The notes under the pieces: generated by a model
Told to the model about the DNA's origin: nothing
Databases searched by the model: none
The model's input: only the letters and a program-made list of their open reading frames with translations
Assembly: GCA_027486555.1 (NCBI GenBank)
Contig: JAIXOX010000041.1
Span: 1-64,000, forward strand
Source: Comamonadaceae bacterium
GTDB lineage: Bacteria > Pseudomonadota > Gammaproteobacteria > Burkholderiales > Burkholderiaceae_C
Direction: 5' to 3'
DNA: 64,000 nucleotides
Translations under genes and position numbers: made by a program
Part shown: piece by piece, positions 1-64,000 of the stretch
Position numbering within the stretch: the first letter of the stretch is position 1
How the letters are laid out: each line of letters begins with the position of its first letter

Positions 1-330
1 TAGGAGCCCCGCCCCCGGGGCGATCGGCTATGGTCTGCAAGGCTTTTCGCGACGAGGGCGTCGCTCCTACAGGGGCGTGCCTGCCTTTTGTGGGAGCCCC
101 GCCCCCGGGGCGATCGGCTATGGTCTGCAAGGCTTTTCGCGACGAGGGCGTCGCTCCTACAGGGAAATGCCTGCATTTTGTGGGAGCCCCGCCCCCGGGG
201 CGATGGGTGGTGGTCTGCGAGGCTTTTCGCGGCGAGGGCGTCGCTCCTACAGGGGCGTGCCTGCCTTTTGTAGGAGCCCCGCCCCAGGGGCGATGGATGG
301 TGGTCTGCAAGGCTTTTGCGACGAGGGCGA
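1..330. repeat. 90-bp tandem REP-like repeat array (3.7 units)
   Basis: Units start at 1, 91, 181 and 271, giving an exact 90-bp period; the last unit is truncated near 330. Within a unit TGTGGGAGC (for example 90-98) and GCTCCTACA (153-161) form the inverted ends of an imperfect palindrome, with GC-rich inner arms (GCCCCCGGGGC, and GCGACGAGGGCGTCGC). Read on the minus strand, the arm TGTAGGAGCGACGCC resembles Pseudomonas-type REP sequences. Related single copies lie near 32946, 46441 and 56518. Because 90 is divisible by three, several frames stay open across the array; I do not regard them as genes. No REP-associated transposase is seen in the window. Confidence 0.9.
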
Positions 331-687
331 CGCTTGTACAAATGAAACCCTCTCACAATGATCAACGGGCCTGATCAATAAATGCGGCTGCGTGACAACA
401 AGTTGAATGCAAAGTCATTTTTTTCGCTGTCGATACCTCGGTTTGCAGGCATTGACACCCGCCCAAAACTCAACGCCTTGTACAGCAGAAGATTGGGAGT
501 CTTTGAGACCTGAAACAAAGTCATCCACATTTTTTAAACTTTGAAAACCCGCACTTACCCAAGTTTGACAGGGCTTCAAATGAATACTTGCAAATAAATT
601 TAATGTTTTTAATGATTATTTGAAATTAGCTAAATTGAGGTTTTAAAAAACCCAGGTTTTCAAATCAGCCAAACCAACACCAGTTCT
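331..687. other. AT-rich intergenic stretch, no gene seen
   Basis: This stretch lies between the repeat array and the first minus-strand gene. It is clearly more AT-rich than its surroundings, especially 580-660. A segment around 358-386 (GGGCCTGATCAATAAATGC) resembles the tails of the REP-like copies at 33.08 kb and 46.57 kb. I see no convincing coding frame, RNA gene or terminator. Confidence 0.6.
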
Positions 688-1077
688 TCACAAAGTTATC
701 CACAGGCTTGTATCGACCACACGCGTGGGGTCTTTGACACCGGCATCCCAAAACATCTGGCCTTCGCACCAATAGCCACCCCAATCGCACAAGCCTGCGG
801 CCAACTGCACTGTCGAGGTGCTGGCGATCGAGCGTTCCACAAAGGCCAAGGTCTGCGCACGCTTGCCTTCATTGATCGCCACGCTCAAATCGGTTTGTCC
901 CAAATCTGCACCCGCGACCATGTCGGCCTTGCCCAAAAAATCGGCTTGGGTCAAACCGTCACGCCCCCACCACTGGACAAAATCAGACCTCCATGGCTGG
1001 AGTTGCTCGCGCAAAAAACATGGACACTCAAATTGAGTGCACTCAGGCAAAAAGCATCCACCCGATAAGTCACTCAT
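688..1077 (-). CDS. hypothetical protein (129 aa)
   Basis: I do not recognise this protein. The open frame continues upstream to 1269, but that part overlaps the divergent response regulator. The ATG at 1077 is the more sensible start and gives 129 residues beginning MSDLSGG. The composition looks like a genuine soluble protein: two short Cys-containing stretches near the N-terminus, a Trp-rich middle (WRSDFVQWWGRDG) and a C-terminal half with GGYWCEGQMFWDAG. No signal peptide or membrane segment is evident. Its start lies only 18 bp from the divergent response-regulator gene, so the two must share control DNA. It could still be a chance frame. Confidence 0.5.
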   Translation of the reverse strand: MSDLSGGCFLPECTQFECPCFLREQLQPWRSDFVQWWGRDGLTQADFLGKADMVAGADLGQTDLSVAINEGKRAQTLAFVERSIASTSTVQLAAGLCDWGGYWCEGQMFWDAGVKDPTRVVDTSLWITL

Positions 1078-1095
1078 GTTTTGTATCATCAGCAG

Positions 1096-1779
1096 ATGAA
1101 CACCTCTGCACAAAACAGCACTCCAAACAGCTTTCAAAGGCGGCTTTTGCTGGTGGAAGACAACCACCTGTTTGCCGAACAAATCACCGATGCCATGCAT
1201 GGCCTGCCCGACGATTGGCAGGTCACCGAATTCAGTGAAGGATTGCTGGCCATGGATTGGGTCGAACACCTCATCAAACCCGTAGACCTGGTCTTGGTGG
1301 ATTTGGGTTTGCCCGATGTGAACGGCATTGAGGTGATCAGCGCTTGCCGCAAACGCTTTGCCGACATGCCCATTGTGGTGATCTCGGTGGTGGCTTCAGA
1401 GTCAGCTGTGCTCAGGGCCATCGAGGTTGGGGCCAATGGTTACATCTTGAAAGACGAGTCCATTTCGGAAATCACCGAAGGCATTCAAAAAGTGCTCCAG
1501 GGTGTCTATCCTTTGAGCCCTCGGTTGGCCCGTTTTTTGTTCAAGCAATTGTCAGCCGCCGGAGAAAAAGCGCCCGAGCGCAAAGACATCAAACTCTCGC
1601 CCCGAGAACATGAAACCCTGCAATTGCTTGCCCAAGGTTTGACTTACGACAAGGTCGCCGACAGCATGGGCGTGACGCTGTCCACAGTCCAGTCGAATGT
1701 GCGCAGCCTTTACCGAAAATTGAATGTGAACTCACAAACGCAAGCGGTCAACATGGCCATCAGCTTCAAGCTCATTTGA
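1096..1779 (+). CDS. NarL/FixJ-type response regulator
   Basis: This is a two-component response regulator of 227 residues. The receiver domain (about 15-135) has the acidic pair E21/D22, the phospho-acceptor D69 in LVLVDLGLPD and the conserved lysine K119. A LuxR-type helix-turn-helix (about 165-220, KLSPREHETLQLLAQG) would bind DNA. I chose ATG 1096 over the TTG at 1081. The gene ends tail-to-tail with the histidine kinase below and overlaps its 3' end by 48 bp, so the two are plausible partners although not in one operon. Target genes cannot be told from the sequence. Confidence 0.9.
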   Translation: MNTSAQNSTPNSFQRRLLLVEDNHLFAEQITDAMHGLPDDWQVTEFSEGLLAMDWVEHLIKPVDLVLVDLGLPDVNGIEVISACRKRFADMPIVVISVVASESAVLRAIEVGANGYILKDESISEITEGIQKVLQGVYPLSPRLARFLFKQLSAAGEKAPERKDIKLSPREHETLQLLAQGLTYDKVADSMGVTLSTVQSNVRSLYRKLNVNSQTQAVNMAISFKLI

Positions 1780-4014
1780 ATCGCTCTGGTGCTGCGCAGA
1801 CACCCGGGGCACGCGCAGCAAAACCTCCACCCCAGGGTGGTGTTCAATCAACTGAAACACTCCACCCATTTCGCGCGCACGGTAACGCATATTGCTGATG
1901 CCCCGGCCCCGGTCCATGGGCGGCATCAGCCCACGGCCATCGTCACGCACCGAAAGGGTCAAGAGGTTAAATTGCCCATCGAAGCGTGCTGAGAAATACA
2001 CATTTTTGGCATGTGCATGTTTGTAAGCGTTGTTCAAGGCTTCTTGAACCAGACGCAAGGCTTGCAAAATTTTGCGCGGGGCCAGGGGGGGCAAATCCTT
2101 AAGCTGGACATCCCATTTCAAATGGGGTCCATTGCTGGCAAAGCGCCTCTCCAGTCGGTGGTGCATGTCGACCAGGGCCTCTTGCAAGGTGATGTTGGTT
2201 TGGCCCAAGGTGTCCACCACGAGGTGCAGGTCGGCGGTGATTTCGCGCAAGAACTCGGGAAACTCCTCCGGTCGAATGCGTCCTTTTTCGGCCATCATGC
2301 GCACACCAGCCAACTGAGAGCCAAAACCATCGTGCATGTCCCGAAGCAGTTGTTCGCGTTCCTTGGTGCGAGATTGCTCGATTTGTCGCAACTGCAATTC
2401 GTTTCGAATGCGGTCCGACTCGGCTTTGGCCTTGACCACATCGGTCCGGTCAAACAACACCCCTTCGACAAGGACGGAACTGTCAGGCAAGGTTCTGGCC
2501 ACAGCCTCACTGTTGACCCAGCGCATTTCACGACCCACAGGAAAAATAGGAAACTCTTTGGATGAGGACGCTCTGGTGAGCAAACGGTGACGAATGAAGC
2601 CCTCCCAGTCGGACATAGCCTTTACATGCAAAATTTCTGCAAAAACATTGGGGTTGTTCATCAAATCCTGGCGGTTCAGGCCCGTCAGTTCAATGAAGCG
2701 TTGGCTCACAAAAAGGAAACGACCTTGCGCCTCACCCGGCTTGAAAATCACGGTGTAAGTTCCCACAGGAATGTTTTCCGTGATCTCATAGGCCATGCGC
2801 TCGGCGGCACGGCGCTCCAGCTGCGCACGATCAACGCGTGATTGACGCAAGGAAGTCGCCAGACTGCGAATGAGCACCGTTCCCAAAGTCAGCAACATGA
2901 CGCTGTATACATAAGGAAACAGAAAGCTCCCTTCAAAATTGGAGGACCCCGAAAAGCGACGCCAATCCACAATGCCAGCGAACACCAAGAGCATGGCCAT
3001 GGAACTGGTAAAAATTTTGATAGGGCTGCGTGCCTGAAATGCCCAAAAAATGGACATCGTCATCAAGGTGAACCCAATGACCAAAAAGACGACAAACAAC
3101 AAGGCAATCAAGGGCCGGTTCACCGAAGTGAACGCTAACAACACTGTGCCCGTGATGGAAAACCCCAGCAAGGCCACAACCATCCAAGTACGCAACTTGT
3201 CAAACAAGGACAACATGGTGAGCAAGGCCATGGGTGTCGCGAAAAACCGCGAGGACACCACGAGCCAGGAAAACACTTCGATGTTGATCCATGGGCGAGT
3301 GACTGTCATGTTGAGCAAACCCAACATGTGCGCCAAACAGCCCAGGCTGAACCACAGGTAAGCCAGTTCTTTGCTCAAAATGAGATACACCGTCAAAGAC
3401 AAAAACCCAAATACGGCGCTCACCCAAAAAAGGGCGACCAGAAATTCGGTTTTGAGCCATTGATTGACACGAAATTTTTGATCGTATAACTGATCAACCT
3501 CACCCACACGTACCGATGACAAACCACTGACCTGTCGGGAGCTTGCATAGATTTCAACCTCGATCGAGTTGTCGCCAGCACGCCAAACGCCGGCAGGGGT
3601 GGTCAAAAAAAGAGGTGTGTGCAAACAACGCAAGGCCTCCAATGGCCCTAGCCCGCAGCTGTTCACAAAAAATCCGTTGATGTAGACCGAACCAGAAAGG
3701 CTGAGCTTTGGAATGAGCACGGCCAATGGGACTTGAGGCGCCTCAGGCAAGTCCAGGCTCAACTTGTACAGAACCCGGCTACCCGAAGGAGAAAAATCAT
3801 CAGGCGTCAAAACATGGGGCAGCTCAACGTGGCGCGGCAAGGACTTTCCTGTGAGGATCGCTTGGTCAATGAACCATTCTTGCTGTGTGGCCCCCAAGGC
3901 AGGAGAAGAGAGCAAGCCGAACAACAGCCACAAGAACGGCAAAAAAAATGTGAGCACGCACCCACTTCGAGACCTAAGCGGAGCGAGCAGCCGGGTTAGA
4001 AATGGAGAGTGCAT
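1732..4014 (-). CDS. membrane histidine kinase, 7TMR-DISM type with PAS-like and HisKA_3 domains
   Basis: This large sensor kinase of about 760 residues probably phosphorylates the adjacent NarL-type regulator. It has a cleavable or anchoring hydrophobic N-terminus and a periplasmic beta-rich region (about 50-190, like 7TMR-DISM extracellular domains). About seven membrane helices follow (190-390), then a PAS-like segment (about 415-540). The HisKA_3 dimerisation helix carries H561 (LLRDMHDGFGSQL), and the HATPase domain has an N-box (QEALNNAYKHA) and a G-box (DDGRG). I prefer ATG 4014, preceded by GGTGAG, over the upstream ATGs at 4023 and 4074. The ligand is unknown. Confidence 0.88.
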   Translation of the reverse strand: MHSPFLTRLLAPLRSRSGCVLTFFLPFLWLLFGLLSSPALGATQQEWFIDQAILTGKSLPRHVELPHVLTPDDFSPSGSRVLYKLSLDLPEAPQVPLAVLIPKLSLSGSVYINGFFVNSCGLGPLEALRCLHTPLFLTTPAGVWRAGDNSIEVEIYASSRQVSGLSSVRVGEVDQLYDQKFRVNQWLKTEFLVALFWVSAVFGFLSLTVYLILSKELAYLWFSLGCLAHMLGLLNMTVTRPWINIEVFSWLVVSSRFFATPMALLTMLSLFDKLRTWMVVALLGFSITGTVLLAFTSVNRPLIALLFVVFLVIGFTLMTMSIFWAFQARSPIKIFTSSMAMLLVFAGIVDWRRFSGSSNFEGSFLFPYVYSVMLLTLGTVLIRSLATSLRQSRVDRAQLERRAAERMAYEITENIPVGTYTVIFKPGEAQGRFLFVSQRFIELTGLNRQDLMNNPNVFAEILHVKAMSDWEGFIRHRLLTRASSSKEFPIFPVGREMRWVNSEAVARTLPDSSVLVEGVLFDRTDVVKAKAESDRIRNELQLRQIEQSRTKEREQLLRDMHDGFGSQLAGVRMMAEKGRIRPEEFPEFLREITADLHLVVDTLGQTNITLQEALVDMHHRLERRFASNGPHLKWDVQLKDLPPLAPRKILQALRLVQEALNNAYKHAHAKNVYFSARFDGQFNLLTLSVRDDGRGLMPPMDRGRGISNMRYRAREMGGVFQLIEHHPGVEVLLRVPRVSAQHQSDSNELEADGHVDRLRL

Positions 4015-4111
4015 GCTCACCATGTTATCGCTTGGTTGCGCCCCTGTCGCCCAGAGGGATGAGCTGCTGCACAAAATCTATGCCCAATGAGGGCGATGCC
4101 ATGATTGCAAT

Positions 4112-4140
4112 CCACCGTTGCAGCCCCCAAGCAACGGTGG
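4112..4140 (-). terminator. hairpin, terminator-like
   Basis: There is a perfect 10-bp inverted repeat, CCACCGTTGC (4112-4121) and GCAACGGTGG (4131-4140), with a 9-nt loop. It lies just downstream of the small minus-strand gene ending at 4166. No clear T-run follows, so intrinsic termination is not certain. Confidence 0.5.
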
Positions 4141-4165
4141 CACGCGAGCCTGTGCTGGGCGCGCT

Positions 4166-4459
4166 TCAGGCCATACGACGGCGCAAGGAAGGAAATGCCA
4201 AGTTTTTGTCTTTGGGGACCGCCACGAGTTTGGGGGCCAATGGGGCTGTGCTGAGCACCTCAGAAACCAATGCATCGGCATGGGCATGGGGCCCCGCACG
4301 GCTGACCTCGAAGTCCAGGCGGGTGCTTTTGGCCATTTGAGCCACAAAGTTTTGGGGGTAGTCGCGCACATTGAATCCCCGCAGAGCCATCACTTTCATG
4401 AAGGCGTTGGCTGCCTCTTCAACGGCACACTGGTATTCTTGGGTAACTGCTGGCGTCAT
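4166..4459 (-). CDS. hypothetical protein (97 aa)
   Basis: This is a small soluble protein I cannot assign. It starts MTPAVTQEYQ and contains an N-terminal helix (CAVEEAANAFMKVMALRGF) and a basic C-terminus (LRRRMA). A GAGG Shine-Dalgarno sequence precedes the ATG at 4459 by a normal distance, which supports it as a real gene. It lies between the kinase and the flavoprotein genes, all on the minus strand, with gaps too large to show one operon. A terminator-like hairpin follows. Confidence 0.6.
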   Translation of the reverse strand: MTPAVTQEYQCAVEEAANAFMKVMALRGFNVRDYPQNFVAQMAKSTRLDFEVSRAGPHAHADALVSEVLSTAPLAPKLVAVPKDKNLAFPSLRRRMA

Positions 4460-4527
4460 GTCGACCTCGTTCTTGGGATGAAGTTATTCACCCTTTCATA
4501 ACGCAGCTCAGAGCCGGTTGGAATACA

Positions 4528-5853
4528 TCATTTGTGTTTTTTTGTGACCGAATTCAACAAAATCCCACGGGCCGCCTGAACCCCACTGGCCAAACAGGCG
4601 GTCAGCAAATACCCCCCCGTGGGGGCCTCCCAGTCCAGCATTTCCCCCGCGCAATACACATCGGGTCGGGCTTTTAGCCGCAAATCATCCCCCAAAGAGG
4701 TCCACTTGACCCCGCCAGCGGTGCTGATGGCCTCGGCCAGAGGCCGAGGACTTTTCAGACCCACCGCCAAAGATTTGATGTGAGCGGCCAAAACGCTTGG
4801 CTGTTGCAGCACGTCAGGCGGGCAAAGTTCGTGGATCAAGCCCATTTTGACGCCATCCAGGCCCAAGCGACTTTTGAGGTGACTGCTCAGGCTGCGACTG
4901 CCACGCGGCCATGCGACTTCTTTTTCGACTTGTGACAAAGTTTTGTCTGGCAAAAGATCCAACAACAAGCGGGCTTGCCCACAGGCCAACAGGTCATCAC
5001 GCAGCAGGGCCGATGCGGCATAAACCAAACTGCCCTCCACGCCGGTTTGGGTGATGACGAACTCGCCTCGACGCGAAAACCGGTCGCTTGGCAACGCGTT
5101 GCCGCCCCCTTGTACGGTCAGTGCCACCGATTTGAGTGGCTGACCCGCAAATTTATCCACAAAGTACGGGGTCCAACCCTCTCCTTGTCGCCCCAGCACA
5201 TCAAAACCGCAGTTGGCGGGCTGCAGATCTGCCACCTCAACACCTTGACTTTGCATCACAGGGACCCAAGCGCCGTCGGACCCCAGACGTGGCCAACTAG
5301 CCCCCCCCAAAGCCAACAAGGTGAACTGGGCCTGCACATGCACCGTTTGTGCGTCGGTTTGGCGGTGAAAAATTAAGCGATGACCCTGCCACCCACGCCA
5401 GTGGTGTCGCATGTGAAATTGAACAGGCACGCCGCACGCGGGGTGGCGCAAGCGACGCAGCCAGGCCCGCAAAAGAGGCGCTGCTTTCATTTCGACCGGG
5501 AAAACACGTCCGGAAGAACCGACAAAAGTGTCCACACCCAAACTTTTTGCCCAATCGCGCAACACTTGGGCATCGGTATGCTGGAGCCATGACGCAATCT
5601 CGTTTTGACGTGCGCCAAAACGGGTGGAAAAAAGGTCGCAAGGTTCGGAATGGGTCAGGTTCAACCCCCCTCGCCCCGCCAGCAAAAATTTGCGCCCCAC
5701 AGAGGGCATGGCGTCAAACAGATGCACTGACACGCCAGCTTGGGACAAAACCTCGGCCGCCATCAAACCTGCCGGGCCACCACCCACAATGGCCACCTCG
5801 GTTTGAAAAAAAGAAAAATCTGCTGGCGGGTGCGGGAAAGCGGTGGTCGTCAT
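4528..5853 (-). CDS. FAD-dependent flavoprotein, YhiN/HI0933 family (TIGR03862-like)
   Basis: This 441-residue protein has the N-terminal dinucleotide-binding fingerprint VAIVGGGPAGLMAAEVL (about 20-37) followed by GRKFLLAGRGGLNLTHSE, typical of the HI0933-like flavoprotein family. The C-terminal segment with TAGGVKW and GEMLDWEAPTGGYLL also matches that family's FAD-binding end. Members are predicted NAD(P)/FAD oxidoreductases, and the physiological substrate is not established. It is divergently arranged from trxA, with about 100 bp between the starts. Confidence 0.9.
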   Translation of the reverse strand: MTTTAFPHPPADFSFFQTEVAIVGGGPAGLMAAEVLSQAGVSVHLFDAMPSVGRKFLLAGRGGLNLTHSEPCDLFSTRFGARQNEIASWLQHTDAQVLRDWAKSLGVDTFVGSSGRVFPVEMKAAPLLRAWLRRLRHPACGVPVQFHMRHHWRGWQGHRLIFHRQTDAQTVHVQAQFTLLALGGASWPRLGSDGAWVPVMQSQGVEVADLQPANCGFDVLGRQGEGWTPYFVDKFAGQPLKSVALTVQGGGNALPSDRFSRRGEFVITQTGVEGSLVYAASALLRDDLLACGQARLLLDLLPDKTLSQVEKEVAWPRGSRSLSSHLKSRLGLDGVKMGLIHELCPPDVLQQPSVLAAHIKSLAVGLKSPRPLAEAISTAGGVKWTSLGDDLRLKARPDVYCAGEMLDWEAPTGGYLLTACLASGVQAARGILLNSVTKKHK

Positions 5854-5954
5854 GGTCTGGAGCGAAGAACGCGACTTCGCTGGGCGAAGGCGTCATGTTT
5901 CTGTCAAAATACCAATCACTTTAGCCGCATCTCAATGTTCACAAGGAAAAGGTC

Positions 5955-6287
5955 ATGGCCAGCGATTTGATCAAACACACCACCGACGCCACTTTTGAAG
6001 CCGACGTGCTCCAGTCGAGCCACCCCGTGGTGGTTGACTTCTGGGCTGAATGGTGCGGCCCTTGCAAAATGATTGCACCCATCCTCGACGAAGTGGCCAG
6101 CGCCTACGAGGGCAAGCTGCAAATTGCCAAAATGAATGTGGACGACAACCGCGACGTGCCTGCCAAGTTCGGCATCCGGGGTATTCCCACACTCATGATT
6201 TTCAAGGACGGTCAACTCGCTGCCACCAAAGTGGGTGCCATGAGCAAGTCGCAATTGACCGCCTTCATTGACCAGCAATTGGCCTGA
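5955..6287 (+). CDS. trxA: thioredoxin
   Basis: A 110-residue cytoplasmic thioredoxin that reduces protein disulfides. The active site WCGPC is at residues 33-37 ([11 protein letters not shown]), and the cis-proline loop reads [10 protein letters not shown]. Length and order match TrxA. The start ATG 5955 follows AAGGAAAAGGTC. The gene lies upstream of rho, as in many proteobacteria, but a terminator at 6329-6357 separates the two. Confidence 0.97.
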
Positions 6288-6328
6288 TTTTCCAGCGATT
6301 GGCGTCACTGACCGTCAGTTTCTCACCC

Positions 6329-6357
6329 AACCGGGCATCATGGACCCGGTTTTTTTG
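6329..6357 (+). terminator. rho-independent terminator of trxA
   Basis: AACCGGG (6329-6335) pairs with CCCGGTT (6345-6351), and the stem is followed directly by a run of T. It lies 41 bp after the trxA stop codon. Confidence 0.85.
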
Positions 6358-6536
6358 TTTCTGTACAGGCTTGAAAACCTGTCATAATTTCTTCAGGCAT
6401 CCCTAACAGGGACCACCGCCTTGATTGCCGAAAATACCAGCCCCCAATCCTTGGGCAGTTTTTGGCTCTGAATATTTCCACCCGGTTATCCCGAAAAACG
6501 GTCTCCAAACGACCGATTCGCCACAGGCCCATTCCC

Positions 6537-7799
6537 ATGCATTTGAACGAACTCAAGGCACTACATGTGTCCGAACTCCTGAAGCAAGCCGACACGCTCG
6601 AAATCGAGAACACCGGTCGCATGCGCAAACAGGAGCTGATGTTTGCCATTATCAAAAAGCGCGCCAAAGCGGGCGAACAGGTCTTTGCCGATGGCGTCCT
6701 TGAGATATTGCCCGACGGTTTCGGTTTCTTGCGCAGCCCCGATTCGAGCTATACCGCCAGCACCGACGACATCTACATCAGCCCCAGCCAGGTGCGCCGC
6801 TTTAACCTGCACACCGGCGACATGATCGAAGGCGAAGTGCGCATCCCCAAAGACGGCGAGCGCTACTTTGCCCTGACCAAGCTCGACAAAGTCAACGACG
6901 ACCTGCCCGAGAACAACAAACACAAGGTCATGTTCGAGAACTTGACGCCCCTGTTTCCCAAAGAACAGATGCGCCTGGAGCGTGACATCAAGGGCGAAGA
7001 AAACATCACTTCGCGTGTGATCGACATCATTGCCCCGCTGGGTCGCGGCCAACGCGCCCTGATCGTGGCGCAGCCCAAGTCGGGCAAGACCGTGATGATG
7101 CAGCAGATCGCGCACGCCATCACCGCCAACTACCCCGATGTGCACCTGATGGTCTTGCTGGTCGATGAGCGCCCTGAAGAAGTGACCGAAATGCAACGCA
7201 ATGTGCGTGGCGAGGTGATTTCGTCCACCTTTGACGAACCTGCCTCACGCCATGTGCACGTCGCCGAGATGGTGATTGAGCGCGCCAAGCGTTTGGTGGA
7301 GCTGAAAAAAGACGTGGTGATCTTGTTGGACTCGATCACCCGCCTGGCCCGCGCTTACAACAACGTGGTGCCTTCGTCGGGCAAAGTGTTGTCGGGTGGC
7401 GTGGACGCCAACGCCCTGCAGCGCCCGAAGCGCTTTTTTGGTGCGGCACGCAATGTGGAAGAAGGTGGATCACTCACCATCATCGCCACCGCCCTGGTCG
7501 ACACCGGCAGCCGCATGGACGAAGTGATCTTTGAAGAATTCAAAGGCACCGGCAACTGCGAAATCCATTTGGAGCGCCGCTTGTACGAAAAGCGCGTGTT
7601 CCCCGCCATCAACTTGAACCGCAGCGGTACACGCCGCGAAGAGCTGCTGCTGCAGCCTGAAGTGCTGCAAAAAACCCGCATCCTGCGTCAATTCATGTAC
7701 AACATGGACGAGATCGAGGCGATGGAGATGGTCTTGAAGAGCATGAAAGCGACCAAGAACAACTCCGAGTTCTTCGACATGATGCGACGGGGCGGTTGA
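6537..7799 (+). CDS. rho: transcription termination factor Rho
   Basis: A hexameric RNA helicase that ends transcription at Rho-dependent sites. At 420 residues it has the usual length. The N-terminal helix bundle is followed by the RNA-binding cold-shock-like domain with the RNP1-type motif GFGFLRSP (61-68). The ATPase core has Walker A QPKSGKT (179-185) and Walker [16 protein letters not shown] chose ATG 6537 ([11 protein letters not shown]) over the upstream in-frame ATG at 6462, because it matches the conserved Rho N-terminus. The leader between the trxA terminator and this start is about 180 bp, in keeping with the known autoregulation of rho. Confidence 0.97.
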
Positions 7800-7804
7800 T
7801 ACCC

Positions 7805-7810
7805 TATAAT
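7805..7810 (+). promoter_or_regulatory. candidate -10 element upstream of rpmE
   Basis: A perfect TATAAT lies 74 bp before the rpmE start and just after the rho stop codon. I could not find a good -35 hexamer at 16-18 bp spacing, so the promoter is only suggested. Confidence 0.35.
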
Positions 7811-7883
7811 CTATAGTTTTGCGGAAAGTGCTCTCAGATAGGCTGAGGAGTGGCTGCCGTAGCAAAAATAAAAGGATTTCCCC

Positions 7884-8147
7884 ATGAAAGACGGCATTCA
7901 CCCCAACTACCGTGAAGTTTGCTTCCAAGACATGTCCAATGGTTTCAAGTTCGTGACCCGTTCATGTGCCAACACCAAAGAGATGATCAAAATGGAAGAC
8001 GGCCGCGAGCTGCCTTGGTACAAGCTGGACACGACCAGCGAGTCGCACCCCTTCTACACCGGCACACAAAAGTCGGTCGACAACATGGGCGGCCGCGTGG
8101 AGAAATTCCGCAACCGTTTCGGCAAGACCACTGTCATTGCCAAATAA
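7884..8147 (+). CDS. rpmE2: 50S ribosomal protein L31 type B
   Basis: An 87-residue ribosomal protein with the type B signature [18 protein letters not shown] and ESHPFYTG. The zinc-ligand cysteine pattern of the C+ paralogue is lacking, which marks it as a zinc-independent (C-) form. Such forms replace the zinc form when zinc is scarce in some bacteria; whether a second copy exists here is unknown. AAGGA precedes the ATG. It follows rho directly, a common arrangement in Burkholderiales. Confidence 0.93.
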
Positions 8148-8164
8148 TTTTTTTGGTTGACGCC

Positions 8165-8199
8165 AAAAGGGCAGTCCGGGCAACCGGCCTGCCCTTTTT
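8165..8199 (+). terminator. rho-independent terminator of rpmE
   Basis: AAAAGGGCAG (8165-8174) pairs with CTGCCCTTTT (8189-8198) around a 14-nt loop, and the 3' arm ends in a short T-run. It sits 18 bp after the L31 stop codon. Confidence 0.8.
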
Positions 8200-8298
8200 G
8201 CTGTGTGATTCCATCGCACACCATGTGCCCTGTGCTGGCGCATTGGCATGAAGCAAGTGACAGCCCTAACGCCCCATCATTGACACCCTGATCCAGAC

Positions 8299-10053
8299 GT
8301 GAACCATCCCACCCCCGCCATCGTTGCGCAAAGCGCCGTACGCAGATTGCCTCGCCTGGCTTTGCTGCTGCTTTGCGTCGCCTATGTGCTGCCCGGTTTT
8401 TTGGGGCGAACGCCATGGAAAGCCCAAGACATTGAGGCCTTTGGCTACATGCTTCAACTGGCCTATCCGGCCATGGGTGAAGCCACTTCCTGGTTCAAAC
8501 CCACCTTGCTTGGCCAAACTGATCCACAACTGGCTTTGCTGCCTTACTGGCTGGGTGCATGGTTTTTGCGTTGGGCTCCCTCTGGTTGGGAAGATTTTTT
8601 TGCCCGCTTGCCTTTTATCGCCATGCTGGGCCTGACCTTGGCATCTACTTGGTATGCGGTGTATGCCTTGGCCAGGGGTCCTGCAGCGCAGCCGGTGGCT
8701 TTTGCATTTGGTGGTGAGGCCAAGCCAGCAGACTACGCCCGTGCCTTGGCCGACGGGGGTTTGCTGGCCTTGCTGGCGTGCTTGGGTTTGGCGCGCCTAG
8801 CCCATGAAACCACACCCGCCTTGAGTCAGCTGTGTTGTGCGGCCTTGATCTTCGTGGGCTTGTCGAATTTACCGCGACACCGCTTGGTCAGTGGCATGGC
8901 CATCACCTTGGGCATGCTGGGCTTGACGCTTTCAGGCGCCCCCAGTCTGGCCCTGTTCCTGGGCATTGGGGGCTCCTTGATCCGTGCAGCTGCACAACCG
9001 GACCTGACCCAACAACGGATGCGGGTGTTGGACCTGGGTTTGCTGGCCTTGATCTGTCTTTTGTGCATCACGACCGCCGGAGCTTTGGACTTGTGGCGTT
9101 GGCGCGTGGTGACACACTCCCTGTTCGACATGCACATGTTGGCCAAACTGTTGGTGTGGTTCACTTGGCCGGCTTGGCCTTTGGCAGTTTGGTCTTTGTG
9201 GCGTTGGCGCAGGCAATTGACCCATATCTGGCGATACCCTCACTTGGCACTGCCCTTGTGGTTTGTGGGGGTGACCATCACGGACACCTGGTTGACCGGC
9301 ATGACCGACCGTGCACTGCTGGTTGCCCTGCCTGCCATCGCCTGCCTGGCTGCGTTTGCATTGCCCACATTGCGGCGCAGTTTGGGGGCTTTGATCGACT
9401 GGTTCACCTTGTTGTTTTTTTCGTTTTGCGCTTTGGCCATCTGGGTCGTTTGGGTGGCCATGCAAACCGGTTATCCTGCAAGCCCTGCCGCCAACGTGGC
9501 CAAACTGGCCCCGGGTTTTGTGAATGTATTTTCATGGATCATCTTCTGCACGGCCCTCTTGGCCACAGGGGCTTGGGCCTGGTTGGTTCAATGGCGCATT
9601 GGCCATCACCGCGCTGCGATTTGGAAGATCATGGCCATGCCAGCTGGCGGGGCCGTGCTGTGCTGGTTTTTGCTGATGACCTTGTGGTTGCCATTGCTCA
9701 ATTACGCCCGCAGTTATGCCCCTTTGATCGAAAAAGTGAAAGCCACCACGGGTAATTCACACTGTCTGCAATATGCTGGCCTGAGCAAAGCGCAAGGCAC
9801 GGCATTTTTGTTTCACGGCCAATTCAAGCTCGAACCCCTGCAAGCGCCCGAGCCCGACTGTCCTTGGTTGATCATTGACGAGAAAAACCTGCCCTTGATG
9901 GCTGAAAAAATAGAGCGCATGGGCTGGATTCAACATGCCAGAGCCCAACGACCGGGCGACAAGAACGAACACATCTTGATTTACCGGGCTGTATACCTTG
10001 CGCAGCCCCCATTTGTAGCGCCTGCGCCACCCGCCAACGCAGCTCAAGACTGA
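8299..10053 (+). CDS. polytopic membrane protein, GT-C/ArnT-like glycosyltransferase candidate
   Basis: This 584-residue protein starts at a GTG and has roughly ten to twelve hydrophobic segments, with a soluble C-terminal part (about 480-584). After the first membrane helix it reads GRTPWKAQDIEAFGYM. This resembles the first periplasmic loop of ArnT-like glycosyltransferases (a GR-x-PW(K/R)-x-D/E motif), where acidic residues are catalytic. A later stretch (CPWLIIDEKNLP, around 535) resembles the C-terminal domain of that family. The donor and acceptor are unknown. The MATE gene starts 4 bp after its stop codon, so the two probably form an operon. Confidence 0.6.
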   Translation: MNHPTPAIVAQSAVRRLPRLALLLLCVAYVLPGFLGRTPWKAQDIEAFGYMLQLAYPAMGEATSWFKPTLLGQTDPQLALLPYWLGAWFLRWAPSGWEDFFARLPFIAMLGLTLASTWYAVYALARGPAAQPVAFAFGGEAKPADYARALADGGLLALLACLGLARLAHETTPALSQLCCAALIFVGLSNLPRHRLVSGMAITLGMLGLTLSGAPSLALFLGIGGSLIRAAAQPDLTQQRMRVLDLGLLALICLLCITTAGALDLWRWRVVTHSLFDMHMLAKLLVWFTWPAWPLAVWSLWRWRRQLTHIWRYPHLALPLWFVGVTITDTWLTGMTDRALLVALPAIACLAAFALPTLRRSLGALIDWFTLLFFSFCALAIWVVWVAMQTGYPASPAANVAKLAPGFVNVFSWIIFCTALLATGAWAWLVQWRIGHHRAAIWKIMAMPAGGAVLCWFLLMTLWLPLLNYARSYAPLIEKVKATTGNSHCLQYAGLSKAQGTAFLFHGQFKLEPLQAPEPDCPWLIIDEKNLPLMAEKIERMGWIQHARAQRPGDKNEHILIYRAVYLAQPPFVAPAPPANAAQD

Positions 10054-10057
10054 ACCC

Positions 10058-11413
10058 ATGTCTGAACTCAAGACCATCGCACGGCATGCCGGCACCGTGT
10101 TGGTGGGTCAACTGGCGGTCATGTCGTTTGGTGTGGCCGACACGGTCATTGCCGGCCGCTACAGCCCCCAAGCCCTGGCGGTCTTGTCACTGGCATCTTC
10201 CATTTACATCAGCATTTATGTGGCCCTCAATGGCTTGGTGCAGGCCCTGCTGCCCGTGTGGTCCGAGTTGCACGGTGCGGGCAACATCCGCGATCTTGGC
10301 CGTTCATTTCGACAGGCTCTTTACATTACCGCCTTGGCTACCTTGACGGGCATGGCTGGGCTCTGGTTCCCGGACCCATGGTTGTCGTGGACACAAGTGC
10401 CCCTGGAGTTGTGGCCCGAAGTCCGTTCTTATTTGCGGATTTTGGCGATCGCCTTGATCCCCTCTTTGCTGTTCAGGATGTACGGGACTCTGAACCAAAG
10501 TCTGGGCTTGCCGCGCTTGGTGACCTGGCTGCAAGCCGGGGCCCTGTTCGTGAAAATTCCTTTGTCGCTGCTGTTCACTTTTGGCATGGGCCATTGGCCA
10601 GGCTTGGGCGTGGTGGGTTGTGCCTGGGCCACTTTGGTGGTCAACAGCTTGATGATGCTGACGGGGCTTTGGCTGCTGCGCAGCCAAGACATTTACCAGC
10701 CCTATGGACTGTGGCAGCGGCCCGAAGTGCCGCATTGGCCCATCTTGAAACGTTACTTGCAGCTGGGCATTCCAGCGGGCCTGACAGTCATGGTGGAAGT
10801 CACATCGTTCACCATGATGGCGCTGTTCGTGGCCCGGCTCGGAGAAGTGGCTTCTGCAAGCCACCAGATTGCAGCCAGCCTGGCCTCGGTGCTGTACATG
10901 GTGCCTCTGGCCTTGGGCATTGCCAGCAGTGCCCGCACCGGTTACTGGCTAGGCGCCAAGCAAGTGGATCAAGCACGGCGGGCCACTTATTTGGGGCTGG
11001 GTCTGACGGTGGTGTCGGCCTTGGTTTGCGCGGGCGCTTTGCTGGCAGGTCGGAGCACCATTGCGCAGGCTTTTACCACCGACCCCGTGGTGGCCCAAAC
11101 TGCGACCGTGTGGTTAGGCTGGGTGGCCCTTTACCACCTGGCTGACGCGGTTCAGGCCACCAGCGTGTTTTTGTTGCGCTGCTACCGCATCACCGTGGCT
11201 CCCTTGGTCATCTACACCGCCTTGCTTTGGGGTGCGGGACTCATGGGCGGCTACCTGTGGGCCTATCAGGACACCGCCTTGGGCCTGAGCTGGATCTCTC
11301 GCCCTGCGGTGGACACCTTTTGGATCACCAGCACCCTGGCCTTGGCCACGGTGTCTGTGCTGTTTGGCGCGCTGATTTTGCGGGTGGCCCGCGCACCTCA
11401 TTGCCCGATGTAA
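10058..11413 (+). CDS. MATE family efflux transporter
   Basis: A 451-residue inner-membrane protein with twelve predicted helices in two bundles. The N-terminus (GTVLVGQLAVMSFGVADTVIAGR) is the typical first helix and loop of NorM/MATE antiporters, which export cationic compounds using Na+ or H+. It follows the GT-C-like gene by 4 bp and ends in a 16-bp tail-to-tail overlap with corA. The substrate cannot be inferred. Confidence 0.88.
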   Translation: MSELKTIARHAGTVLVGQLAVMSFGVADTVIAGRYSPQALAVLSLASSIYISIYVALNGLVQALLPVWSELHGAGNIRDLGRSFRQALYITALATLTGMAGLWFPDPWLSWTQVPLELWPEVRSYLRILAIALIPSLLFRMYGTLNQSLGLPRLVTWLQAGALFVKIPLSLLFTFGMGHWPGLGVVGCAWATLVVNSLMMLTGLWLLRSQDIYQPYGLWQRPEVPHWPILKRYLQLGIPAGLTVMVEVTSFTMMALFVARLGEVASASHQIAASLASVLYMVPLALGIASSARTGYWLGAKQVDQARRATYLGLGLTVVSALVCAGALLAGRSTIAQAFTTDPVVAQTATVWLGWVALYHLADAVQATSVFLLRCYRITVAPLVIYTALLWGAGLMGGYLWAYQDTALGLSWISRPAVDTFWITSTLALATVSVLFGALILRVARAPHCPM

Positions 11414-12495
11414 CGCCGACGCCAGAAAACCCAGGCCAAGGTCAGCGCCACAACGATCATGAGCACTTCGGTCCACCGTACCCCACCCTCGGCATGCAGG
11501 GCAGGAAAGTTTTCAAAATTCATGCCGAAATAACCGGTGATCAGGTTCAGCGGCAGAAAAATGGCCGTCAACACCGTCAAGGTTCGCATGACCTCATTGG
11601 TGCGGTTGCTTTGCACGTTGAAGTGCATCTGAACAGCGGTTTCAGCGCTTTGCTCCAATCGCCCCACATGGTGAACCACACGTTCAATGTGTTCCAACAC
11701 ATCGCGACTTCTGACCTTGAGCATGTCCAAACTTTTCGCAGGGTAGAGTCCGTCCTCAGACCATGAGTCCAGTGCGGCAATCCAATCATGAATGGCGGCG
11801 CGTTGGTCCTCGCACACCTCCTCAAGATAGTGCAAGCTCAAACGCGCATTGAGCAAGGCCGACCAATCGTTGAAATGTGTATGCGGATCCAGCAAACGGG
11901 TTTGCCAATGGTCCAGCTGCCGGGTGAGTTCACGGCGCAAATCCAGGTAAGCATCGACCACATGGCTGACCATGCGCAACATCAGGTCTGCAGGGTTGGC
12001 AGGCAAGCGGTGTGCCGCTTGGGCAGGGGCCAAGCTGGCGGCCGTCAACAATCGGGCCGCAAAGTGTGACAGAACCGCACAGTCCACCGGATGCACAGAA
12101 ATCACCAAGCGATCAAGCCACAAAAAGGCCACGGGACTGGTGTCTATCTTCCTCAAAATACCAGGTCCACTCATGGTGTTTTCCTGGTGCAAAATGACCC
12201 CTGGTTTGGCCAAGTCGGTTTCAGTTCGACCTCGGGCCAATCGCCTGAACACCAGCAAGTCATAATCAGCGGTGTAGTCAAAGTGTGAAGGCAGTTGGTT
12301 GTTCAAGAGGTCCTGCACATGCAACTCATGCAGGCTCACACCCAACCAATCCACAACCGATTTTTGAAGCTGAACTTGCATCAACTCGAATTCGCGTCGT
12401 GAAAAAGCCATCCACACAAAACCCTGTGGTGGCCATGTTTGGGGGATCGTGTCGGACTCGTGCACCTCATGCGAGGCCATGGTGAAAACGCGCAT
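11398..12495 (-). CDS. corA: CorA family divalent metal ion transporter
   Basis: A CorA-type channel for Mg2+, Co2+ or Zn2+ of about 365 residues. The soluble alpha/beta N-terminal domain leads into a long stalk helix and two C-terminal membrane helices. The family signature YFGMNFE (the GMN motif) lies at the end of the first helix, and a basic tail (WRRRYIGQ) follows the second. AAGGA lies 6 nt before the ATG at 12495, so I prefer that start over the ATG at 12501. ZntB-type zinc export cannot be excluded. It diverges from ppk2. Confidence 0.9.
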   Translation of the reverse strand: MRVFTMASHEVHESDTIPQTWPPQGFVWMAFSRREFELMQVQLQKSVVDWLGVSLHELHVQDLLNNQLPSHFDYTADYDLLVFRRLARGRTETDLAKPGVILHQENTMSGPGILRKIDTSPVAFLWLDRLVISVHPVDCAVLSHFAARLLTAASLAPAQAAHRLPANPADLMLRMVSHVVDAYLDLRRELTRQLDHWQTRLLDPHTHFNDWSALLNARLSLHYLEEVCEDQRAAIHDWIAALDSWSEDGLYPAKSLDMLKVRSRDVLEHIERVVHHVGRLEQSAETAVQMHFNVQSNRTNEVMRTLTVLTAIFLPLNLITGYFGMNFENFPALHAEGGVRWTEVLMIVVALTLAWVFWRRRYIGQ

Positions 12496-12547
12496 GTACA
12501 TTCCTTGCCACAGACAATCTGTTGCATGGGTTTGAATTATTGGACAG

Positions 12548-12601
12548 CGTCATGAAAATGTCATGACACGGCAGTCTCGAAACCGTCATCAAAAATTCAC
12601 A
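12548..12601 (+). promoter_or_regulatory. Pho-box-like repeats upstream of ppk2
   Basis: CGTCATG (12548-12554), AAAA, TGTCATG (12559-12565) is a 7-4-7 direct repeat with an 11-bp period, as in PhoB sites. A second, weaker pair follows: CGTCATC (12584-12590), AAAA, ATTCACA (12595-12601). Both point toward ppk2. They were found by eye against the known consensus of two TGTCAT-like half-sites. Confidence 0.7.
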
Positions 12602-12640
12602 AGTTTGCGTCACATTAAAATTCTTTACCTTGGGTACCTC

Positions 12641-13549
12641 ATGACAAAAGCCGAGTCCATTCAAGAATCACAAATGCGCCAACTGCGCGAAGACCTGTTG
12701 GACAGCCTGGACGAAGAACTGGAGCTGGAACTGGACGACCGCTGGGGCGAGCAATCAGGCAGCAACCCGTTGGCCAACAGCGAACGAACCCAGTACTTTC
12801 GTGAGCTTTTACGCTTGCAATCTGAGCTGGTGATGTTGCAAGACTGGGTGGTCAAAACTGGCCACCGCATGGTGATCTTGTTTGAAGGTCGGGACGCGGC
12901 AGGCAAAGGTGGCGTGATCAAGCGCATCACGCAACGCCTGAACCCCCGGGTGTGCCGAGTTGCCGCCCTGCCCGCCCCCAACGACCGCGAAAAAACGCAG
13001 TGGTACTTTCAACGCTATGTCTCGCACCTGCCTGCAGCTGGTGAAATCGTGCTATTTGACCGCAGCTGGTACAACCGGGCCGGCGTGGAACGGGTCATGG
13101 GATTTTGCAGCGATGAAGAATACGAAGAGTTCTTCAGGTCAGTGCCCGAATTTGAAAAAATGCTGGTGCGCAGTGGCATTCAGCTGATGAAATATTGGTT
13201 CTCCATCACCGATGACGAACAACATGCACGATTTTTGGGCCGCATCCATGACCCGCTGAAACAATGGAAACTCAGCCCCATGGATCTGGAAAGCCGCCGC
13301 CGCTGGGAAGACTACACACGGGCCAAGGAAACCATGATCGAGCGCACCCACATTCCGCAGGCCCCTTGGTGGGTGGTGCAAGCGGTGGACAAGAAAAAAG
13401 CCCGCTTGAACTGCATTGACCACCTGCTGAGTCAAGTTCCTTACCACGAGGTGGAACATCCTCAGGTCTTGTTGCCTGAGCGGGTGCGCAACCCGGATTA
13501 CATTCGCCATCCGGTGCCCGATAACATGATGGTGCCAGAAAAGTACTGA
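12641..13549 (+). CDS. ppk2: polyphosphate kinase 2 family protein
   Basis: A PPK2-family enzyme of 302 residues that transfers phosphate between polyphosphate and nucleotides. It has Walker A FEGRDAAGKGG (81-91), the lid and Walker B region LFDRSWYNRAGVERVMGF, and the family C-terminus. The acidic N-terminal stretch (LDEELELELDD, about 23-33) is common in PPK2 proteins. ATG 12641 is chosen because residues before it do not match the family. Whether it makes GTP or ADP from polyphosphate, or makes polyphosphate, cannot be read from sequence alone. The upstream Pho-box-like repeats suggest induction under phosphate limitation. Confidence 0.93.
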   Translation: MTKAESIQESQMRQLREDLLDSLDEELELELDDRWGEQSGSNPLANSERTQYFRELLRLQSELVMLQDWVVKTGHRMVILFEGRDAAGKGGVIKRITQRLNPRVCRVAALPAPNDREKTQWYFQRYVSHLPAAGEIVLFDRSWYNRAGVERVMGFCSDEEYEEFFRSVPEFEKMLVRSGIQLMKYWFSITDDEQHARFLGRIHDPLKQWKLSPMDLESRRRWEDYTRAKETMIERTHIPQAPWWVVQAVDKKKARLNCIDHLLSQVPYHEVEHPQVLLPERVRNPDYIRHPVPDNMMVPEKY

Positions 13550-13565
13550 CCCCATCCTGAGCCGC

Positions 13566-14444
13566 TCAAACCCTGGTCAACAAGGGCTCACCCATTTTGA
13601 TACGCATACCCGTGGTGAGCCCATCGGCCCATTCGAAACCCGTAGGCACAAACACCAAAATGGTGGATCCGTGTTCAAACCACCCCATCTCTTGGCCTTT
13701 GACATAGTTGGCAACACAGGGGATTTCGTTGGGACCTTTGTAGCGTAAATTCAGCAAAACGTCGACCGCGTGAAAACGCATGCTGGCCACCAACACGGCA
13801 GCCACCGGTACGATCAAAAACGGCTCGCCAGACTGGGCCCGCATGTGCAGCACGGCGCGTTCGTTTTTACAAAACAGTTGCGCCACTCGCTTGAGCGCCA
13901 CGGGGTTGACGTTCCAGGTGTCGCCCGAGATGTAGGTCACATGTTGGAGTTGCACGTTGTGCGGTGCATGAAACCGGTGGTACATGGTGCTGGTCAAGCG
14001 CAAGGTCAGGTACTTGCCGCCTTCAAGCGCTTGCGGCCAATGGCTGCAAGCAGCGCCATCTCCCAACAAAGTTTGCAAGCGGTAAGGGAACCCTTTGGCC
14101 TGAAACACCTGACCCTCGCTGATGACACCGAAAGCCCCCACGATGGCGTCGCAAGGCGAGGTCAAAACCGATGGATCAGGGTCTACGGGCCGAGCGCCAG
14201 TTTTGAGCTCTCGGGTAAAGCAGGCGTGCAGGCTGTCAAATTTTTGCTGCTTGGCTTCACTCAAATCAAGGTCGCTGAACCAGCGCCACACGGCCATGGA
14301 GGCTTTGACCACGAAGGGGTTTTTAAGCTGACTCCACCAACCCATGAAATGGGTCAGAGCAATGCGTGGAATGCGGTTGGTGAGCAAGAAATTCAAGTCC
14401 TCTTGCAGAAGTGTTTTTTGAAACAGTGTGCGAATCTTCATCAT
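13566..14444 (-). CDS. psd: phosphatidylserine decarboxylase proenzyme
   Basis: A membrane-associated enzyme that converts phosphatidylserine to phosphatidylethanolamine. The 292-residue protein contains YHRFHAPHNV, the conserved His-rich segment of Psd, and GWFEHGSTILVF near the C-terminus. In the latter, the G-S-T site (Ser about 260) is where self-cleavage creates the pyruvoyl group. It starts at ATG 14444 (or 14441), after TTTGAGTG. It is divergent from the class III aminotransferase with only about 55 bp between them, so the two share a regulatory region. The location inside a phosphate block next to other lipid genes suggests a membrane remodelling role. Confidence 0.92.
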   Translation of the reverse strand: MMKIRTLFQKTLLQEDLNFLLTNRIPRIALTHFMGWWSQLKNPFVVKASMAVWRWFSDLDLSEAKQQKFDSLHACFTRELKTGARPVDPDPSVLTSPCDAIVGAFGVISEGQVFQAKGFPYRLQTLLGDGAACSHWPQALEGGKYLTLRLTSTMYHRFHAPHNVQLQHVTYISGDTWNVNPVALKRVAQLFCKNERAVLHMRAQSGEPFLIVPVAAVLVASMRFHAVDVLLNLRYKGPNEIPCVANYVKGQEMGWFEHGSTILVFVPTGFEWADGLTTGMRIKMGEPLLTRV

Positions 14445-14497
14445 GTTGTCACTCAAATTGAATAAAAAGAAATTTTGTTGACACAAGGAAATTGACT

Positions 14498-16129
14498 GTG
14501 AACTCCTCTTGGATCGGTTTGGGATTGCTAGCGGCCTTCGCTCCGGCGCTTGGACAGCGCATAAAGCTTTCTAGGGCCAAACACCGTTCGTTGGCTGGCC
14601 ACTCGCGCATGGCCAAACGCCTGGCCCGCTGGCTGCCAGGCTACAGCTTTGACGACAGCACGTTTTTTGGCTGTGATGGGGCACCTGCCAACATCCAGAG
14701 CCTTCGACGGGCGGCCTTCATGGACTTGGCCCAGAGCCTTCAAACACGGCACAGCAAGAGTATTGCGGCCACGGCCAGTGCCCGAGAAAACATCTCGGAC
14801 ATGCAGTTCATCACGGCCTACCGAGTGCCCTTTCAATTCAGCCCCATGGTGCAAGAGCATCTGAAAGTCGGCTCCTTTTTGGAATCTGCGCAAGGCGTTC
14901 AAGTCATCGACCTGGACGGGCAGGTGTTTTATGATTTGACGGGTTCGTATGGCGTCAACGTGTTCGGCGCAGACTTTTACAAAAAGACCATGGCCGAAGG
15001 TCTGGCCAAGACTCAGGACTTGGGACCGGTGCTGGGCTCTTACCACCCTGTGGTGGCGAGCAATGCACAGCGCCTCAAAGCCATTTCCGGCTTGGACGAG
15101 GTATCGTTTCACATGTCGGGCACCGAGGCCGTGATGCAAGCGGTTCGACTCGCTCGCTACCACACACGCCGCCCCAACATCGTGCGCTTTTGTGGTGCGT
15201 ACCATGGCTGGTGGGAGGATGTTCAACCCGGTCCAGGCAACCCCATGCCCCCACGCGAGACATACACCCTGAGCGATATGAACGAACGCAGCCTGGACGT
15301 GTTGCGCAGTCGCAAGGACATTGCTTGCGTGTTGATCAACCCTTTGCAAGCGCTGCACACCAACGCCAACGCGCCCGGTGACTCGACCCTGGTGGACAGC
15401 AGCCGACGCGCTGCCTATGACCGTGAGGCTTACACCGCTTGGCTGAAAGCCTTGAGGCAGGTGTGTACTGACAAAGGGATTGCGCTGATTTTTGACGAGG
15501 TGTTTTTGGGCTTTCGCTTGGCCGCCGGTGGTGCACAAGCCTACTTTGGCGTCAAGGCCGACATGGTCACATACGGCAAAACATTGGGCGGTGGTTTTCC
15601 GGTGGGTGTGGTGTGTGGTGAGCACCGGTGGATGCGCCGATTTAATGAGAAGCGTCCGGCAGACATTTGCTTTGCGCGCGGCACCTTCAATGCACACCCG
15701 GTGGTGATGGGCGCCATGTCTGCCTTTTTGGACCAACTTGAAACGCCTGAAATTCAGGCCATTTACAAGGGGGTCGATGCCCTTTGGAATGCGCGTGCAC
15801 AACACTTCAACCTCACCATGCAACAACACGGCGTGCCCTTGCAAGCCGCCAACATGTCCAGTGTCTGGACCTTGTTTTACACCCAAGCGAGTCGCTACAA
15901 CTGGATGCTTCAGTACTACCTCAGGCATGAAGGTTTGGCACTGAGTTGGGTTGGCACGGGTCGCTTGATTTTCAGCCTCAATTACAGCGATGCCGACTTT
16001 GAAGCTGTTTTGGAGCGGTTTGTGCGAGCAGCCAAACAAATGCAACAAGATGGTTGGTGGTGGCAAGATGCTCAACTCACCAACAAATCGATCCGAAGAC
16101 GCATTTTGAAAGAGACCTTCAACCTCTGA
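14498..16129 (+). CDS. class III aminotransferase (GSA-aminomutase-like) with N-terminal extension
   Basis: A PLP enzyme of 543 residues. The aminotransferase fold begins near residue 100. It shows the phosphate-binding MSGTEAVMQAVRLAR, the PLP-ring aspartate in LIFDEVFLGFR (about 333) and the Schiff-base lysine in VTYGKTLGGGFPVG (K361). It is about 110 residues longer than HemL, and the added N-terminus is basic and starts with a hydrophobic stretch (IGLGLLAAFAPAL), perhaps a membrane contact. I prefer GTG 14498, 8 nt after AAGGA, over TTG 14492. The substrate is unknown. Its neighbours (psd, an Mpo1-like protein and a glycosyltransferase) suggest an amino-lipid or head-group reaction rather than heme synthesis. 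Confidence 0.85.
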   Translation: MNSSWIGLGLLAAFAPALGQRIKLSRAKHRSLAGHSRMAKRLARWLPGYSFDDSTFFGCDGAPANIQSLRRAAFMDLAQSLQTRHSKSIAATASARENISDMQFITAYRVPFQFSPMVQEHLKVGSFLESAQGVQVIDLDGQVFYDLTGSYGVNVFGADFYKKTMAEGLAKTQDLGPVLGSYHPVVASNAQRLKAISGLDEVSFHMSGTEAVMQAVRLARYHTRRPNIVRFCGAYHGWWEDVQPGPGNPMPPRETYTLSDMNERSLDVLRSRKDIACVLINPLQALHTNANAPGDSTLVDSSRRAAYDREAYTAWLKALRQVCTDKGIALIFDEVFLGFRLAAGGAQAYFGVKADMVTYGKTLGGGFPVGVVCGEHRWMRRFNEKRPADICFARGTFNAHPVVMGAMSAFLDQLETPEIQAIYKGVDALWNARAQHFNLTMQQHGVPLQAANMSSVWTLFYTQASRYNWMLQYYLRHEGLALSWVGTGRLIFSLNYSDADFEAVLERFVRAAKQMQQDGWWWQDAQLTNKSIRRRILKETFNL

Positions 16130-16135
16130 AAGCTT

Positions 16136-16167
16136 ACTCCCGTCAGTCATGTGAGACTGACGGGAGT
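16136..16167. terminator. strong bidirectional hairpin
   Basis: A perfect 13-bp stem, ACTCCCGTCAGTC (16136-16148) with GACTGACGGGAGT (16155-16167), has a 6-nt loop. It lies between the convergent aminotransferase and Mpo1-like genes and probably ends both transcripts. T-runs are weak on both sides. Confidence 0.75.
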
Positions 16168-16173
16168 GCTGGA

Positions 16174-16785
16174 TCAGCGGCTGACCTGATGAGCATCCTG
16201 ATGCGCAAAGCGTTGACCACGCAGCAATTGCAGCGGAGCTTTGTGATACAGGTAAATGTCGTGAAAAGGGTCAGTGATGATTTTGGTCATCCACACCAAT
16301 CCGGTCTGAGCATCTTGCAAAATAAACAAATGCAAGGTGCGAAACAGCAAGGCGCCAGCGCCCAAGTACAACCACGCATAACCAACTGCACGCAAGAAGC
16401 CGGAAAAATCTTCATGGGTCGGCAAGAGGCCAAACAGACCGGGGTTCATGAAAATTCCCAGAGGCAACAGTGCCCATACACTGAGCAAAACGACCTTGCG
16501 CCGAAGGTTGTAACCAACCTTGATCTCTTCCTTGAATTCTTGTGTAGCCTGATTGACTTCGTCGTAACCCAAGGGTTCAAAGAAAAAATGACCGGCTTGT
16601 CGCGATGTCATAGACACCAACCAGGCGAGCAAGGCTGCCAAGGGCGGATCAATGAACAACAGGACATACGCCAAGACAAATGCCATAGCACTTAAAAAAT
16701 GCAAGGACTGATTGATGCGGCAGTGGTGGTAGTAACGATGATCATCCCAACGCTGAACCCGCAAAGCTTCAAAAAAATCTTTCAC
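16174..16785 (-). CDS. His-rich membrane protein, possibly Mpo1-like (DUF962)
   Basis: A 203-residue protein with about four hydrophobic helices. Its motifs RINQSLHFLS (N25, H29) and QAGHFFFEP (H66 to E70) resemble the N-x-x-x-H and GH-x-x-FE patterns of the Mpo1/YGL010w family, Fe(II) dioxygenases acting on 2-hydroxy fatty acids in yeast. Further histidines occur in DDHRYYHH, RTLHLF and DPFHDIYLYHKAP. The family link is from memory of motifs and is tentative. A GTG start at 16785 is set by a perfect GGAGG 7 nt upstream. Pho-box-like repeats at 16828-16845 face this gene. Confidence 0.55.
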   Translation of the reverse strand: MKDFFEALRVQRWDDHRYYHHCRINQSLHFLSAMAFVLAYVLLFIDPPLAALLAWLVSMTSRQAGHFFFEPLGYDEVNQATQEFKEEIKVGYNLRRKVVLLSVWALLPLGIFMNPGLFGLLPTHEDFSGFLRAVGYAWLYLGAGALLFRTLHLFILQDAQTGLVWMTKIITDPFHDIYLYHKAPLQLLRGQRFAHQDAHQVSR

Positions 16786-16811
16786 GCGAAAACCTCCAAT
16801 AATGGTTTGAC

Positions 16812-16829
16812 TATCATGAAGAAGTCATG
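16812..16829 (+). promoter_or_regulatory. Pho-box-like repeat upstream of the family-1 glycosyltransferase
   Basis: TATCATG (16812-16818), AAGA, AGTCATG (16823-16829) forms a 7-4-7 repeat facing rightward. Confidence 0.6.
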
Positions 16830-16845
16830 TGAAAAAACAGTGACA
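16828..16845 (-). promoter_or_regulatory. Pho-box-like repeat upstream of the Mpo1-like gene
   Basis: Read on the minus strand, TGTCACT, GTTT, TTTCACA spans 16845 to 16828 with an 11-bp period. It overlaps the end of the rightward repeat, so one PhoB patch could serve both divergent genes. Confidence 0.55.
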
Positions 16846-16890
16846 TTCTCCCAGACCATCACATTTAGCACCCCTAAAATTTCCAATTTT

Positions 16891-16908
16891 TTGTCATCAA
16901 GTTGTTAA
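16891..16908 (+). promoter_or_regulatory. second Pho-box-like repeat upstream of the glycosyltransferase
   Basis: TTGTCAT (16891-16897), CAAG, TTGTTAA (16902-16908) matches the Pho-box pattern. It lies very close to the proposed start codon at 16920, so it may be a fortuitous match, or translation may start further downstream (ATG 16932). Confidence 0.45.
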
Positions 16909-16919
16909 ATCGACAAGTC

Positions 16920-18134
16920 ATGATGTTACCTATGGAACATGTATCGATTGATCACTTGCTTGTTGAGAATTTTGAACCCGAGAACTCAGCTTTGCGAATT
17001 GCTGTAGTCACCGAGACTTGGCCCCCTGAAGTCAATGGTGTGGCCCTGACCCTGTCCAAACTTATCTTGCAATTGAGTCAACGTCAACACACCATCCAAC
17101 TCATTCGCCCCCGGCAAGACAAGCACGACACTGCTTCACAACAAACAGGTTGGTCTGAACTGTTGTTGCGCGGCTTGCCGATCCCTCGTTACCCGCAGCT
17201 GAAATTGGGATTTCCCAGTAAAAAACAACTCGTCAAGGCGTGGACTCTCAAGCGACCCGACCTTGTGCACATCGCCACAGAAGGCCCTTTGGGATGGTCG
17301 GCCCTTCAAGCAGCCAAGGTGTTGCGCCTGCCAGTGACCTCGGATTTCAGAACCAATTTTCACAGTTACAGCAGGCACTACGGCGTTGGTTGGTTGAGCA
17401 AACCAATCGTGTCTTATTTGCGGAAATTTCACAACCGCACCTTGTGCACCATGGTTCCTACCATGGCCCTGCAGGCGCAATTGTTGGCATCGGGTTTTGA
17501 AAATTTGCGCGTTGTTGCGCGGGGCGTCGACACACAGGTCTTTCACCCTGGGCAACGCAGTCTGGCACAAAGGGCTGAATGGCAAGTGCAAGATGACACA
17601 GTGGTGCTGCTGTCGGTAGGTCGCTTGGCTGCAGAAAAAAACCTTGACCTCATTGTGAACACTTACCAGTCACTCAAGCAAAGTGGCAGAAAAGTCAAAA
17701 TGGTTTTTGCGGGCGATGGCCCATACCGTGCAAAACTACAATCCGATTGCCCCGAGGCGGTGTTCATGGGCATGTGCAGCCACGCGCAGTTGGCGGTGGC
17801 CTACGCCAGTTCAGATTTGTTTTTGTTCCCCAGCCTGACCGAGACATTTGGCAACGTGACTCTGGAAGCACTGGCCAGTGGCACGCCCGTCTTGGCCTTT
17901 GATTGTGCAGCCGCCACAGAACTCATACGCCACGAACACAACGGATGGCTCGTGCCGGGTGAAGACCCGCAGCTCTATGTGCTCAACGCTCTGAAAATCA
18001 CCCGCAGCAGCGCCACTTTGCGCAAGGCTCGACAACACACTGCCTCCAGTGTTGCACCCTGGGACTGGCACCAAATTGCCAATCAGGTTGAAACGATCTT
18101 CCGCTCGGTCGTCAAAGACCACCACCCTGGCTGA
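16920..18134 (+). CDS. family-1 (GT4) glycosyltransferase, MgtA/Agt-like
   Basis: A retaining GT-B glycosyltransferase of about 404 residues. The N-domain begins IAVVTETWPPEVNGVALTL, typical of GT4 enzymes that glycosylate lipids (diacylglycerol or mannosyl-lipid transferases such as MgtA, SqdX and Agt). The C-domain has LLSVGRLAAEKNLDLIV and the acidic donor site FPSLTETFGNVTLEALASGTPV. The start is uncertain (ATG 16920, 16923 or 16932) because none has a good ribosome site. With ugd and plcP in the same block, I infer a diacylglycerol glycosyltransferase making phosphorus-free glycolipid. Sugar and acceptor are not proven by the sequence. Confidence 0.8.
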   Translation: MMLPMEHVSIDHLLVENFEPENSALRIAVVTETWPPEVNGVALTLSKLILQLSQRQHTIQLIRPRQDKHDTASQQTGWSELLLRGLPIPRYPQLKLGFPSKKQLVKAWTLKRPDLVHIATEGPLGWSALQAAKVLRLPVTSDFRTNFHSYSRHYGVGWLSKPIVSYLRKFHNRTLCTMVPTMALQAQLLASGFENLRVVARGVDTQVFHPGQRSLAQRAEWQVQDDTVVLLSVGRLAAEKNLDLIVNTYQSLKQSGRKVKMVFAGDGPYRAKLQSDCPEAVFMGMCSHAQLAVAYASSDLFLFPSLTETFGNVTLEALASGTPVLAFDCAAATELIRHEHNGWLVPGEDPQLYVLNALKITRSSATLRKARQHTASSVAPWDWHQIANQVETIFRSVVKDHHPG

Positions 18135-18135
18135 T

Positions 18136-19362
18136 TCAGTTTTTCAATCTCAGGGCTTTCCATGGTTTGAGTGCTGCCAACAAGGGAAGACTGAACAGCA
18201 GCATGATGGGCAACAAGGGAACGTCCCAAGCCAGCATTGCGCTGTAAATGCCCAGCATGACCAGTACACTCAGATTTTCATTGAAGCCTTGAACGGCAAT
18301 GGAGCGACCCGATTTCATGATTTTTGCGCCACGGTGCTGCAGCAAAGCATTCATGGGCACCAACAACATGCCCCCGGCCCAGCCCGCCAAAAGCAGCATG
18401 ATCACGGCCAGCCACAAGACTTTTGTGAGCGCCATACATGGCAACAGCACGGCCAAGACCAGTCCCCAAGGCAATGCCCGGCGAGCATCGAAAATTTGGC
18501 ACGTTGACGCCGCCATGGCCGCCCCACCAATCACGCCCAAGGCCACTACCGCTTGCAAATAGGCACCTTGTTGCAACGTCAAACCTGCATTTGTCTGCGC
18601 CCAAACCAGCACGGCAAACTGCAGCACTGCGCCAACGCCCCAACACAAAGTGGTGACATACAAAGACATGCCTCCCAATGGGTCGGCCCACAACTGGCGG
18701 TTGTGACGCCAAAACGTTGACCAACGCATGGCGGACAAGGTCAATCGCTGAACAGCTTGAACTTTGACCGTGCCCACGCCCATATTGAACAAGGCAGAAA
18801 TCCCGTACACCGCAGCCACCACGGCAAAAGCGCCCAAAATCTGAGTCGAAACGCCCATATGGAATTCGGAACTGATCACAGGAATGAGGTGTTGTAAACC
18901 TGGTGACATGTGAGCATGAATCATTGCCCCACCCAAGGCCACGCCCAGCATCACCGACATCACCACCGACACCTCCAACCACGCATTGGCCTTGACCAAT
19001 AAACGCGGCGATACCGATTCGCACACCCAACCGTACTTGGCGGGTGCGTACAAGGCCGCGGCCAATCCAGTCAATGCAAAGGCCAACAAAGGATGAACAC
19101 CCGTGACCAAAAAAATCACGCCTACCAGTTTCAAACCATTCATCGCAGCCATCAAGCGATTTTTGGGAAAAGCATCGGCCAAAGGCCCAACCACGGGAGC
19201 CAAGAGCACATAAGACAAAGTGAAAGAAAACTTGAGCAAAGGTGCCCACCAGGGCGGATAGCCTTGCTCTTGTAAAAAATAAACCCCCAAGATCATCAAG
19301 GCGTTGTCCGCCAAGCCACTGGCAAATTGCGCCAGGATCAAAAAGAAAAAACCTTTAGGCAT
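18136..19362 (-). CDS. lplT: lysophospholipid transporter LplT-like MFS protein
   Basis: A 408-residue inner-membrane protein with about twelve helices. The N-terminus GFFFLILAQFASGLADNALMILGVYFL and the segment LKFSFTLSYVLLAPVVGPLADAFPKNRLM match LplT, which flips lysophospholipids to the cytoplasmic face for re-acylation. LplT normally sits beside the acyltransferase-acyl-ACP synthetase gene aas; here it overlaps the 3' end of ugd by 8 bp, so the two are co-transcribed. That unusual partner, and the Pho-box-like site before ugd, suggest recruitment to starvation-induced lipid turnover. It converges on the glycosyltransferase with 1 bp between the stop codons. Confidence 0.85.
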   Translation of the reverse strand: MPKGFFFLILAQFASGLADNALMILGVYFLQEQGYPPWWAPLLKFSFTLSYVLLAPVVGPLADAFPKNRLMAAMNGLKLVGVIFLVTGVHPLLAFALTGLAAALYAPAKYGWVCESVSPRLLVKANAWLEVSVVMSVMLGVALGGAMIHAHMSPGLQHLIPVISSEFHMGVSTQILGAFAVVAAVYGISALFNMGVGTVKVQAVQRLTLSAMRWSTFWRHNRQLWADPLGGMSLYVTTLCWGVGAVLQFAVLVWAQTNAGLTLQQGAYLQAVVALGVIGGAAMAASTCQIFDARRALPWGLVLAVLLPCMALTKVLWLAVIMLLLAGWAGGMLLVPMNALLQHRGAKIMKSGRSIAVQGFNENLSVLVMLGIYSAMLAWDVPLLPIMLLFSLPLLAALKPWKALRLKN

Positions 19363-20815
19363 TCACAGGGGCGCTCGAAGAAGACGGCTGCTCGGGCTCG
19401 ATCTTTGGCTGATCAGGCTGACTGCGGTCAAACTTTAAACCGCGAACCAAGGCATTGCGACGACCCACCCCTTGGTAGGCCAAGCCCAGTGCCTGCAAAG
19501 CCTGTGGGTTGTATAAATTTCGCCCATCCACAATGAAGGGGTTGCGCATGATCGCTTTCATGGCTTCAAAGTCTGGGTTGTGAAAATTCTTCCATTCGGT
19601 CAAGACCAACAAGGCATCCGCGCCTTGCAAAGCCTGCATATCGCTTGGAACAATTTCAAATCGCGACAGCAATTCAGGATCTTGAGCAAAGTCCTCCCGC
19701 AAAACTTTCATGGCCTCTGTGCTGGCCACGGGATCGTATGCGGTCACCTCAGCACCCCGCACCAACAACTCACGTATGACCACCCGGCTGGGCGCTTCGC
19801 GCATGTCATCGGTGTTGGGCTTGAAAGCCAAACCCCAAATAGCAATTTTTAAACCCGACAAATCCTCGCCGGCATGCTGAACCAAACGTTCAACCAAAAT
19901 CCGTTTTTGACGTTCATTCACAATTTCTGTAGCACTGACCACGGCCATGCTGTGACCATGCAACTTGGCGGTGCTGACCAGCGCTTGTGTGTCTTTCGGA
20001 AAACAACTCCCGCCATAACCACACCCCGCGTACAAAAAGCCGTGACCGATGCGTTCGTCAGCGCCCATGCCGCGGCGTATCTGGTCCACATCAGCACCCA
20101 ACTCATCGGCCAGATTGGCGATCTCGTTCATGAACGAAATGCGTGCAGCGAGCATCGCATTGGACGCGTATTTGGTCAGTTCAGCGCTGCGCACATCCAT
20201 CCAGACAGTGCGGGCATGGTGGCGGTTGAAACTGGCGTACAAATCCCCCATCATGCGTTGGCTGCGGGCATGGTGAGGCCCCTCGTCCAAGCCGACCACA
20301 ATCCGGTCAGGGTGCATGAAATCGTCGATGGCCGCCCCCTCTTTGAGGAACTCGGGATTGGACACCACGTCGAACATATCGTGAGGCATGCCACGCTGGG
20401 ACAATTCGTGGGCGATCGCTGCACGAACCTGATCCGCCGTTCCCACAGGCACGGTGGATTTGTTGACCACCAGTTTGAAGCCTTTCAGATGGCGACCCAC
20501 CATGGACGCCACCGACAGCACATGTCCCAAATCGGCAGAACCGTCCTCGGATGGCGGAGTACCCACTGCGATGAACAGAACATCGCCATGCTCTATGGCA
20601 TCAACAGCATCGCATGTAAAACGTATACGGCCATCGGCTTGATTTTTGTTCAACAAGGCTTTGAGGCCTGGTTCAAAAATGGGCACATTACCCTCTTGCA
20701 AGGTGCGGATTTTTTCAGCATCCTTGTCCAGGCAAACCACCTTGAAACCCAGGTCAGAGAGACACGCTCCTGTAACCAAACCTACATAACCCGAACCAAT
20801 GACTGTGACGCGCAT
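19355..20815 (-). CDS. ugd: UDP-glucose 6-dehydrogenase
   Basis: A cytoplasmic NAD-dependent enzyme that oxidises UDP-glucose to UDP-glucuronate. The 486-residue protein has the Rossmann start MRVTVIGSGYVGLVTGACL, the central helix region and the catalytic cysteine in GYGGSCFPKDTQAL. ATG 20815 is chosen because AGGAG precedes it by 8 nt; an upstream in-frame ATG (20845) lacks one. The C-terminus carries an extra low-complexity tail (PKIEPEQPSSSSAPVNA). UDP-glucuronate could feed capsule or a glucuronosyl lipid; the Pho-box-like repeat upstream and the lipid genes around it favour the lipid role. Confidence 0.95.
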   Translation of the reverse strand: MRVTVIGSGYVGLVTGACLSDLGFKVVCLDKDAEKIRTLQEGNVPIFEPGLKALLNKNQADGRIRFTCDAVDAIEHGDVLFIAVGTPPSEDGSADLGHVLSVASMVGRHLKGFKLVVNKSTVPVGTADQVRAAIAHELSQRGMPHDMFDVVSNPEFLKEGAAIDDFMHPDRIVVGLDEGPHHARSQRMMGDLYASFNRHHARTVWMDVRSAELTKYASNAMLAARISFMNEIANLADELGADVDQIRRGMGADERIGHGFLYAGCGYGGSCFPKDTQALVSTAKLHGHSMAVVSATEIVNERQKRILVERLVQHAGEDLSGLKIAIWGLAFKPNTDDMREAPSRVVIRELLVRGAEVTAYDPVASTEAMKVLREDFAQDPELLSRFEIVPSDMQALQGADALLVLTEWKNFHNPDFEAMKAIMRNPFIVDGRNLYNPQALQALGLAYQGVGRRNALVRGLKFDRSQPDQPKIEPEQPSSSSAPVNA

Positions 20816-20874
20816 TTCTACATCTCCTATGACTGCATGATTCACTCACAGCATGAAACCAAGAAGACATTTTG

Positions 20875-20892
20875 AAGTCGTTTATATGACAA
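20875..20892 (-). promoter_or_regulatory. Pho-box-like repeat upstream of ugd-lplT
   Basis: On the minus strand TTGTCAT, ATAA, ACGACTT spans 20892 to 20875. A third half-site ATGTCTT follows in phase (11 bp further). Confidence 0.6.
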
Positions 20893-20909
20893 ACTGCCGG
20901 TGACTAACT

Positions 20910-22250
20910 TCAATTTGCAGTCAAATCTACAACCCTACTGGCCGGGAAAAACAGCATGAAAGTCGAACCCTTGCCCAATTGGCTTTCGATGCGCAATTCA
21001 CCGCCATGGCGTTGAACCACATGTTTAGTAATGGCCAAACCCAATCCGGTGCCACCGGTCTCACGCGATCGGCTTCGGTCAACCCTGTAAAAACGCTCAG
21101 ACAAACGTGGCAAATGCTGGGCTGCAATGCCTGGGCCAGTGTCGGTGACCCGAAACACCACACCATCGGGCACCTTGAACCAACCCGCGCGCACCACACC
21201 CCCTGCCGGGGTATAGCGCACGGCATTGCTCACCAAGTTGGACACGGCACTGAACAACTCGCTGCGTACACCCAACAAGCACCATGGCGTGGACTTGTCG
21301 AAAACCAACTCATGGACAGGCCCGCGCTCATCACCCAACTGCCCCGACAAAACAGCTGACAATGACGCAGCATCGCTGGCCACTTGCGACATTACTTCGC
21401 TCAAGGACACCGTTTCCTGCTTGCCCGGAGGCAGACTGCCTTCAAGCTGCGACAAAGTCAACAAATCGGCCACCAGATTTTGCATGCGAGCCGCCTGCAC
21501 CGCCATCAAACGCAAATAGACATGCTGCTCATCCTGCTCCAGAGGGATGGAGATCAGCGTTTCCACAAAACCACTCAACACCGTCAGGGGAGTGCGAATT
21601 TCATGTGACACGTTGGCCACAAAATCACGGCGCATGGCGTCGGCCAAAGCGACCAAGGTAATGTCACGGCTCAACAGGAGATGCTGACCCTCGCCATACC
21701 TGTGCAACTGTATAGACAACTTGGGCATTTGGGCCAAAGAAGGAGAACGTCCATCGATGACGATTTCACCCTCGTGTTCTGACTGGGCAAAGTACTTTGA
21801 AAATGACGGGTCACGCAGCAAGTGAACGATATGTTGCTGCACGTCACCCTTGGCATCGAGTCCCAAATGGTTACATGCAGTGGCATTGCACCACTCAATT
21901 CGCCCTTCAACATCGAGCAATGTCACGCCGTTGGGTGAGGCTTGGATGGCTTGCAAAAAATACTGCAAACGCTGATCACTGCTGCTCAATTGCTTGTCGT
22001 GGTGCCGCAGTTGGCGTTGAATGCGCAGAACGATTTCACCCCAAATGCCGCCCCAAGCCAAATCCTCGCGCCAATTGGGACGAGACAACCAAACCTCCAG
22101 TCGCTGTGCTTTCCATCTCTGTACAAGGACAATTAACAGCAACACCAACAAAGCCGTGCACAGGGCCAGGGTCAGACCCCCAAAAAACCAAACCGGTGCA
22201 ACAACCAAGCCCAAAAGGGCTATAAGTTCAACAACAGCAATCAGCATCAC
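20910..22250 (-). CDS. phoR: phosphate regulon sensor histidine kinase PhoR
   Basis: The membrane kinase that phosphorylates PhoB when phosphate is low. The 446-residue protein has two N-terminal helices (about 5-42), a cytoplasmic linker and a PAS domain (about 95-195). The HisKA box is FVANVSHEIRTPLTVLSGF (H216), and the HATPase domain has the N-box VSNLVSNAVRYTP and the G-boxes DTGPGIA and GTGLGLAI. It starts directly after the phoB stop codon and is the last gene of the pst-pho operon. Confidence 0.95.
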   Translation of the reverse strand: MMLIAVVELIALLGLVVAPVWFFGGLTLALCTALLVLLLIVLVQRWKAQRLEVWLSRPNWREDLAWGGIWGEIVLRIQRQLRHHDKQLSSSDQRLQYFLQAIQASPNGVTLLDVEGRIEWCNATACNHLGLDAKGDVQQHIVHLLRDPSFSKYFAQSEHEGEIVIDGRSPSLAQMPKLSIQLHRYGEGQHLLLSRDITLVALADAMRRDFVANVSHEIRTPLTVLSGFVETLISIPLEQDEQHVYLRLMAVQAARMQNLVADLLTLSQLEGSLPPGKQETVSLSEVMSQVASDAASLSAVLSGQLGDERGPVHELVFDKSTPWCLLGVRSELFSAVSNLVSNAVRYTPAGGVVRAGWFKVPDGVVFRVTDTGPGIAAQHLPRLSERFYRVDRSRSRETGGTGLGLAITKHVVQRHGGELRIESQLGKGSTFMLFFPASRVVDLTAN

Positions 22251-22946
22251 TCAAACCAAAGGCGCGGCAGTCAAACGGTAGCCTGCACCACGCACAGTCT
22301 CGATCATGCTGCCCGCGTCACCCAAGGACTCACGAAGACGCTTAACGTGCACATCGACCGTGCGCTCTTCAATGTACACATGGTCACCCCAAACCTTGTC
22401 TAGCAACATACCCCTGGTGTGAACACGTTCAGGGTGGCGCATCATGTACTGAAGCAACTTGAACTCGGTCGGACCAATTTTGAGCGGCTTTTCCTGCCAA
22501 CTCACCCGGTATGTGTCGGCATCGAGCTGAAGATCACCCACCTTGACAGCACCACCTGCAGACTCAGGCACACGGCGGCGTAAAACTGCGCGGATACGTG
22601 CAAGCAACTCACGGGGTGAAAAAGGTTTGACAATGTAATCGTCCGCGCCCGCATCCAAGCCCGCCACCCGATCAGACTCATCACCTCTTGCGGTCAACAT
22701 CAAGATGGGGATGGACTTGGTTCGAGCAGTCGCACGCCAGCGCCTGGCCAATGTCAAACCACTTTCTCCCGGCAGCATCCAATCGAGCAAGATGACATCG
22801 GGCAAGATTTCATCAAGCTCTTTTTGGGCTGACTCGGCGTCCATGGCCCACACAGGCTGAAAACCATTGTGACGAAGGTTGACCGAAATCAACTCTGCGA
22901 TGGACGATTCGTCCTCAACTATGAGGATCCTGGGCAGGGTTCTCAT
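22251..22946 (-). CDS. phoB: phosphate regulon response regulator PhoB
   Basis: An OmpR-type activator of 231 residues. The receiver domain has E11/D12 and the phospho-acceptor D55 (VILLDWMLPG). The winged helix has GPTEFKLLQYMMRHPERVHTR and the recognition segment EERTVDVHVKRLRESL. It binds Pho boxes, and the repeat sites listed in this window are its likely targets. Its ATG overlaps the phoU stop codon (ATGA at 22943-22946), so translation is coupled. Confidence 0.97.
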   Translation of the reverse strand: MRTLPRILIVEDESSIAELISVNLRHNGFQPVWAMDAESAQKELDEILPDVILLDWMLPGESGLTLARRWRATARTKSIPILMLTARGDESDRVAGLDAGADDYIVKPFSPRELLARIRAVLRRRVPESAGGAVKVGDLQLDADTYRVSWQEKPLKIGPTEFKLLQYMMRHPERVHTRGMLLDKVWGDHVYIEERTVDVHVKRLRESLGDAGSMIETVRGAGYRLTAAPLV

Positions 22947-23641
22947 TGCACCGCTTTTTCAATCTCTGTTAGGGCCGTGTGTCGCACATCGGCACCTTTG
23001 ACCACATAGATGACGAATTCAGCAATGTTTTTGGCATGGTCACCAATGCGCTCAATGGCTTTGGCCACAAACAGCAAATCCAGACTGGCAGAAATAGTGC
23101 GTGGATCTTCCATCATGTAAGTGATCAGCTTGCGCACAAAGCCATTGAATTCCACATCAATCAGGTCATCTTCTTTCAAAATGACCAAAGCGGTGTTGAC
23201 ATCCAATCGAGCAAACGCATCCAAGGCCTTGCGCAACAATCCCGAAGCCAAATCAGAGGCGACACGCAACTCAGATGAAGGCAAATTGTGTGGGCTTCCC
23301 TGCGCCAGAATCTGTTTGACCATCCGGGCAATGCGCTCCGCTTCGTCCCCGGCGCGTTCCAGATTGCCCGTGATTTTGGAAATGGCCATCAGCAGACGCA
23401 AATCGCGTGCGGTTGGCTGCCTGCGGGCAATGATGGAGGCCAATTCGGCATCGATCTCCACCTCCAGCCTGTTGACTTGCTTTTCAGTGGCGATGACCTG
23501 TTCGGCCACTTCCATACTGAATTGCGCCAGCGCATAAACAGCATGGCGAGTTTGCGACTCCACCAAGCCGCCCAACTCCAGAACACGCGACGACACGTTG
23601 GTCAGGTCAGCGTCAAATTGACTCGAAATGTGCTTATCCAT
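22943..23641 (-). CDS. phoU: phosphate transport regulator PhoU
   Basis: A cytoplasmic helical protein of 232 residues made of two three-helix repeats. Each carries the metal-binding E/D-rich pattern (GDEAERIARM and IGDHAKNIAEFV). It links PstB activity to PhoR and restrains the Pho response. ATG 23641 (MDKHISSQFD) follows AGGGGG at suitable distance; the longer open frame would overlap pstB. Confidence 0.96.
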   Translation of the reverse strand: MDKHISSQFDADLTNVSSRVLELGGLVESQTRHAVYALAQFSMEVAEQVIATEKQVNRLEVEIDAELASIIARRQPTARDLRLLMAISKITGNLERAGDEAERIARMVKQILAQGSPHNLPSSELRVASDLASGLLRKALDAFARLDVNTALVILKEDDLIDVEFNGFVRKLITYMMEDPRTISASLDLLFVAKAIERIGDHAKNIAEFVIYVVKGADVRHTALTEIEKAVQ

Positions 23642-23654
23642 TTTTTCCCCCTGA

Positions 23655-24428
23655 TCAGCCAAAACGGCCTGTAATGTAATCTTCTGTTTCTTGACGCGCA
23701 GGCTTCATGAAAATTTGTTCCGTCTGGCCAAACTCCACCAATTCGCCCAGGTACATATAAGCAGTGAAGTCAGATACACGGGCAGCTTGCTGCATATTGT
23801 GTGTGACGATGGCCACTGTGTAGTCTTTCTTCAACTCGCTGACCAGTTCTTCAACTTTGGCGGTCGAGATGGGGTCCAAAGCCGATGTGGGCTCGTCCAG
23901 CAAAATGACTTTGGGCTTGACCGCCACCGTGCGGGCAATGCACAGGCGTTGCTGCTGGCCACCGGACAGAGACAAACCGCTTTGACCCAGTTTGTCTTTG
24001 ACTTCGTTCCAGATGGCTGCCTTAGACAGGGCCGATTCCACGCGTTCGTCCATGTCGGCGCGGCTGAGGTTTTCGTACAAACGAACACCAAAGGCAATGT
24101 TGTCATAAATCGACATAGGGAAAGGCGTGGGCTTTTGGAACACCATGCCGATTTGAGCGCGCAGCAAGTTCAGGTCTTGACCTTTGTCCAAAATGTTTTG
24201 GCCGTAAAACTTGATCTCGCCTTCAGCGCGTTGACCAGGGTAGAGGCTGTACATGCGGTTGAGCGTGCGCAGCAGTGTGGACTTGCCACAGCCAGAGGGT
24301 CCAATGAAAGCAGTGACGCGGTGCTCAGCGATGTCAAGGTTGACGTTTTTCAGGCCTTTGAATTTGCCGTAAAAAAAGTCGAGGTTACGCACTTCAAGGG
24401 CGTTTTGGGTCGGTGTCTTGTCAGGCAT
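23655..24428 (-). CDS. pstB: phosphate ABC transporter ATP-binding protein PstB
   Basis: The ATPase of the high-affinity phosphate importer, 257 residues. Walker [10 protein letters not shown] is at 43-51, followed by the Q-loop [17 protein letters not shown] (typical of PstB), the signature LSGGQQQR and Walker [15 protein letters not shown]. It lies between pstA and phoU. Confidence 0.98.
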
Positions 24429-24482
24429 GTTTATTCCTGTGAATGCAAAGTAAAAAAGCAGCGAAATTCGGAACCATCAGCC

Positions 24483-25343
24483 TCAGGCTGATTGTTTGTC
24501 CCTGAAAAACACGCGGGCCAGAATGTTCAAAACCAGAACCGTCAAGGTGATCAAAAGGGCACCGCCCCAGGCCAGACGAATCCAGTTGTCGTAAGGACTC
24601 ATGGCAAACTGGAAAATCACGACCGGCAAATTGGCCATGGGTTTGCTCATGTCATCGTTGTAAAACTGGTTGCTCAATGCGGTGAACAACAAAGGTGCTG
24701 TTTCACCGCTGATGCGGGCGATGGCGAGCAAAACACCAGTGATCACACCGCTTTTGGCAGCGCGCAGCGTCACCGACAAAGACACTTTCCAACGAGGCGC
24801 GCCCAGGGCAAAAGCTGCCTCGCGCAAGCTGCCAGGCACCAACCGGAGCATGTTTTCAGTGGTTCGCATGACCACAGGCACAGCAATCAGCGTCAGAGCC
24901 AAGCTGCCTGCATAGCCAGAAAACCCGCCCAAGGTGGCCACAGCGATGGCATAAACAAACAAACCGATCACGATCGAGGGCGCAGACAACATGATGTCGG
25001 TCACAAAGCGGGTCAGTTCAGCCGTTTTGCTTTGATCGCCGTATTCGGTGAGGTAGATGCCCGCCAAGATCCCCACAGGTGTTGCCACAAGCACGGACAG
25101 ACCCACCATCATCAAACTGCCCACGATGGCATTGCGCAAACCCCCACCATCGGTGCCTGGCGCAGGTGTATCCTTGGTCAAGATGTTCCAGTCGAGTGCC
25201 GCCAAACCATTGGTAAACAAGACTGCCAAAATCCACAGCAACACAGTCAAGCCCAAAGCCATGGCCAGCATGGAGGTGACCATGCCCAAAGCGTTCGCAA
25301 AGCGGCGGCGTCGATACAACGCGTGATTCATGCTCATGGACAT
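24483..25343 (-). CDS. pstA: phosphate ABC transporter permease PstA
   Basis: An inner-membrane permease of 286 residues with six helices. The EAA-type cytoplasmic loop reads LREAAFALGAPRWKVSLSVTL. It pairs with PstC to form the channel. Its ATG lies 1 bp from the pstC stop codon. The start could be any of three closely spaced Met codons (MSMSM). Confidence 0.97.
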   Translation of the reverse strand: MSMSMNHALYRRRRFANALGMVTSMLAMALGLTVLLWILAVLFTNGLAALDWNILTKDTPAPGTDGGGLRNAIVGSLMMVGLSVLVATPVGILAGIYLTEYGDQSKTAELTRFVTDIMLSAPSIVIGLFVYAIAVATLGGFSGYAGSLALTLIAVPVVMRTTENMLRLVPGSLREAAFALGAPRWKVSLSVTLRAAKSGVITGVLLAIARISGETAPLLFTALSNQFYNDDMSKPMANLPVVIFQFAMSPYDNWIRLAWGGALLITLTVLVLNILARVFFRDKQSA

Positions 25344-25344
25344 G

Positions 25345-26334
25345 TCAGAACCCCTTGGCTTTTTCAGCCCGATTGATCATGATTTTGGCCAAGGCCAACA
25401 CCACAAAAGTGATCACAAACAACAAAAATCCAAGCGCAAACAAAGACGACATGTGGAAGTCGGCGGCTTCGCCGAATTCATTGGCCAAAGTCGAAGCAAT
25501 GGATGTGCCCGGTGAAAAGAGCGAGGTGGGCATGCGGTTGGCATTGCCAATCACAAAGGTCACCGCCATGGTCTCACCCAAGGCGCGGCCCAAGCCCAAC
25601 ATGATGCCGCCGATGACCCCTTTTTGGGTGTAAGGCAACACAATCTTGCGCACCACCTCCCAAGTGGTGCAGCCCAAACCATAGGCCGATTCGCGCAAGA
25701 TGGGCGGTGTGATTTCGAACACATCGCGCATAACTGCAGCCACAAATGGCAAGACCATAAAGGCCAGCACAATGCCGGCCGCCAAAATGCCCATGCCGTT
25801 GGTGGCACCCCCAAACAGGAAACCGATGAGGGGCATGCCGCCGAGAACATCGCGCAGTGGCACCTGGATGAAATCTGCAAACAAGGGGGCAAACACAAAA
25901 AGGCCAAACATGCCGTAAATGATGGAGGGCACTGCCGCCAGCAATTCAATGGCCGTGCCCAAAGGGCGACGCAACCAAACAGGGCAGGTTTCGGTCAGGA
26001 AAACCGCAATACCAAAAGCCAAAGGCACCGCCACCAGCATGGCAATGCCCGCACTGGCCATGGTGCCCACAATGGCAATGGCCGCACCAAACTCTTCGTT
26101 GATGATGTCCCACTCGACATACCAAATGAAACGTGCACCGAACTTGGCAAACGTTGGCCAAGCATTGATAAACAAAGAAACAATGATCCCGGCCAATGCC
26201 ACCAGAACCAACAAAGAGAACAACTGCGTCAGACGGTGAAACAACACGTCTTGCAGCCGCTGGCGCTTGACCACAACCATCAGGTGGCTGTTGTTGTCTG
26301 CGCTGTAAAGGGGGGTTTGCATGTCTTGACCCAT
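25345..26334 (-). CDS. pstC: phosphate ABC transporter permease PstC
   Basis: An inner-membrane permease of about 329 residues. The first helix begins near residue 34 (LFSLLVLVALAGIIVSLF), and the EAA loop reads LRESAYGLGCTTWEVVRKIVLP. I start it at ATG 26334 rather than the preceding TTG. A hairpin lies between pstS and this gene. Confidence 0.96.
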   Translation of the reverse strand: MGQDMQTPLYSADNNSHLMVVVKRQRLQDVLFHRLTQLFSLLVLVALAGIIVSLFINAWPTFAKFGARFIWYVEWDIINEEFGAAIAIVGTMASAGIAMLVAVPLAFGIAVFLTETCPVWLRRPLGTAIELLAAVPSIIYGMFGLFVFAPLFADFIQVPLRDVLGGMPLIGFLFGGATNGMGILAAGIVLAFMVLPFVAAVMRDVFEITPPILRESAYGLGCTTWEVVRKIVLPYTQKGVIGGIMLGLGRALGETMAVTFVIGNANRMPTSLFSPGTSIASTLANEFGEAADFHMSSLFALGFLLFVITFVVLALAKIMINRAEKAKGF

Positions 26335-26357
26335 CAAACAAAGAGCATCAAATTAAA

Positions 26358-26395
26358 CAAAAAATCCGTCGGTCGCTGATTCACAACCGACGGAT
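26358..26395 (-). terminator. hairpin between pstS and pstC (attenuator or mRNA-stabilising stem)
   Basis: On the minus strand ATCCGTCGGT (26395-26386) pairs with ACCGACGGAT (26373-26364) and is followed by TTTTTTG. It resembles an intrinsic terminator inside the operon. It would let the binding protein be made in excess over the membrane subunits, as is common for ABC importers. Confidence 0.7.
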
Positions 26396-26413
26396 AACAC
26401 ACCATGGGCTGGA

Positions 26414-27433
26414 TTACTTCTGGATTTGTGACCAGACGCGTGAACGGATCTGATCAGTCAAGCTGTCAGGCAATGGCACGTAGTCCAGATCAGCGGCCAT
26501 CTTCTTGCCGTTCTTGAAGGACCAGTCGAAGAACTTCAGGGCTTCAGCCGAAGCAGCTTTGTCTGCAGGCGCTTTGTACATCAAGATGAAAGAAGCCGTG
26601 CTGACGGGCCAGCTGTTGTCACCTTTGGCATTGACCATGGACACACCCATGCCTGGCACGCTGAACCAGTCGGCACCAGCTGCTGCGGCTGCAAAAGTTG
26701 CATCGTCAGGGCTAACGAATTTGCCATTGGCGTTTTGAATTTGCATGAAATTCATGTTGTTCTTTTTGACGTAGGCGTATTCCACATAACCAATAGAACC
26801 CTTGATGCGGTTCACGTTGGCCGCCACACCTTCATTGCCCTTGCCACCCACGGACGTTGGAGCAGGCCACTTGACAGCAGCGCCTTTGCCCACGGTGTCA
26901 GCCCACTCTTTGCTGATCGAAGTCAGGTAGTCGGTCCAGTTGAAGGTGGTGCCGGAGCCATCAGCGCGGTGCACCACGGTGATGATTTCGTTGGGCAGGT
27001 TTTTGCCGGGGTTCAAAGCAGCCAATTTGGAATCGTTCCACTTGCTGATCTTGCCCATGAACATCTCGGCCATCACGGGACCTGTCACACGCAATTCGCC
27101 GGGCTTGAAACCGTCCAGGTTGATCACAGGCACGGTGCCGCCAATGATCATGGGGAACTGAACCATGCCGTCTTTGTCCAGGTCAGCGCCCGGAACTGGT
27201 GCGTCAGTGGCACCGAAAGTCACGGTTTTAGCGCGGATTTGGCGAATGCCACCGGAAGAACCGATGGATTGGTAGTTCATGCCTGTACCTGTGGCCGCTT
27301 TATAGGCTTCTGCCCACTTGGCATACACAGGGAATGGGAAAGTCGCGCCAGCGCCAGTGATGTCTGCAGCCATCGCAGACGCAGCCACAAGGGACATACC
27401 GAGCGCAGCAATGAAAGATTTCAGTTTTAACAT
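26414..27433 (-). CDS. pstS: periplasmic phosphate-binding protein PstS
   Basis: A 339-residue periplasmic binding protein with a clear signal peptide (MLKLKSFIAALGMSLVAASAMA). The mature start DITGAGATFPFPVYAKWAEAY is diagnostic of PstS, and the phosphate-contact region YQSIGSSGGIRQI and the segment VHRADGSGTTFNWTDYL are present. GGAG lies about 7 nt before the ATG. It is the first gene of pstSCAB-phoUBR and has a Pho-box-like repeat about 75 bp upstream. Confidence 0.98.
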   Translation of the reverse strand: MLKLKSFIAALGMSLVAASAMAADITGAGATFPFPVYAKWAEAYKAATGTGMNYQSIGSSGGIRQIRAKTVTFGATDAPVPGADLDKDGMVQFPMIIGGTVPVINLDGFKPGELRVTGPVMAEMFMGKISKWNDSKLAALNPGKNLPNEIITVVHRADGSGTTFNWTDYLTSISKEWADTVGKGAAVKWPAPTSVGGKGNEGVAANVNRIKGSIGYVEYAYVKKNNMNFMQIQNANGKFVSPDDATFAAAAAGADWFSVPGMGVSMVNAKGDNSWPVSTASFILMYKAPADKAASAEALKFFDWSFKNGKKMAADLDYVPLPDSLTDQIRSRVWSQIQK

Positions 27434-27506
27434 TTGAACTCCAAGTTCAGAAGGGATAAATTGTTATTTCTGCTTTATCAGAAACTGATTTATTTTCTTC
27501 TTTGAT

Positions 27507-27524
27507 TGTGACAATTTGATGTCG
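27507..27524 (-). promoter_or_regulatory. Pho-box-like repeat of the pst operon
   Basis: On the minus strand CGACATC, AAAT, TGTCACA spans 27524 to 27507, a 7-4-7 direct repeat ahead of pstS. This is the expected place for the PhoB site of the operon. Confidence 0.75.
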
Positions 27525-28237
27525 CACATACTTCTCTGATGTTTCAACACAAGGCTCATAGACCCTTTGGGCAACCCCATTTGCTCGATGGATCGGTCTA
27601 GATTCAACACCCAAAGTCGATGCCAGAGGGCTGTAAGCGGACACCGCTTACTTTTACCGGTTCAGGCAAGGGGCAAACCACTCACCCGTGGGATGCAATC
27701 GCTCCTCTTCTCAAACGGCTGACCGTCTCCAATTGGCGGTCATGAGTTGCACCAAGGACTCTGCCTGCTCCTTCGATGTGCATGCCAAAGCGGCCAAAAG
27801 TGATGTCAAATTTACCCTTCACCTGATCAACTGCCTTGATGGATGCCGAGCAGACGGCTACGCCTCATCGACCTCAGTCGCGTGGGGTCATGTTTTTATG
27901 ACCTTACAACGAGTTGCGCACCTTGGCCGACTACCGCGTTCTCCATGCACCATTAAGGAGCGATTCGTACAGCAAAAACTGGATTGGCATTGGCGAATTG
28001 GCTGGCCTCAACCGGATGGATTCTTCTAGGCAGCGTTATCTCAAGTTCAGTTTTTTTGTTGCCGAAGCAAAAGGTGAGTGGTTTTGTTTGTAGGCACCAC
28101 CAGCATGCGGACCCGCAACAGACAAGCGAAGTCACAAGCAAACTATGGCAGGCTGCGTTGCATTTGCCCGTCAGAAACCAGATCGGCAGGACCTGGACTT
28201 TTTTTAATGGACTTTCAGCGAAACACAGGTCACGGGT
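27525..28237. other. about 700 bp without a supported gene
   Basis: This stretch lies between the pstS promoter and the end of the MGDG-like glycosyltransferase. Open frames exist (for example plus-strand 27688-28029) but their translations are rich in Cys, His and Ser and resemble no protein I know, and no ribosome site fits. It may hold decayed coding sequence or a small RNA; I see no clear terminator. Confidence 0.5.
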
Positions 28238-29374
28238 TCAAACTGTATTGACCGCTTGTTTGGGCATGATTTGAGCCAATGCTGTTACAACTTCAAAAAC
28301 CGCTTGGTTGTTGATTTGTTGGACATGTTTCCGATAGCTGGGCAGATCGCCGAGCACCGTGGACACCGCTTCAGGCAGTTCACTGACTGAAGAAATGATC
28401 TTGCCAAGCTTGTTCTCCTCCACCCAGGTCGTGTTGTAGCGCTCCTGGGGCATGGTCGCGGAATTTCGGAACGTGATGACAGGCAATCCCATGTGGACCG
28501 CCTCACTCAAACTGCCCGGGCCGGGTTTACCCACAAAGTAATCACTCAGCTGCATGAATTGATCGATCTCTTTGGTAAATCCCAAGACAAGGTGTTGGGC
28601 GCGGTTCGATTGCGCCGCTATTTTTTGAGCCAAAGCGCTGTTGTGCCCCGCTACAAAAATCAGTTGTTGATCCGGCAAGGCCTTGGCAATTTTGAGCATG
28701 TCATTGGAGCCATGTCCCCCAAACAGAACCAACCCAGTGGGGCGATGGGGGTCCAGACCCAATTGCGCGAAACGCTCGATTTTGTCAACACTTGGTTTAC
28801 TGTAAAAGCTGGGACGCAAAATCATGCCGGATGTCTGAATGATGGACCCGGCGTCATAGCCCAAACTTGCGGCCTGGGATGCCGCAAACTCAGTCCCACA
28901 GATGATGAACTGACCTTGGTTGGGCTCGATCCAGAAGTTGGGCGGGTAATCGGCCATATCGGTCAACACTGTGACGTAAGGGGCGTCAGGTAACTCTTCA
29001 CGCAGTGCCTCGTACATGACCTTGTTGAAATTGGGCACCAACGAGACAACCAAGTGTGGCCGCGTCATGCGCCAGAATGAACACATCTTTTTTTTGAGCT
29101 TTGGCAAAGACAGGCGAATCATCGCCTGAAACAGTTTGAGCTCTGTTGCCAAACCTCGAGTCCAACCCCTCTTGAGTCTCAAGTTGTACAAATCTTCAGG
29201 GGCAAAACCTGTCAATTTTTGGTAGTACCGATCCGAATCAAGAACGTCAAAGAGATTGATCAAAACCACGTCCCATTGAGGGTGGATCTGGGAGATTACT
29301 TCTTGCAGCGCCAAAGCAGCCGATTTGTGGCCACCCCCAGCATTGAAATAGATCAGTTGGACGGTATGGGTCAT
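28238..29374 (-). CDS. MGDG-synthase-like glycosyltransferase (GT28)
   Basis: A GT-B enzyme of about 378 residues. The N-terminus VQLIYFNAGGGHKSAALAL is the GGGH motif of monogalactosyldiacylglycerol synthases and related UgtP/MurG-like enzymes. The C-domain has GLVLFGGHGSNDM and the donor site DYFVGKPGPGSLSEAVHMGLPVI. Such enzymes glycosylate diacylglycerol, so it may build a phosphorus-free glycolipid. I prefer ATG 29374 (family-like N-terminus) over ATG 29398. It lies between the pst operon and a ParA-like pair, near Pho-box-like repeats. The acceptor could also be another isoprenoid or lipid. Confidence 0.82.
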   Translation of the reverse strand: MTHTVQLIYFNAGGGHKSAALALQEVISQIHPQWDVVLINLFDVLDSDRYYQKLTGFAPEDLYNLRLKRGWTRGLATELKLFQAMIRLSLPKLKKKMCSFWRMTRPHLVVSLVPNFNKVMYEALREELPDAPYVTVLTDMADYPPNFWIEPNQGQFIICGTEFAASQAASLGYDAGSIIQTSGMILRPSFYSKPSVDKIERFAQLGLDPHRPTGLVLFGGHGSNDMLKIAKALPDQQLIFVAGHNSALAQKIAAQSNRAQHLVLGFTKEIDQFMQLSDYFVGKPGPGSLSEAVHMGLPVITFRNSATMPQERYNTTWVEENKLGKIISSVSELPEAVSTVLGDLPSYRKHVQQINNQAVFEVVTALAQIMPKQAVNTV

Positions 29375-29403
29375 TTTTAAATTTTGACGTTTTTGCATGT
29401 CAT

Positions 29404-29421
29404 CGTCATGACCATGTCAGC
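29404..29421 (+). promoter_or_regulatory. Pho-box-like repeat in the divergent region
   Basis: CGTCATG (29404-29410), ACCA, TGTCAGC (29415-29421). The surrounding TCATGA-rich sequence also gives matches on the minus strand, so this patch may serve the glycosyltransferase, the rightward gene pair, or both. Confidence 0.5.
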
Positions 29422-29454
29422 CTGTGATCAGCAGTCACTCCATTGAATTGGAAA

Positions 29455-29472
29455 AGTCATGAAAATTTCATA
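29455..29472 (+). promoter_or_regulatory. Pho-box-like repeat upstream of the small-ORF/ParA pair
   Basis: AGTCATG (29455-29461), AAAA, TTTCATA (29466-29472), a 7-4-7 direct repeat about 60 bp before the 86-residue ORF. Confidence 0.65.
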
Positions 29473-29530
29473 AAAATTAGTGTTTACCATGGATTCATTG
29501 CAATCAAAATAGGTGTTTTTTGGATAAAAC

Positions 29531-29791
29531 ATGCGTGCAATCAACAAAGCTACCCTCATCATTGAACAGGATGCATCAAATACAACAGCGCAGATTTTCT
29601 CAGCCTTGATCATTTCGTTGCAAAATGAAAGCGATTTCTCACTCAAAGATCTGTACTCTCTAGAAAGTAAAGATTTCGATCTGGCGATGGACATCTTGGA
29701 TGAATGGCGTCTAGACCGTTACTACTTGGGCAAGACAAAGACCTTTGGTGCGGCGACACCCACCACGCATCAGTCACACCCCAATCACTGA
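29531..29791 (+). CDS. hypothetical protein (86 aa), partner of ParA-like ATPase
   Basis: A small acidic protein I cannot assign. Its first 70 residues look well folded and helical (TTAQIFSALIISLQNESDFSLKDLYSLES, then DFDLAMDILDEWRLDRYY). The last 16 residues are His/Thr-rich and may be disordered. No signal peptide is seen. It is followed 28 bp later by a ParA-like ATPase on the same strand and preceded by a Pho-box-like repeat. By position it could be an adaptor or cargo-linking partner for the ATPase; that is inference only. Confidence 0.65.
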   Translation: MRAINKATLIIEQDASNTTAQIFSALIISLQNESDFSLKDLYSLESKDFDLAMDILDEWRLDRYYLGKTKTFGAATPTTHQSHPNH

Positions 29792-29819
29792 CTGTTTGCA
29801 AATTTTAAGGACTCCAAGC

Positions 29820-30449
29820 ATGCGGATTGTTTCATTTGTAGGTCAAAAAGGGGGCATCGGAAAAAGCACCTTGGCACGCGTATTGGCAGTTGCCGCAGCG
29901 AGACAACAGTACAAGGTCATGATTGGAGATTTTGATCTTCAACAACTGACGTGTGTGGAATGGAGCGCCATGCGCATGCGCAATGGCATTGAACCAGAGA
30001 TCGATGCACGCGCATTCAAAAGCCTGAAAAAACTCCGCAGCACCATCGTTGGCTACGATCTGGTCGTGGTGGACACAAGAGGTTTGGCCGATTCATTGAC
30101 CGAAGAAGTGAGCCAAGAAAGCGACGTCGTTTTCTTACCCACAGGCACCTCCATGGATGACCTTCGCCCAACATTGGCATTGGCCAGAAAACTGTCGACA
30201 AACCGATCTGTAGGCAAAAAAATCGTTGTTGTTCTGTCCAAAACAGGCCGTTCCGACCGATTGATTGAACAAGCAGAATCCACCATTTTCGATGCAGGGT
30301 TTGACATGCTCAACGCTGTTTGGCCTGAACGTGATGGTTTTCAGTCTGACTTGGATTTGGGGCGCGCGGGCAGTGAGTCCAGCAACCCACACCTCAAGAT
30401 GGCTTCTCAAAAAGTAGAACAAGCCATGCTGACATTGGCCATGAATTGA
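29820..30449 (+). CDS. orphan ParA/MinD-family ATPase
   Basis: A 209-residue P-loop ATPase with the deviant Walker A KGGIGKST (10-17), the A' region GDFDLQQLTC and Walker B YDLVVVDTRGLAD. This is the compact ParA type, without an N-terminal DNA-binding domain. ATG 29820 is set by AAGGA 8 nt upstream. No ParB or parS-like array is visible. Such orphan ParA proteins position cellular cargoes (for example chemoreceptors, carboxysomes or granules). Placement in a phosphate block under a Pho-box-like repeat raises the possibility of a polyphosphate-related cargo, which is untested. Confidence 0.85.
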   Translation: MRIVSFVGQKGGIGKSTLARVLAVAAARQQYKVMIGDFDLQQLTCVEWSAMRMRNGIEPEIDARAFKSLKKLRSTIVGYDLVVVDTRGLADSLTEEVSQESDVVFLPTGTSMDDLRPTLALARKLSTNRSVGKKIVVVLSKTGRSDRLIEQAESTIFDAGFDMLNAVWPERDGFQSDLDLGRAGSESSNPHLKMASQKVEQAMLTLAMN

Positions 30450-30530
30450 CCTCGTTCAGTGACTGACTTTTTGGTATTTGTGCAAAACGTATCGGCAACG
30501 TAGACACATCGACCAGCGCTGCCTTGGTAT

Positions 30531-30579
30531 TCAGATGTTCAACCCGGATGAGCCACTGTCACCCCTGCTGAACATCTGA
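30531..30579. terminator. inverted repeat between ParA-like gene and phoX
   Basis: A perfect 11-bp inverted repeat, TCAGATGTTCA (30531-30541) and TGAACATCTGA (30569-30579), with a 27-nt loop. It lies between two convergent genes and may end transcription from either side. No T-run is present, so another role (protein site) is possible. Confidence 0.45.
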
Positions 30580-30589
30580 CCCTAGAGGT

Positions 30590-32815
30590 TTACAGACCGA
30601 TCACGCCGCCGTCTTTGCGCGTGATCACGATCGTGGCCGAACGTGGACGGCCCTGGACTCCGTAGCCTTGGTTGCCAGGCCAGACGCTTTGTGGTGCTTC
30701 GCCTGACGCCAGCGGCTTAGACAACTCGCCAGGGTGCTGGATGTTGACAAACAAAGTCCGACCGTCGGCGGTTTCCGTGATGCCGGTGACCTCAGCGCCC
30801 TTGGGGGCCACCAAGAAGCGACGCAGTTTGGCATCACCCAAAGCGGCACCCACAAAGGTCTCTTGGGTGCCAGTTTGCTCAACACCACCGACCACCATTT
30901 TGTTTTTAACGGTGACTTTGCCGCCGTCGCCCACTTGACCAGGAATGGCTGCGAGCATCATGCAGTTGGTCTCGTCGGTCATGGCGCCGTCGTCGGTTTG
31001 AATCCAGCAGATACCGGTGGCCTTGCTGAACCACAGGCCGTCAGGCGATGAGAACGCGTTTTTGGCGCTCAAGCCGGACAAGTTGGCATCGCCTGCATCC
31101 TCTTCTGCACCGAACAAGAAAATGTCCCAAGCAAAGGCTTTGGCTGTCGATTTGTTGTCCGCCTCTTTGAAACGGATGATGTGGCCGTTCGGGTTGCCCG
31201 TGCCTTTTCTGCCGTCCAAGTCCATGTAGGCGCGGGGGTTGGCCGCGTCCACTTTGGTGGGGGTGCGGTTGGCTGCATTGTTGTTGGTCAATGCAAAGTA
31301 GATTTCACCGTTGCGGTAGTTGACTGCACCCCACTCTGGGCGGTCCATTTTGGTGGCGCCCACGGCGTCAGCCGCCAAGCGGGGGTTGATCAAGACGTCG
31401 GCTTGGTTGGCAAATTTGTAAGACGCAAAGTTGGCAACACGCGGATCGGCGATGGTCAACTCCAACCATTGGCCTTGGCCTGTGGCATCAAAACGGGCCG
31501 CATACAGTTTGCCTTCGCTCAGGTACTTGTCACCAGCCACCATGCCGCCGCCCACATCGCGTGGGTCCCACACCGCGGTGCTGACGAACTTGTAGATGTA
31601 CTCGTTGCGCGAATCGCAGCCCATGTAAAACGCCAAGGGCTCGCCCGCTTTGGGGATGCCGCAAACAGCCGCTTCGTGGGCAAAACGGCCCATGGCCACG
31701 CGCTTGGCGGGTGTGGAATTGGGGGCCAGAGGATCGATCTCGAAGTTATAGCCAAAGGTATTGGCTTCGTTGCGGAAATCCCTTTCAGCGTTGGCGCCTA
31801 AAGCAGCCAAGTTCCAGCGGGCAAAACGGTCGTCGGTGGCCGACACGGTGTGCCAGCCTTGGCTGATGGCTTTTTGCACACCGGCAGCGGGCGCTGCAGC
31901 AGCCACGCCATATCGGCGGCGTGCCGCCACTTCTTTGGGGGACAGGCCAGTGCCCGTGCCCGTGGCTTGGAAGTAAAACGCCCAGTTTTCTTCACAACCC
32001 AGGTATGTGCCCCACGGTGTTTTGCCGTGGCCGCAATTGTTCAAAGTGCCGCGCGACATGGCGCCTGCGGTGTCCCAACGGGTCACCATGAAGCTGCGGA
32101 TGTTGTCGATTTCTGCGCGTGGGCCGCTGATGCGGGCCGGTGTTTGGGCGGTGAAGCGGCGGTTCAAAGGCGAGTCTTGCTTGATGCGCCAGCCTTGTGG
32201 GGTTTTGACGATCTCGACCACAGAAATGCCGTGGTGGTTGATTTCCTTGAGAACTTCCAATTCGGGGCGCGAACCCAAGTCCCACGAGCCAAATTGGTCA
32301 AACCTTTTGCCGCTCACGCCATTGGACGTTTGGCCATTGGGGTGCATGAAATGCGCATCGGCCGAGCTTTCGTGGTTCACACACAGCACGGCGCGGCCAG
32401 TTTCTTTCTCGGTGTAGCGGCCGTTGGCATCGATGTAATAAATGTCCATGCCGTCGTGGTGGTCACCAATGCGGCGCGACCAGTCATCGGTCTCAGTGCC
32501 TTTGTTGGAGTAAGCGGGCAGTGTTGAATCCAGTGCATCCCCGGTGGCGTGCAAAACCGTGTACTGGTAACCGGGCGGCAAAATCACGTTGTCCAGCAAA
32601 CTTTTGTCCAAGGAAGGAAAGCCCAGCGCCGAAGGTGCTGCAGCCATGCCCGACACCATGCTGGCGCAACCGGGCAGCATGGCCAAACCGGCCAAGCCCA
32701 GACCACCGCGCAACAAGCCTCGGCGCGCAGGGTTTTGCAGCGATTGGGCCAATACGTCTTGGAAATGGGGATTGTTGGAGGTATTGAAGACGGGGTCGTG
32801 ATCGTGGTGCGACAT
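30590..32815 (-). CDS. phoX: PhoX-family alkaline phosphatase, Tat-exported
   Basis: A 741-residue phosphatase of the PhoX family (PF05787), which releases phosphate from organic esters outside the cytoplasm. The N-terminus carries a twin-arginine signal (ARRGLLRGGLGLAGLAMLPGC, R31/R32). The body has AVLCVNHESS, WGTYLGCEENW and GCDSRNEYIYKF, typical of PhoX, which uses calcium and iron. It is monocistronic by appearance, with a Pho-box-like repeat about 40 bp upstream. Confidence 0.93.
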   Translation of the reverse strand: MSHHDHDPVFNTSNNPHFQDVLAQSLQNPARRGLLRGGLGLAGLAMLPGCASMVSGMAAAPSALGFPSLDKSLLDNVILPPGYQYTVLHATGDALDSTLPAYSNKGTETDDWSRRIGDHHDGMDIYYIDANGRYTEKETGRAVLCVNHESSADAHFMHPNGQTSNGVSGKRFDQFGSWDLGSRPELEVLKEINHHGISVVEIVKTPQGWRIKQDSPLNRRFTAQTPARISGPRAEIDNIRSFMVTRWDTAGAMSRGTLNNCGHGKTPWGTYLGCEENWAFYFQATGTGTGLSPKEVAARRRYGVAAAAPAAGVQKAISQGWHTVSATDDRFARWNLAALGANAERDFRNEANTFGYNFEIDPLAPNSTPAKRVAMGRFAHEAAVCGIPKAGEPLAFYMGCDSRNEYIYKFVSTAVWDPRDVGGGMVAGDKYLSEGKLYAARFDATGQGQWLELTIADPRVANFASYKFANQADVLINPRLAADAVGATKMDRPEWGAVNYRNGEIYFALTNNNAANRTPTKVDAANPRAYMDLDGRKGTGNPNGHIIRFKEADNKSTAKAFAWDIFLFGAEEDAGDANLSGLSAKNAFSSPDGLWFSKATGICWIQTDDGAMTDETNCMMLAAIPGQVGDGGKVTVKNKMVVGGVEQTGTQETFVGAALGDAKLRRFLVAPKGAEVTGITETADGRTLFVNIQHPGELSKPLASGEAPQSVWPGNQGYGVQGRPRSATIVITRKDGGVIGL

Positions 32816-32853
32816 GAGAACTCCTAAGGAAAGGACTGATTAAATGGGGTTTA

Positions 32854-32871
32854 TGTGACTTCTTGATGTCA
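32854..32871 (-). promoter_or_regulatory. Pho-box-like repeat upstream of phoX
   Basis: On the minus strand TGACATC, AAGA, AGTCACA spans 32871 to 32854, 40 bp before the phoX start codon. Confidence 0.7.
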
Positions 32872-32945
32872 AAAAGCCCATTGCTGGGGGGGGGCATCAC
32901 GCCCACTGTTCATCCGGTCCGATGATGTTTGGAAAGACGCTTTTT

Positions 32946-33094
32946 TGCAGGAGCGGCGCCCTCGCCGCGATAAATCCTCGCAGACCACCACCCATCTCTT
33001 GAGGGCGGGGCTTCCACGCGGATGACACCGCTGATCGCTGAACCCAAGACAAGCCTTTTACTTCAAACATCACAGGACCGGATCAACAAGTGCT
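32946..33094. repeat. REP-like element with conserved tail (copy 2)
   Basis: TGCAGGAGCGGCGCC opens the element, the inner CTCGCAGACCACC matches the array at 1-330 (reverse strand), and GGGCGGGGCTTCC closes it near 33017. The next 75 bp (AAGACAAGCCTTTTACTTCAAAC, then GGATCAACAAGTGC) is shared with the copy at 46.44 kb. It lies just upstream of the GAPDH gene. Confidence 0.75.
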
Positions 33095-33179
33095 TGGCTT
33101 ACAAACTTGTTGTGGTTTGATCACACAGAAGTGGCACAATCGGCAAATTGACATTTCCAGAAACATCGAAGGATTAACC

Positions 33180-34223
33180 ATGAAAGTCGGAATCAATGGC
33201 ATGGGCCGAATTGGTCGTTTGGCTCTGCGTGCAGCCATGGGCGCTGCCGAGCGCCAATCGGACGACCCCCGCGCAGGCAACCGCCTGGAGGTGGTCCACC
33301 TGAACGAGCTCAAAGGCGGCGCTGCGGCCACCGCCCATTTGTTGGCCTTTGACAGCGTGCAAGGCAAATGGCGCGAGCACATCGAAGCTGAGGGCGACAG
33401 CCAGATCCGCATCGGTGAGCGCACCCTGGGCTTTTCGTCACACGCCAACCCGGCCGATATTCCCTGGGGCGACATGGGTGTGGACCTTGTGCTCGAATGC
33501 ACAGGCAAGTTTTTGACGCCTGAAACGATTCAGGGCCACTTCGAACGCGGGGCCAAGCGCGTGATCGTGGCGGCGCCCATCAAGGTGGGCGACGTGCTGA
33601 ACATTGTGGTGGGCATCAACCACACGCTGTACAACCCCGCCAAAGACCGCATCGTCACGGCTGCATCCTGCACCACCAACTGCCTGGCCCCGGTGGTCAA
33701 AGTCGTGCACGAAGCCATTGGCATCAAGCACGGTCAGATCACCACCATCCACGACCCGACCAACACCAATTTGGTGGTGGACGCGCCGCACAAAGACCTG
33801 CGCCGCGCCCGAAGCGCCATGATCAGCCTGGCCCCCACCACCACCGGCAGCGCCACGGCGATTGCCCTCATTTACCCCGATCTCAAGGGCAAGCTCAATG
33901 GCCACGCGGTGCGTGCGCCGGTCCTCAATGCGTCTTTGACCGATTGCGTGTTTGAGATGAAGCGCGAGACCAGCGCCGAAGAAGTCAACGCCTTGTTTGC
34001 CGCTGCGGCCCAAGGCCCCTTGGCCGGCATTTTGGGTTACGAGGAGCGCCCCTTGGTGAGCGTCGATTACGCCCGCGACACACGCAGCGCCATCGTGGAC
34101 GCGCTTTCCACCCTGGTGACCGATGGCACGCTGCTCAAAATCTACGCTTGGTACGACAACGAAATGGGCTACGCCTGCCGCATGGTGGACCTGGCTTGCC
34201 ACATGAACGACGTCGGCATCTGA
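33180..34223 (+). CDS. ArsJ-associated glyceraldehyde-3-phosphate dehydrogenase
   Basis: A 347-residue GAPDH with the Rossmann start [20 protein letters not shown] and the catalytic cysteine C164 in [12 protein letters not shown]. The gene is 1 bp from arsJ. In such pairs the enzyme can form 1-arseno-3-phosphoglycerate from arsenate, which ArsJ exports. This is therefore more likely an arsenate-resistance enzyme than the glycolytic GapA. ATG 33180 is chosen because it matches the GAPDH N-terminus. Confidence 0.9.
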
Positions 34224-34224
34224 T

Positions 34225-35475
34225 ATGAACGCTGCTGAACGCAATTACGGCATCGTCACCGCAGCCTATTGGGGCTTCACCCTGACCGACGGCGCTTTGC
34301 GCATGTTGGTGCTGCTGCACTTTTACAAGCTGGGGTACTCGCCGTTCACGCTGGCCTTTTTGTTTTTGCTGTACGAAGGCGCGGGCGTGCTGGCCAACCT
34401 GATCGGCGGCTGGCTGGCCACACGCTTTGGCATTGCACGCATGCTCACCGTGGGTTTGGTCACGCAGATCATCGGCTTTGGCTTGCTCTCGGCGCTGCAG
34501 CCAGACTGGACAGCCGCCATGTCGGTGGCTTGGGTGGTGCTGGCGCAAGGGGTGTGTGGCGTGGCCAAAGACCTGACCAAAACCGCCAGCAAATCGGCCA
34601 TCAAAATCACCCAAGCACAAGCCAAAGACACGGGCAACGGGCAACTCTTCAAATGGGTGGCCTGGTTCACCGGCAGCAAAAACGCCATGAAGGGCTTTGG
34701 CTTTTTTCTGGGCGGCTTGCTTTTAGAGACGCTGGGTTTTCAGGGCTCCTTGTGGGCCATGTCGGGCCTCTTGGCTTTGGTGCTAATCGGGGTGGTGAGC
34801 AGCCTGCCGCCCATGATGGGCAAGAGCAAGCCTTCAAGCTCAGCCAAAGAGTTGTTCGCCAAAAACCCGGGCATCAACGCCCTGGCGGCTGCCCGTGTGG
34901 CCTTGTTTGGGGCGCGTGACGTGTGGTTTGTGGTGGGCGTGCCGGTGTTTTTGTACTCAGTGGGCTGGACCTTCACCATGGTGGGCGGCTTTTTGGCGGC
35001 CTGGACCATTGGTTACGGCCTGGTGCAGGCCTTGGCACCACAGATCGTGCGGCGCAGCGCCGATGGCCTGAGCCGCGAAGTGCCTGCAGCGCGTTGGTGG
35101 TCTGCGGTGCTCACCTTCATACCGCTGGGTATTGCTGCTGCCATGTATTTTCAAGCGCCGCAGCTGCAGTGGTGGGTGGTGGGTGGCTTGAGCTTGTTCG
35201 GCTTTGCTTTTGCCATCAACTCATCGGTGCACAGTTACTTGGTGCTGGCCTATGCGGGCTCAGAAAAAGCAGCCGAAGACGTCGGTTTTTATTACGCGGC
35301 CAATGCGCTGGGCCGCTTCATGGGCACGCTGCTGTCGGGCCTGTTGTACCAGTGGGGCGGGTTGATGTATGCGCTCTTGGGCTCGGCGCTGATGCTGCTT
35401 TTGTGCTGGCTGGCCACACTGCGTTTGCCCATGGGCTTGCTCACGCACGCCCCTGCTCAAGAGGCCACACCATGA
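34225..35475 (+). CDS. arsJ: organoarsenical efflux MFS transporter ArsJ
   Basis: A 416-residue MFS permease with twelve predicted helices. The N-terminus NYGIVTAAYWGFTLTDGALRMLVLLHFY and the motif GVCGVAKDLTKTASKSAIK are characteristic of ArsJ. It exports 1-arseno-3-phosphoglycerate made by the adjacent GAPDH. Its stop codon overlaps the arsR start codon (ATGA at 35472). Confidence 0.93.
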   Translation: MNAAERNYGIVTAAYWGFTLTDGALRMLVLLHFYKLGYSPFTLAFLFLLYEGAGVLANLIGGWLATRFGIARMLTVGLVTQIIGFGLLSALQPDWTAAMSVAWVVLAQGVCGVAKDLTKTASKSAIKITQAQAKDTGNGQLFKWVAWFTGSKNAMKGFGFFLGGLLLETLGFQGSLWAMSGLLALVLIGVVSSLPPMMGKSKPSSSAKELFAKNPGINALAAARVALFGARDVWFVVGVPVFLYSVGWTFTMVGGFLAAWTIGYGLVQALAPQIVRRSADGLSREVPAARWWSAVLTFIPLGIAAAMYFQAPQLQWWVVGGLSLFGFAFAINSSVHSYLVLAYAGSEKAAEDVGFYYAANALGRFMGTLLSGLLYQWGGLMYALLGSALMLLLCWLATLRLPMGLLTHAPAQEATP

Positions 35476-35831
35476 GCCCGGTTTCCCTTTTTAGCGTCAT
35501 GGACGAAGACGTTGCCGTCAAGGCCCTGGCGGCTTTGGCGCAAAGTTCTCGCCTGAAGGTGTTTCGCGCCATTTTGGGCACAGGCCCTCAGGGTATTCAG
35601 CCCGGTCAGCTGTCTGCAGCGCTCGACATTCCCGCCAATACCTTGTCCTTTCACCTCAAAGAATTGCAACACGCGGCTTTGGTCAGCGTGCAACGCGAGG
35701 GCAGATTTTTGCGCTACCGCGCCGATTTGCAGGCCATGCAAAGCTTGATGGACTTTTTGACAGCGCACTGCTGTCAGGGTGTGCCCTGCGGCAACACGCT
35801 CAATCTGACTTGTGATTCACGTCAAGTTTGA
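35472..35831 (+). CDS. arsR: ArsR-family arsenic-responsive repressor
   Basis: A 119-residue winged-helix repressor (ALAQSSRLKVFRAIL, then TLSFHLKELQHAALVSVQREGRFLRY). Cysteines at about 100, 101, 106 and 114 near the C-terminus probably bind As(III). Unlike many ars operons the regulator is the last gene. It overlaps arsJ by 4 bp, so expression is coupled. Confidence 0.9.
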   Translation: MSPVSLFSVMDEDVAVKALAALAQSSRLKVFRAILGTGPQGIQPGQLSAALDIPANTLSFHLKELQHAALVSVQREGRFLRYRADLQAMQSLMDFLTAHCCQGVPCGNTLNLTCDSRQV

Positions 35832-35869
35832 GCCGTCTGCCTTGTTGCAAGAAAGCCGACAGACGGCTC
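35830..35869 (+). terminator. hairpin after arsR
   Basis: GAGCCGTCTG (35830-35839) pairs with CAGACGGCTC (35860-35869) around a 20-nt loop. The left arm overlaps the arsR stop codon. The T-run is weak. Confidence 0.6.
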
Positions 35870-35900
35870 TGGTTCGATGCGGTGATCTGCACACCTAAAG

Positions 35901-35929
35901 CGTCATTTATTTTTCACACTTTCGTCACA
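35901..35929 (+). promoter_or_regulatory. triple Pho-box-like repeat upstream of ppx
   Basis: Three half-sites in exact 11-bp phase: CGTCATT (35901-35907), TTTCACA (35912-35918) and CGTCACA (35923-35929). They lie about 40 bp before the ppx start codon and face it. Confidence 0.65.
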
Positions 35930-35966
35930 TAATCAGCATTTCGCCTGTTAACGCTGGTCAAACCGC

Positions 35967-37469
35967 ATGCAAACCAAGTCTCTCTACGCCGCCATCGATC
36001 TGGGCTCCAACAGTTTTCGGCTAGAAATTGGCCAAATGGACGCCGGTCAATTGCGCCGTGTGGAATACATCAAAGAAACCGTGCGCCAAGGCAACGGACT
36101 TGATGCGGAACGCAACTTGACCGAGGACGCCATGGCACGAGGCTGGGAATGTCTGGCGCGTTTTGCTGAACGCATCGCAGGCTTCAACCCCAGCCAAGTG
36201 CGTGCTGTGGCCACGCAAACCCTTCGCGAAGCGCGCAACCGCGATGTGTTTTTGACCAAAGCCAAGATCCTGTTAGGGTTCCCCATCGAGGTCATCGCCG
36301 GAAAAGAAGAAGCAAGGTTGATTTATTTAGGCGTCTCGCACCTGCTTCCGCAATCGACTGAACGGCGTTTGGTGGTCGACATTGGAGGACGTTCGACCGA
36401 AATGATTTTGGGCCAACACGAAAGCGCCAGCACATTGGAGTCTTATCGGGTCGGCAGCGTCGGCTGGTCCATGAAATACTTTGCGGATGATCTGTGGACC
36501 CCTTCTGCGTTCAAAGCTGCCGAAATCGGTGCCAAAGCGGTGCTTGACGAAGCACAAATTTTGTTCAGTCGCCAACATTGGGACAAATGTTACGGCTCTT
36601 CTGGCACCGTGGGTGCAGTGTCTGACGTGCTGAGCGCAGCAGGTTGGCCCGAGGGCAAAGTCACCCGTGAAGGCTTGTCTTGGCTCAAAGAGAGATTGCT
36701 CAAGGCCCAGAAACCTGAAAACTTGCGCATCGAAGGTGTCAAAGAAGACCGAAAACCCGTCATTGGGGGGGGCTTGGCTGTTTTGCAAGCTGTGTTTGAT
36801 TTATTGCAAATCGACGAAATGCAGGCGGCACAAGGTGCGCTGCGCCACGGTGCCTTGTACGACCTGATTGAGCGTGAGGGCATGCACGATGTACGCTCCT
36901 CCATGGTGGATTGGTTGGCTCAGCGTTTTGGCACCGACAAACTGCAAGCCGAACGGGTGTCACGCACCGCTCAACATATGCTGCTAGCACTGATACCCGC
37001 TTCTTCAGACATGCCCAGTGCTGAACGCCAACGCTATTTGCAAAAGCTCCTTTGGGCCTGCCAGTTGCACGAAATCGGCATGCGCATTTCGCACAGCGAT
37101 TACCACAAACACGGTGCCTACATTCTGGACAACACCGACTTGCAGGGCTTCACTCTGGACGAGTTGCACAGGCTCAGTCAACTGGTACTGGGACACAGAG
37201 GCAAACTGCGCAAGCTGGAATCCGAACTTGAAGAAACCAGCTTTGTGCGTCAACTCATGGCACTGCGTGTGGCAGTGATTTTGTGCCACGCCCGGCGTGA
37301 CCCCGACCTGTCGGGGTTGAGCATGGTCTGCGATGTACAACGCCGAACAGCGCAATTGACCATGGAAGCAGACTGGGCTGAACTCTGGCCCCAATCGGCC
37401 CATTTGCTGCGCGAGGAAACCAGTGCATGGCTCAAAACGGATTGGACGTTTCAAATCAACATGAACTGA
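35967..37469 (+). CDS. ppx: exopolyphosphatase (Ppx/GppA family)
   Basis: A 500-residue enzyme of the sugar-kinase/actin-like fold that removes terminal phosphate from polyphosphate. Phosphate-loop motifs AAIDLGSNSFRLEIG (about 8-22) and VVDIGGRSTEMILG (about 140) are present, and GSSGTVGAVSDV follows. The C-terminal HD-like helical domain contains LHEIGMRISHSDYHKHGAYIL. Length fits Ppx. A GppA-type pppGpp hydrolase is the alternative, but the ppk1 neighbour favours Ppx. Confidence 0.93.
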   Translation: MQTKSLYAAIDLGSNSFRLEIGQMDAGQLRRVEYIKETVRQGNGLDAERNLTEDAMARGWECLARFAERIAGFNPSQVRAVATQTLREARNRDVFLTKAKILLGFPIEVIAGKEEARLIYLGVSHLLPQSTERRLVVDIGGRSTEMILGQHESASTLESYRVGSVGWSMKYFADDLWTPSAFKAAEIGAKAVLDEAQILFSRQHWDKCYGSSGTVGAVSDVLSAAGWPEGKVTREGLSWLKERLLKAQKPENLRIEGVKEDRKPVIGGGLAVLQAVFDLLQIDEMQAAQGALRHGALYDLIEREGMHDVRSSMVDWLAQRFGTDKLQAERVSRTAQHMLLALIPASSDMPSAERQRYLQKLLWACQLHEIGMRISHSDYHKHGAYILDNTDLQGFTLDELHRLSQLVLGHRGKLRKLESELEETSFVRQLMALRVAVILCHARRDPDLSGLSMVCDVQRRTAQLTMEADWAELWPQSAHLLREETSAWLKTDWTFQINMN

Positions 37470-37628
37470 AGCCGGGCAACAACAAACCGAAATCGCCAAG
37501 CCTGCAAACTCCGATCCCAACCATGTCAGGCAGACACCGAAGGGTCAACAGTATTCATTCGTCACTTGTTCATTTTCAAATAACGGTATAAACTGTATGC
37601 ACTGTTAATTTATGAAAGTGAAACTGTG

Positions 37629-38183
37629 ATGCAAAACATTGTCCCAACTGACGCCAGCACGACGCCAACTGGCGCGGAAACCCCAACGACCGCTGTCCAA
37701 AGCACAAGCTCCTCGGCCAAAGTTGCACCCAAGCAAGCCAGCAGCACAAAAAAGGATGGCGACCAAAACAAAGCCGCTGGAAATAACGTTACTGCAGCAC
37801 CAGCCGCCCCAAGCAAAGCCAAAACCAAAACGGTCCGCGCCCAGGTCAATTCACAGCCCGTGAAGGCCAAAACCTCCACACCAAAAGCCGAGACCAAAGC
37901 ACCAGCCAAAACCGTCAAACCCAAGGCCCCAAGTGCAGCACCAGCGAAAGCGCCCAAAGAGAAAAAAATCAAAGTGGTGCGTGACAGTTTCACTTTACCC
38001 AAAACAGAACTTTTGCAGGTTGCTGCCATGAAAAAACGGGCACTGGATTTGGGTGTGGATGTGAAAAAGAGCGAACTGATCCGCGCAGGACTTCAAGCTT
38101 TATCGGGTTTGGCAGAAGCTCCATTCAAAAAAGCCTTGGCCAGCATTCCCACCATCAAAACGGGCCGTCCGCCCAAAGACTAA
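37629..38183 (+). CDS. Lys/Ala/Pro-rich protein with C-terminal RHH-like domain
   Basis: A protein of about 184 residues with two parts. Residues 1-115 are low-complexity and rich in Lys, Ala, Pro, Thr and Ser, like histone H1 or AlgP tails. Residues 115-170 (VVRDSFTLPKTELLQVAAMKKRA, then KKSELIRAGLQALSGL) resemble a ribbon-helix-helix or phasin-like module seen, as I recall, in Burkholderiales proteins encoded near ppk and ppx. It ends in KTGRPPKD. ATG 37629 follows a GTGAAACTG leader. Possible roles are DNA or polyphosphate-granule binding; neither is shown by sequence alone. It converges on sixA. Confidence 0.75.
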   Translation: MQNIVPTDASTTPTGAETPTTAVQSTSSSAKVAPKQASSTKKDGDQNKAAGNNVTAAPAAPSKAKTKTVRAQVNSQPVKAKTSTPKAETKAPAKTVKPKAPSAAPAKAPKEKKIKVVRDSFTLPKTELLQVAAMKKRALDLGVDVKKSELIRAGLQALSGLAEAPFKKALASIPTIKTGRPPKD

Positions 38184-38187
38184 AAAC

Positions 38188-38649
38188 CTACAGTTTTTCT
38201 GGACACGTCACGGCAATGAGCAGGGTTTGACTTTGCCCCTCTCGACAGCGGTGACGTAGCCACCAAACTGATGACTTTCGAATCGTGCATGCGGGCTCTG
38301 GCATGCTCAAAAGATGGGCCACCAAACCACCCAAGGCAGGCTGGTGGCCCACCATCAGTACCGGGTATTTGGCGTCAGGCCAACCTGCGGATTCCAACAA
38401 GTCTTGCACACATGCGCCTGGTGACAAAGCATCACGGATTTTGTATTTACGCCCCAAATAACGAACCGTTTGCTCGGCTCTGAGCGCTGGGCTGGTCAAA
38501 ATCCGGGTTCCTTGTGGCAGCTGGCGCTCAAGCCATTGAGCAGTCCGTTCAGCCTGTTTTTTGCCGCGCGGCGTCAAGACCCGCAACAAGTCATCCTCAC
38601 CGGCTTGTGCTTCATAGGCTTCGGCGTGTCGCCACACAATCAGATCCAT
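38188..38649 (-). CDS. sixA: SixA-like phosphohistidine phosphatase
   Basis: A 153-residue histidine phosphatase. The motif MDLIVWRHAEAYE has R7-H8 (the RHG-type phospho-acceptor), with SPALRAEQTVRYL and VGHQPALGGLVAHLL completing the active site. ATG 38649 lies 8 nt after GGAG; the longer upstream frame overlaps ppk1. It follows ppk1 on the minus strand with a 17-bp gap, so the two form an operon. Confidence 0.9.
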   Translation of the reverse strand: MDLIVWRHAEAYEAQAGEDDLLRVLTPRGKKQAERTAQWLERQLPQGTRILTSPALRAEQTVRYLGRKYKIRDALSPGACVQDLLESAGWPDAKYPVLMVGHQPALGGLVAHLLSMPEPACTIRKSSVWWLRHRCREGQSQTLLIAVTCPEKL

Positions 38650-38666
38650 GGCGCTCATCTCCTGTG

Positions 38667-40739
38667 TTAAGTGGCACCATAACGTTGCATCAGGGCGATT
38701 TGTGCACTGTGGCCCGGCGCTTTCAGACTGACCCGGTGGTACTGACCGTCCGGTGCCAGATCCCAGGCATCCCGCGCGTCGTGCAGGTAGGCTATCAAGC
38801 ACTCATCAATCAAGCGCTGACGAAGAACAGGATCCAGCACTGGCCAAGCCACCTCAATGCGACGTGTCATGTTGCGACTCATCCAATCGGCGCTGGACAA
38901 GTAAAGCGACTCATCCTGGTCTGCACAAAAATAAAAAACGCGAGAATGCTCGAGAAAACGACCAATGACCGAACGTACCCGGATGTTTTCACTGATTCCC
39001 AGCACACCGGCGGGCAGCATGCACGCACCTCGCACAATCAGATCAACCTTGGCCCCTTGTTGACCCGCTTGCAGCAATGCCTTGATCAATGGCACATCGG
39101 TCAAGGCATTCATCTTGATCACAATGCGTGCCTGAAGACCCTGCAAGGCAGCTTTTCCCACATCGGCAATGCGCGACAACATGTCTGCATGCAATTGAAA
39201 TGGGGCCACCAGCAAGCGCTTCATCTTGGGCAATTCACTCTGACTGGCCAAATGACCGAACAAATGGTCCATGTCCAAGGTCATTTCAGGATCAGCTGTC
39301 AAGTAACTGATGTCGGTATACAAAGAGGCCGTCTTGCGGTTGAAATTGCCCGTCGACATGTGGCCGTAACGCCACAAAGATCTCCCCTCCCTGCGGGTGA
39401 CCAGCAGCATCTTGGCATGGGTTTTGAGTCCCACAATGCCGTACACCACTTGCGCACCAATCGACTCCAATTGCTCAGCCCAATTGATGTTGGCCTCCTC
39501 GTCGAATCGGGCTTTGAGTTCGACCACGACCGTGACTTCCTTGCCACGCCTGACTCCCTCGCGCAGCAAATCCATCATCGTGGTGTCGCTGCCTGCCCGG
39601 TAAATGGTTTGTTTGATGGCCAATACTTGCGGATCCATGACGGCCTCTCGCAAAAAGGCCAAAACCCCATCGAAACTTTCAAACGGCTGGTGAATCATCA
39701 CATCGCCTGTTTTCAGCCGGTTAAAAATCGAGCCGTTTTGCGGCAACTGTGCAGGAAAACTCGCCTTGTAAGGCGGAAACAGCAATTCAGACGCATTGAT
39801 CAAATCGATCAACTGCATCAATCGCACCAAATTCACTGGACCATTGACGCGGTATACAGCGCGTTCGGGCAACTGAAATTCCTTGCGTAAAAAATCAACC
39901 AAACGAGGCGCACAGTTGGCCGACACTTCCAGGCGCACCGCTTGACCATAGTGTCGATGTTGCAAGCCCTGTCGCAAAGCCATGCGTAAATTGGCTATCT
40001 CATCTTCGTCAACGGCCAGTTCAGAATGTCTTGTCACGCGAAACTGTGAAAACTGCCCCACTTCACGCCCATGAAACAAATCAGCCAAGTGGGCCCGAAT
40101 CACACTCGACAGCAGCACGTAGGCCTTACTGCCACCGCACAACTTGGCCGGCAGCGGGATCAAACGGGGCAACACACGCGGCACTTTTACAATGGCAATT
40201 TCATTGGAGCGACCAAAGGCATCTTTACCTGACAACTGCACGATGAAATTCAATGATTTATTGGCCACCTGCGGAAAAGGATGCGCAGGGTCAAGCCCCA
40301 CGGGCACAAGCAAAGGCTGAACTTCTCGCTGGAAATAGCTGTGTACCCAACGCCGCTGCGCCACATTGCGCTCACCATGGGACAGGATCTGAATATTTTT
40401 GTTCTGCAAAGCAGGCAACAAAACATCGTTGTAAAGCACGTATTGGCGCTCGACCATGGCGCCAGCCTTTTCGGCAATTGCTGCCAAGGTCTGGTCGGTG
40501 TACTGACCGGATTTGAGTTGCTGCAAACTGCCCATCACATGGGGCTCTGCACGCACTTCAAAAAACTCATCCAAATTGGATGAAACAATGCACAAATAAC
40601 GCAATCGCTCCAGAACGGGTACATCGGACCTGTGTGCCCAGTCCAATACGCGCTCATTGAAGGCAAGAATACTCAGATCTCTGTCCAGTAAGCCCGAGAG
40701 GTCATCGTTCAAATCGTTTAATTTGCTTGGGTTGGACAT
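38667..40739 (-). CDS. ppk1: polyphosphate kinase 1
   Basis: A 690-residue enzyme that polymerises the gamma-phosphate of ATP into polyphosphate. The N-domain begins RDLSILAFNERVLDWA, and the catalytic core has FLREAVMDPQVLAIKQTIYRAG and GLKTHAKMLLVTRREG (the autophosphorylated histidine). The C-domain reads IRVRSVIGRFLEHSRVFYF and YLSSADWMSRNMTRRIEVAWP. These are standard Ppk1 blocks and the length is normal. I found no convincing Pho box in the 200 bp upstream. Confidence 0.97.
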   Translation of the reverse strand: MSNPSKLNDLNDDLSGLLDRDLSILAFNERVLDWAHRSDVPVLERLRYLCIVSSNLDEFFEVRAEPHVMGSLQQLKSGQYTDQTLAAIAEKAGAMVERQYVLYNDVLLPALQNKNIQILSHGERNVAQRRWVHSYFQREVQPLLVPVGLDPAHPFPQVANKSLNFIVQLSGKDAFGRSNEIAIVKVPRVLPRLIPLPAKLCGGSKAYVLLSSVIRAHLADLFHGREVGQFSQFRVTRHSELAVDEDEIANLRMALRQGLQHRHYGQAVRLEVSANCAPRLVDFLRKEFQLPERAVYRVNGPVNLVRLMQLIDLINASELLFPPYKASFPAQLPQNGSIFNRLKTGDVMIHQPFESFDGVLAFLREAVMDPQVLAIKQTIYRAGSDTTMMDLLREGVRRGKEVTVVVELKARFDEEANINWAEQLESIGAQVVYGIVGLKTHAKMLLVTRREGRSLWRYGHMSTGNFNRKTASLYTDISYLTADPEMTLDMDHLFGHLASQSELPKMKRLLVAPFQLHADMLSRIADVGKAALQGLQARIVIKMNALTDVPLIKALLQAGQQGAKVDLIVRGACMLPAGVLGISENIRVRSVIGRFLEHSRVFYFCADQDESLYLSSADWMSRNMTRRIEVAWPVLDPVLRQRLIDECLIAYLHDARDAWDLAPDGQYHRVSLKAPGHSAQIALMQRYGAT

Positions 40740-40944
40740 GGCTGATCATCAATGGTGAAAGTCCATTCTACGTATGAATCCAGTCATCTCAATAACAGTC
40801 TGTTGAATAAGGCCACAGACAATTTCGAGTCAGTTATTAACACAGTTCACGCTGCAAAAACTGTCAAATCTGTAGCCTGAACTTCGGCTTGATCTGAGTT
40901 GAATACTCAAAATGCAACAACGTACTCCATGCATTGAGTACAGC

Positions 40945-41901
40945 TCAAACTTGGTTAGCCAAACTGCGGTGTACAGGATCAACCGTGGCTTCCAGAGGCC
41001 ATGTGGCGCGGGTCAACATGACAGACTGATCGCCCCAATGAATGATTTCCAAACGCCCATCCATGTGTTCCACCAAGGCAGTGCGGCTTTCAACCCAGTC
41101 ACCGTCATTGCAATACAACACCCCGTTGACTTGGCGAATTTCAGCATGGTGAATATGCCCGCACACCACACCATCAAAACCACGACGCTGAGCTTCATGA
41201 GCCACAGCAACTTCGAAATCGCTGATGAAATTGACCGCTTTTTTAACCTTGAGCTTTAAATAAGCCGACAAAGACCAGTAACCCAGACCCATGCGGGCGC
41301 GAAAGCTGTTCAGATGGCGGTTCATTTTCAAGGTCAGCTCATACAACCAATCCCCCACATAGGCCAGCCATTTGGCAAACTGAATCACCCCATCAAAATG
41401 GTCGCCATGGACCACCCACAGCTTCATGCCCGCGGCAGTGGTGTGACAGGTATCGTGAACCACCTCTATCCCTCCAAACGCATGGCCGACAAAATGCCTG
41501 GCAAATTCATCGTGGTTGCCAGGCACATAAATCACACGGCAACCTTTGCGAGCGCGGCGCAACAATTTCTGAACCACGTCGTTGTGGCTTTGTGGCCAAA
41601 ACCAGCGGCGTCGCAATTGCCAACCATCCACGATGTCACCAACCAGGTAAAGACTTTCGCTGGTGTGGTGCTTTAAAAAATCAAGCAAAGCCTCGGCTTG
41701 AAAACCCGGGGTTCCAATGTGCAGGTCCGAAATGAAGACAGCCCGAAAACGTGTGCGACCATTGGGCGTGTCATCTTCATCTGCATCGGCTTGAGGTGAC
41801 ACAGTCAGTGATGAATTTTGGGGTAACAGTTGTGCCTGCGAGCCCGCAAATTGATCGTTCAAGGTTGGCGTTTTTTGCCCCATCAATGTGCCGAACATCA
41901 C
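40945..41901 (-). CDS. plcP: PlcP-like metallophosphoesterase (LpxH-type fold)
   Basis: A calcineurin-like phosphoesterase of 318 residues with metal-binding motifs FISDLHIGT (about 55), LVGDIVDGWQLRRRWFW, GNHDEFARHF, VVHGDHFDG and VCGHIHHAE. The long form with the region WPQSHNDVVQKLLRRARKG resembles PlcP, which cleaves phospholipids to diacylglycerol under phosphate starvation, more than the shorter LpxH. The first 45 residues are low-complexity. Its start overlaps the olsB stop codon (ATGA at 41898), which supports a shared lipid-remodelling role. LpxH activity remains the alternative. Confidence 0.78.
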   Translation of the reverse strand: MMFGTLMGQKTPTLNDQFAGSQAQLLPQNSSLTVSPQADADEDDTPNGRTRFRAVFISDLHIGTPGFQAEALLDFLKHHTSESLYLVGDIVDGWQLRRRWFWPQSHNDVVQKLLRRARKGCRVIYVPGNHDEFARHFVGHAFGGIEVVHDTCHTTAAGMKLWVVHGDHFDGVIQFAKWLAYVGDWLYELTLKMNRHLNSFRARMGLGYWSLSAYLKLKVKKAVNFISDFEVAVAHEAQRRGFDGVVCGHIHHAEIRQVNGVLYCNDGDWVESRTALVEHMDGRLEIIHWGDQSVMLTRATWPLEATVDPVHRSLANQV

Positions 41902-42743
41902 AATACATCCATCGAAAAATGTTTACGATAGCGTGCAGGCAAATCTGCCGTGCGCATCATCATCGGCAAGTCAGCGGTATTAAAGTCAGGATCCCAAGCT
42001 GGCGCGCCCAAGACCTTGGCACCCAAGCGCAAATAACCTTTGATCAGCGCAGGCGGCTCTACCTGCAAGTGGTGCTCCAAGGCCTCAACCGGCAATGCCA
42101 AGCGGGGCCGCACATGGTATTGAATCTCTGCCAAATGGGTTTGCCGCAGTTGGTGCCAAATGCTTGCTGCGGCATTGCCCGTGACCACTCCGTTGTGAAA
42201 CATGGGAATGCTGGCGCAACCGATCATCGTGTCCAGCCGATTGCGGTCCATGAACTCAAACAAGGCTCCCCACAATGCCATGATGACCCCGCCATGGCGG
42301 TAATCGGCGTGCACGCAACTGCGTCCAAGTTCAACCATGCGCTGGCGCATGTCACGCAGACGGGTCAAATCAAATTCTGTGTCACTGTAAGTGCTGCCTG
42401 CGCGCTTGGCCTGCGCAGGGGTGAGCACCCGGTAGGTACCAATCACCTGGCCGGTCGCAACGTCGCGAACCAGCAAATGCTCGCAATAGTCATCAAACAA
42501 ATCGATGTCATGGCCTTGCAATGTGTTGGGCAAGTTGGCACCCATTTCGGTCGCAAAAACCGAATACCTCAGTCTCTGCGCTTCACGAACTTCGTCTTGA
42601 TGTTGCGCCCAACCGACCGCAATGGTGCTCTGCATGCGCCGAGGCAAAAAATCAATGCCGGTTGCAGTTTGCCCCGGATGAAGTGACCCCCTGGGCATTT
42701 GAACTGGCGACAATGCAAAAGTGGGATTGGGCAGCTCTTTCAT
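41898..42743 (-). CDS. olsB: OlsB-like ornithine N-alpha-acyltransferase (GNAT fold)
   Basis: A 281-residue acyltransferase of the PF13444 type. The segment REAQRLRYSVFATEMGANL, then HDIDLFDDYCEHLLVRD and GQVIGTYRVLTP, is the standard start of OlsB/hemolysin-like acyltransferases. The second half reads VELGRSCVHADYRHGGVIMALW and PALIKGYLRLGAKVLGAPAWDPDFNTAD. OlsB joins a 3-hydroxy fatty acid to ornithine, the first step to phosphorus-free ornithine lipids. The second enzyme, OlsA, is not in this window. AAGGA lies 9 nt before ATG 42743. Confidence 0.85.
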   Translation of the reverse strand: MKELPNPTFALSPVQMPRGSLHPGQTATGIDFLPRRMQSTIAVGWAQHQDEVREAQRLRYSVFATEMGANLPNTLQGHDIDLFDDYCEHLLVRDVATGQVIGTYRVLTPAQAKRAGSTYSDTEFDLTRLRDMRQRMVELGRSCVHADYRHGGVIMALWGALFEFMDRNRLDTMIGCASIPMFHNGVVTGNAAASIWHQLRQTHLAEIQYHVRPRLALPVEALEHHLQVEPPALIKGYLRLGAKVLGAPAWDPDFNTADLPMMMRTADLPARYRKHFSMDVL

Positions 42744-42891
42744 GGTGACAATTCCTTGTTATTCATCCGTTGATCTTGCGCAGAGGTCATGACAAGAAAA
42801 AGTCTTTGTTGTTAAATTTGCGTGACTTCGAGCAAAAGCACAGGGTCCATCAACGGCACCAAAAGGCGACTCACCTCATGCTTGACTAAGC

Positions 42892-43029
42892 CTAAGCTGC
42901 CACTTTCACAGCTAACTGAGCACATGGCCATGCATGGACCCATGGCGTGTCGGGTTCAACTGGATATTGATGTTCGCCGCCTTGCCGATACAAACCAAGG
43001 GTGAATTCAGGACCGTTGTTTGTTTTCAT
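42892..43029 (-). CDS. small protein (45 aa), unannotated type
   Basis: A short ORF starting MKTNNGPEFTLGLYRQGG at 43029 with AGGA 5 nt upstream, ending KVAA. It is neutral and Trp/Pro/His-containing in the middle (DTPWVHAWPC), with no membrane segment. On its own strand a Pho-box-like repeat (43068 to 43051) lies about 20-40 bp upstream, the spacing expected for a PhoB-driven promoter. I do not recognise it. A chance ORF is possible, but ribosome site and repeat together are suggestive. Confidence 0.45.
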   Translation of the reverse strand: MKTNNGPEFTLGLYRQGGEHQYPVEPDTPWVHAWPCAQLAVKVAA

Positions 43030-43050
43030 GACTTCCTTTGATTTTGATGT

Positions 43051-43068
43051 GATGACCATGAGATGACT
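43051..43068 (-). promoter_or_regulatory. Pho-box-like repeat upstream of the 45-aa ORF
   Basis: On the minus strand AGTCATC, TCAT, GGTCATC spans 43068 to 43051, with two nearly identical 7-bp half-sites at an 11-bp period. Confidence 0.65.
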
Positions 43069-43083
43069 ACACCGACATACTTG

Positions 43084-43112
43084 AGTCATATTTCCTTCAC
43101 CAGCACGTCATG
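43084..43112 (+). promoter_or_regulatory. triple Pho-box-like repeat upstream of the phosphonate genes
   Basis: Half-sites AGTCATA (43084-43090), CTTCACC (43095-43101) and CGTCATG (43106-43112) repeat every 11 bp and face the phosphonate genes. With the minus-strand site at 43051-43068 this makes a divergent PhoB patch. Confidence 0.6.
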
Positions 43113-43133
43113 TAGAGCATTAACGATTAAAAC

Positions 43134-43607
43134 ATGCTCGAAAAACTTGCTGCCATTCGTGTGATCAATGCTTGTCAATCTTTCAACCCCAAGCGCAGGG
43201 CACCCTACGCTGTGGACTTGACCTTCGAATCAGGTCAATGTGTGGGATTGCTGGGTGCTTCGGTCTCAGGTAATTCCACCTTGCAACGCAGTTTGTGCGG
43301 CCTTGCGTGGATTGACGGCTTGAACAGTCAGGTTCAAATTTGGGGCAAGCGCCTTCCAAAATCTAAAAAACTCAGTGGCGGTGTTCGTCAATTGAGTACA
43401 AGCCTTGACCGTACTTTGCAGGAACATAACGATCTGTCAGACATTTTTGACTGCAGCACACACCAGACCCATCGCCACTTATCGGCTTGGCTGGAAAACT
43501 TGCGCATTGTGCCGCGTGATCCGCGCAGCAGCACTGCAGGATTTGATCAAGGCCATCTGGCGCTAGGATCGACCCTGTACAGCAACAATTTAGGAAGAAC
43601 AAGATGA
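43134..43607 (+). pseudogene. decayed phosphonate ABC-transporter ATPase (phnC-like) remnant
   Basis: An ORF of 157 codons. Its first part follows an ABC ATPase (AVDLTFESGQCVGLLGASVSGNSTLQRSLCGLAWIDG), in the style of PhnC. The Walker A lysine is replaced by asparagine (GNST in place of GKST), the Q-loop is unrecognisable, and the signature and Walker B are missing. In another frame the last stretch before the TAG at 43564 reads RAAALQDLIKAIWR, perhaps the end of a second lost gene. Functional ATPases are about 250-280 residues, so this is a remnant. It lies in front of the FAD oxidase and phnX. Confidence 0.7.
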
Positions 43608-44719
43608 GCAACGATGTGATCATTGTGGGCAGCGGCATCGTTGGCATGGCTTGCGCTTGGGCAGCTCTGCAACAAGGCAAAAGCGTCCGTGTGATTGACC
43701 GCGAGCCTTTTTGTGTGGGGGCCTCGATTCGAAACTTTGGCTTTATCACCGTGACCGGCCAAGGCCGTGGCGATACTTGGCGTCGCGCTCGTCGATCGCG
43801 AGATGTCTGGGCTGCAGTGGCCCCGCAAGCGGGCATTGCGATTGAACACGAGGGCTTGTATGTGCTGGCTCAAAGACCACAAGCCAAAGTGGTTTTGCAG
43901 GAATTGTGCCAACAAGATGAGGGGAAGGATCTGCAATGGCTCGAAGGACAAGCACTGCAAGACCAAGCCCCACAGTTTGTGCTGGACCACTTGCAGGGCG
44001 CTTTGTACAGCCCACACGAACTGCGCATTGAAGCGAGAAGCGCCATAGAAAAACTGCGGCTTTGGCTGACCACACAAGGGGTGGTGTTCCAGATGGGCCA
44101 GCATGTGCAAGAGGTCATCTCTGGTGCTGTTTTCACGGCTGGTCAATGGCTTCAAGCTGATCGCATCATGGTTTGCCCAGGGCCCGACATGCGCAGCCTG
44201 TTTCCCGAGGTCTTTAGCCAACACCACACCCAGCTGTGTCAACTTCAAATGCTGCGGGTGCAGCCGCCACACGGCTACAAACTGGGAGCCGGGGTGATGA
44301 GCGATTTGAGCCTGGTGCGTTACCACGGTTACACCGAATTGCCCGGCGCGCAATTGCTGCGCGATCAGTTGCACACCGAAGCACGCCAAGAACTGGACCA
44401 CGGCATTCACTTGATCGTGGTGCAAAGCCAAGACGGCTCGCTGGTGGTGGGCGACTCACACCACTACGGGCAAGCCATGCGTCCTTTTGCCTTGCGCGAA
44501 GTGGAAGACCTGATCCTTCACGAAATGCAACGATTGCTGTGTCTGGGCCACTTCCAAGTGACCGAGCGCTGGACGGGCATCTACCCCAGCGGTCCACAAG
44601 ACAGCTTGGTGCGTGAGGTATTGCCCGGTGTACAGCTCGTCAGCGTGACCAGCGGTACCGGCATGAGCACATCCTTTGGTTTGGCTGAAGAAATCATTCA
44701 AAACTGGCGTCCTTCATGA
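43604..44719 (+). CDS. FAD-dependent oxidase, TIGR03364-like (phosphonate-associated)
   Basis: A DAO-type flavoprotein of 371 residues with the FAD fingerprint DVIIVGSGIVGMACAWAALQQGKSVRVIDRE, and ASIRNFGFITVTGQG, which resembles the TIGR03364 family. These oxidases are found with phnX, and to my knowledge they act on 2-aminoethylphosphonate or its N-methyl form to give phosphonoacetaldehyde. It overlaps phnX by 4 bp (ATGA at 44716), so the two act in sequence. AGGA lies 9 nt upstream of the ATG. Confidence 0.85.
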   Translation: MSNDVIIVGSGIVGMACAWAALQQGKSVRVIDREPFCVGASIRNFGFITVTGQGRGDTWRRARRSRDVWAAVAPQAGIAIEHEGLYVLAQRPQAKVVLQELCQQDEGKDLQWLEGQALQDQAPQFVLDHLQGALYSPHELRIEARSAIEKLRLWLTTQGVVFQMGQHVQEVISGAVFTAGQWLQADRIMVCPGPDMRSLFPEVFSQHHTQLCQLQMLRVQPPHGYKLGAGVMSDLSLVRYHGYTELPGAQLLRDQLHTEARQELDHGIHLIVVQSQDGSLVVGDSHHYGQAMRPFALREVEDLILHEMQRLLCLGHFQVTERWTGIYPSGPQDSLVREVLPGVQLVSVTSGTGMSTSFGLAEEIIQNWRPS

Positions 44720-45537
44720 ATCTTTCACAAGATCACAAAATTCTAGGCCTTGTGCTCGACTGGGCAGGCACCATTGTCGACTTTGGCAGCTTGGCCCCCA
44801 TGGGCGCCTTTGTCGAGTTGTTTGCACGGCACGGTGTAGAAATCACCATTGAGGAGGCACGTGTGCCCATGGGCTTGCCTAAGATTGAGCACATCGCAGC
44901 GCTGGGTCGCACGCAGACCATCGCTGCCCAATGGAGCGCCCTGCACGGCAGGCCCTTCAGCCCAGATGATGCACAGCAACTGCTCAAGGAGTTTGAGCCC
45001 ATGAGTTCCAAAACTGCCCTGGACCGCAGCAGTTTCATTCCAGGTTTCATGGCGACCTACCAAGCTCTGACAAACCAAGGCTTGGCTTTTGCCACGACCA
45101 CGGGTTACACCCGAAAAATCATGACCCCCTTGATTGAGATTGCCCGAGCGCAGGGTTTCAAACCCGACTTGGTTGTTTGCTGTGACGATGTGGCCCGCGG
45201 CCGACCTGACCCCATGGGCATGCAAGCGTGTTTGCAAGCCATGGGTTTGCAAGGAAAAGCTGCCCAAGTCATCAAGATCGATGACACTGCGCCGGGTCTG
45301 GCCGAAGGTCTGGCCTCTGGCAGCTGGACGGTTGGTGTGGCCGTCAGTGGCAACGCACTGGGCTGGTCACATGAAACCTGGGAGCTGGCGAGTCAAACAG
45401 ACCAAGCCCAAGCCAGGTCTGGGGCAACTGCCGTGCTGCAAGCATCTGGGGCCCATGAAGTGATCGACAGCGTGGCCGATTTGCCCTTGGCGATTGCCCG
45501 CATTGAGCGGCGCATGGCTCTGGGCGAAACCCCTTGA
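44716..45537 (+). CDS. phnX: phosphonoacetaldehyde hydrolase (phosphonatase)
   Basis: A HAD-superfamily enzyme of 273 residues that splits phosphonoacetaldehyde into acetaldehyde and phosphate. The nucleophile D15 lies in LVLDWAGTIVDFGS, where the alanine two residues later is typical of PhnX. The Schiff-base lysine K56 lies in MGLPKIEHI, and ATTTGYTRKIM and CCDDVARGRPDP match motifs II to IV. It is the second gene of the oxidase-phnX operon; the Nudix gene follows 7 bp later. Confidence 0.93.
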   Translation: MNLSQDHKILGLVLDWAGTIVDFGSLAPMGAFVELFARHGVEITIEEARVPMGLPKIEHIAALGRTQTIAAQWSALHGRPFSPDDAQQLLKEFEPMSSKTALDRSSFIPGFMATYQALTNQGLAFATTTGYTRKIMTPLIEIARAQGFKPDLVVCCDDVARGRPDPMGMQACLQAMGLQGKAAQVIKIDDTAPGLAEGLASGSWTVGVAVSGNALGWSHETWELASQTDQAQARSGATAVLQASGAHEVIDSVADLPLAIARIERRMALGETP

Positions 45538-45544
45538 ATTTTGT

Positions 45545-46408
45545 ATGTCCAGCATCGTCTGTCCTGAAAAAGCTTTTTGGTCCCGTTTGAGCGGTTTGCA
45601 GCAAACTTGGCTGGCAGGGCAATTGAAGGCACAAAAGCCAATTCCGCCAGGGGGTGTGCTTTGGTCATCTGACGGGGTGAATCTGGGCTGGGTTTCGTCT
45701 GAACGCGCTCAAGACATGGTGGCCATGTTGCCCGGTTGCTCCATGGACAATGGACGGCTGAACTGGCAAACCTCTGCAAACCATCCACTGCACCGAAGCC
45801 AAGCCCTGCAAAACTTTTTGCGCCATCAAGCCGCCTGCGGCAAATTGACCGGCTGGCGCGATGAATTTTTTGCTTGGTGGCCAGACACCCCCGCTTGGCC
45901 ACACCCATGGAATGTGCCACCTTTTTTGTGTGTTGAGCGAGCCGGCTTCAGGCACCTGGGCATGATGAGCCATGCCGTTCACATTCACGGTTTTCTGCCG
46001 CAAGGCGACTTGTGGTGTGGCCGCCGGGCGTCAAACAAAGCCACCGACCCAGGCTTGCTGGACAACTTGTCTGCTGGCGGTTTGACGGCCGGCGAAAACC
46101 CTTTGACCACGGCACTGCGCGAACTGGCTGAAGAAGCCGGCTTGCATTTGCCAGGCCCAGCACGTTTGCGACCTTGCGGAACCATTCGCACACAAAGGCC
46201 AGAGCCCCAAGGCTGGCACGACGAACAACTGTTGGTCTACGCGCTGCACTTGTCAGGTGAAGAGGCCCCCATCAATGCCGATGGCGAAGTGCAGGAATTC
46301 ATGCGCTTAAGCCCAAACGAAGTGCTCATCCGCATGCAAGACGGGCAATTCACGGTGGACGCTTGCGCCTCACTGGCCCAATGTCTCAGCGCCTATTTGA
46401 CCTGTTGA
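45545..46408 (+). CDS. Nudix hydrolase with N-terminal DUF4743-like domain
   Basis: A 287-residue protein. Residues about 1-130 resemble the DUF4743 region of fungal Tnr3 and plant NUDT20/24 proteins. The Nudix fold follows (GFLPQGDLWCGRRASNKATDPG), with the Nudix box around residues 180-202: LSAGGLTAGENPLTTALREL then AEEAG. In related proteins the substrate is oxidised thiamine diphosphate. It starts 7 bp after phnX and may simply be carried in that operon. A generic nucleotide-sugar pyrophosphatase is the alternative. Confidence 0.8.
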   Translation: MSSIVCPEKAFWSRLSGLQQTWLAGQLKAQKPIPPGGVLWSSDGVNLGWVSSERAQDMVAMLPGCSMDNGRLNWQTSANHPLHRSQALQNFLRHQAACGKLTGWRDEFFAWWPDTPAWPHPWNVPPFLCVERAGFRHLGMMSHAVHIHGFLPQGDLWCGRRASNKATDPGLLDNLSAGGLTAGENPLTTALRELAEEAGLHLPGPARLRPCGTIRTQRPEPQGWHDEQLLVYALHLSGEEAPINADGEVQEFMRLSPNEVLIRMQDGQFTVDACASLAQCLSAYLTC

Positions 46409-46440
46409 TCCGGCACGCGGAAGTTTGAATAAACTCTTTT

Positions 46441-46586
46441 TGTGGGAGTGGCGCCCTCGCCGCGATGGAGCCTTGTAGACTACCCATCGCTCAGGCGGCG
46501 GGGCTCGCAGATGGATAGCATCACCATCGCTGCGCCCAAAACAAGCCTTTCGCTTCAAACTTTACGGGGCCTAATCAACAACATGC
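46441..46586. repeat. REP-like element with conserved tail (copy 3)
   Basis: TGTGGGAGTGGCGCC (46441 on) leads to CTTGTAGACTACCC and GGCGGCGGGGCTCGC. A tail shared with 33.02-33.09 kb (AAAACAAGCCTTTCGCTTC, then CCTAATCAACAACATGC) follows. Orientation is the same as the 33-kb copy, and it too precedes a start codon by about 100 bp. Confidence 0.75.
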
Positions 46587-46702
46587 ATCTCTCGCCATGG
46601 ATTCAATCGCCCCTTCAGAGCGGGACGCCTCACAGCCTCATAAGTGACGCTTCTGAAGCTCACATTGGGTTATGGTGACGGTTTTTGAAAATTGGACAAA
46701 CC

Positions 46703-47005
46703 ATGATCCTCGAACTTGCCGACATCCGCATTCACCCCGGCCAACAAGCCGCTTTTGAACAAGCCATTGAACTGGGCCTGAATACCGTCGCCTCCAAGGC
46801 CAAAGGTTTCAAAGGAGCCAAGGTCAACCGCGGAATTGAAAACCCAGAGCGTTTTGTGCTGCAAATTTTTTGGAACACCCTGGAAGACCACACCGTTGGT
46901 TTTCGCGAATCGCCGCTGTTCACCGAGTGGCGAGCCATTGTCGGACCCTTCTTTGCCGCCCCCCCGCAAGTGGAGCATTTCGAGCTGACCTACGCCTCGG
47001 TTTAA
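46703..47005 (+). CDS. antibiotic biosynthesis monooxygenase (ABM) domain protein
   Basis: A 100-residue ferredoxin-like protein beginning MILELADIRIHPGQQAAFEQAI, a typical ABM-fold start, with FVLQIFWNTLEDHTVGFRESPLFTEWR later. Such small dimers act as quinone or heme-related monooxygenases, or are of unknown function. I prefer ATG 46703 over the TTG at 46685. It stands alone between a REP-like element and marR. Confidence 0.8.
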   Translation: MILELADIRIHPGQQAAFEQAIELGLNTVASKAKGFKGAKVNRGIENPERFVLQIFWNTLEDHTVGFRESPLFTEWRAIVGPFFAAPPQVEHFELTYASV

Positions 47006-47024
47006 AGCGGCTCTTATGCCGCTT
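47005..47024. terminator. short bidirectional hairpin
   Basis: AAGCGGC (47005-47011) pairs with GCCGCTT (47018-47024) between the convergent ABM and MarR genes, overlapping the marR stop region. Confidence 0.4.
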
Positions 47025-47478
47025 GATGGCCCTGCACCAAGCGCGAGAGCAAATGCACAAACTGGCTCTGCTCCTGCGTGTTCAAGGGGGCCAGGATTTT
47101 TTCTTGCACCCGGGCCACATCCCTTTGAATATGGGCCAGAGCCTGCACACCCTGTGGCGTGACCCACAACAGCTTGCGCCGGCGGTCAGCCGGATCGGCT
47201 TCGCGCAGCACCCATTCTTTGGCTTCCAGCCGCCCAATGACCGAACCCGAGGTGGCCGGGTCAAACGCCACCCGCTTGGCCAAGCTGACCTGATCAATGC
47301 CCGGGCTGTCCAGCAGGGCATTCAAAATGGCAAATTGCACCGGCGTGATGTCGGCACTGGCCAGTTGCTCGGCAAAAATGGCAACGGCAATTTGCTGAGC
47401 GCGCCGTATCAAGTGTCCCGGCGTGGTCTGCAGGTCAATACTTTGAATCATGTGTGTGCCGTGTTGCGGATGATCCAT
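47014..47478 (-). CDS. MarR-family transcriptional regulator
   Basis: A winged-helix regulator of about 154 residues with the recognition region LDSPGIDQVSLAKRVAFDPATSGSVIGRLEAKEWV and the wing EADPADRRRKLLWVTPQG. It is divergent from the fumarylacetoacetase-family gene and probably controls it, responding to an aromatic acid. The start could be 47478 or the ATG at 47451 (MIQSIDL). Confidence 0.88.
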   Translation of the reverse strand: MDHPQHGTHMIQSIDLQTTPGHLIRRAQQIAVAIFAEQLASADITPVQFAILNALLDSPGIDQVSLAKRVAFDPATSGSVIGRLEAKEWVLREADPADRRRKLLWVTPQGVQALAHIQRDVARVQEKILAPLNTQEQSQFVHLLSRLVQGHQAA

Positions 47479-47550
47479 GGTTGTGCACAGGGTGCCCATT
47501 TTCAGACATACCGATTAACATCCGAATTTCATTTTTCAAGAAAGCGATCC

Positions 47551-48246
47551 ATGAGTTTTGTATTCTCACCCACGCCTGTGGTCTCGGTGCCTGTGCTCGG
47601 GCAAGATGAACGTTTTCCGGTACACCGCATTTACTGTGTGGGCCGCAATTATGAAGAGCACGCCAAAGAGATGGGATTCACCGGGCGCGAGCCGCCTTTC
47701 TTTTTTCTCAAACCTGCCGACAGCTTGGTCGTGGTCGAATCCGGAAAAACCGGTGTCATGCCCTATCCCACCTTGACTCAAAACCTGCACCACGAAATCG
47801 AGCTGGTGGTGGCCATTGGCAAAGGTGGTCGCAACATCCAAGCGGCCGACGCAGCCCAACACATTTACGGTTACGCCGTGGGCCTGGACATGACGCGCCG
47901 CGACCTGCAAAACGAGATGAAAAAGCAAGGCCGTCCTTGGTGCATCGGCAAGGCCTTTGACCACTCGGCCCCGATGGGCCCCATCACGCCCATCGCCCAC
48001 GCCGGCGATGTCAACAACGCCGAAATCAGCCTGCAGGTCAACGGAGCCGATCGCCAGCACAGCAATGTGGCCAAACTGATCTGGAACGTGGCTGAAACCA
48101 TCGAACACCTGTCTGCCGCCTGGGAACTTCAGCCAGGCGATCTGATTTACACCGGCACCCCTGAAGGTGTTGCAGCCGTGGTGGCTGGCGACGTGCTGGT
48201 CGGCCAAGTGGCGGGCTTGGGCAGCTTGGACATAAAAATTTCCTGA
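47551..48246 (+). CDS. fumarylacetoacetate hydrolase family protein
   Basis: A 231-residue FAH-fold enzyme. IYCVGRNYEEHAKEMG, the metal-binding HHEIELVVAIG and YGYAVGLDMTRRDLQ are present, and the end reads GDLIYTGTPEGVAAV. It is closest in style to fumarylpyruvate hydrolase (gentisate pathway) and related acylpyruvases. The divergent MarR gene supports an aromatic catabolism role, but the substrate is not certain. Confidence 0.88.
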   Translation: MSFVFSPTPVVSVPVLGQDERFPVHRIYCVGRNYEEHAKEMGFTGREPPFFFLKPADSLVVVESGKTGVMPYPTLTQNLHHEIELVVAIGKGGRNIQAADAAQHIYGYAVGLDMTRRDLQNEMKKQGRPWCIGKAFDHSAPMGPITPIAHAGDVNNAEISLQVNGADRQHSNVAKLIWNVAETIEHLSAAWELQPGDLIYTGTPEGVAAVVAGDVLVGQVAGLGSLDIKIS

Positions 48247-48286
48247 TCTGCAAGATCGCCAAAGCGAAGTCTGACGCGTCAAAAAA

Positions 48287-48313
48287 GCACTTTTGTTCCA
48301 TAAACAAAAGTGC
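48287..48313 (-). terminator. hairpin downstream of the FAH gene
   Basis: GCACTTTTGTT (48287-48297) and AACAAAAGTGC (48303-48313) form a perfect 11-bp stem with a 5-nt loop. A T-run follows only on the minus strand (six A at 48281-48286 on the plus strand). It may stop antisense transcription or end the FAH message. Confidence 0.55.
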
Positions 48314-48443
48314 ACATTGCCTCAAAATAAAGGGTTAACCCGCAGAAATGTCTTTCCAAGATGCAACATAATTCATATACATTGCAACCCTGAGGGCTTT
48401 AGGGTGCCCCAAGCTGAGCGCCACTTGAGCCATTCCTTGCATT

Positions 48444-48463
48444 AACCGACCGATCGGTTGGTT
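48444..48463. promoter_or_regulatory. palindromic operator upstream of dctP
   Basis: AACCGACCGATCGGTTGGTT is a near-perfect palindrome (18 of 20 positions). It resembles TetR-family operators with ACCGACCG and CGGTNGGT arms. It lies about 40 bp before the dctP start. No tetR gene is in the window. Confidence 0.55.
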
Positions 48464-48501
48464 TATCATTTCGTTTTTCAACCCATGATGGAGACAAGTC
48501 G

Positions 48502-49533
48502 ATGAAGAAGTTCTTACAACAAACGGCCTTGGCCGCTGGCCTGATGGCCCTTGGTTTTGGCGTGCACGCCCAAACCATCACGCTGAAAGTGCACCACTTT
48601 CTGAGCGCACAAACCATCCAGCACACCACCATGCTGGGCGACTGGTGCAAAAACATTGCACGCGACTCCAAAGACCGCCTGAAGTGTGAAATCTTCCCCT
48701 CGATGCAACTGGGTGGCACACCCGTGCAGTTGTATGAACAGGCCCGTGATGGCGTGGTGGACGTGGCTTGGACTTTGCAAGCCTTCACCCCCAAATTGGC
48801 CAAACTCGAAGCGTTTGAGTTGCCCTTCATGATGACCAATGCCGAAGCCACCAGCCGCGCCGCTTGGGACTACGGCCAGAAATATGCCCAGGACGACTTC
48901 AAGGACGTGAAAATGTTAGCCATCCATGTGCACGGCCCAGGCAACATTTACACCAAGAACAAAGCTGTGACCACCATGGCCGACCTCAAGGGCCTGAAAG
49001 TGCGCGCTCCCACACGCCAAGTCAACAAAATGGTGGCGATGATGGGTGCCACACCCGTGGCCATGCCTGTGCCCCAAGTGCCTGAAGCCTTGTCCAAGGG
49101 CGTGATCGACGGTGCGGTCATTCCCTATGAAGTGGCGCCCAGCCTGAAGGTCAATGAGTTGACCAACTTCACGGCTGAGACCGACCGCAGCTACAACGCG
49201 CTCTACACCACGGTGTTTGTGCTGCCCATGAACAAGGCCAAGTACGAATCGCTGCCTGCTGATTTGAAAGCCGTCATCGACAAAAACTCGGGCCGCGAGT
49301 TGTCAGCCTTCCTGGGCAAAACCCAAGCAGGCCACGATGCCGTCGGCAAAAAAGTGTTTGAAGCTTCGGCCAACCAGAAAATCAGCATCATCCCAAAAGC
49401 TGAACTGGAAAAATGGAAGAAAGCCACGGACTCTTTGGACGACGCTTGGGTGGCCGAGATGACCGGCAAGGGCATGGACGGCAAAGGCATGCTCCAATCA
49501 GCCACAGACCTGATCAAGCAATACACCAAGTAA
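48502..49533 (+). CDS. dctP: TRAP transporter substrate-binding protein DctP
   Basis: A 343-residue periplasmic solute receptor with a signal peptide (MKKFLQQTALAAGLMALGFGVHA). Family blocks include TITLKVHHFLSAQTIQH, the conserved arginine in LKGLKVRAPTRQVNKM, and VIDGAVIPYEV. It delivers an organic acid to DctQM. The family matches TAXI/DctP carboxylate receptors; the ligand is unknown. A terminator follows before dctQ. Confidence 0.93.
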   Translation: MKKFLQQTALAAGLMALGFGVHAQTITLKVHHFLSAQTIQHTTMLGDWCKNIARDSKDRLKCEIFPSMQLGGTPVQLYEQARDGVVDVAWTLQAFTPKLAKLEAFELPFMMTNAEATSRAAWDYGQKYAQDDFKDVKMLAIHVHGPGNIYTKNKAVTTMADLKGLKVRAPTRQVNKMVAMMGATPVAMPVPQVPEALSKGVIDGAVIPYEVAPSLKVNELTNFTAETDRSYNALYTTVFVLPMNKAKYESLPADLKAVIDKNSGRELSAFLGKTQAGHDAVGKKVFEASANQKISIIPKAELEKWKKATDSLDDAWVAEMTGKGMDGKGMLQSATDLIKQYTK

Positions 49534-49552
49534 TTGGTGCTTTGATGTCAGC

Positions 49553-49582
49553 AAAGAGCAGGGTCGTCCCTGCTCTTTTTTT
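49553..49582 (+). terminator. rho-independent terminator between dctP and dctQ
   Basis: AAAGAGCAGGG (49553-49563) and CCCTGCTCTTT (49568-49578) with a 4-nt loop and a T-run to 49582. It probably lowers dctQM expression relative to the binding protein. Confidence 0.88.
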
Positions 49583-49605
49583 GAGGCAGAGCGGGTTGGT
49601 ACCCC

Positions 49606-49648
49606 ACCAGCACCAGCACCAGCACCAGCACTAGCACTAGCACTAGCC
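49606..49648. repeat. hexamer microsatellite (CACCAG/CACTAG)n
   Basis: About seven tandem 6-bp units, four CACCAG followed by three CACTAG, lie in the dctP-dctQ gap after the terminator and about 35 bp before the dctQ start. Such simple repeats can vary in number by slippage. Confidence 0.8.
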
Positions 49649-49686
49649 CCCCAGATTTTTCACTTTTCCGCCCAGCGGAGCACACC

Positions 49687-50175
49687 ATGATGTTTTCAAA
49701 TCCCCTGGAGCGGCTGGCCCGGCTCTGCAGCATATTGGGAGGGCTGGTCATGACCGGCCTGATGCTGATGACCTGTTACAGCCTCATCGGTCGTAACTTT
49801 TTTGACACCGCACTGATCGGCGATTTTGAACTCACCGGCGTTGGCGCAGGCGCTGCCATTGCCCTGTTCATGCCCCTGTGCCAGTTCAAGCGCGAGAACA
49901 TCATCGTGGATTTTTTCACCGCCAAGTGCAGTGAGGCCACCAACTTCAAGCTTGACCGCTTGGGCGACCTGCTCATGACGCTGATTTTTGCTTTGCTGTC
50001 TTGGCGCTGTGGCCTTGCGGCCATCAATGCCAAAGAAACCATGGGCGCATCCATGTTGCTGGGTTTCCCCGACTGGATCGTTTTCACCAGCATGTGCATT
50101 CCTTTTGGCATCAGCGCGGTCATCGCCGCCATGCAAACGCTCTCGCCCATGGACTACCAAAAGGCTTCGACATGA
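49687..50175 (+). CDS. dctQ: TRAP transporter small permease DctQ
   Basis: A 162-residue membrane protein with four predicted helices, including MTGLMLMTCYSLIGRNFFD and the typical ELTGVGAGAAIALFMPLCQF. It forms the membrane complex with DctM. Its stop codon overlaps the dctM start codon. Confidence 0.92.
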   Translation: MMFSNPLERLARLCSILGGLVMTGLMLMTCYSLIGRNFFDTALIGDFELTGVGAGAAIALFMPLCQFKRENIIVDFFTAKCSEATNFKLDRLGDLLMTLIFALLSWRCGLAAINAKETMGASMLLGFPDWIVFTSMCIPFGISAVIAAMQTLSPMDYQKAST

Positions 50176-51488
50176 CCCCCATTCAATTGGCTTTGCTCAT
50201 TTTCGGCATCATGCTGCTGCTCATGGTCGTGCGCGTGCCGATCGCGGGTGCCATGTTCATGGCCGGTGCTGTGGGCTTCATCTTGCAGTCAGGCGTCTCG
50301 CCTTTTCTGAATTTCCTGAACAACCTGGCCTTTGCCCGCTTGGCCAACTACGACTTGTCGGTCATCCCGCTGTTCATCTTGATGGGCAATTTCGCCACGC
50401 AAGGCGGCATCAGCAAAGCGCTGTTCCAGTTTGCTGCGGCCGTCATGGGCCGCTTCAAAGGCGGCTTGGCCATGGGTGCCGTGCTGGCCTGCGGTGCGTT
50501 TGGTGCCATTTGCGGCTCGTCTGTGGCCACAGCGGCCACCATCACCGGCGTGGCCTTGCCCGAGATGAAGCGCCACGGCTACTCGGGCCGTCTGTCCACC
50601 GGCACCCTGGCTGCCGGCGGCACCTTGGGTATCTTGATTCCGCCGTCAGTGCCCTTGGTGATCTATGCCATCTTGACCGAGCAAAACATCGCCAAGCTGT
50701 TTGCCGCTGCGATGCTGCCGGGCATCATCGCCATGGTCGGCTACATGATCGCCATTGCCGTTTACGTTCGACTGGTTCCTGGCCAAGCCCCTGACCAGGA
50801 AGAGCGCGAAAAAATGACGTTTGAGTCGCTCAAAGGCATCTTGCCAATTGCCACCATTTTCATCATCGTTTTTGGCGGCATTTATGCGGGCTTTTTCACC
50901 CCCACCGAAGGGGCGGCCGTGGGCGCTGCGTCCACATTTGTGGCGGCACTGCTCAAGCGTGAATTGAACTGGGAGAAGTTTTTGCACTGCTTCCATGCCA
51001 CCGCCTTGAGCAGCGCCATGATTTTCATGATTTTCATGGGCGCGGACGTCATGAACGCCTCGCTGGCCCGCACGCAGGTGCCCGCTCAACTGGCCGAAAT
51101 GGTGGTCGGCATGAACTTGGCCCCGCTCTTGGTGGTCTCGGGCATCTTGCTGCTGTATGTGGTGCTGGGTGCGGTGATGGACGAGTTGTCCATGCTGCTG
51201 CTCACCATACCCATCTTCTTCCCGATCATCATGAAGCTCGACTTTGGAATGACGCCCGAGTACACCGCCATTTGGTTCGGCATCATGGTGCTGATGACCG
51301 TGGGCTTTGGCATGCTGGCACCGCCAGTGGGCCTGAACGTGTATGTGGTCAATGGCATGGCCAAAGACGTACCGCTGAGCGAAAGCTACAAAGGCATCAT
51401 GCCGTTTTTGATCAGCGACACCCTGCGCACCTTGCTGCTGCTGTTTTTCCCGGGCATCACGTTGTTCTTGATTCCTTACCTGACCTGA
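50172..51488 (+). CDS. dctM: TRAP transporter large permease DctM
   Basis: A 438-residue permease with about twelve helices. Motifs NFATQGGISKALFQFA, the Gly-rich loop CGAFGAICGSSVATAATI and GTLAAGGTLGILIPPSVPLVIYA are typical of DctM. It uses the sodium gradient to import the substrate bound by DctP. ATG 50172 overlaps dctQ (ATGA). Confidence 0.95.
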   Translation: MTPIQLALLIFGIMLLLMVVRVPIAGAMFMAGAVGFILQSGVSPFLNFLNNLAFARLANYDLSVIPLFILMGNFATQGGISKALFQFAAAVMGRFKGGLAMGAVLACGAFGAICGSSVATAATITGVALPEMKRHGYSGRLSTGTLAAGGTLGILIPPSVPLVIYAILTEQNIAKLFAAAMLPGIIAMVGYMIAIAVYVRLVPGQAPDQEEREKMTFESLKGILPIATIFIIVFGGIYAGFFTPTEGAAVGAASTFVAALLKRELNWEKFLHCFHATALSSAMIFMIFMGADVMNASLARTQVPAQLAEMVVGMNLAPLLVVSGILLLYVVLGAVMDELSMLLLTIPIFFPIIMKLDFGMTPEYTAIWFGIMVLMTVGFGMLAPPVGLNVYVVNGMAKDVPLSESYKGIMPFLISDTLRTLLLLFFPGITLFLIPYLT

Positions 51489-51509
51489 TCGGGCCATGCC
51501 CCAACAAAG

Positions 51510-51541
51510 ACCTCCATGGCTCATCACCTTGGAGGTTTTTT
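51510..51541 (+). terminator. rho-independent terminator of the dctPQM operon
   Basis: ACCTCCA (51510-51516) pairs with TGGAGGT (51530-51536), followed by TTTTTT. Confidence 0.8.
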
Positions 51542-51602
51542 CATGGCGGACTGGTTAGACTTGAGCCAATGCCTTTTTTGCCCCCCAATTCGAGCCCATT
51601 TC

Positions 51603-52151
51603 ATGATGTTTGACCGCACCATTCGACACTGCCGGCAATGCGGCGCACCTGTTGCCCGCCGTTTGCCCGATGACGGCGACACCAAGCTGCGCGCCATCTG
51701 CACAGCCTGCCACACGGTGCATTACGAAAACCCGCTGAACGTGGTGGGCACCGTGCCCCACTGGGGCGACCAAGTGCTGCTGTGCAAACGCAACATTGAA
51801 CCGCGCAAAGGCAAATGGACATTGCCCGCTGGCTTCATGGAACTGGGGGAAACCACATCCGAGGGTGCTGCGCGCGAAACCACCGAAGAAGCGGGTGCGC
51901 AGTTCATTATGGAAGACCTGCTGACTGTGATGAGCGTCGCCCGTGTTGGCCAAGTACACCTGTATTACCGGGCCCGCCTGACCAGCGACGTGTTCGATCC
52001 CGGCCACGAAACCATGGAAGCGCGCTTGTTCACCGAAGAAGAAATTCCTTGGGACGAATTGGCCTTTCGCACCGTCAAGGAAACACTGGAGCATTATTTT
52101 GCCGACCGCCAAGCCGGCCATTTCAGCACCCACGCCTTCGACATCGCATAA
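51603..52151 (+). CDS. zinc-ribbon Nudix hydrolase
   Basis: A 182-residue hydrolase. A small zinc ribbon comes first (C10-x2-C13 in CRQCG and C33-x2-C36 in CTAC). The Nudix domain follows, with the box GFMELGETTSEGAARETTEE then AG (about 78-99). The NudC-like arrangement suggests NADH or ADP-ribose type substrates. It starts at either of two adjacent ATGs (51603 or 51606). Confidence 0.88.
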   Translation: MMFDRTIRHCRQCGAPVARRLPDDGDTKLRAICTACHTVHYENPLNVVGTVPHWGDQVLLCKRNIEPRKGKWTLPAGFMELGETTSEGAARETTEEAGAQFIMEDLLTVMSVARVGQVHLYYRARLTSDVFDPGHETMEARLFTEEEIPWDELAFRTVKETLEHYFADRQAGHFSTHAFDIA

Positions 52152-52236
52152 AAAATTTGAATGTCCTCTCTTTAAATGAGAACTTCACATTTCATAATAC
52201 AAAGGAGTTATTTTTTCTTTTTTTCAAAGGCGACGC

Positions 52237-52482
52237 ATGATCAAGATCACCACCACCCTATTGGCCAGCCTGCTGGCAGCAACCGCCATGGCCCAGACGG
52301 CTGCACCGGCTCAGGCTCCCTCACCTGCGCCAGCTGCTACCCCGGCCGTGACTGCCAACCCAGCTTTGGCCCCTGCACCCGCCCCGGCTGCCAACCCCAA
52401 AGCCGAAGTACCAGCCAAGAAAAAAGCGGCCAAAAAGACCTCCAAGAAAACCAAGAAGTCCAAAAAGAAGAGCAAGGCCTGA
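52237..52482 (+). CDS. small exported Ala/Pro/Lys-rich protein
   Basis: An 81-residue protein with a likely signal peptide (MIKITTTLLASLLAATAMAQ). A Pro/Ala linker follows, then a strongly basic tail of Lys/Ala (PAKKKAAKKTSKKTKK). It is low-complexity and has no recognised domain. A periplasmic protein that binds acidic polymers is possible. Codon use resembles its neighbours. Confidence 0.65.
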   Translation: MIKITTTLLASLLAATAMAQTAAPAQAPSPAPAATPAVTANPALAPAPAPAANPKAEVPAKKKAAKKTSKKTKKSKKKSKA

Positions 52483-52536
52483 GCCCATAGCAGCCAAGCA
52501 CAGCCATCAGGCCTGACCGAGGTCAGTTCCCCAAGC

Positions 52537-52558
52537 AAGGCCACCGCAAGGTGGCCTT
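52537..52558. terminator. hairpin between the convergent exported protein and acyl-CoA synthetase genes
   Basis: AAGGCCACC (52537-52545) and GGTGGCCTT (52550-52558) form a perfect 9-bp stem with a 4-nt loop between two convergent genes. Confidence 0.65.
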
Positions 52559-52610
52559 GGTCATTCGATCCGCAGAAAAAGGACTGCCCAAATGCTGGCC
52601 CAGGAGCCCG

Positions 52611-54269
52611 TCAAATGTCAATGGCTTGCACTGACCCGGCCTGCTTGCGCAACTCGAATTTCTGAATCTTGCCGGTGCTGGTCTTGGGCAATTCGCCAAA
52701 CACCACCGCACGCGGCACCTTGAAACCCGCCAAGTGCTGCTTGCAGTGCGCCAGGATCTGCTCGGCCGTGACCTGCGCGTCGGCCTTCAGTTCCACAAAG
52801 GCACAGGGCGTCTCGCCCCAGCGCGCATCGGGCTTGGCCACCACGGCCGCCGCCAGCACAGCAGGGTGGCGGTACAGCACGTCTTCCACCTCGATCGATG
52901 AGATGTTCTCGCCGCCGGAGATGATGATGTCCTTGCTGCGGTCCTTGATCTTGAAATAGCCATCGGGGTATTGCACCGCCAAATCGCCGCTGTGGAACCA
53001 ACCGCCTGCGAAGGCCTCTTGCGTGGCCTTGGGGTTCTTGAGATACCCCTTCATGGTGATGTTGCCCTTGAACATGATCTCGCCCATGGTTTCGCCGTCT
53101 AGCGGCACGGGCTGCATGGTTTCGGGGTTGAACACACGCACGTCGCGCTGCAGGTGGTAGCGCACGCCCTGGCGGGCGTTCAGCCGGGCGCGATCGCCAA
53201 TGTCGAGCGTATCCCACTCGGGGTGCTTGGGGCACACGGTAGCGGGGCCATACACCTCGGTCAGGCCATACACATGGGTCAAATCAAAGCCCATTTGCTC
53301 CATGCCTTCGATCATCGAGGCGGGTGGCGCAGCGCCGGCCACCATGGCCTTGATGCCTGCGGGCACGCCCACCTTCATGGCCGCCGGGGCGTTGACCAAC
53401 AGGCCGTGCACGATGGGCGCGCCGCAGTAATGCGTGACACCCTGGTCGCGCATGGCGTCGAACATGGCCTGCGCATCGACCTTGCGCAAACACACGTTCA
53501 CGCCCGCACGCGCCGCCACTGTCCACGGGAAGCACCAGCCGTTGCAATGGAACATGGGCAGCGTCCACAAATAGGCCGCGTGCTTGGGCATGTCCCATTC
53601 CAGAATGTTGGAGATCGCATTGGTGGCTGCGCCCCGGTGGTGGTAAACCACGCCCTTGGGGTTGCCGGTGGTGCCGCTGGTGTAGTTCAGGGCAATCGCA
53701 TCCCACTCATCGCCCGGCAGGCTCCAGGCAAAGTCGGCGTCGCCGCGGGCCACAAAGGCGTCATAAGTCAGCGCGCCCAGCTTGTCGGTTGGGCCGGTGT
53801 ACAGCGCGTCCTCCACATCAATCACCAGCAAAGGCCGTGTGGACTGGCGCAGCGCCAGCGCTTTTTTCATCACCCCAGCAAACCCCGGGTCCACGATCAC
53901 CGCCTTGGCTTCGCCGTGGTCCAGCATGAAGGCCACAGTCTCCGGGTCAAGTCGGGTGTTCAGGGCATTGAGCACAGCGCCCGCCATGGGAATGCCAAAG
54001 TGCGCCTCGACCATGGGCGGGGTGTTGGGCAACATCACGGCCACCGTGTCGTTCTTGCCAATGCCCGCCTGCGCCAGCGCACTGGCCAGCTGGCGGGTAC
54101 GGCGGTAGGTGCTGGCCCAGTCCTGGCGCAAATCGCCGTGCACGATGGCCAAACGGGTCGGGTAGACCTCGGCCGTGCGCTCTATGAAGCTCAGCGGCGA
54201 CATCGGCGCGTGGTTGGCTGGGGTTTGGGGCAAGTCCTGGTCGAAGATGCTCACTGGCGTATCGGTCAT
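52611..54269 (-). CDS. acyl-CoA synthetase (AMP-dependent ligase)
   Basis: An adenylating enzyme of 552 residues in the ANL superfamily. It has the P-loop YTSGTTGNPKGVVYHHRGA, the A5-type motif VYGLTEVYGPATVCP, the hinge YFKIKDRSKDIIISGGENISSIEVED and the catalytic lysine in STGKIQKFELR. It activates a fatty or other carboxylic acid to the CoA thioester. The style is that of medium-chain or AcsA-like ligases (FadD/AlkK group); exact chain length is unknown. Confidence 0.92.
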   Translation of the reverse strand: MTDTPVSIFDQDLPQTPANHAPMSPLSFIERTAEVYPTRLAIVHGDLRQDWASTYRRTRQLASALAQAGIGKNDTVAVMLPNTPPMVEAHFGIPMAGAVLNALNTRLDPETVAFMLDHGEAKAVIVDPGFAGVMKKALALRQSTRPLLVIDVEDALYTGPTDKLGALTYDAFVARGDADFAWSLPGDEWDAIALNYTSGTTGNPKGVVYHHRGAATNAISNILEWDMPKHAAYLWTLPMFHCNGWCFPWTVAARAGVNVCLRKVDAQAMFDAMRDQGVTHYCGAPIVHGLLVNAPAAMKVGVPAGIKAMVAGAAPPASMIEGMEQMGFDLTHVYGLTEVYGPATVCPKHPEWDTLDIGDRARLNARQGVRYHLQRDVRVFNPETMQPVPLDGETMGEIMFKGNITMKGYLKNPKATQEAFAGGWFHSGDLAVQYPDGYFKIKDRSKDIIISGGENISSIEVEDVLYRHPAVLAAAVVAKPDARWGETPCAFVELKADAQVTAEQILAHCKQHLAGFKVPRAVVFGELPKTSTGKIQKFELRKQAGSVQAIDI

Positions 54270-54398
54270 GAAGGAGGTCCTGTTTCGGCTGACGGTTGGA
54301 TGTTGACGAGTTTGCCTGACCCAGGGCTGAAATCCATGCTGGTTTGCCCCGAAAACCGCACGGAATGAACCGCCCTTATCGGCGAAAATAGGCCTCTT

Positions 54399-56495
54399 AT
54401 GGCCATCCCCCAGTCATTCATCCAGGAGTTGCTGTCCCGCGTCGACGTGGTCGACATCGTGGGCAAGTACGTGCAGCTCAAGAAAGGCGGCGCCAACTTC
54501 ATGGGCCTGTGCCCTTTTCATGGCGAAAAATCCCCCAGCTTCAGCGTCAGCCCCACCAAGCAGTTTTTCCACTGCTTTGGCTGCGGCAAAAACGGCAATG
54601 CCATCGGCTTCCTGATGGAGCACGCGGGCATGACCTTCATCGAGGCGGTGAAAGACCTGGCCCAACAAACCGGCATGGTGGTGCCCGAAGAACAGCAGTC
54701 GCCCGAAGACCGCGCCAAAGCCGCAGCCGCCAAGGCCAAGCAAGACAGCCTGAGCGATGTGCTAGAAAAGGCGGGCGAAGCTTACCGCGACCAGCTCAAG
54801 ATCACGCCGCACGCCATCGATTACCTCAAGGGCCGGGGCCTGTCGGGCCAGATTGCCAAGCGTTTTGGCTTGGGCTACGCACCCGAAGGCTGGCGCTCGC
54901 TGGCCAGCATCTTCCCCAAATACGACGACCCACTCTTGGCCGAATCGGGCTTGGTGATCGTCAACGAAGAAGACGACAAGCGCTACGACCGTTTTCGCGA
55001 CCGCATCATGTTCCCGATCCGCAACATCAAGGGCGAGTGCATCGGCTTTGGCGGTCGGGTGATTGGCAGCGGCACACCCAAATACCTCAACTCACCCGAA
55101 ACCCCGGTCTTCCACAAAGGTCGCGAGCTGTATGGCCTGTACGAAGCCCGTGAAGCCTTGCACAGCGCGGGCTACGTGCTGGTGACCGAAGGCTACATGG
55201 ACGTGGTGGCCTTGGCGCAACTCGGCTTTGCCAACGCAGTAGCTACCTTGGGCACGGCCTGTACGCCCGACCATGTGCAAAAGCTGTTCCGTTTCACCGA
55301 CGCGGTGGTGTTCAGCTTTGACGGCGACGGCGCAGGCCGTCGCGCCGCCCGCAAGGCCCTCGACGGTGCCCTGCCCTACGCCACCGATGTGCGCAGCATC
55401 AAGTTCTTGTTTTTGCCTGCCGAGCACGACCCGGACAGCTATGTGCGCGAGTTCGGGCAAGACGCTTTTGCCGAGCAGATCAAGCAAGCCATGCCGTTGT
55501 CGCGCTTTTTGATCGACGCGGCCTGCGTCGACTGCGACTTACAAACCGCCGAAGGCCGCGCGCGTCTGTCCAGCCAAGCGCGCCCGCTGTGGCAGCTGCT
55601 GCCCGACGGCGCGCTCAAGCAGCAACTGCTGTCTGAGCTGGCGCAACTGATCCAGCTGGAAACTTCAGGTCTTGAAAAACTGTGGGCTCAGCAAGCGGCC
55701 AGTGAGCAGCGCTTTGCGCCTCGAAGCCAAGTGCCTGCAACGGCTCTTTCCATGCAGTCCGCCAACGCCGCATTCAACCAAGCAGCCAACTCAGGCGCTG
55801 AGGGGCAACACGCGTTAGAGCCGAGCTACGGCGAGCCGCCTGCCTGGATGGGCGATAGCAGTTATCACAACGGATCGGGCGCAAGCGCCTATGGCGGGGC
55901 TTACAACAACGCGGGAAACAAGGGGCAACGCAAAAACCCCAACTGGACGCCCAACAGCAAATTGGGCAACGGCCGGTACAAGCGCGACCCAGCCCCTGTC
56001 TACACGGGCCCGCGCACCGTGCCCGCCAGCCGCGCCGACCACGCTGCCCGCCTGCTGCTGGGCAATATGGCGCTGTGGGAAACCTTGGCGGGCGAAGACC
56101 ATGCCCTGCTGTGCGCCCTGGCAGCGCCGCACGGCGCATTGTTCGCTTGGCTGGAATCGGTGTTCCACGAACAAGGCGCTTTGGGCTGGTCGGCTTTACA
56201 AACAGAGATGCAAGGGCAAGCCTTTGCCGAAGACGCGGTGCGCTGGATGGCCCAAGAAAATCTGGGCGTCACGCCTGGCAGCGAAGACGCCACCCCACCC
56301 GACCCCCTAGAAGCACGCCAAGAGCTGCGGCGTTTGCTCAACCTGCTGCTCATTGACCGCCTCAAGCAACTCGAAACCGAAGCCTTGGCACAAGCCAGTA
56401 CCGGCCAAGACCCAGAGGCCCAACAACGCTGGCGAAGCCTGCACGAACGTCGCAAAGCGCTCATGGCCTCCTCGGTAGTGGCCAGCGAATCCTGA
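54399..56495 (+). CDS. dnaG: DNA primase
   Basis: Makes RNA primers for replication; 698 residues. The CHC2 zinc finger (C38, H41, C59, C62 in CPFHGEKSPSF and CFGCG) is followed by the TOPRIM core (EGYMDVVALAQLG, FSFDGDGAGRRAARKAL). The C-terminal part is helical, with a Gly/Asn-rich linker (about 465-545) before a DnaB-binding domain. rpsU and rpoD, usual neighbours of dnaG, are not adjacent. Confidence 0.97.
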   Translation: MAIPQSFIQELLSRVDVVDIVGKYVQLKKGGANFMGLCPFHGEKSPSFSVSPTKQFFHCFGCGKNGNAIGFLMEHAGMTFIEAVKDLAQQTGMVVPEEQQSPEDRAKAAAAKAKQDSLSDVLEKAGEAYRDQLKITPHAIDYLKGRGLSGQIAKRFGLGYAPEGWRSLASIFPKYDDPLLAESGLVIVNEEDDKRYDRFRDRIMFPIRNIKGECIGFGGRVIGSGTPKYLNSPETPVFHKGRELYGLYEAREALHSAGYVLVTEGYMDVVALAQLGFANAVATLGTACTPDHVQKLFRFTDAVVFSFDGDGAGRRAARKALDGALPYATDVRSIKFLFLPAEHDPDSYVREFGQDAFAEQIKQAMPLSRFLIDAACVDCDLQTAEGRARLSSQARPLWQLLPDGALKQQLLSELAQLIQLETSGLEKLWAQQAASEQRFAPRSQVPATALSMQSANAAFNQAANSGAEGQHALEPSYGEPPAWMGDSSYHNGSGASAYGGAYNNAGNKGQRKNPNWTPNSKLGNGRYKRDPAPVYTGPRTVPASRADHAARLLLGNMALWETLAGEDHALLCALAAPHGALFAWLESVFHEQGALGWSALQTEMQGQAFAEDAVRWMAQENLGVTPGSEDATPPDPLEARQELRRLLNLLLIDRLKQLETEALAQASTGQDPEAQQRWRSLHERRKALMASSVVASES

Positions 56496-56517
56496 ACCCT
56501 CAGGGGGTTGGTTTAAG

Positions 56518-56555
56518 GACGCATCGCGACAAGGGCGTCGCTCTCACAGGAAAGA
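56518..56555. repeat. partial REP-like element (copy 4)
   Basis: CGCATCGCGACAAGGGCGTC then GCTCTCACAGG resembles the right half of the repeat unit at 1-330 (GCGACGAGGGCGTCGCTCCTACAGGG), same orientation. It lies between convergent dnaG and cysE. Confidence 0.6.
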
Positions 56556-56562
56556 CCCTTGG

Positions 56563-57330
56563 TTATTTGTCCAGCAAGCGGTTGAGCTTTTCGGCCTCGA
56601 AGCTTTCGCTCTTGGCCGCATCGCCCGGCATGGGCATTTGCTGTTGGGCACACAACTGCTCCAGCGCTTTCCAGATCATCGCGATCTGGTGCTCTTGTCC
56701 GGCTGCGTTGTCGATCAAGCCACGCAGAGCTTGGCTCACCGGGTCGTCGTCTTGCGTGATGCCATAGGCGTTGAACTTGCGCTCGGTGCCCGACACATCG
56801 GCACTCTCACCCGATTTGGACTGGATGATGCGCGCCGGAATGCCCACCGCTGTGGCCCCGGCGGGCACCGGCTTGATGACCACCGCGTTGCTGCCGATCT
56901 TGGCCCCATCACCCACCTCGAAGCCGCCGAGCACCTTGGCCCCAGCGCTCACCACGACATCTTTGCCCAATGTGGGGTGGCGTTTGGCCCCTTTGTACAG
57001 CGATGTGCCGCCCAAAGTCACGCCTTGGTAAATCGTGCAACCATCGCCAATCTCAGCAGTCTCGCCCACCACCACGCCCATGGCGTGGTCAAAAAAGACA
57101 CGTTCACCGATCTTGGCACCCGGATGGATCTCGATGCCCGTCAAGCCGCGCGCCAAATGAGAGATGAAGCGCCCCAGCCACTTGAAGCCGTGGTTCCAGC
57201 ACCAATGCGCACGGCGGTGCAGCACCAAAGCGTGCAGACCCGGGTAACAGGTCAGCACCTCCCAAGAGGTGCGGGCGGCGGGGTCCCGGTCAAGGATGCA
57301 TTGGATGTCGGAGCGGATGCGAGAAAACAT
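56563..57330 (-). CDS. cysE: serine O-acetyltransferase
   Basis: A 255-residue left-handed beta-helix acetyltransferase that makes O-acetylserine, the cysteine precursor. Hexapeptide repeats are clear ([60 protein letters not shown]). The N-terminal helical part is short (about 55 residues), as in Burkholderiales CysE. Confidence 0.95.
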
Positions 57331-57340
57331 AGTACTGAGT

Positions 57341-58084
57341 CTATCGCTTGGTTGGGCTTTTGGATTCAGCGGTTTGGATCATGGCCTTGGCCACCCCGCG
57401 CAAGATGTGAATTTCTTCCGGGCTGAGGTCAGCGCGGTTGAACAGTTGCGTCAAACGCGGCATGAGTTTTTTGGGTGCCGCCAGGTCGAGAAAGCCAATG
57501 TTGGTGAGCGCCTGCTCCCAATGGGTCAGCATGCCGGCCACTTGCTGGGCATCGGCCTTGCCCGATGGGGCCACAGCGTTCTGCACCGGAAAGCCGCCCA
57601 AAGCCACGCGCCAGTCATAGGCCAAGACCTGAATGGCCGAGCCCAAATTGAGTGAGCCAAACTGCGGATTGGTCGGGATCGACAACGCCACATGGCAACG
57701 GTAAACATCTTCGTTTTTCATGCCAAAGCGCTCGCTACCAAACAAAAACGCCACGCTTTGGCTGGACGCACCGGGTTTTGTCAGCTCGGCGAAGTGCTCA
57801 CGAGGCGAACGGGTGGGTGGGCCGAAATCACGCGGCGTCATGGCGGTGGCGCACAAATGGGTCACGCCCTCCAAGGCTTCATCCAGCGTGTCGACCACGC
57901 GCGCCTTGGCCAGCACATCGTTGGCTCCGCTGGCACGCTGAATGGTTTCTTCTTTGCGCAGCACATTGGGCCAGCGCGGGGCCACCAGCACCAAATCGTC
58001 AAAGCCCATGACTTTCAGGGCACGGGCGGCAGCGCCCACATTGCCCGCATGGCTGGTTTCTATCAAGATGAATCGCGTTTGCAT
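57341..58084 (-). CDS. trmJ: TrmJ-type tRNA methyltransferase (SpoU family)
   Basis: A 247-residue SPOUT methyltransferase that 2'-O-methylates C/U32 of tRNAs in known TrmJ proteins. Motifs [42 protein letters not shown] and [23 protein letters not shown] are diagnostic. ATG 58084 is chosen over the upstream ATG. cysE follows 11 bp downstream on the same strand. Confidence 0.93.
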
Positions 58085-58182
58085 GCCCCAATTGTCCACG
58101 CTCCCATACGCTGAGCCCAGTGCTAACCGAGAAGCTTCGTTTTGCTAAACTGAGCCGGTCCAACAGACTTGCAGGAAAACCC

Positions 58183-58413
58183 ATGAAATTTGACCACCTG
58201 AAAGACTTGCCCAAAGCGGAAAGCTTGCTGGCCATGGAAATTTTGTGGCAGTCCTTGTCTCAAAACCCCACCGAAGACCTGATTCCACCATGGCACCAAC
58301 AGGTGCTTGCCGCACGGCTGGAACGCCTGAAGTCAGGCCAGGAAAACTGTCTGCCTTGGGATCAAGCCAAAGAGCGCCTGCGCACCCTGACCCGCCAAAC
58401 CCCAAGCCACTGA
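58183..58413 (+). CDS. antitoxin, addiction-module component (CHP02574-like)
   Basis: A 76-residue protein (MKFDHLKDLPKAESLLAMEI, with a C-terminal PWDQAKERLRTL). The LxxAExLW-like helix and PWxxxKxxL end resemble the TIGR02574 antitoxins of ParE/RelE pairs. AGGA precedes ATG 58183. The toxin starts 12 bp later. Confidence 0.75.
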   Translation: MKFDHLKDLPKAESLLAMEILWQSLSQNPTEDLIPPWHQQVLAARLERLKSGQENCLPWDQAKERLRTLTRQTPSH

Positions 58414-58425
58414 GCCAGGCAAGCC

Positions 58426-58737
58426 ATGAATGGCTGCGAGTCCATTGAGATCACTCAAGGGGCACAAGACGACTTGTTGGCGGCTTACTGGTTTTACGAA
58501 CACCAGCAAGCGGGCATCGGCGCTTATTTTTTAAACAGTTTGTACGCCGACATTGATGCCTTGCAAATCAGCGCTGGTGTTCATGTCAAATTGCAACCCA
58601 GTGGCACGTTTCGAAGCTTAGGAAGCCGCTTTCCCTTTGCCATTTACTATTTGCTCGAAGGCAAACAAGCCACTGTAATGGCCGTGCTGGACACCCGCCG
58701 TTCCCCGGAGTGGCTGCGTGAACGCCAAAGCTTATGA
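58426..58737 (+). CDS. ParE/RelE-type toxin
   Basis: A 103-residue RelE-superfamily protein: ITQGAQDDLLAAYWFYEHQQAGIGAYFLNSL, then FPFAIYYLLEGKQATVMAVLDTRRSPEWLRER. The C-terminal V-x-AVLxTRRxPExxxxR is typical of ParE toxins of the TIGR02574-linked class. It probably forms a pair with the upstream antitoxin. Confidence 0.82.
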   Translation: MNGCESIEITQGAQDDLLAAYWFYEHQQAGIGAYFLNSLYADIDALQISAGVHVKLQPSGTFRSLGSRFPFAIYYLLEGKQATVMAVLDTRRSPEWLRERQSL

Positions 58738-58830
58738 CGCGCCAGCGACGGTTTGCTCACCTTTTCATGAGAAAATGCTCCCTTCGCCGCCGCGATTGTG
58801 CGTGGGCCAGTTCAGTTCTTCACACAATTC

Positions 58831-59805
58831 ATGTCGTCCAATCTCCACCCCATGCTCAACGTGGCCATCAAGGCTGCGCGCGCCGCTGGCGCCATCATCA
58901 ACCGTGCTGCGCTCGACGTTGAAGCGGTTCGCATCTCGCAAAAGCAAGTCAATGACTTTGTGACCGAAGTCGACCACGCCAGCGAAAAAATCATCATCGA
59001 GACCCTGCTAACCGCCTACCCTGACCACGGCATCCTGGCCGAAGAGTCCGGCCGCGAATTCGGTAACCCGCTCGCTGACCACATCTGGATCATCGACCCC
59101 CTGGACGGCACGACCAACTTCATCCACGGCTTTCCTGTTTACTGCGTGAGCATTGCCCTGCAAGTGCGCGGCAAGATCGAGCAAGCCGTGATTTACGACC
59201 CCACCCGCAACGACCTGTTCACCGCCACCAAAGGCCGTGGCGCGTTCATGAACGACCGCCGCCTGCGCGTGAGCAAACGCATCCGGATGGAAGAGTGCAT
59301 CATTTCCACGGGCTTTCCTTTCCGCAAGGGGGACAACTTCAACCAGTACCTGCGCATGATGGGAGACGTGATGCAACGCACCGCCGGGCTGCGCCGCCCG
59401 GGCGCTGCGGCCCTGGACCTGGCCTACGTGGCTGCAGGCTTCACCGATGGTTTCTTTGAAACCGGCCTGTCCCCTTGGGACGTGGCTGCGGGCTCGCTCT
59501 TGGTCACCGAAGCCGGTGGCCTGATTGGCAACTTCACGGGCGAGTCCGACTTTTTGGAACAAAAAGAATGCCTGGCCGGTGCGCCCCGAATTTACGGCCA
59601 ACTGGTCAGCATCTTGGGCAAGTACAGCAAATTTGCCAGCGCGGGTGACAAGGCCAACGTGCGCAGCGCTGTGGACGTTCTGAGCCGCGAACGCACGGGT
59701 GACTTGCACAACCCGGACGCCGAAACCACAGAAAGTGCGGCCAACAGCGCCACCGTTGAAGGCACCCAAGCGAGCAGCAACGAACGCAAAGACGCGCCGT
59801 TTTAA
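58831..59805 (+). CDS. suhB: inositol-1-monophosphatase family protein
   Basis: A 324-residue phosphatase. Metal-binding motifs [27 protein letters not shown] and [19 protein letters not shown] are all present. In proteobacteria SuhB also aids rRNA transcription antitermination. The C-terminus is extended by about 50 low-complexity residues rich in Ser, Thr, Ala and Glu. ATG 58831 matches the usual N-terminus. Confidence 0.95.
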
Positions 59806-59840
59806 GCACGCGAATGACGCTCTAGCGTGTTCTGCCCGAA

Positions 59841-59868
59841 AAAAAGCACCCAACAGGGTGCTTTTTTT
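59841..59868. terminator. bidirectional rho-independent terminator
   Basis: AAAAAGCACCC (59841-59851) and GGGTGCTTTTT (59856-59866) with a 4-nt loop and a T-run. It ends suhB and, with the A-run on the other side, the convergent CBS-domain gene. Confidence 0.9.
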
Positions 59869-59886
59869 GTGCCTGCAGGCAGCAGA

Positions 59887-61224
59887 TCAGCTGCTTAGCA
59901 ACAGTGTTCCCTCGGACTGGCTCTCTGGTTCAGCGGGCGGCAAGCGCATGGCCAGCACCTTGTCGATGGCCCGGCCGTCCATGTCCACGATCTCCAGCTT
60001 CCAGCCTTCCCACTGCACCGAATCGGCCACCTTGGGCAAGGTGCCGGTCAGCAGCATGATCATGCCACTCAGGGTGTGGTAACGGCCTCGCTCCTCTTCG
60101 GGCACAGTGTCCAGGTTCAGGCGGTCCTTGAGTTCGGGCACCGGAATGTGGCCATCCAGCAACCAGCTGCCATCGTCACGCTGCACCGCCCATGAGGTTT
60201 CGGGATCGCGCGGCTGAAACTCGCCTGTGATCGCTTCAATCAGGTCTTGCAAGGTGATGATGCCCTGCACCTCACCGTACTCGTCGATGACAAACGCCAT
60301 GTGCACATCAGACAATTTGAAGTTGTCGAGCAGCTCCATGCCGGTGATGGTTTCAGGCACGTACAAAGCGCTTTGCAAATTTTGCTCGCGCAGCGCCTGC
60401 AACTGCTGGGGGTCTTTGAGTGCACGGGCCAACCATTGGCGTGCGTTGATCACGCCCAAGATGTTTTCAATGCCGTTTTGCACCACTGGAAAGCGGGCAT
60501 GGTCAGAATCTTCAATCCGCTTGAGGTTCTCTTCAAACGAGTCGTCCACATCCAGGCACACGATGTCGGCACGCGGCACCATGAGCGAGCCAATTTGCCG
60601 GTCATCCAGCCGAAACACATTGCGCACCATGGTGTGCTCGTGAGACTCGATCACACCCGCCGAGGTGCCCTCGACCAGCATGGCGTGGATTTCTTCCTCG
60701 GTCACGGGCGTGCCCTTGGTTTCCTTCACGCCCATCAAACGCAACAAACCCCGGGTTGAAGCCGACAACAAAATGACAAAGGGCTTGGTGGCCAAGGCCA
60801 AAAAGTTGATGGGCCTGGCCACCAGACGGGCAAAGGTCTCGGGGTAAGACTGACCAATGCGCTTGGGCACCAACTCGCCCACCACAATTGAAAAATAAGT
60901 GATGGTCAGCACCACGATGCCGGTGGCAAGGAAGCTGGCATAGGCATCGGCCACACCCAAAGTCACCAGCCACATGGCCATGGGGGCGGCCAAAGCGGCT
61001 TCGCCCACAATACCGTTCAGGACGCCAATGGAGGTGATGCCGATCTGGATGGTGGACAAAAAACGCGTGGGGTCTTCGCCCAATTTGACAGCCGCTGCAG
61101 CGCCGCTGTCGCCCTCATCAATCAGCTTCTGAAGCCGGGCTTTACGGGCCGTGACCAAGGCAATCTCGGACATGGCAAACACCCCGTTCAGGCAGATGAG
61201 GGCAAAAAGTATCGCTATTTCCAT
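59887..61224 (-). CDS. hemolysin-family/CorC-type membrane protein (DUF21-CBS)
   Basis: A 445-residue protein. An N-terminal DUF21 domain with three or four helices (MEIAILFALICLNGVFAMSEIALVTARKARLQ) is followed by two CBS domains (about 215-340: MVPRADIVCLDVDD and YGEVQGIITLQDLIEAITGE). A CorC_HlyC domain at the C-terminus reads LLDGHIPVPELKDRL. Homologues are linked to Mg2+/Co2+ efflux; hemolysis is only the historical name. Confidence 0.9.
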   Translation of the reverse strand: MEIAILFALICLNGVFAMSEIALVTARKARLQKLIDEGDSGAAAAVKLGEDPTRFLSTIQIGITSIGVLNGIVGEAALAAPMAMWLVTLGVADAYASFLATGIVVLTITYFSIVVGELVPKRIGQSYPETFARLVARPINFLALATKPFVILLSASTRGLLRLMGVKETKGTPVTEEEIHAMLVEGTSAGVIESHEHTMVRNVFRLDDRQIGSLMVPRADIVCLDVDDSFEENLKRIEDSDHARFPVVQNGIENILGVINARQWLARALKDPQQLQALREQNLQSALYVPETITGMELLDNFKLSDVHMAFVIDEYGEVQGIITLQDLIEAITGEFQPRDPETSWAVQRDDGSWLLDGHIPVPELKDRLNLDTVPEEERGRYHTLSGMIMLLTGTLPKVADSVQWEGWKLEIVDMDGRAIDKVLAMRLPPAEPESQSEGTLLLSS

Positions 61225-61497
61225 ACAAGGGGCTCGACTGAACCCTGAGAGTTAAACAAATTGCATTGTAAGTAAATGCAATTGAGCCCCCAAAGACCTT
61301 GCCATGCGCTGCCCCACACCCGGTCAAGCAGCAGGGCCAGGGACAGCCAAGCCCGTGGTTTTTCAGACATGGCATGCGCCCAAAACTTTCGCTCATCGGG
61401 TTCAGGTCACTCGTCGCCCCCGCGCCGAATAAAATCAGCGCAGCCCCACCCTTGCCCCCTGCCCCGGTGACCCCTTGCCGAGTCGGCCCAGCCCTTG
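61225..61497. other. mutS upstream region, no gene seen
   Basis: About 270 bp between the divergent DUF21-CBS gene and mutS. It presumably holds both promoters; I could not pick a convincing -10/-35 pair. Frames crossing it show no plausible protein. Confidence 0.5.
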
Positions 61498-64000
61498 ATG
61501 CCAAACGACACCTCTCCTGCCCCCAACCCCGCTGACTACGCTGGCCACACGCCCATGATGGCCCAGTACTTGGGCATCAAGGCGGAATTCCCAGACACGC
61601 TGGTGTTCTACCGCATGGGCGACTTTTACGAGCTGTTTTTTAGCGACGCCGAAAAAGCCGCTGGCCTGCTCGACATCACCTTGACGCGCCGTGGTCAGTC
61701 CGCTGGCCAACCGGTACTGATGGCGGGAGTGCCCTTTCACTCGATGGAAACCTACCTCGCCCGCCTGATCAAGCTGGGCGAGTCGGTGGCCATTTGCGAG
61801 CAAGTGGGCGATGTGGCCACGTCCAAAGGCCCGGTGGAGCGCAAAGTGGTGCGCGTGGTCACCCCCGGCACCCTGACCGACACCGAGCTGCTGTCCGACA
61901 AAAGCGAAGCGATTTTGCTGGCCGTGCACCAAGCAGGCAAAAACCGCTGCGGCTTGGCGTGGCTGAGCGTCACACAAGGCGTGGTGCACTTGGCCGAATG
62001 CGCGCAAGACGAGTTGGCCGACTGGATCGACCGCATCAGCCCAAGCGAACTCTTGGCCAGCGCGGGCATGACAGCCACGTTTGAGCAAAAACTGCGCGGC
62101 CTCAAAACCGCAGGCCGGGGCAGCTGGTCTTTTGCCATTCGGCCCGACTTTCAATTTGATGCGGGCCTGGGCCAGCGCAAGCTGCTCGAACAACTGCAAG
62201 CCGCGTCGCTCGCCGCCTGGAGCGCCGACGCCTTGGCCGACGCGCATGCAGCTGCTGCCGCGCTGCTGACCTACGCCGAACACACCCAAGGCCGCAGCCT
62301 GCCGCATGTGCAGCGGGTGCAGGTGCAGCGCTCGGACGCGCTCATTGACTTGCCCGCCAGCACCCGTCGCAACCTGGAGCTGACACAAACCCTGCGAGGT
62401 GAAAGCGCCTCGGATTCACCCACCCTGTTTGCGCTGCTGGACACCTGCATGACCGGCATGGGCAGCCGCTTGCTCAAGAGCTGGCTGCTCAGCCCCCCGC
62501 GTGACCGGAAAGTCGCTACCGACCGCCTGCAAGCCCAAGCCGTCTTGCGCGGCGAGAGCGGTGCCGGTGCATGGACCAGCCTGCGCGAACAACTCAAAGG
62601 CGCAAGCGATGTGGAGCGCATCACCGCCCGCACCGCACTGCGCCAAGTGCGCCCGCGCGAGTTGGTGGCCCTTCGCCATGCGCTGGCGCGAGCGGCATCA
62701 CTGTCGACCCAATTGCAAGCACTCAACCCCGAGCCCGGCACCTTGCTCGCGGGCATGACCCGTTGGCTGACCCCGCCCACAAACTGCGCCGAGCTGCTGC
62801 AAATGGCCTTGCTCGAAGAGCCCGCTGTTCTGGTGCGCGACGGCGGCATCATCGCCGACGGCCTGGACGCCGAGCTGGACGAACTGCGCGGCATCCAGAC
62901 CAACTGCGATGCGTTTTTGCTCGACCTCGAAACCCGCGAAAAAGAGCGCACCGGCATTGCCAACCTGCGGGTGCAGTTCAACAAGGTGCACGGCTTTTAC
63001 ATCGAGGTCACGCAGGGCCAACTCGACAAAGTGCCCGACGACTACCGCCGCCGCCAGACCCTGAAAAACGCCGAGCGCTTCATCACGCCCGAGCTCAAAA
63101 CCTTTGAAGACAAAGCCCTGTCGGCGCAAGAACGCGCCTTGGCCCGCGAGAAGTGGTTGTATGAAGGCCTGCTCGATCAACTGCAACCCTTTGTGCCCGC
63201 GCTCACCGAATTGGCGCAGGCCATGGCATCGCTCGATGTGCTGTGCGCACTGACCGAGCGCTCGCTCACCCTGAATTGGTGCGCCCCCGAGTTCACCAAA
63301 GAGCCTTGCATTGAGATTCGCGGTGGCCGCCACCCGGTGGTCGAAGCGCGCTTGGCCCAAATGTCGGGTGCCAGCTTCATCGCCAACGACACGGTGCTGG
63401 GCTCGCGCCAACGTTTGCAGATCATCACCGGCCCCAACATGGGCGGTAAATCGACCTACATGCGCCAGGTGGCACTGATCGTGCTTTTGGCCAGCATCGG
63501 CAGCCATGTGCCCGCAAGTCGCTGTCGCCTGGGGCCCATCGACGCCATCCACACGCGCATCGGTGCGGCCGACGACCTGGCCAACGCCCAATCGACCTTC
63601 ATGCTGGAGATGACCGAAGCCGCGCAAATCTTGCACAGCGCCACGCCCCACAGCCTGGTGCTGATGGACGAGATCGGGCGCGGCACCTCCACCTTTGACG
63701 GGTTAGCCCTGGCCAGCGGCATCGCCACACACCTGCACAACAAAACCCAGGCCTTTGCGCTGTTTGCCACGCATTACTTTGAACTGACCGAATTCCCGGC
63801 CACCCACACCGCCGCCGTCAACATGCATGTGAGCGCGGCCGAATCCGGCGCTTCGATTGTGTTCTTGCACGAGCTGCAACCCGGCCCCGCCAGCAAGAGC
63901 TATGGCGTGCAAGTGGCTCGGCTCGCGGGCATGCCTGCGGCCGTGCTCAACCACGCCCGCCATGCACTCAGCGCTTTGGAAGCAGGAGCCAGCGAAAGCC
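61498..64000 (+). CDS. mutS: DNA mismatch repair protein MutS (runs off window)
   Basis: The first 834 codons of MutS, which finds mismatches. The mismatch-binding domain has [19 protein letters not shown] (the F-x-E motif), the connector and lever domains follow, and the ATPase has Walker [10 protein letters not shown] (63430-63456) and [28 protein letters not shown] and the helix-rich end follow. No stop codon is reached by 64000, so only a C-terminal part is missing. Confidence 0.97.

Follow-up and report, generated by a model that had tools for sequence, protein, structure and literature searches.

Whether the many phosphate-related genes at one locus of a Comamonadaceae bacterium form a single starvation programme or merely neighbour one another is the question raised here. 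The window, i.e., the whole stretch of 64,000 nucleotides that was analysed, comes from a genome of 92% completeness whose nearest named relatives are Limnohabitans. From gene order and upstream sites, the block is probably a Pho-regulon neighbourhood that Limnohabitans and its kin have conserved.

Gene content of the block

Gene identities were scored in bits against the family cut-offs of NCBIfam and Pfam models. All phosphate-starvation genes named in the initial annotation were found between 12563 and 45537, most of them over these cut-offs, but a class-III aminotransferase gene (14492-16129) had been passed over. The features are:

12563..13549, +, ppk2, polyphosphate kinase 2 (TIGR03707 381 bits, cut-off 302)
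13566..14486, -, psd2, dedicated Psd paralogue (TIGR00163 155 bits, cut-off 112)
14492..16129, +, amtIII, class-III PLP aminotransferase with an additional N-terminal helix (PF00202)
16174..16785, -, mpo1, Mpo1-like membrane protein (PF06127 22.0 bits, cut-off 24)
16902..18134, +, GT4 glycosyltransferase, agt-related (PF00534/PF13439)
18136..19362, -, lplT, lysophospholipid transporter (NF008397 397 bits, cut-off 297)
19355..20845, -, ugd, nucleotide-sugar dehydrogenase, probably UDP-glucose dehydrogenase (TIGR03026 433 bits, cut-off 190)
20910..27433, -, pstS-pstC-pstA-pstB-phoU-phoB-phoR (bits, with cut-offs in brackets: PstS 365 (205), PstC 297 (196), PstA 276 (193), PstB 397 (343), PhoU 218 (130), PhoB 329 (296), PhoR 367 (334))
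28238..29398, -, GT28 glycosyltransferase, diglucosyl-diacylglycerol-synthase-like (over PF04101; NF010135 81.7 bits, under cut-off)
30590..32815, -, phoX alkaline phosphatase (PF05787 402.7 bits, cut-off 24)
33090..35831, +, gap-arsJ-arsR, arsenate detoxification (over NF033735 and NF033734)
35967..37469, +, ppx/gppA exopolyphosphatase (over PF02541; TIGR03706 301 bits, cut-off 307)
38188-38802, -, sixA-like (SixA 71 bits, cut-off 74.5)
38667-40739, -, ppk1 (PPK1 856 bits, cut-off 466)
40945-41901, -, plcP, calcineurin-like phosphoesterase (PF12850)
41898-42743, -, olsB (over PF13444)
43134..45537, +, phosphonate-transporter remnant, TIGR03364 oxidase (fadox, 402 bits, cut-off 285) and phnX (PhnX 290 bits, cut-off 220)

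The ArsJ-type Gap (542 bits, cut-off 450) adjoins ArsJ (521 bits, cut-off 400), which is the arrangement of an ArsJ system, and ArsR falls slightly under NF033788 (52.5 versus 55) while reaching Pfam HTH_20. The overlapping olsB and plcP form a single unit (40945..42743, -). OlsB does not reach the OlsB equivalogs (NF052554 166 bits, cut-off 350), and PlcP is placed at family level as a calcineurin-like phosphoesterase, matching no PlcP model and scoring far under the LpxH cut-offs; its name comes from its neighbours, since agt and olsB lie next to plcP in relatives. At the right-hand end, PhnX and the TIGR03364 oxidase are present, while of the adjacent phosphonate ABC transporter gene deletion has left only a remnant (43134-43607), so that the locus falls short of a 2-aminoethylphosphonate degradation system. 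The probable start of psd2 is the ATG at 14444 or 14441. An ORF of 540 aa at 14528-16150 (-) was rejected as a gene, with no family over cut-off; ten homologues preserve the opposite plus frame at 66-93%. Rfam gave 0 matches within the window. The gathering is not due to chance: searching for 15 phosphate/lipid genes (at least 40% identity over more than 40% of the query) gave 0 hits in 293,681 bp of control DNA, taken as 20 stretches from this genome.

Conservation of the neighbourhood in relatives

The grouping had initially been considered unusual, which fails within the family. Among 60 genus genomes, plcP lies 9.7-44.6 kb from phoR in 31/31 that carry both on one contig, and in the family's other genera the distance is at most 30 kb in 27 of 47 testable genomes, plcP being far from phoR in the other 20. 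These distances and presence lists were compiled manually from search tables; pairs on separate contigs were excluded from the distances, G325 (second phoR copy 11.7 kb from plcP) from the 47, and G045 and G056 (weak plcP hits, 24-25%) from the plcP-bearing genomes. Beyond the family, plcP and phoR are no more than 26 kb apart in at least 10 genomes of four other families, a tally read by eye that covers linked genomes only. The proposed gene-order comparison thus found a conserved linkage rather than a grouping missing from all relatives.

The core order was kept in 9 of 10 linked family genomes mapped, the exception being G331, where pstS, ppx, sixA and ppk1 were not seen at the locus. A core of phoR-phoB-phoU-pstBACS, ppx, sixA, ppk1, agt, plcP and olsB is common in part of the family, and the gene grouping is old. 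Some genomes add to this core phoX, gap-arsJ-arsR and, as a module apart, the lipid genes psd2-amtIII-mpo1-GT4-lplT-ugd, often joined by ppk2, while others lack them. Among named isolates, Limnohabitans sp. WS1, 15K and Bal53 carry the block, and Hydrogenophaga flava and pseudoflava are carriers of the lipid module. Clusters with pstSCAB-phoUBR near ppk and ppx are common in Burkholderiales. The same arrangement was found in the family genomes studied here, to which the block adds plcP-olsB, phoX, the ArsJ genes and the lipid module. At the level of the abstract rather than of gene content, the block also resembles the marine phosphate genomic islands of the alphaproteobacterium HIMB59 (PMC10734472), in that phosphate genes are gathered in a region varying between relatives.

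The available text of PMC4796936, PMC9239053 and PMC8528852 describes plcP next to a GT4 glycosyltransferase gene, together with Pho boxes. As in PlcP-Agt remodelling (SAR11, Phaeobacter, Agrobacterium, Methylosinus, Pseudomonas), most genus genomes with a putative plcP (30/47) keep agt, next to plcP in those mapped. Unlike these systems, the window has no diacylglycerol glycosyltransferase gene agt beside plcP, and its block also takes in pst-pho and bears psd2-amtIII-mpo1. Whereas agt adjoins plcP in most relatives, the gene immediately after plcP is ppk1 in the window; the sole match to agt of G033 in the 92% complete genome at E <= 1e-30 is GT4 (36% identical), and candidates for the function are GT28 and this related GT4, some 23 kb from plcP. 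In the 17 of 47 plcP-bearing genus genomes without agt, amtIII is present in 15, versus 20 of the 30 with agt; that agt was lost in exchange for the lipid module is only suggested by these counts, not shown. As in Agrobacterium, where OlsB makes ornithine lipid under PhoB (available text of PMC3972451), an OlsB-like acyltransferase gene carries a Pho-box-like site, although in the window it shares one unit with plcP.

Pho-box-like sites and the proposed starvation programme

The E. coli Pho-box consensus gave 11 hits in the window (at least 11 of 14 letters) versus about 8.9 per shuffle, i.e., no excess. After this negative scan and inspection of upstream regions, a matrix trained on 18 pstS promoters, all outside the genus, was used, and each promoter was expressed as the z of the mean best score against shuffles over 5 to 20 orthologues per gene. 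Across the genus, z values were 12.9 for pstS, 11.6 for ppk1, 10.7 for olsB, 10.0 for phoX, 8.9 for gap, 8.6 for mpo1, 8.3 for ppx, 7.7 for ppk2, 7.0 for GT4, 6.0 for GT28, 5.5 for ugd and, more weakly, 5.0 for amtIII, the values being inflated because orthologous promoters are not independent. Hence 12 gene starts reached z >= 5.0, or 13 counting corA, divergent genes being counted from one common site. In the window, the following sites were located:

12547, +, Pho-box-like site common to ppk2 and divergent corA, 18.9 bits
16811..16828, +, Pho-box-like site between divergent mpo1 and GT4, 11.4 bits
20875, -, Pho-box-like site of ugd, 12.7 bits
27508, -, Pho-box-like site of the pstS operon, 9.1 bits
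29454, +, Pho-box-like site of GT28, 12.3 bits
32855, -, Pho-box-like site of phoX, 8.7 bits
35911, Pho-box-like site of ppx, 9.1 bits
42811, -, Pho-box-like site of olsB-plcP, 9.1 bits

The window alone has no strong site at ppk1 (0.4 bits), gap (5.8) or amtIII (6.6), for which only the genus average rises; 9% of the genus orthologues of amtIII exceed 9 bits, versus 5% of shuffles. No Pho box of its own was found for psd2 (genus z 1.8; 0-11% of loci elsewhere), nor for fadox-phnX among genus orthologues (z -0.9 and 0.9).

These sites could be chance matches of a degenerate matrix to AT-rich intergenic DNA, in an island that is not co-regulated. Indeed, of the 16 island sites of at least 9 bits, 14 score 9-13 bits, five fall within genes and a further two coincide with called gene starts; random pieces of 220 bp attain 9 bits in about 5-6% of cases, and the consensus scan had done no better than shuffles. 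Such a coincidence is nevertheless highly improbable in our estimation: 16 sites in 30.7 kb of island compare with 17 in the control stretches, a ninefold density, while operon-inner genes and most of the non-phosphate neighbours are indistinguishable from shuffles (the exceptions being flavoP, with z 3.4, and some genes on the right, which reach at most 2.9), and the out-of-genus matrix also rises upstream of amtIII and mpo1 in further genera and beyond the class. Many genes of the block seem, from these matches, to share one type of switch.

The suggestion that the block works as one starvation programme is supported by the sites before most units and by the conserved linkage, both read from sequence, whereas fadox-phnX, lacking a Pho box and preceded by a transporter remnant, does not fit. 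In such a programme, PhoR-PhoB would turn the units on together when phosphate is short. PstSCAB and PhoX would collect phosphate, PPK1, PPK2 and PPX would handle polyphosphate, and Gap-ArsJ would remove arsenate. PlcP would cleave phospholipids to diacylglycerol, which GT4 and GT28 could convert to glycolipids using UDP-glucose and the UDP-glucuronate supplied by Ugd, while OlsB would begin ornithine lipid and the psd2-amtIII-mpo1 trio may make or complete a further phosphorus-free lipid.

The psd2-amtIII-mpo1 lipid module

As far as gene order tells, psd2, the aminotransferase, the Mpo1-like protein and GT4 (with lplT and ugd in part of the cases) are a conserved unit, which is also present in further genera and orders and beyond the class, in many cases with Pho-box-like sites. 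Among the family genomes sampled, plcP was present in 37/37 that bear amtIII, and outside the genus the two genes lie at most 15 kb apart in 17 of 21 testable genomes. Within the genus, their co-occurrence gave a Fisher p of 0.002 over all 60 genomes and 0.24 over those at least 90% complete, such chance probabilities for linkage and co-occurrence assuming independent genomes, which these are not. The initial annotation had rightly seen a Psd family member, yet it is a second, divergent copy within a module that had been missed. A housekeeping role was rejected, given another psd elsewhere in the same genome and the divergence of psd2 from housekeeping Psd (28-31% identity in 5 genomes). Instead, psd2 groups with the psd2 of other classes (51-59% identity to five of six distant ones, 43% to the sixth); its processing motif is HGST rather than LGST, with the G-S-T site retained. 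In amtIII, K363 is invariant in 42 aligned rows, and the nearest fold is the AMT domain of mycosubtilin synthase, glutamate-semialdehyde aminomutases being also near; HemL was rejected (TIGR00713 171.5 versus 527, NF000818 178 versus 398), although the fold is still that of the class. The Mpo1-like family score rises over the PF06127 cut-off in homologue L231 (24.7) and stays under it in four others; the tested L235 ORF gave no PF06127 hit, and none of the 69 PDB matches of the predicted helical model had E <= 0.001.

We infer that the module encodes a pathway under Pho control, so far undescribed, whose product would be a phosphorus-free lipid, probably an amino- or glycolipid. The narrower proposal, held with even confidence, is that in at least two Pseudomonadota classes psd2, amtIII, the Mpo1-like protein and a lipid glycosyltransferase would convert PlcP-derived diacylglycerol or glycolipid into a phosphorus-free amino-lipid replacing phosphatidylethanolamine in its role. 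The aminotransferase would add an amine to a keto-lipid, the pyruvoyl group of Psd2 would decarboxylate a lipid bearing an amino acid and the Mpo1-like protein would perform an oxidation, the order of the steps being a guess.

Two other explanations have to be weighed against this pathway. Class-III PLP enzymes include ethanolamine-phosphate phospho-lyases, and amtIII accompanies plcP; the trio might accordingly scavenge phosphate or nitrogen from head groups released by PlcP (e.g., ethanolamine or serine derivatives) and make no new membrane lipid. This is unlikely, considering that amtIII is nearest to mycosubtilin synthase and aminomutases, that its partners are on the lipid side (a glycosyltransferase, the Mpo1-like membrane protein and, in many cases, LplT) and that its neighbours at locus L235 are BtaA, a BtaB-like methyltransferase, plcP and agt, with no psd among them. 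Still less probable is an inherited gene order in which only the core is a Pho cluster, psd2, amtIII, mpo1 and lplT being passengers engaged in ordinary membrane upkeep. Non-phosphate order is kept as well (rho, orf8299 and mate stand by phoR in many family genomes), Psd and LplT handle phospholipids, and no other listed phosphate or lipid gene is seen at 32 of 56 amtIII loci in the 67-77% class or at 14 of the 20 distant loci, many of the stretches being short. Against it stand the separate psd in the genome with the distinct grouping of psd2, the constant company of amtIII and plcP, and the Pho-box-like sites that amtIII and mpo1 also carry in further genera and beyond the class.

No description of the module was found in open-licence literature, including the available text of PMC4796936, PMC9239053, PMC6365617, PMC3972451 and PMC8528852. 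Likewise, no open-licence paper was found that joins DUF962 to phosphate and lipid, or plcP, Pho box and aminotransferase, the word "aminotransferase" being absent from the main text of PMC9239053 and PMC8528852.

Limnohabitans are common in lakes, and phosphate is frequently the limiting nutrient there. To judge by the block, an entire response, sensing and membrane rebuilding included, can stay together over long periods in one clade, so gene-order comparison there is a cheap route to new members. The psd2-amtIII-mpo1 trio, which tracks plcP across genera, often with the same type of switch, is such a candidate, and it makes the question of phosphorus-free lipids in these bacteria directly testable.

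Conservation and gene content of the island

Tblastn was used to place window proteins on 46 regions from 42 genomes (19 from the genus, 15 from the rest of the family and 8 from other families), and plcP-phoR distances were taken from whole-genome matches of both genes. In the genus sample (60 genomes), plcP was found in 47, with phoR on the same contig in 31 and the two genes 9.7-44.6 kb apart in all 31. Outside the genus, both genes shared a contig in 47 genomes of the family sample (140 genomes), at a distance of up to 30 kb in 27 and farther in 20. Of the ten linked family genomes retrieved, nine showed the gene order phoR-phoB-phoU-pstB-pstA-pstC-pstS, ppx, sixA, ppk1, agt (a glycosyltransferase gene), plcP, olsB, with these genes, ppx excepted, on one strand. 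Among the 250 genomes of the order sample, 131 carried plcP, and inspection by eye, covering linked pairs only, placed it within 26 kb of phoR in at least 10 genomes of four other families (G061, G110; G078, G167, G261; G202, G290; G089, G133, G268); the eight of these that were mapped showed different gene orders. The distances in the three samples suggest a linkage that is ancestral in part of the family, and it recurs elsewhere. The gene-order comparison proposed in the initial annotation, which had called the grouping unusual, revealed a linkage conserved in the genus and part of the family rather than an oddity.

The window covers 64 kb on contig 76 of a draft genome (3.83 Mb, 92% complete). 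With the aminotransferase as the yardstick, its closest named relatives are isolates of Limnohabitans, among which Limnohabitans sp. WS1 reaches 93%. The genes named initially were all found, the list differing on three points: the first two features below were missing, psd is a second copy (psd2), and a small ORF is a remnant. This ORF (43134-43607, 157 aa), preceding the phosphonate oxidase, matches at its two ends separate pieces of a transporter region (PhnC-like ATPase start) that genomes G033, G027 and G044 carry some 3.2 kb apart; judged by these matches, it is a deletion remnant of that region.

Between psd and the first glycosyltransferase, + strand: amtIII, class-III PLP aminotransferase
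Between psd and the first glycosyltransferase, - strand: Mpo1-like protein (mpo1)
11398-12501: CorA-family metal transporter, divergent from ppk2, with a strong Pho-box-like site common to both
29745-30449: ParA-like ATPase, between GT28 and phoX
4528-5853: TIGR03862-family flavoprotein, with an upstream Pho-box-like site (5890-5907, 11.0 bits)

The ParA-like ATPase stays with GT28 in G044, G028, G027 and G046.

Pho-box-like sites

A first scan with the E. coli Pho-box consensus gave no excess. After this null result, an 18-bp matrix was derived from 18 pstS promoters of genomes outside the genus. It was applied to 250 bp per gene start (220 upstream, 30 inside) in the window as well as in up to 19 genomes of the genus, with dinucleotide shuffles for comparison. 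Scores were raised (z from 12.9 to 5.0, values that overstate certainty because related promoters are not independent) for pstS, ppk1, olsB, phoX, gap, mpo1, ppx, ppk2, GT4, GT28, ugd and amtIII. For amtIII the mean was up, yet only 9% of genus orthologues reached 9 bits (shuffles 5%). The corA gene, whose upstream region is also that of ppk2, had a z of 6.8 and is perhaps part of the phosphate response. Intermediate values were obtained for psd (1.8, start uncertain), arsJ (2.5) and the flavoprotein (3.4), and some right-hand genes reached up to 2.9 with 2-5 orthologues each. In the same genomes, the score was not raised before phoR, phoB, phoU, pstB, pstA, pstC, lplT, plcP, sixA, arsR, phnX and fadox (the oxidase paired with phnX), nor before neighbours such as mate, nudix, faah and dctP.

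Site density, which is free of the promoter-kinship flaw, reached 16 sites of at least 9 bits in 30.7 kb of the island vs 2 in 30.8 kb of the remaining window, while control stretches, taken from 20 other contigs, gave 17 in 293,681 bp. Five of the 16 are intragenic and two lie at called gene starts. The island is a real, conserved Pho neighbourhood, whose units would be induced in common; the single phosphate programme inferred initially is supported by sequence to that extent, but its phosphonate part appears to lie outside, given the scores of fadox and phnX.

Spread of the psd2-amtIII module

Using amtIII as bait, at least 587 loci were confirmed, with titles mostly from Burkholderiales. 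In the best 80, some truncated by contig ends, psd was near in 78, mpo1 in 75, GT4 in 70, lplT in 42 and ugd in 32, and strands alternate among the core genes (psd -, amtIII +, mpo1 -, GT4 +). Two public MAG titles, of L143 (Akkermansia muciniphila) and L178 (Bordetella parapertussis), seem at odds with content and are probably mislabelled. The amtIII gene occurs in 38 of 60 genomes of the genus sample and, at E <= 1e-80, in 28 of 397 of the phylum sample, 20 of them outside the class. Of 20 distant loci fetched, 18 have psd nearby, 19 mpo1 and 7 an agt-like glycosyltransferase. At L235:5459-12529 (another order), plcP, a BtaB-like methyltransferase, BtaA (DUF3419), amtIII, an mpo1-like gene and agt lie side by side, with no psd. 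At least one of 15 phosphate/lipid genes was found in 20/24 locus stretches at >=78% identity, 24/56 at 67-77% and 6/20 at distant identity, and in 0/20 control stretches.

Co-occurrence with plcP was complete in the family sample (37/37 of the amtIII genomes vs 102/140 overall; Fisher p 1.7e-6, kinship uncorrected). Outside the genus, the two genes share a contig in 21 genomes, within 15 kb in 17; inside it, plcP accompanies 35 of 38 (p 0.002, or 0.24 in more complete genomes, kinship uncorrected). Among 13 genus genomes examined, two psd copies occur in the 8 with the module and one in the 5 without; two copies were likewise present in three further genomes of the family that were checked. 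In pairwise identity, the window psd2 reaches 51-59% with five of six distant psd2 and 43% with the sixth, which forms a very long branch, but 28-31% with the housekeeping Psd of five genomes. Both groups separate in a midpoint-rooted tree with several weak inner branches and one housekeeping row read from too early a start.

With the same matrix, upstream regions reached a best score of at least 9 as follows: at loci of 67-77% identity, 64% of 55 for amtIII (shuffles 2%) and 92% of 51 for mpo1 (shuffles 6%); in the closer class, 13% of 23 for amtIII (shuffles 5%) and 77% of 22 for mpo1 (shuffles 6%); for psd, 0-11%. Outside the class, where 14 genomes were scored, such values were obtained for amtIII in 8/14 and for mpo1 in 8/13, vs 5.6% of 840 random pieces from the same loci; the scan found no such module site in G573, G590, G561, G564, G581 and, within the class, G727.

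Enzymes and proposed lipid role

The top match of the amtIII model (mean pLDDT 82) was the AMT domain of mycosubtilin synthase, followed by glutamate-semialdehyde aminomutases, in agreement with the sequence search. Lys363 is invariant in 42 rows, and a hydropathy scan called no membrane span in the additional N-terminal helix. For the Mpo1-like protein, which has several invariant His, a helical structure is predicted, with no significant match in PDB. In five distant loci, four outside the class and one inside (L231:2344-5025, L233:6607-9483, L230:3674-6355, L232:2719-5385, L239:7374-10109), GT4 is part of a fusion protein whose other domain, about 540 residues long, shows a PHP-like arrangement of invariant His and Asp. 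No Pfam match was obtained for this domain in two proteins scanned, and it might replace PlcP at those loci.

According to published reports, diacylglycerol is the product of PlcP and Agt enzymes take UDP-glucose or UDP-glucuronate (PMC4796936, PMC9239053, PMC8528852), a Pho box can precede olsB (PMC3972451), and P. aeruginosa makes a phosphate-stress glycolipid whose synthase is given there as not known (PMC8528852). Beyond the gene content, linkage, site enrichment and co-occurrence established here, GT4 and GT28 would act as diacylglycerol glycosyltransferases supplied by Ugd. What is new is the psd2 module, in which psd2, amtIII and mpo1 would lead to an additional lipid product.
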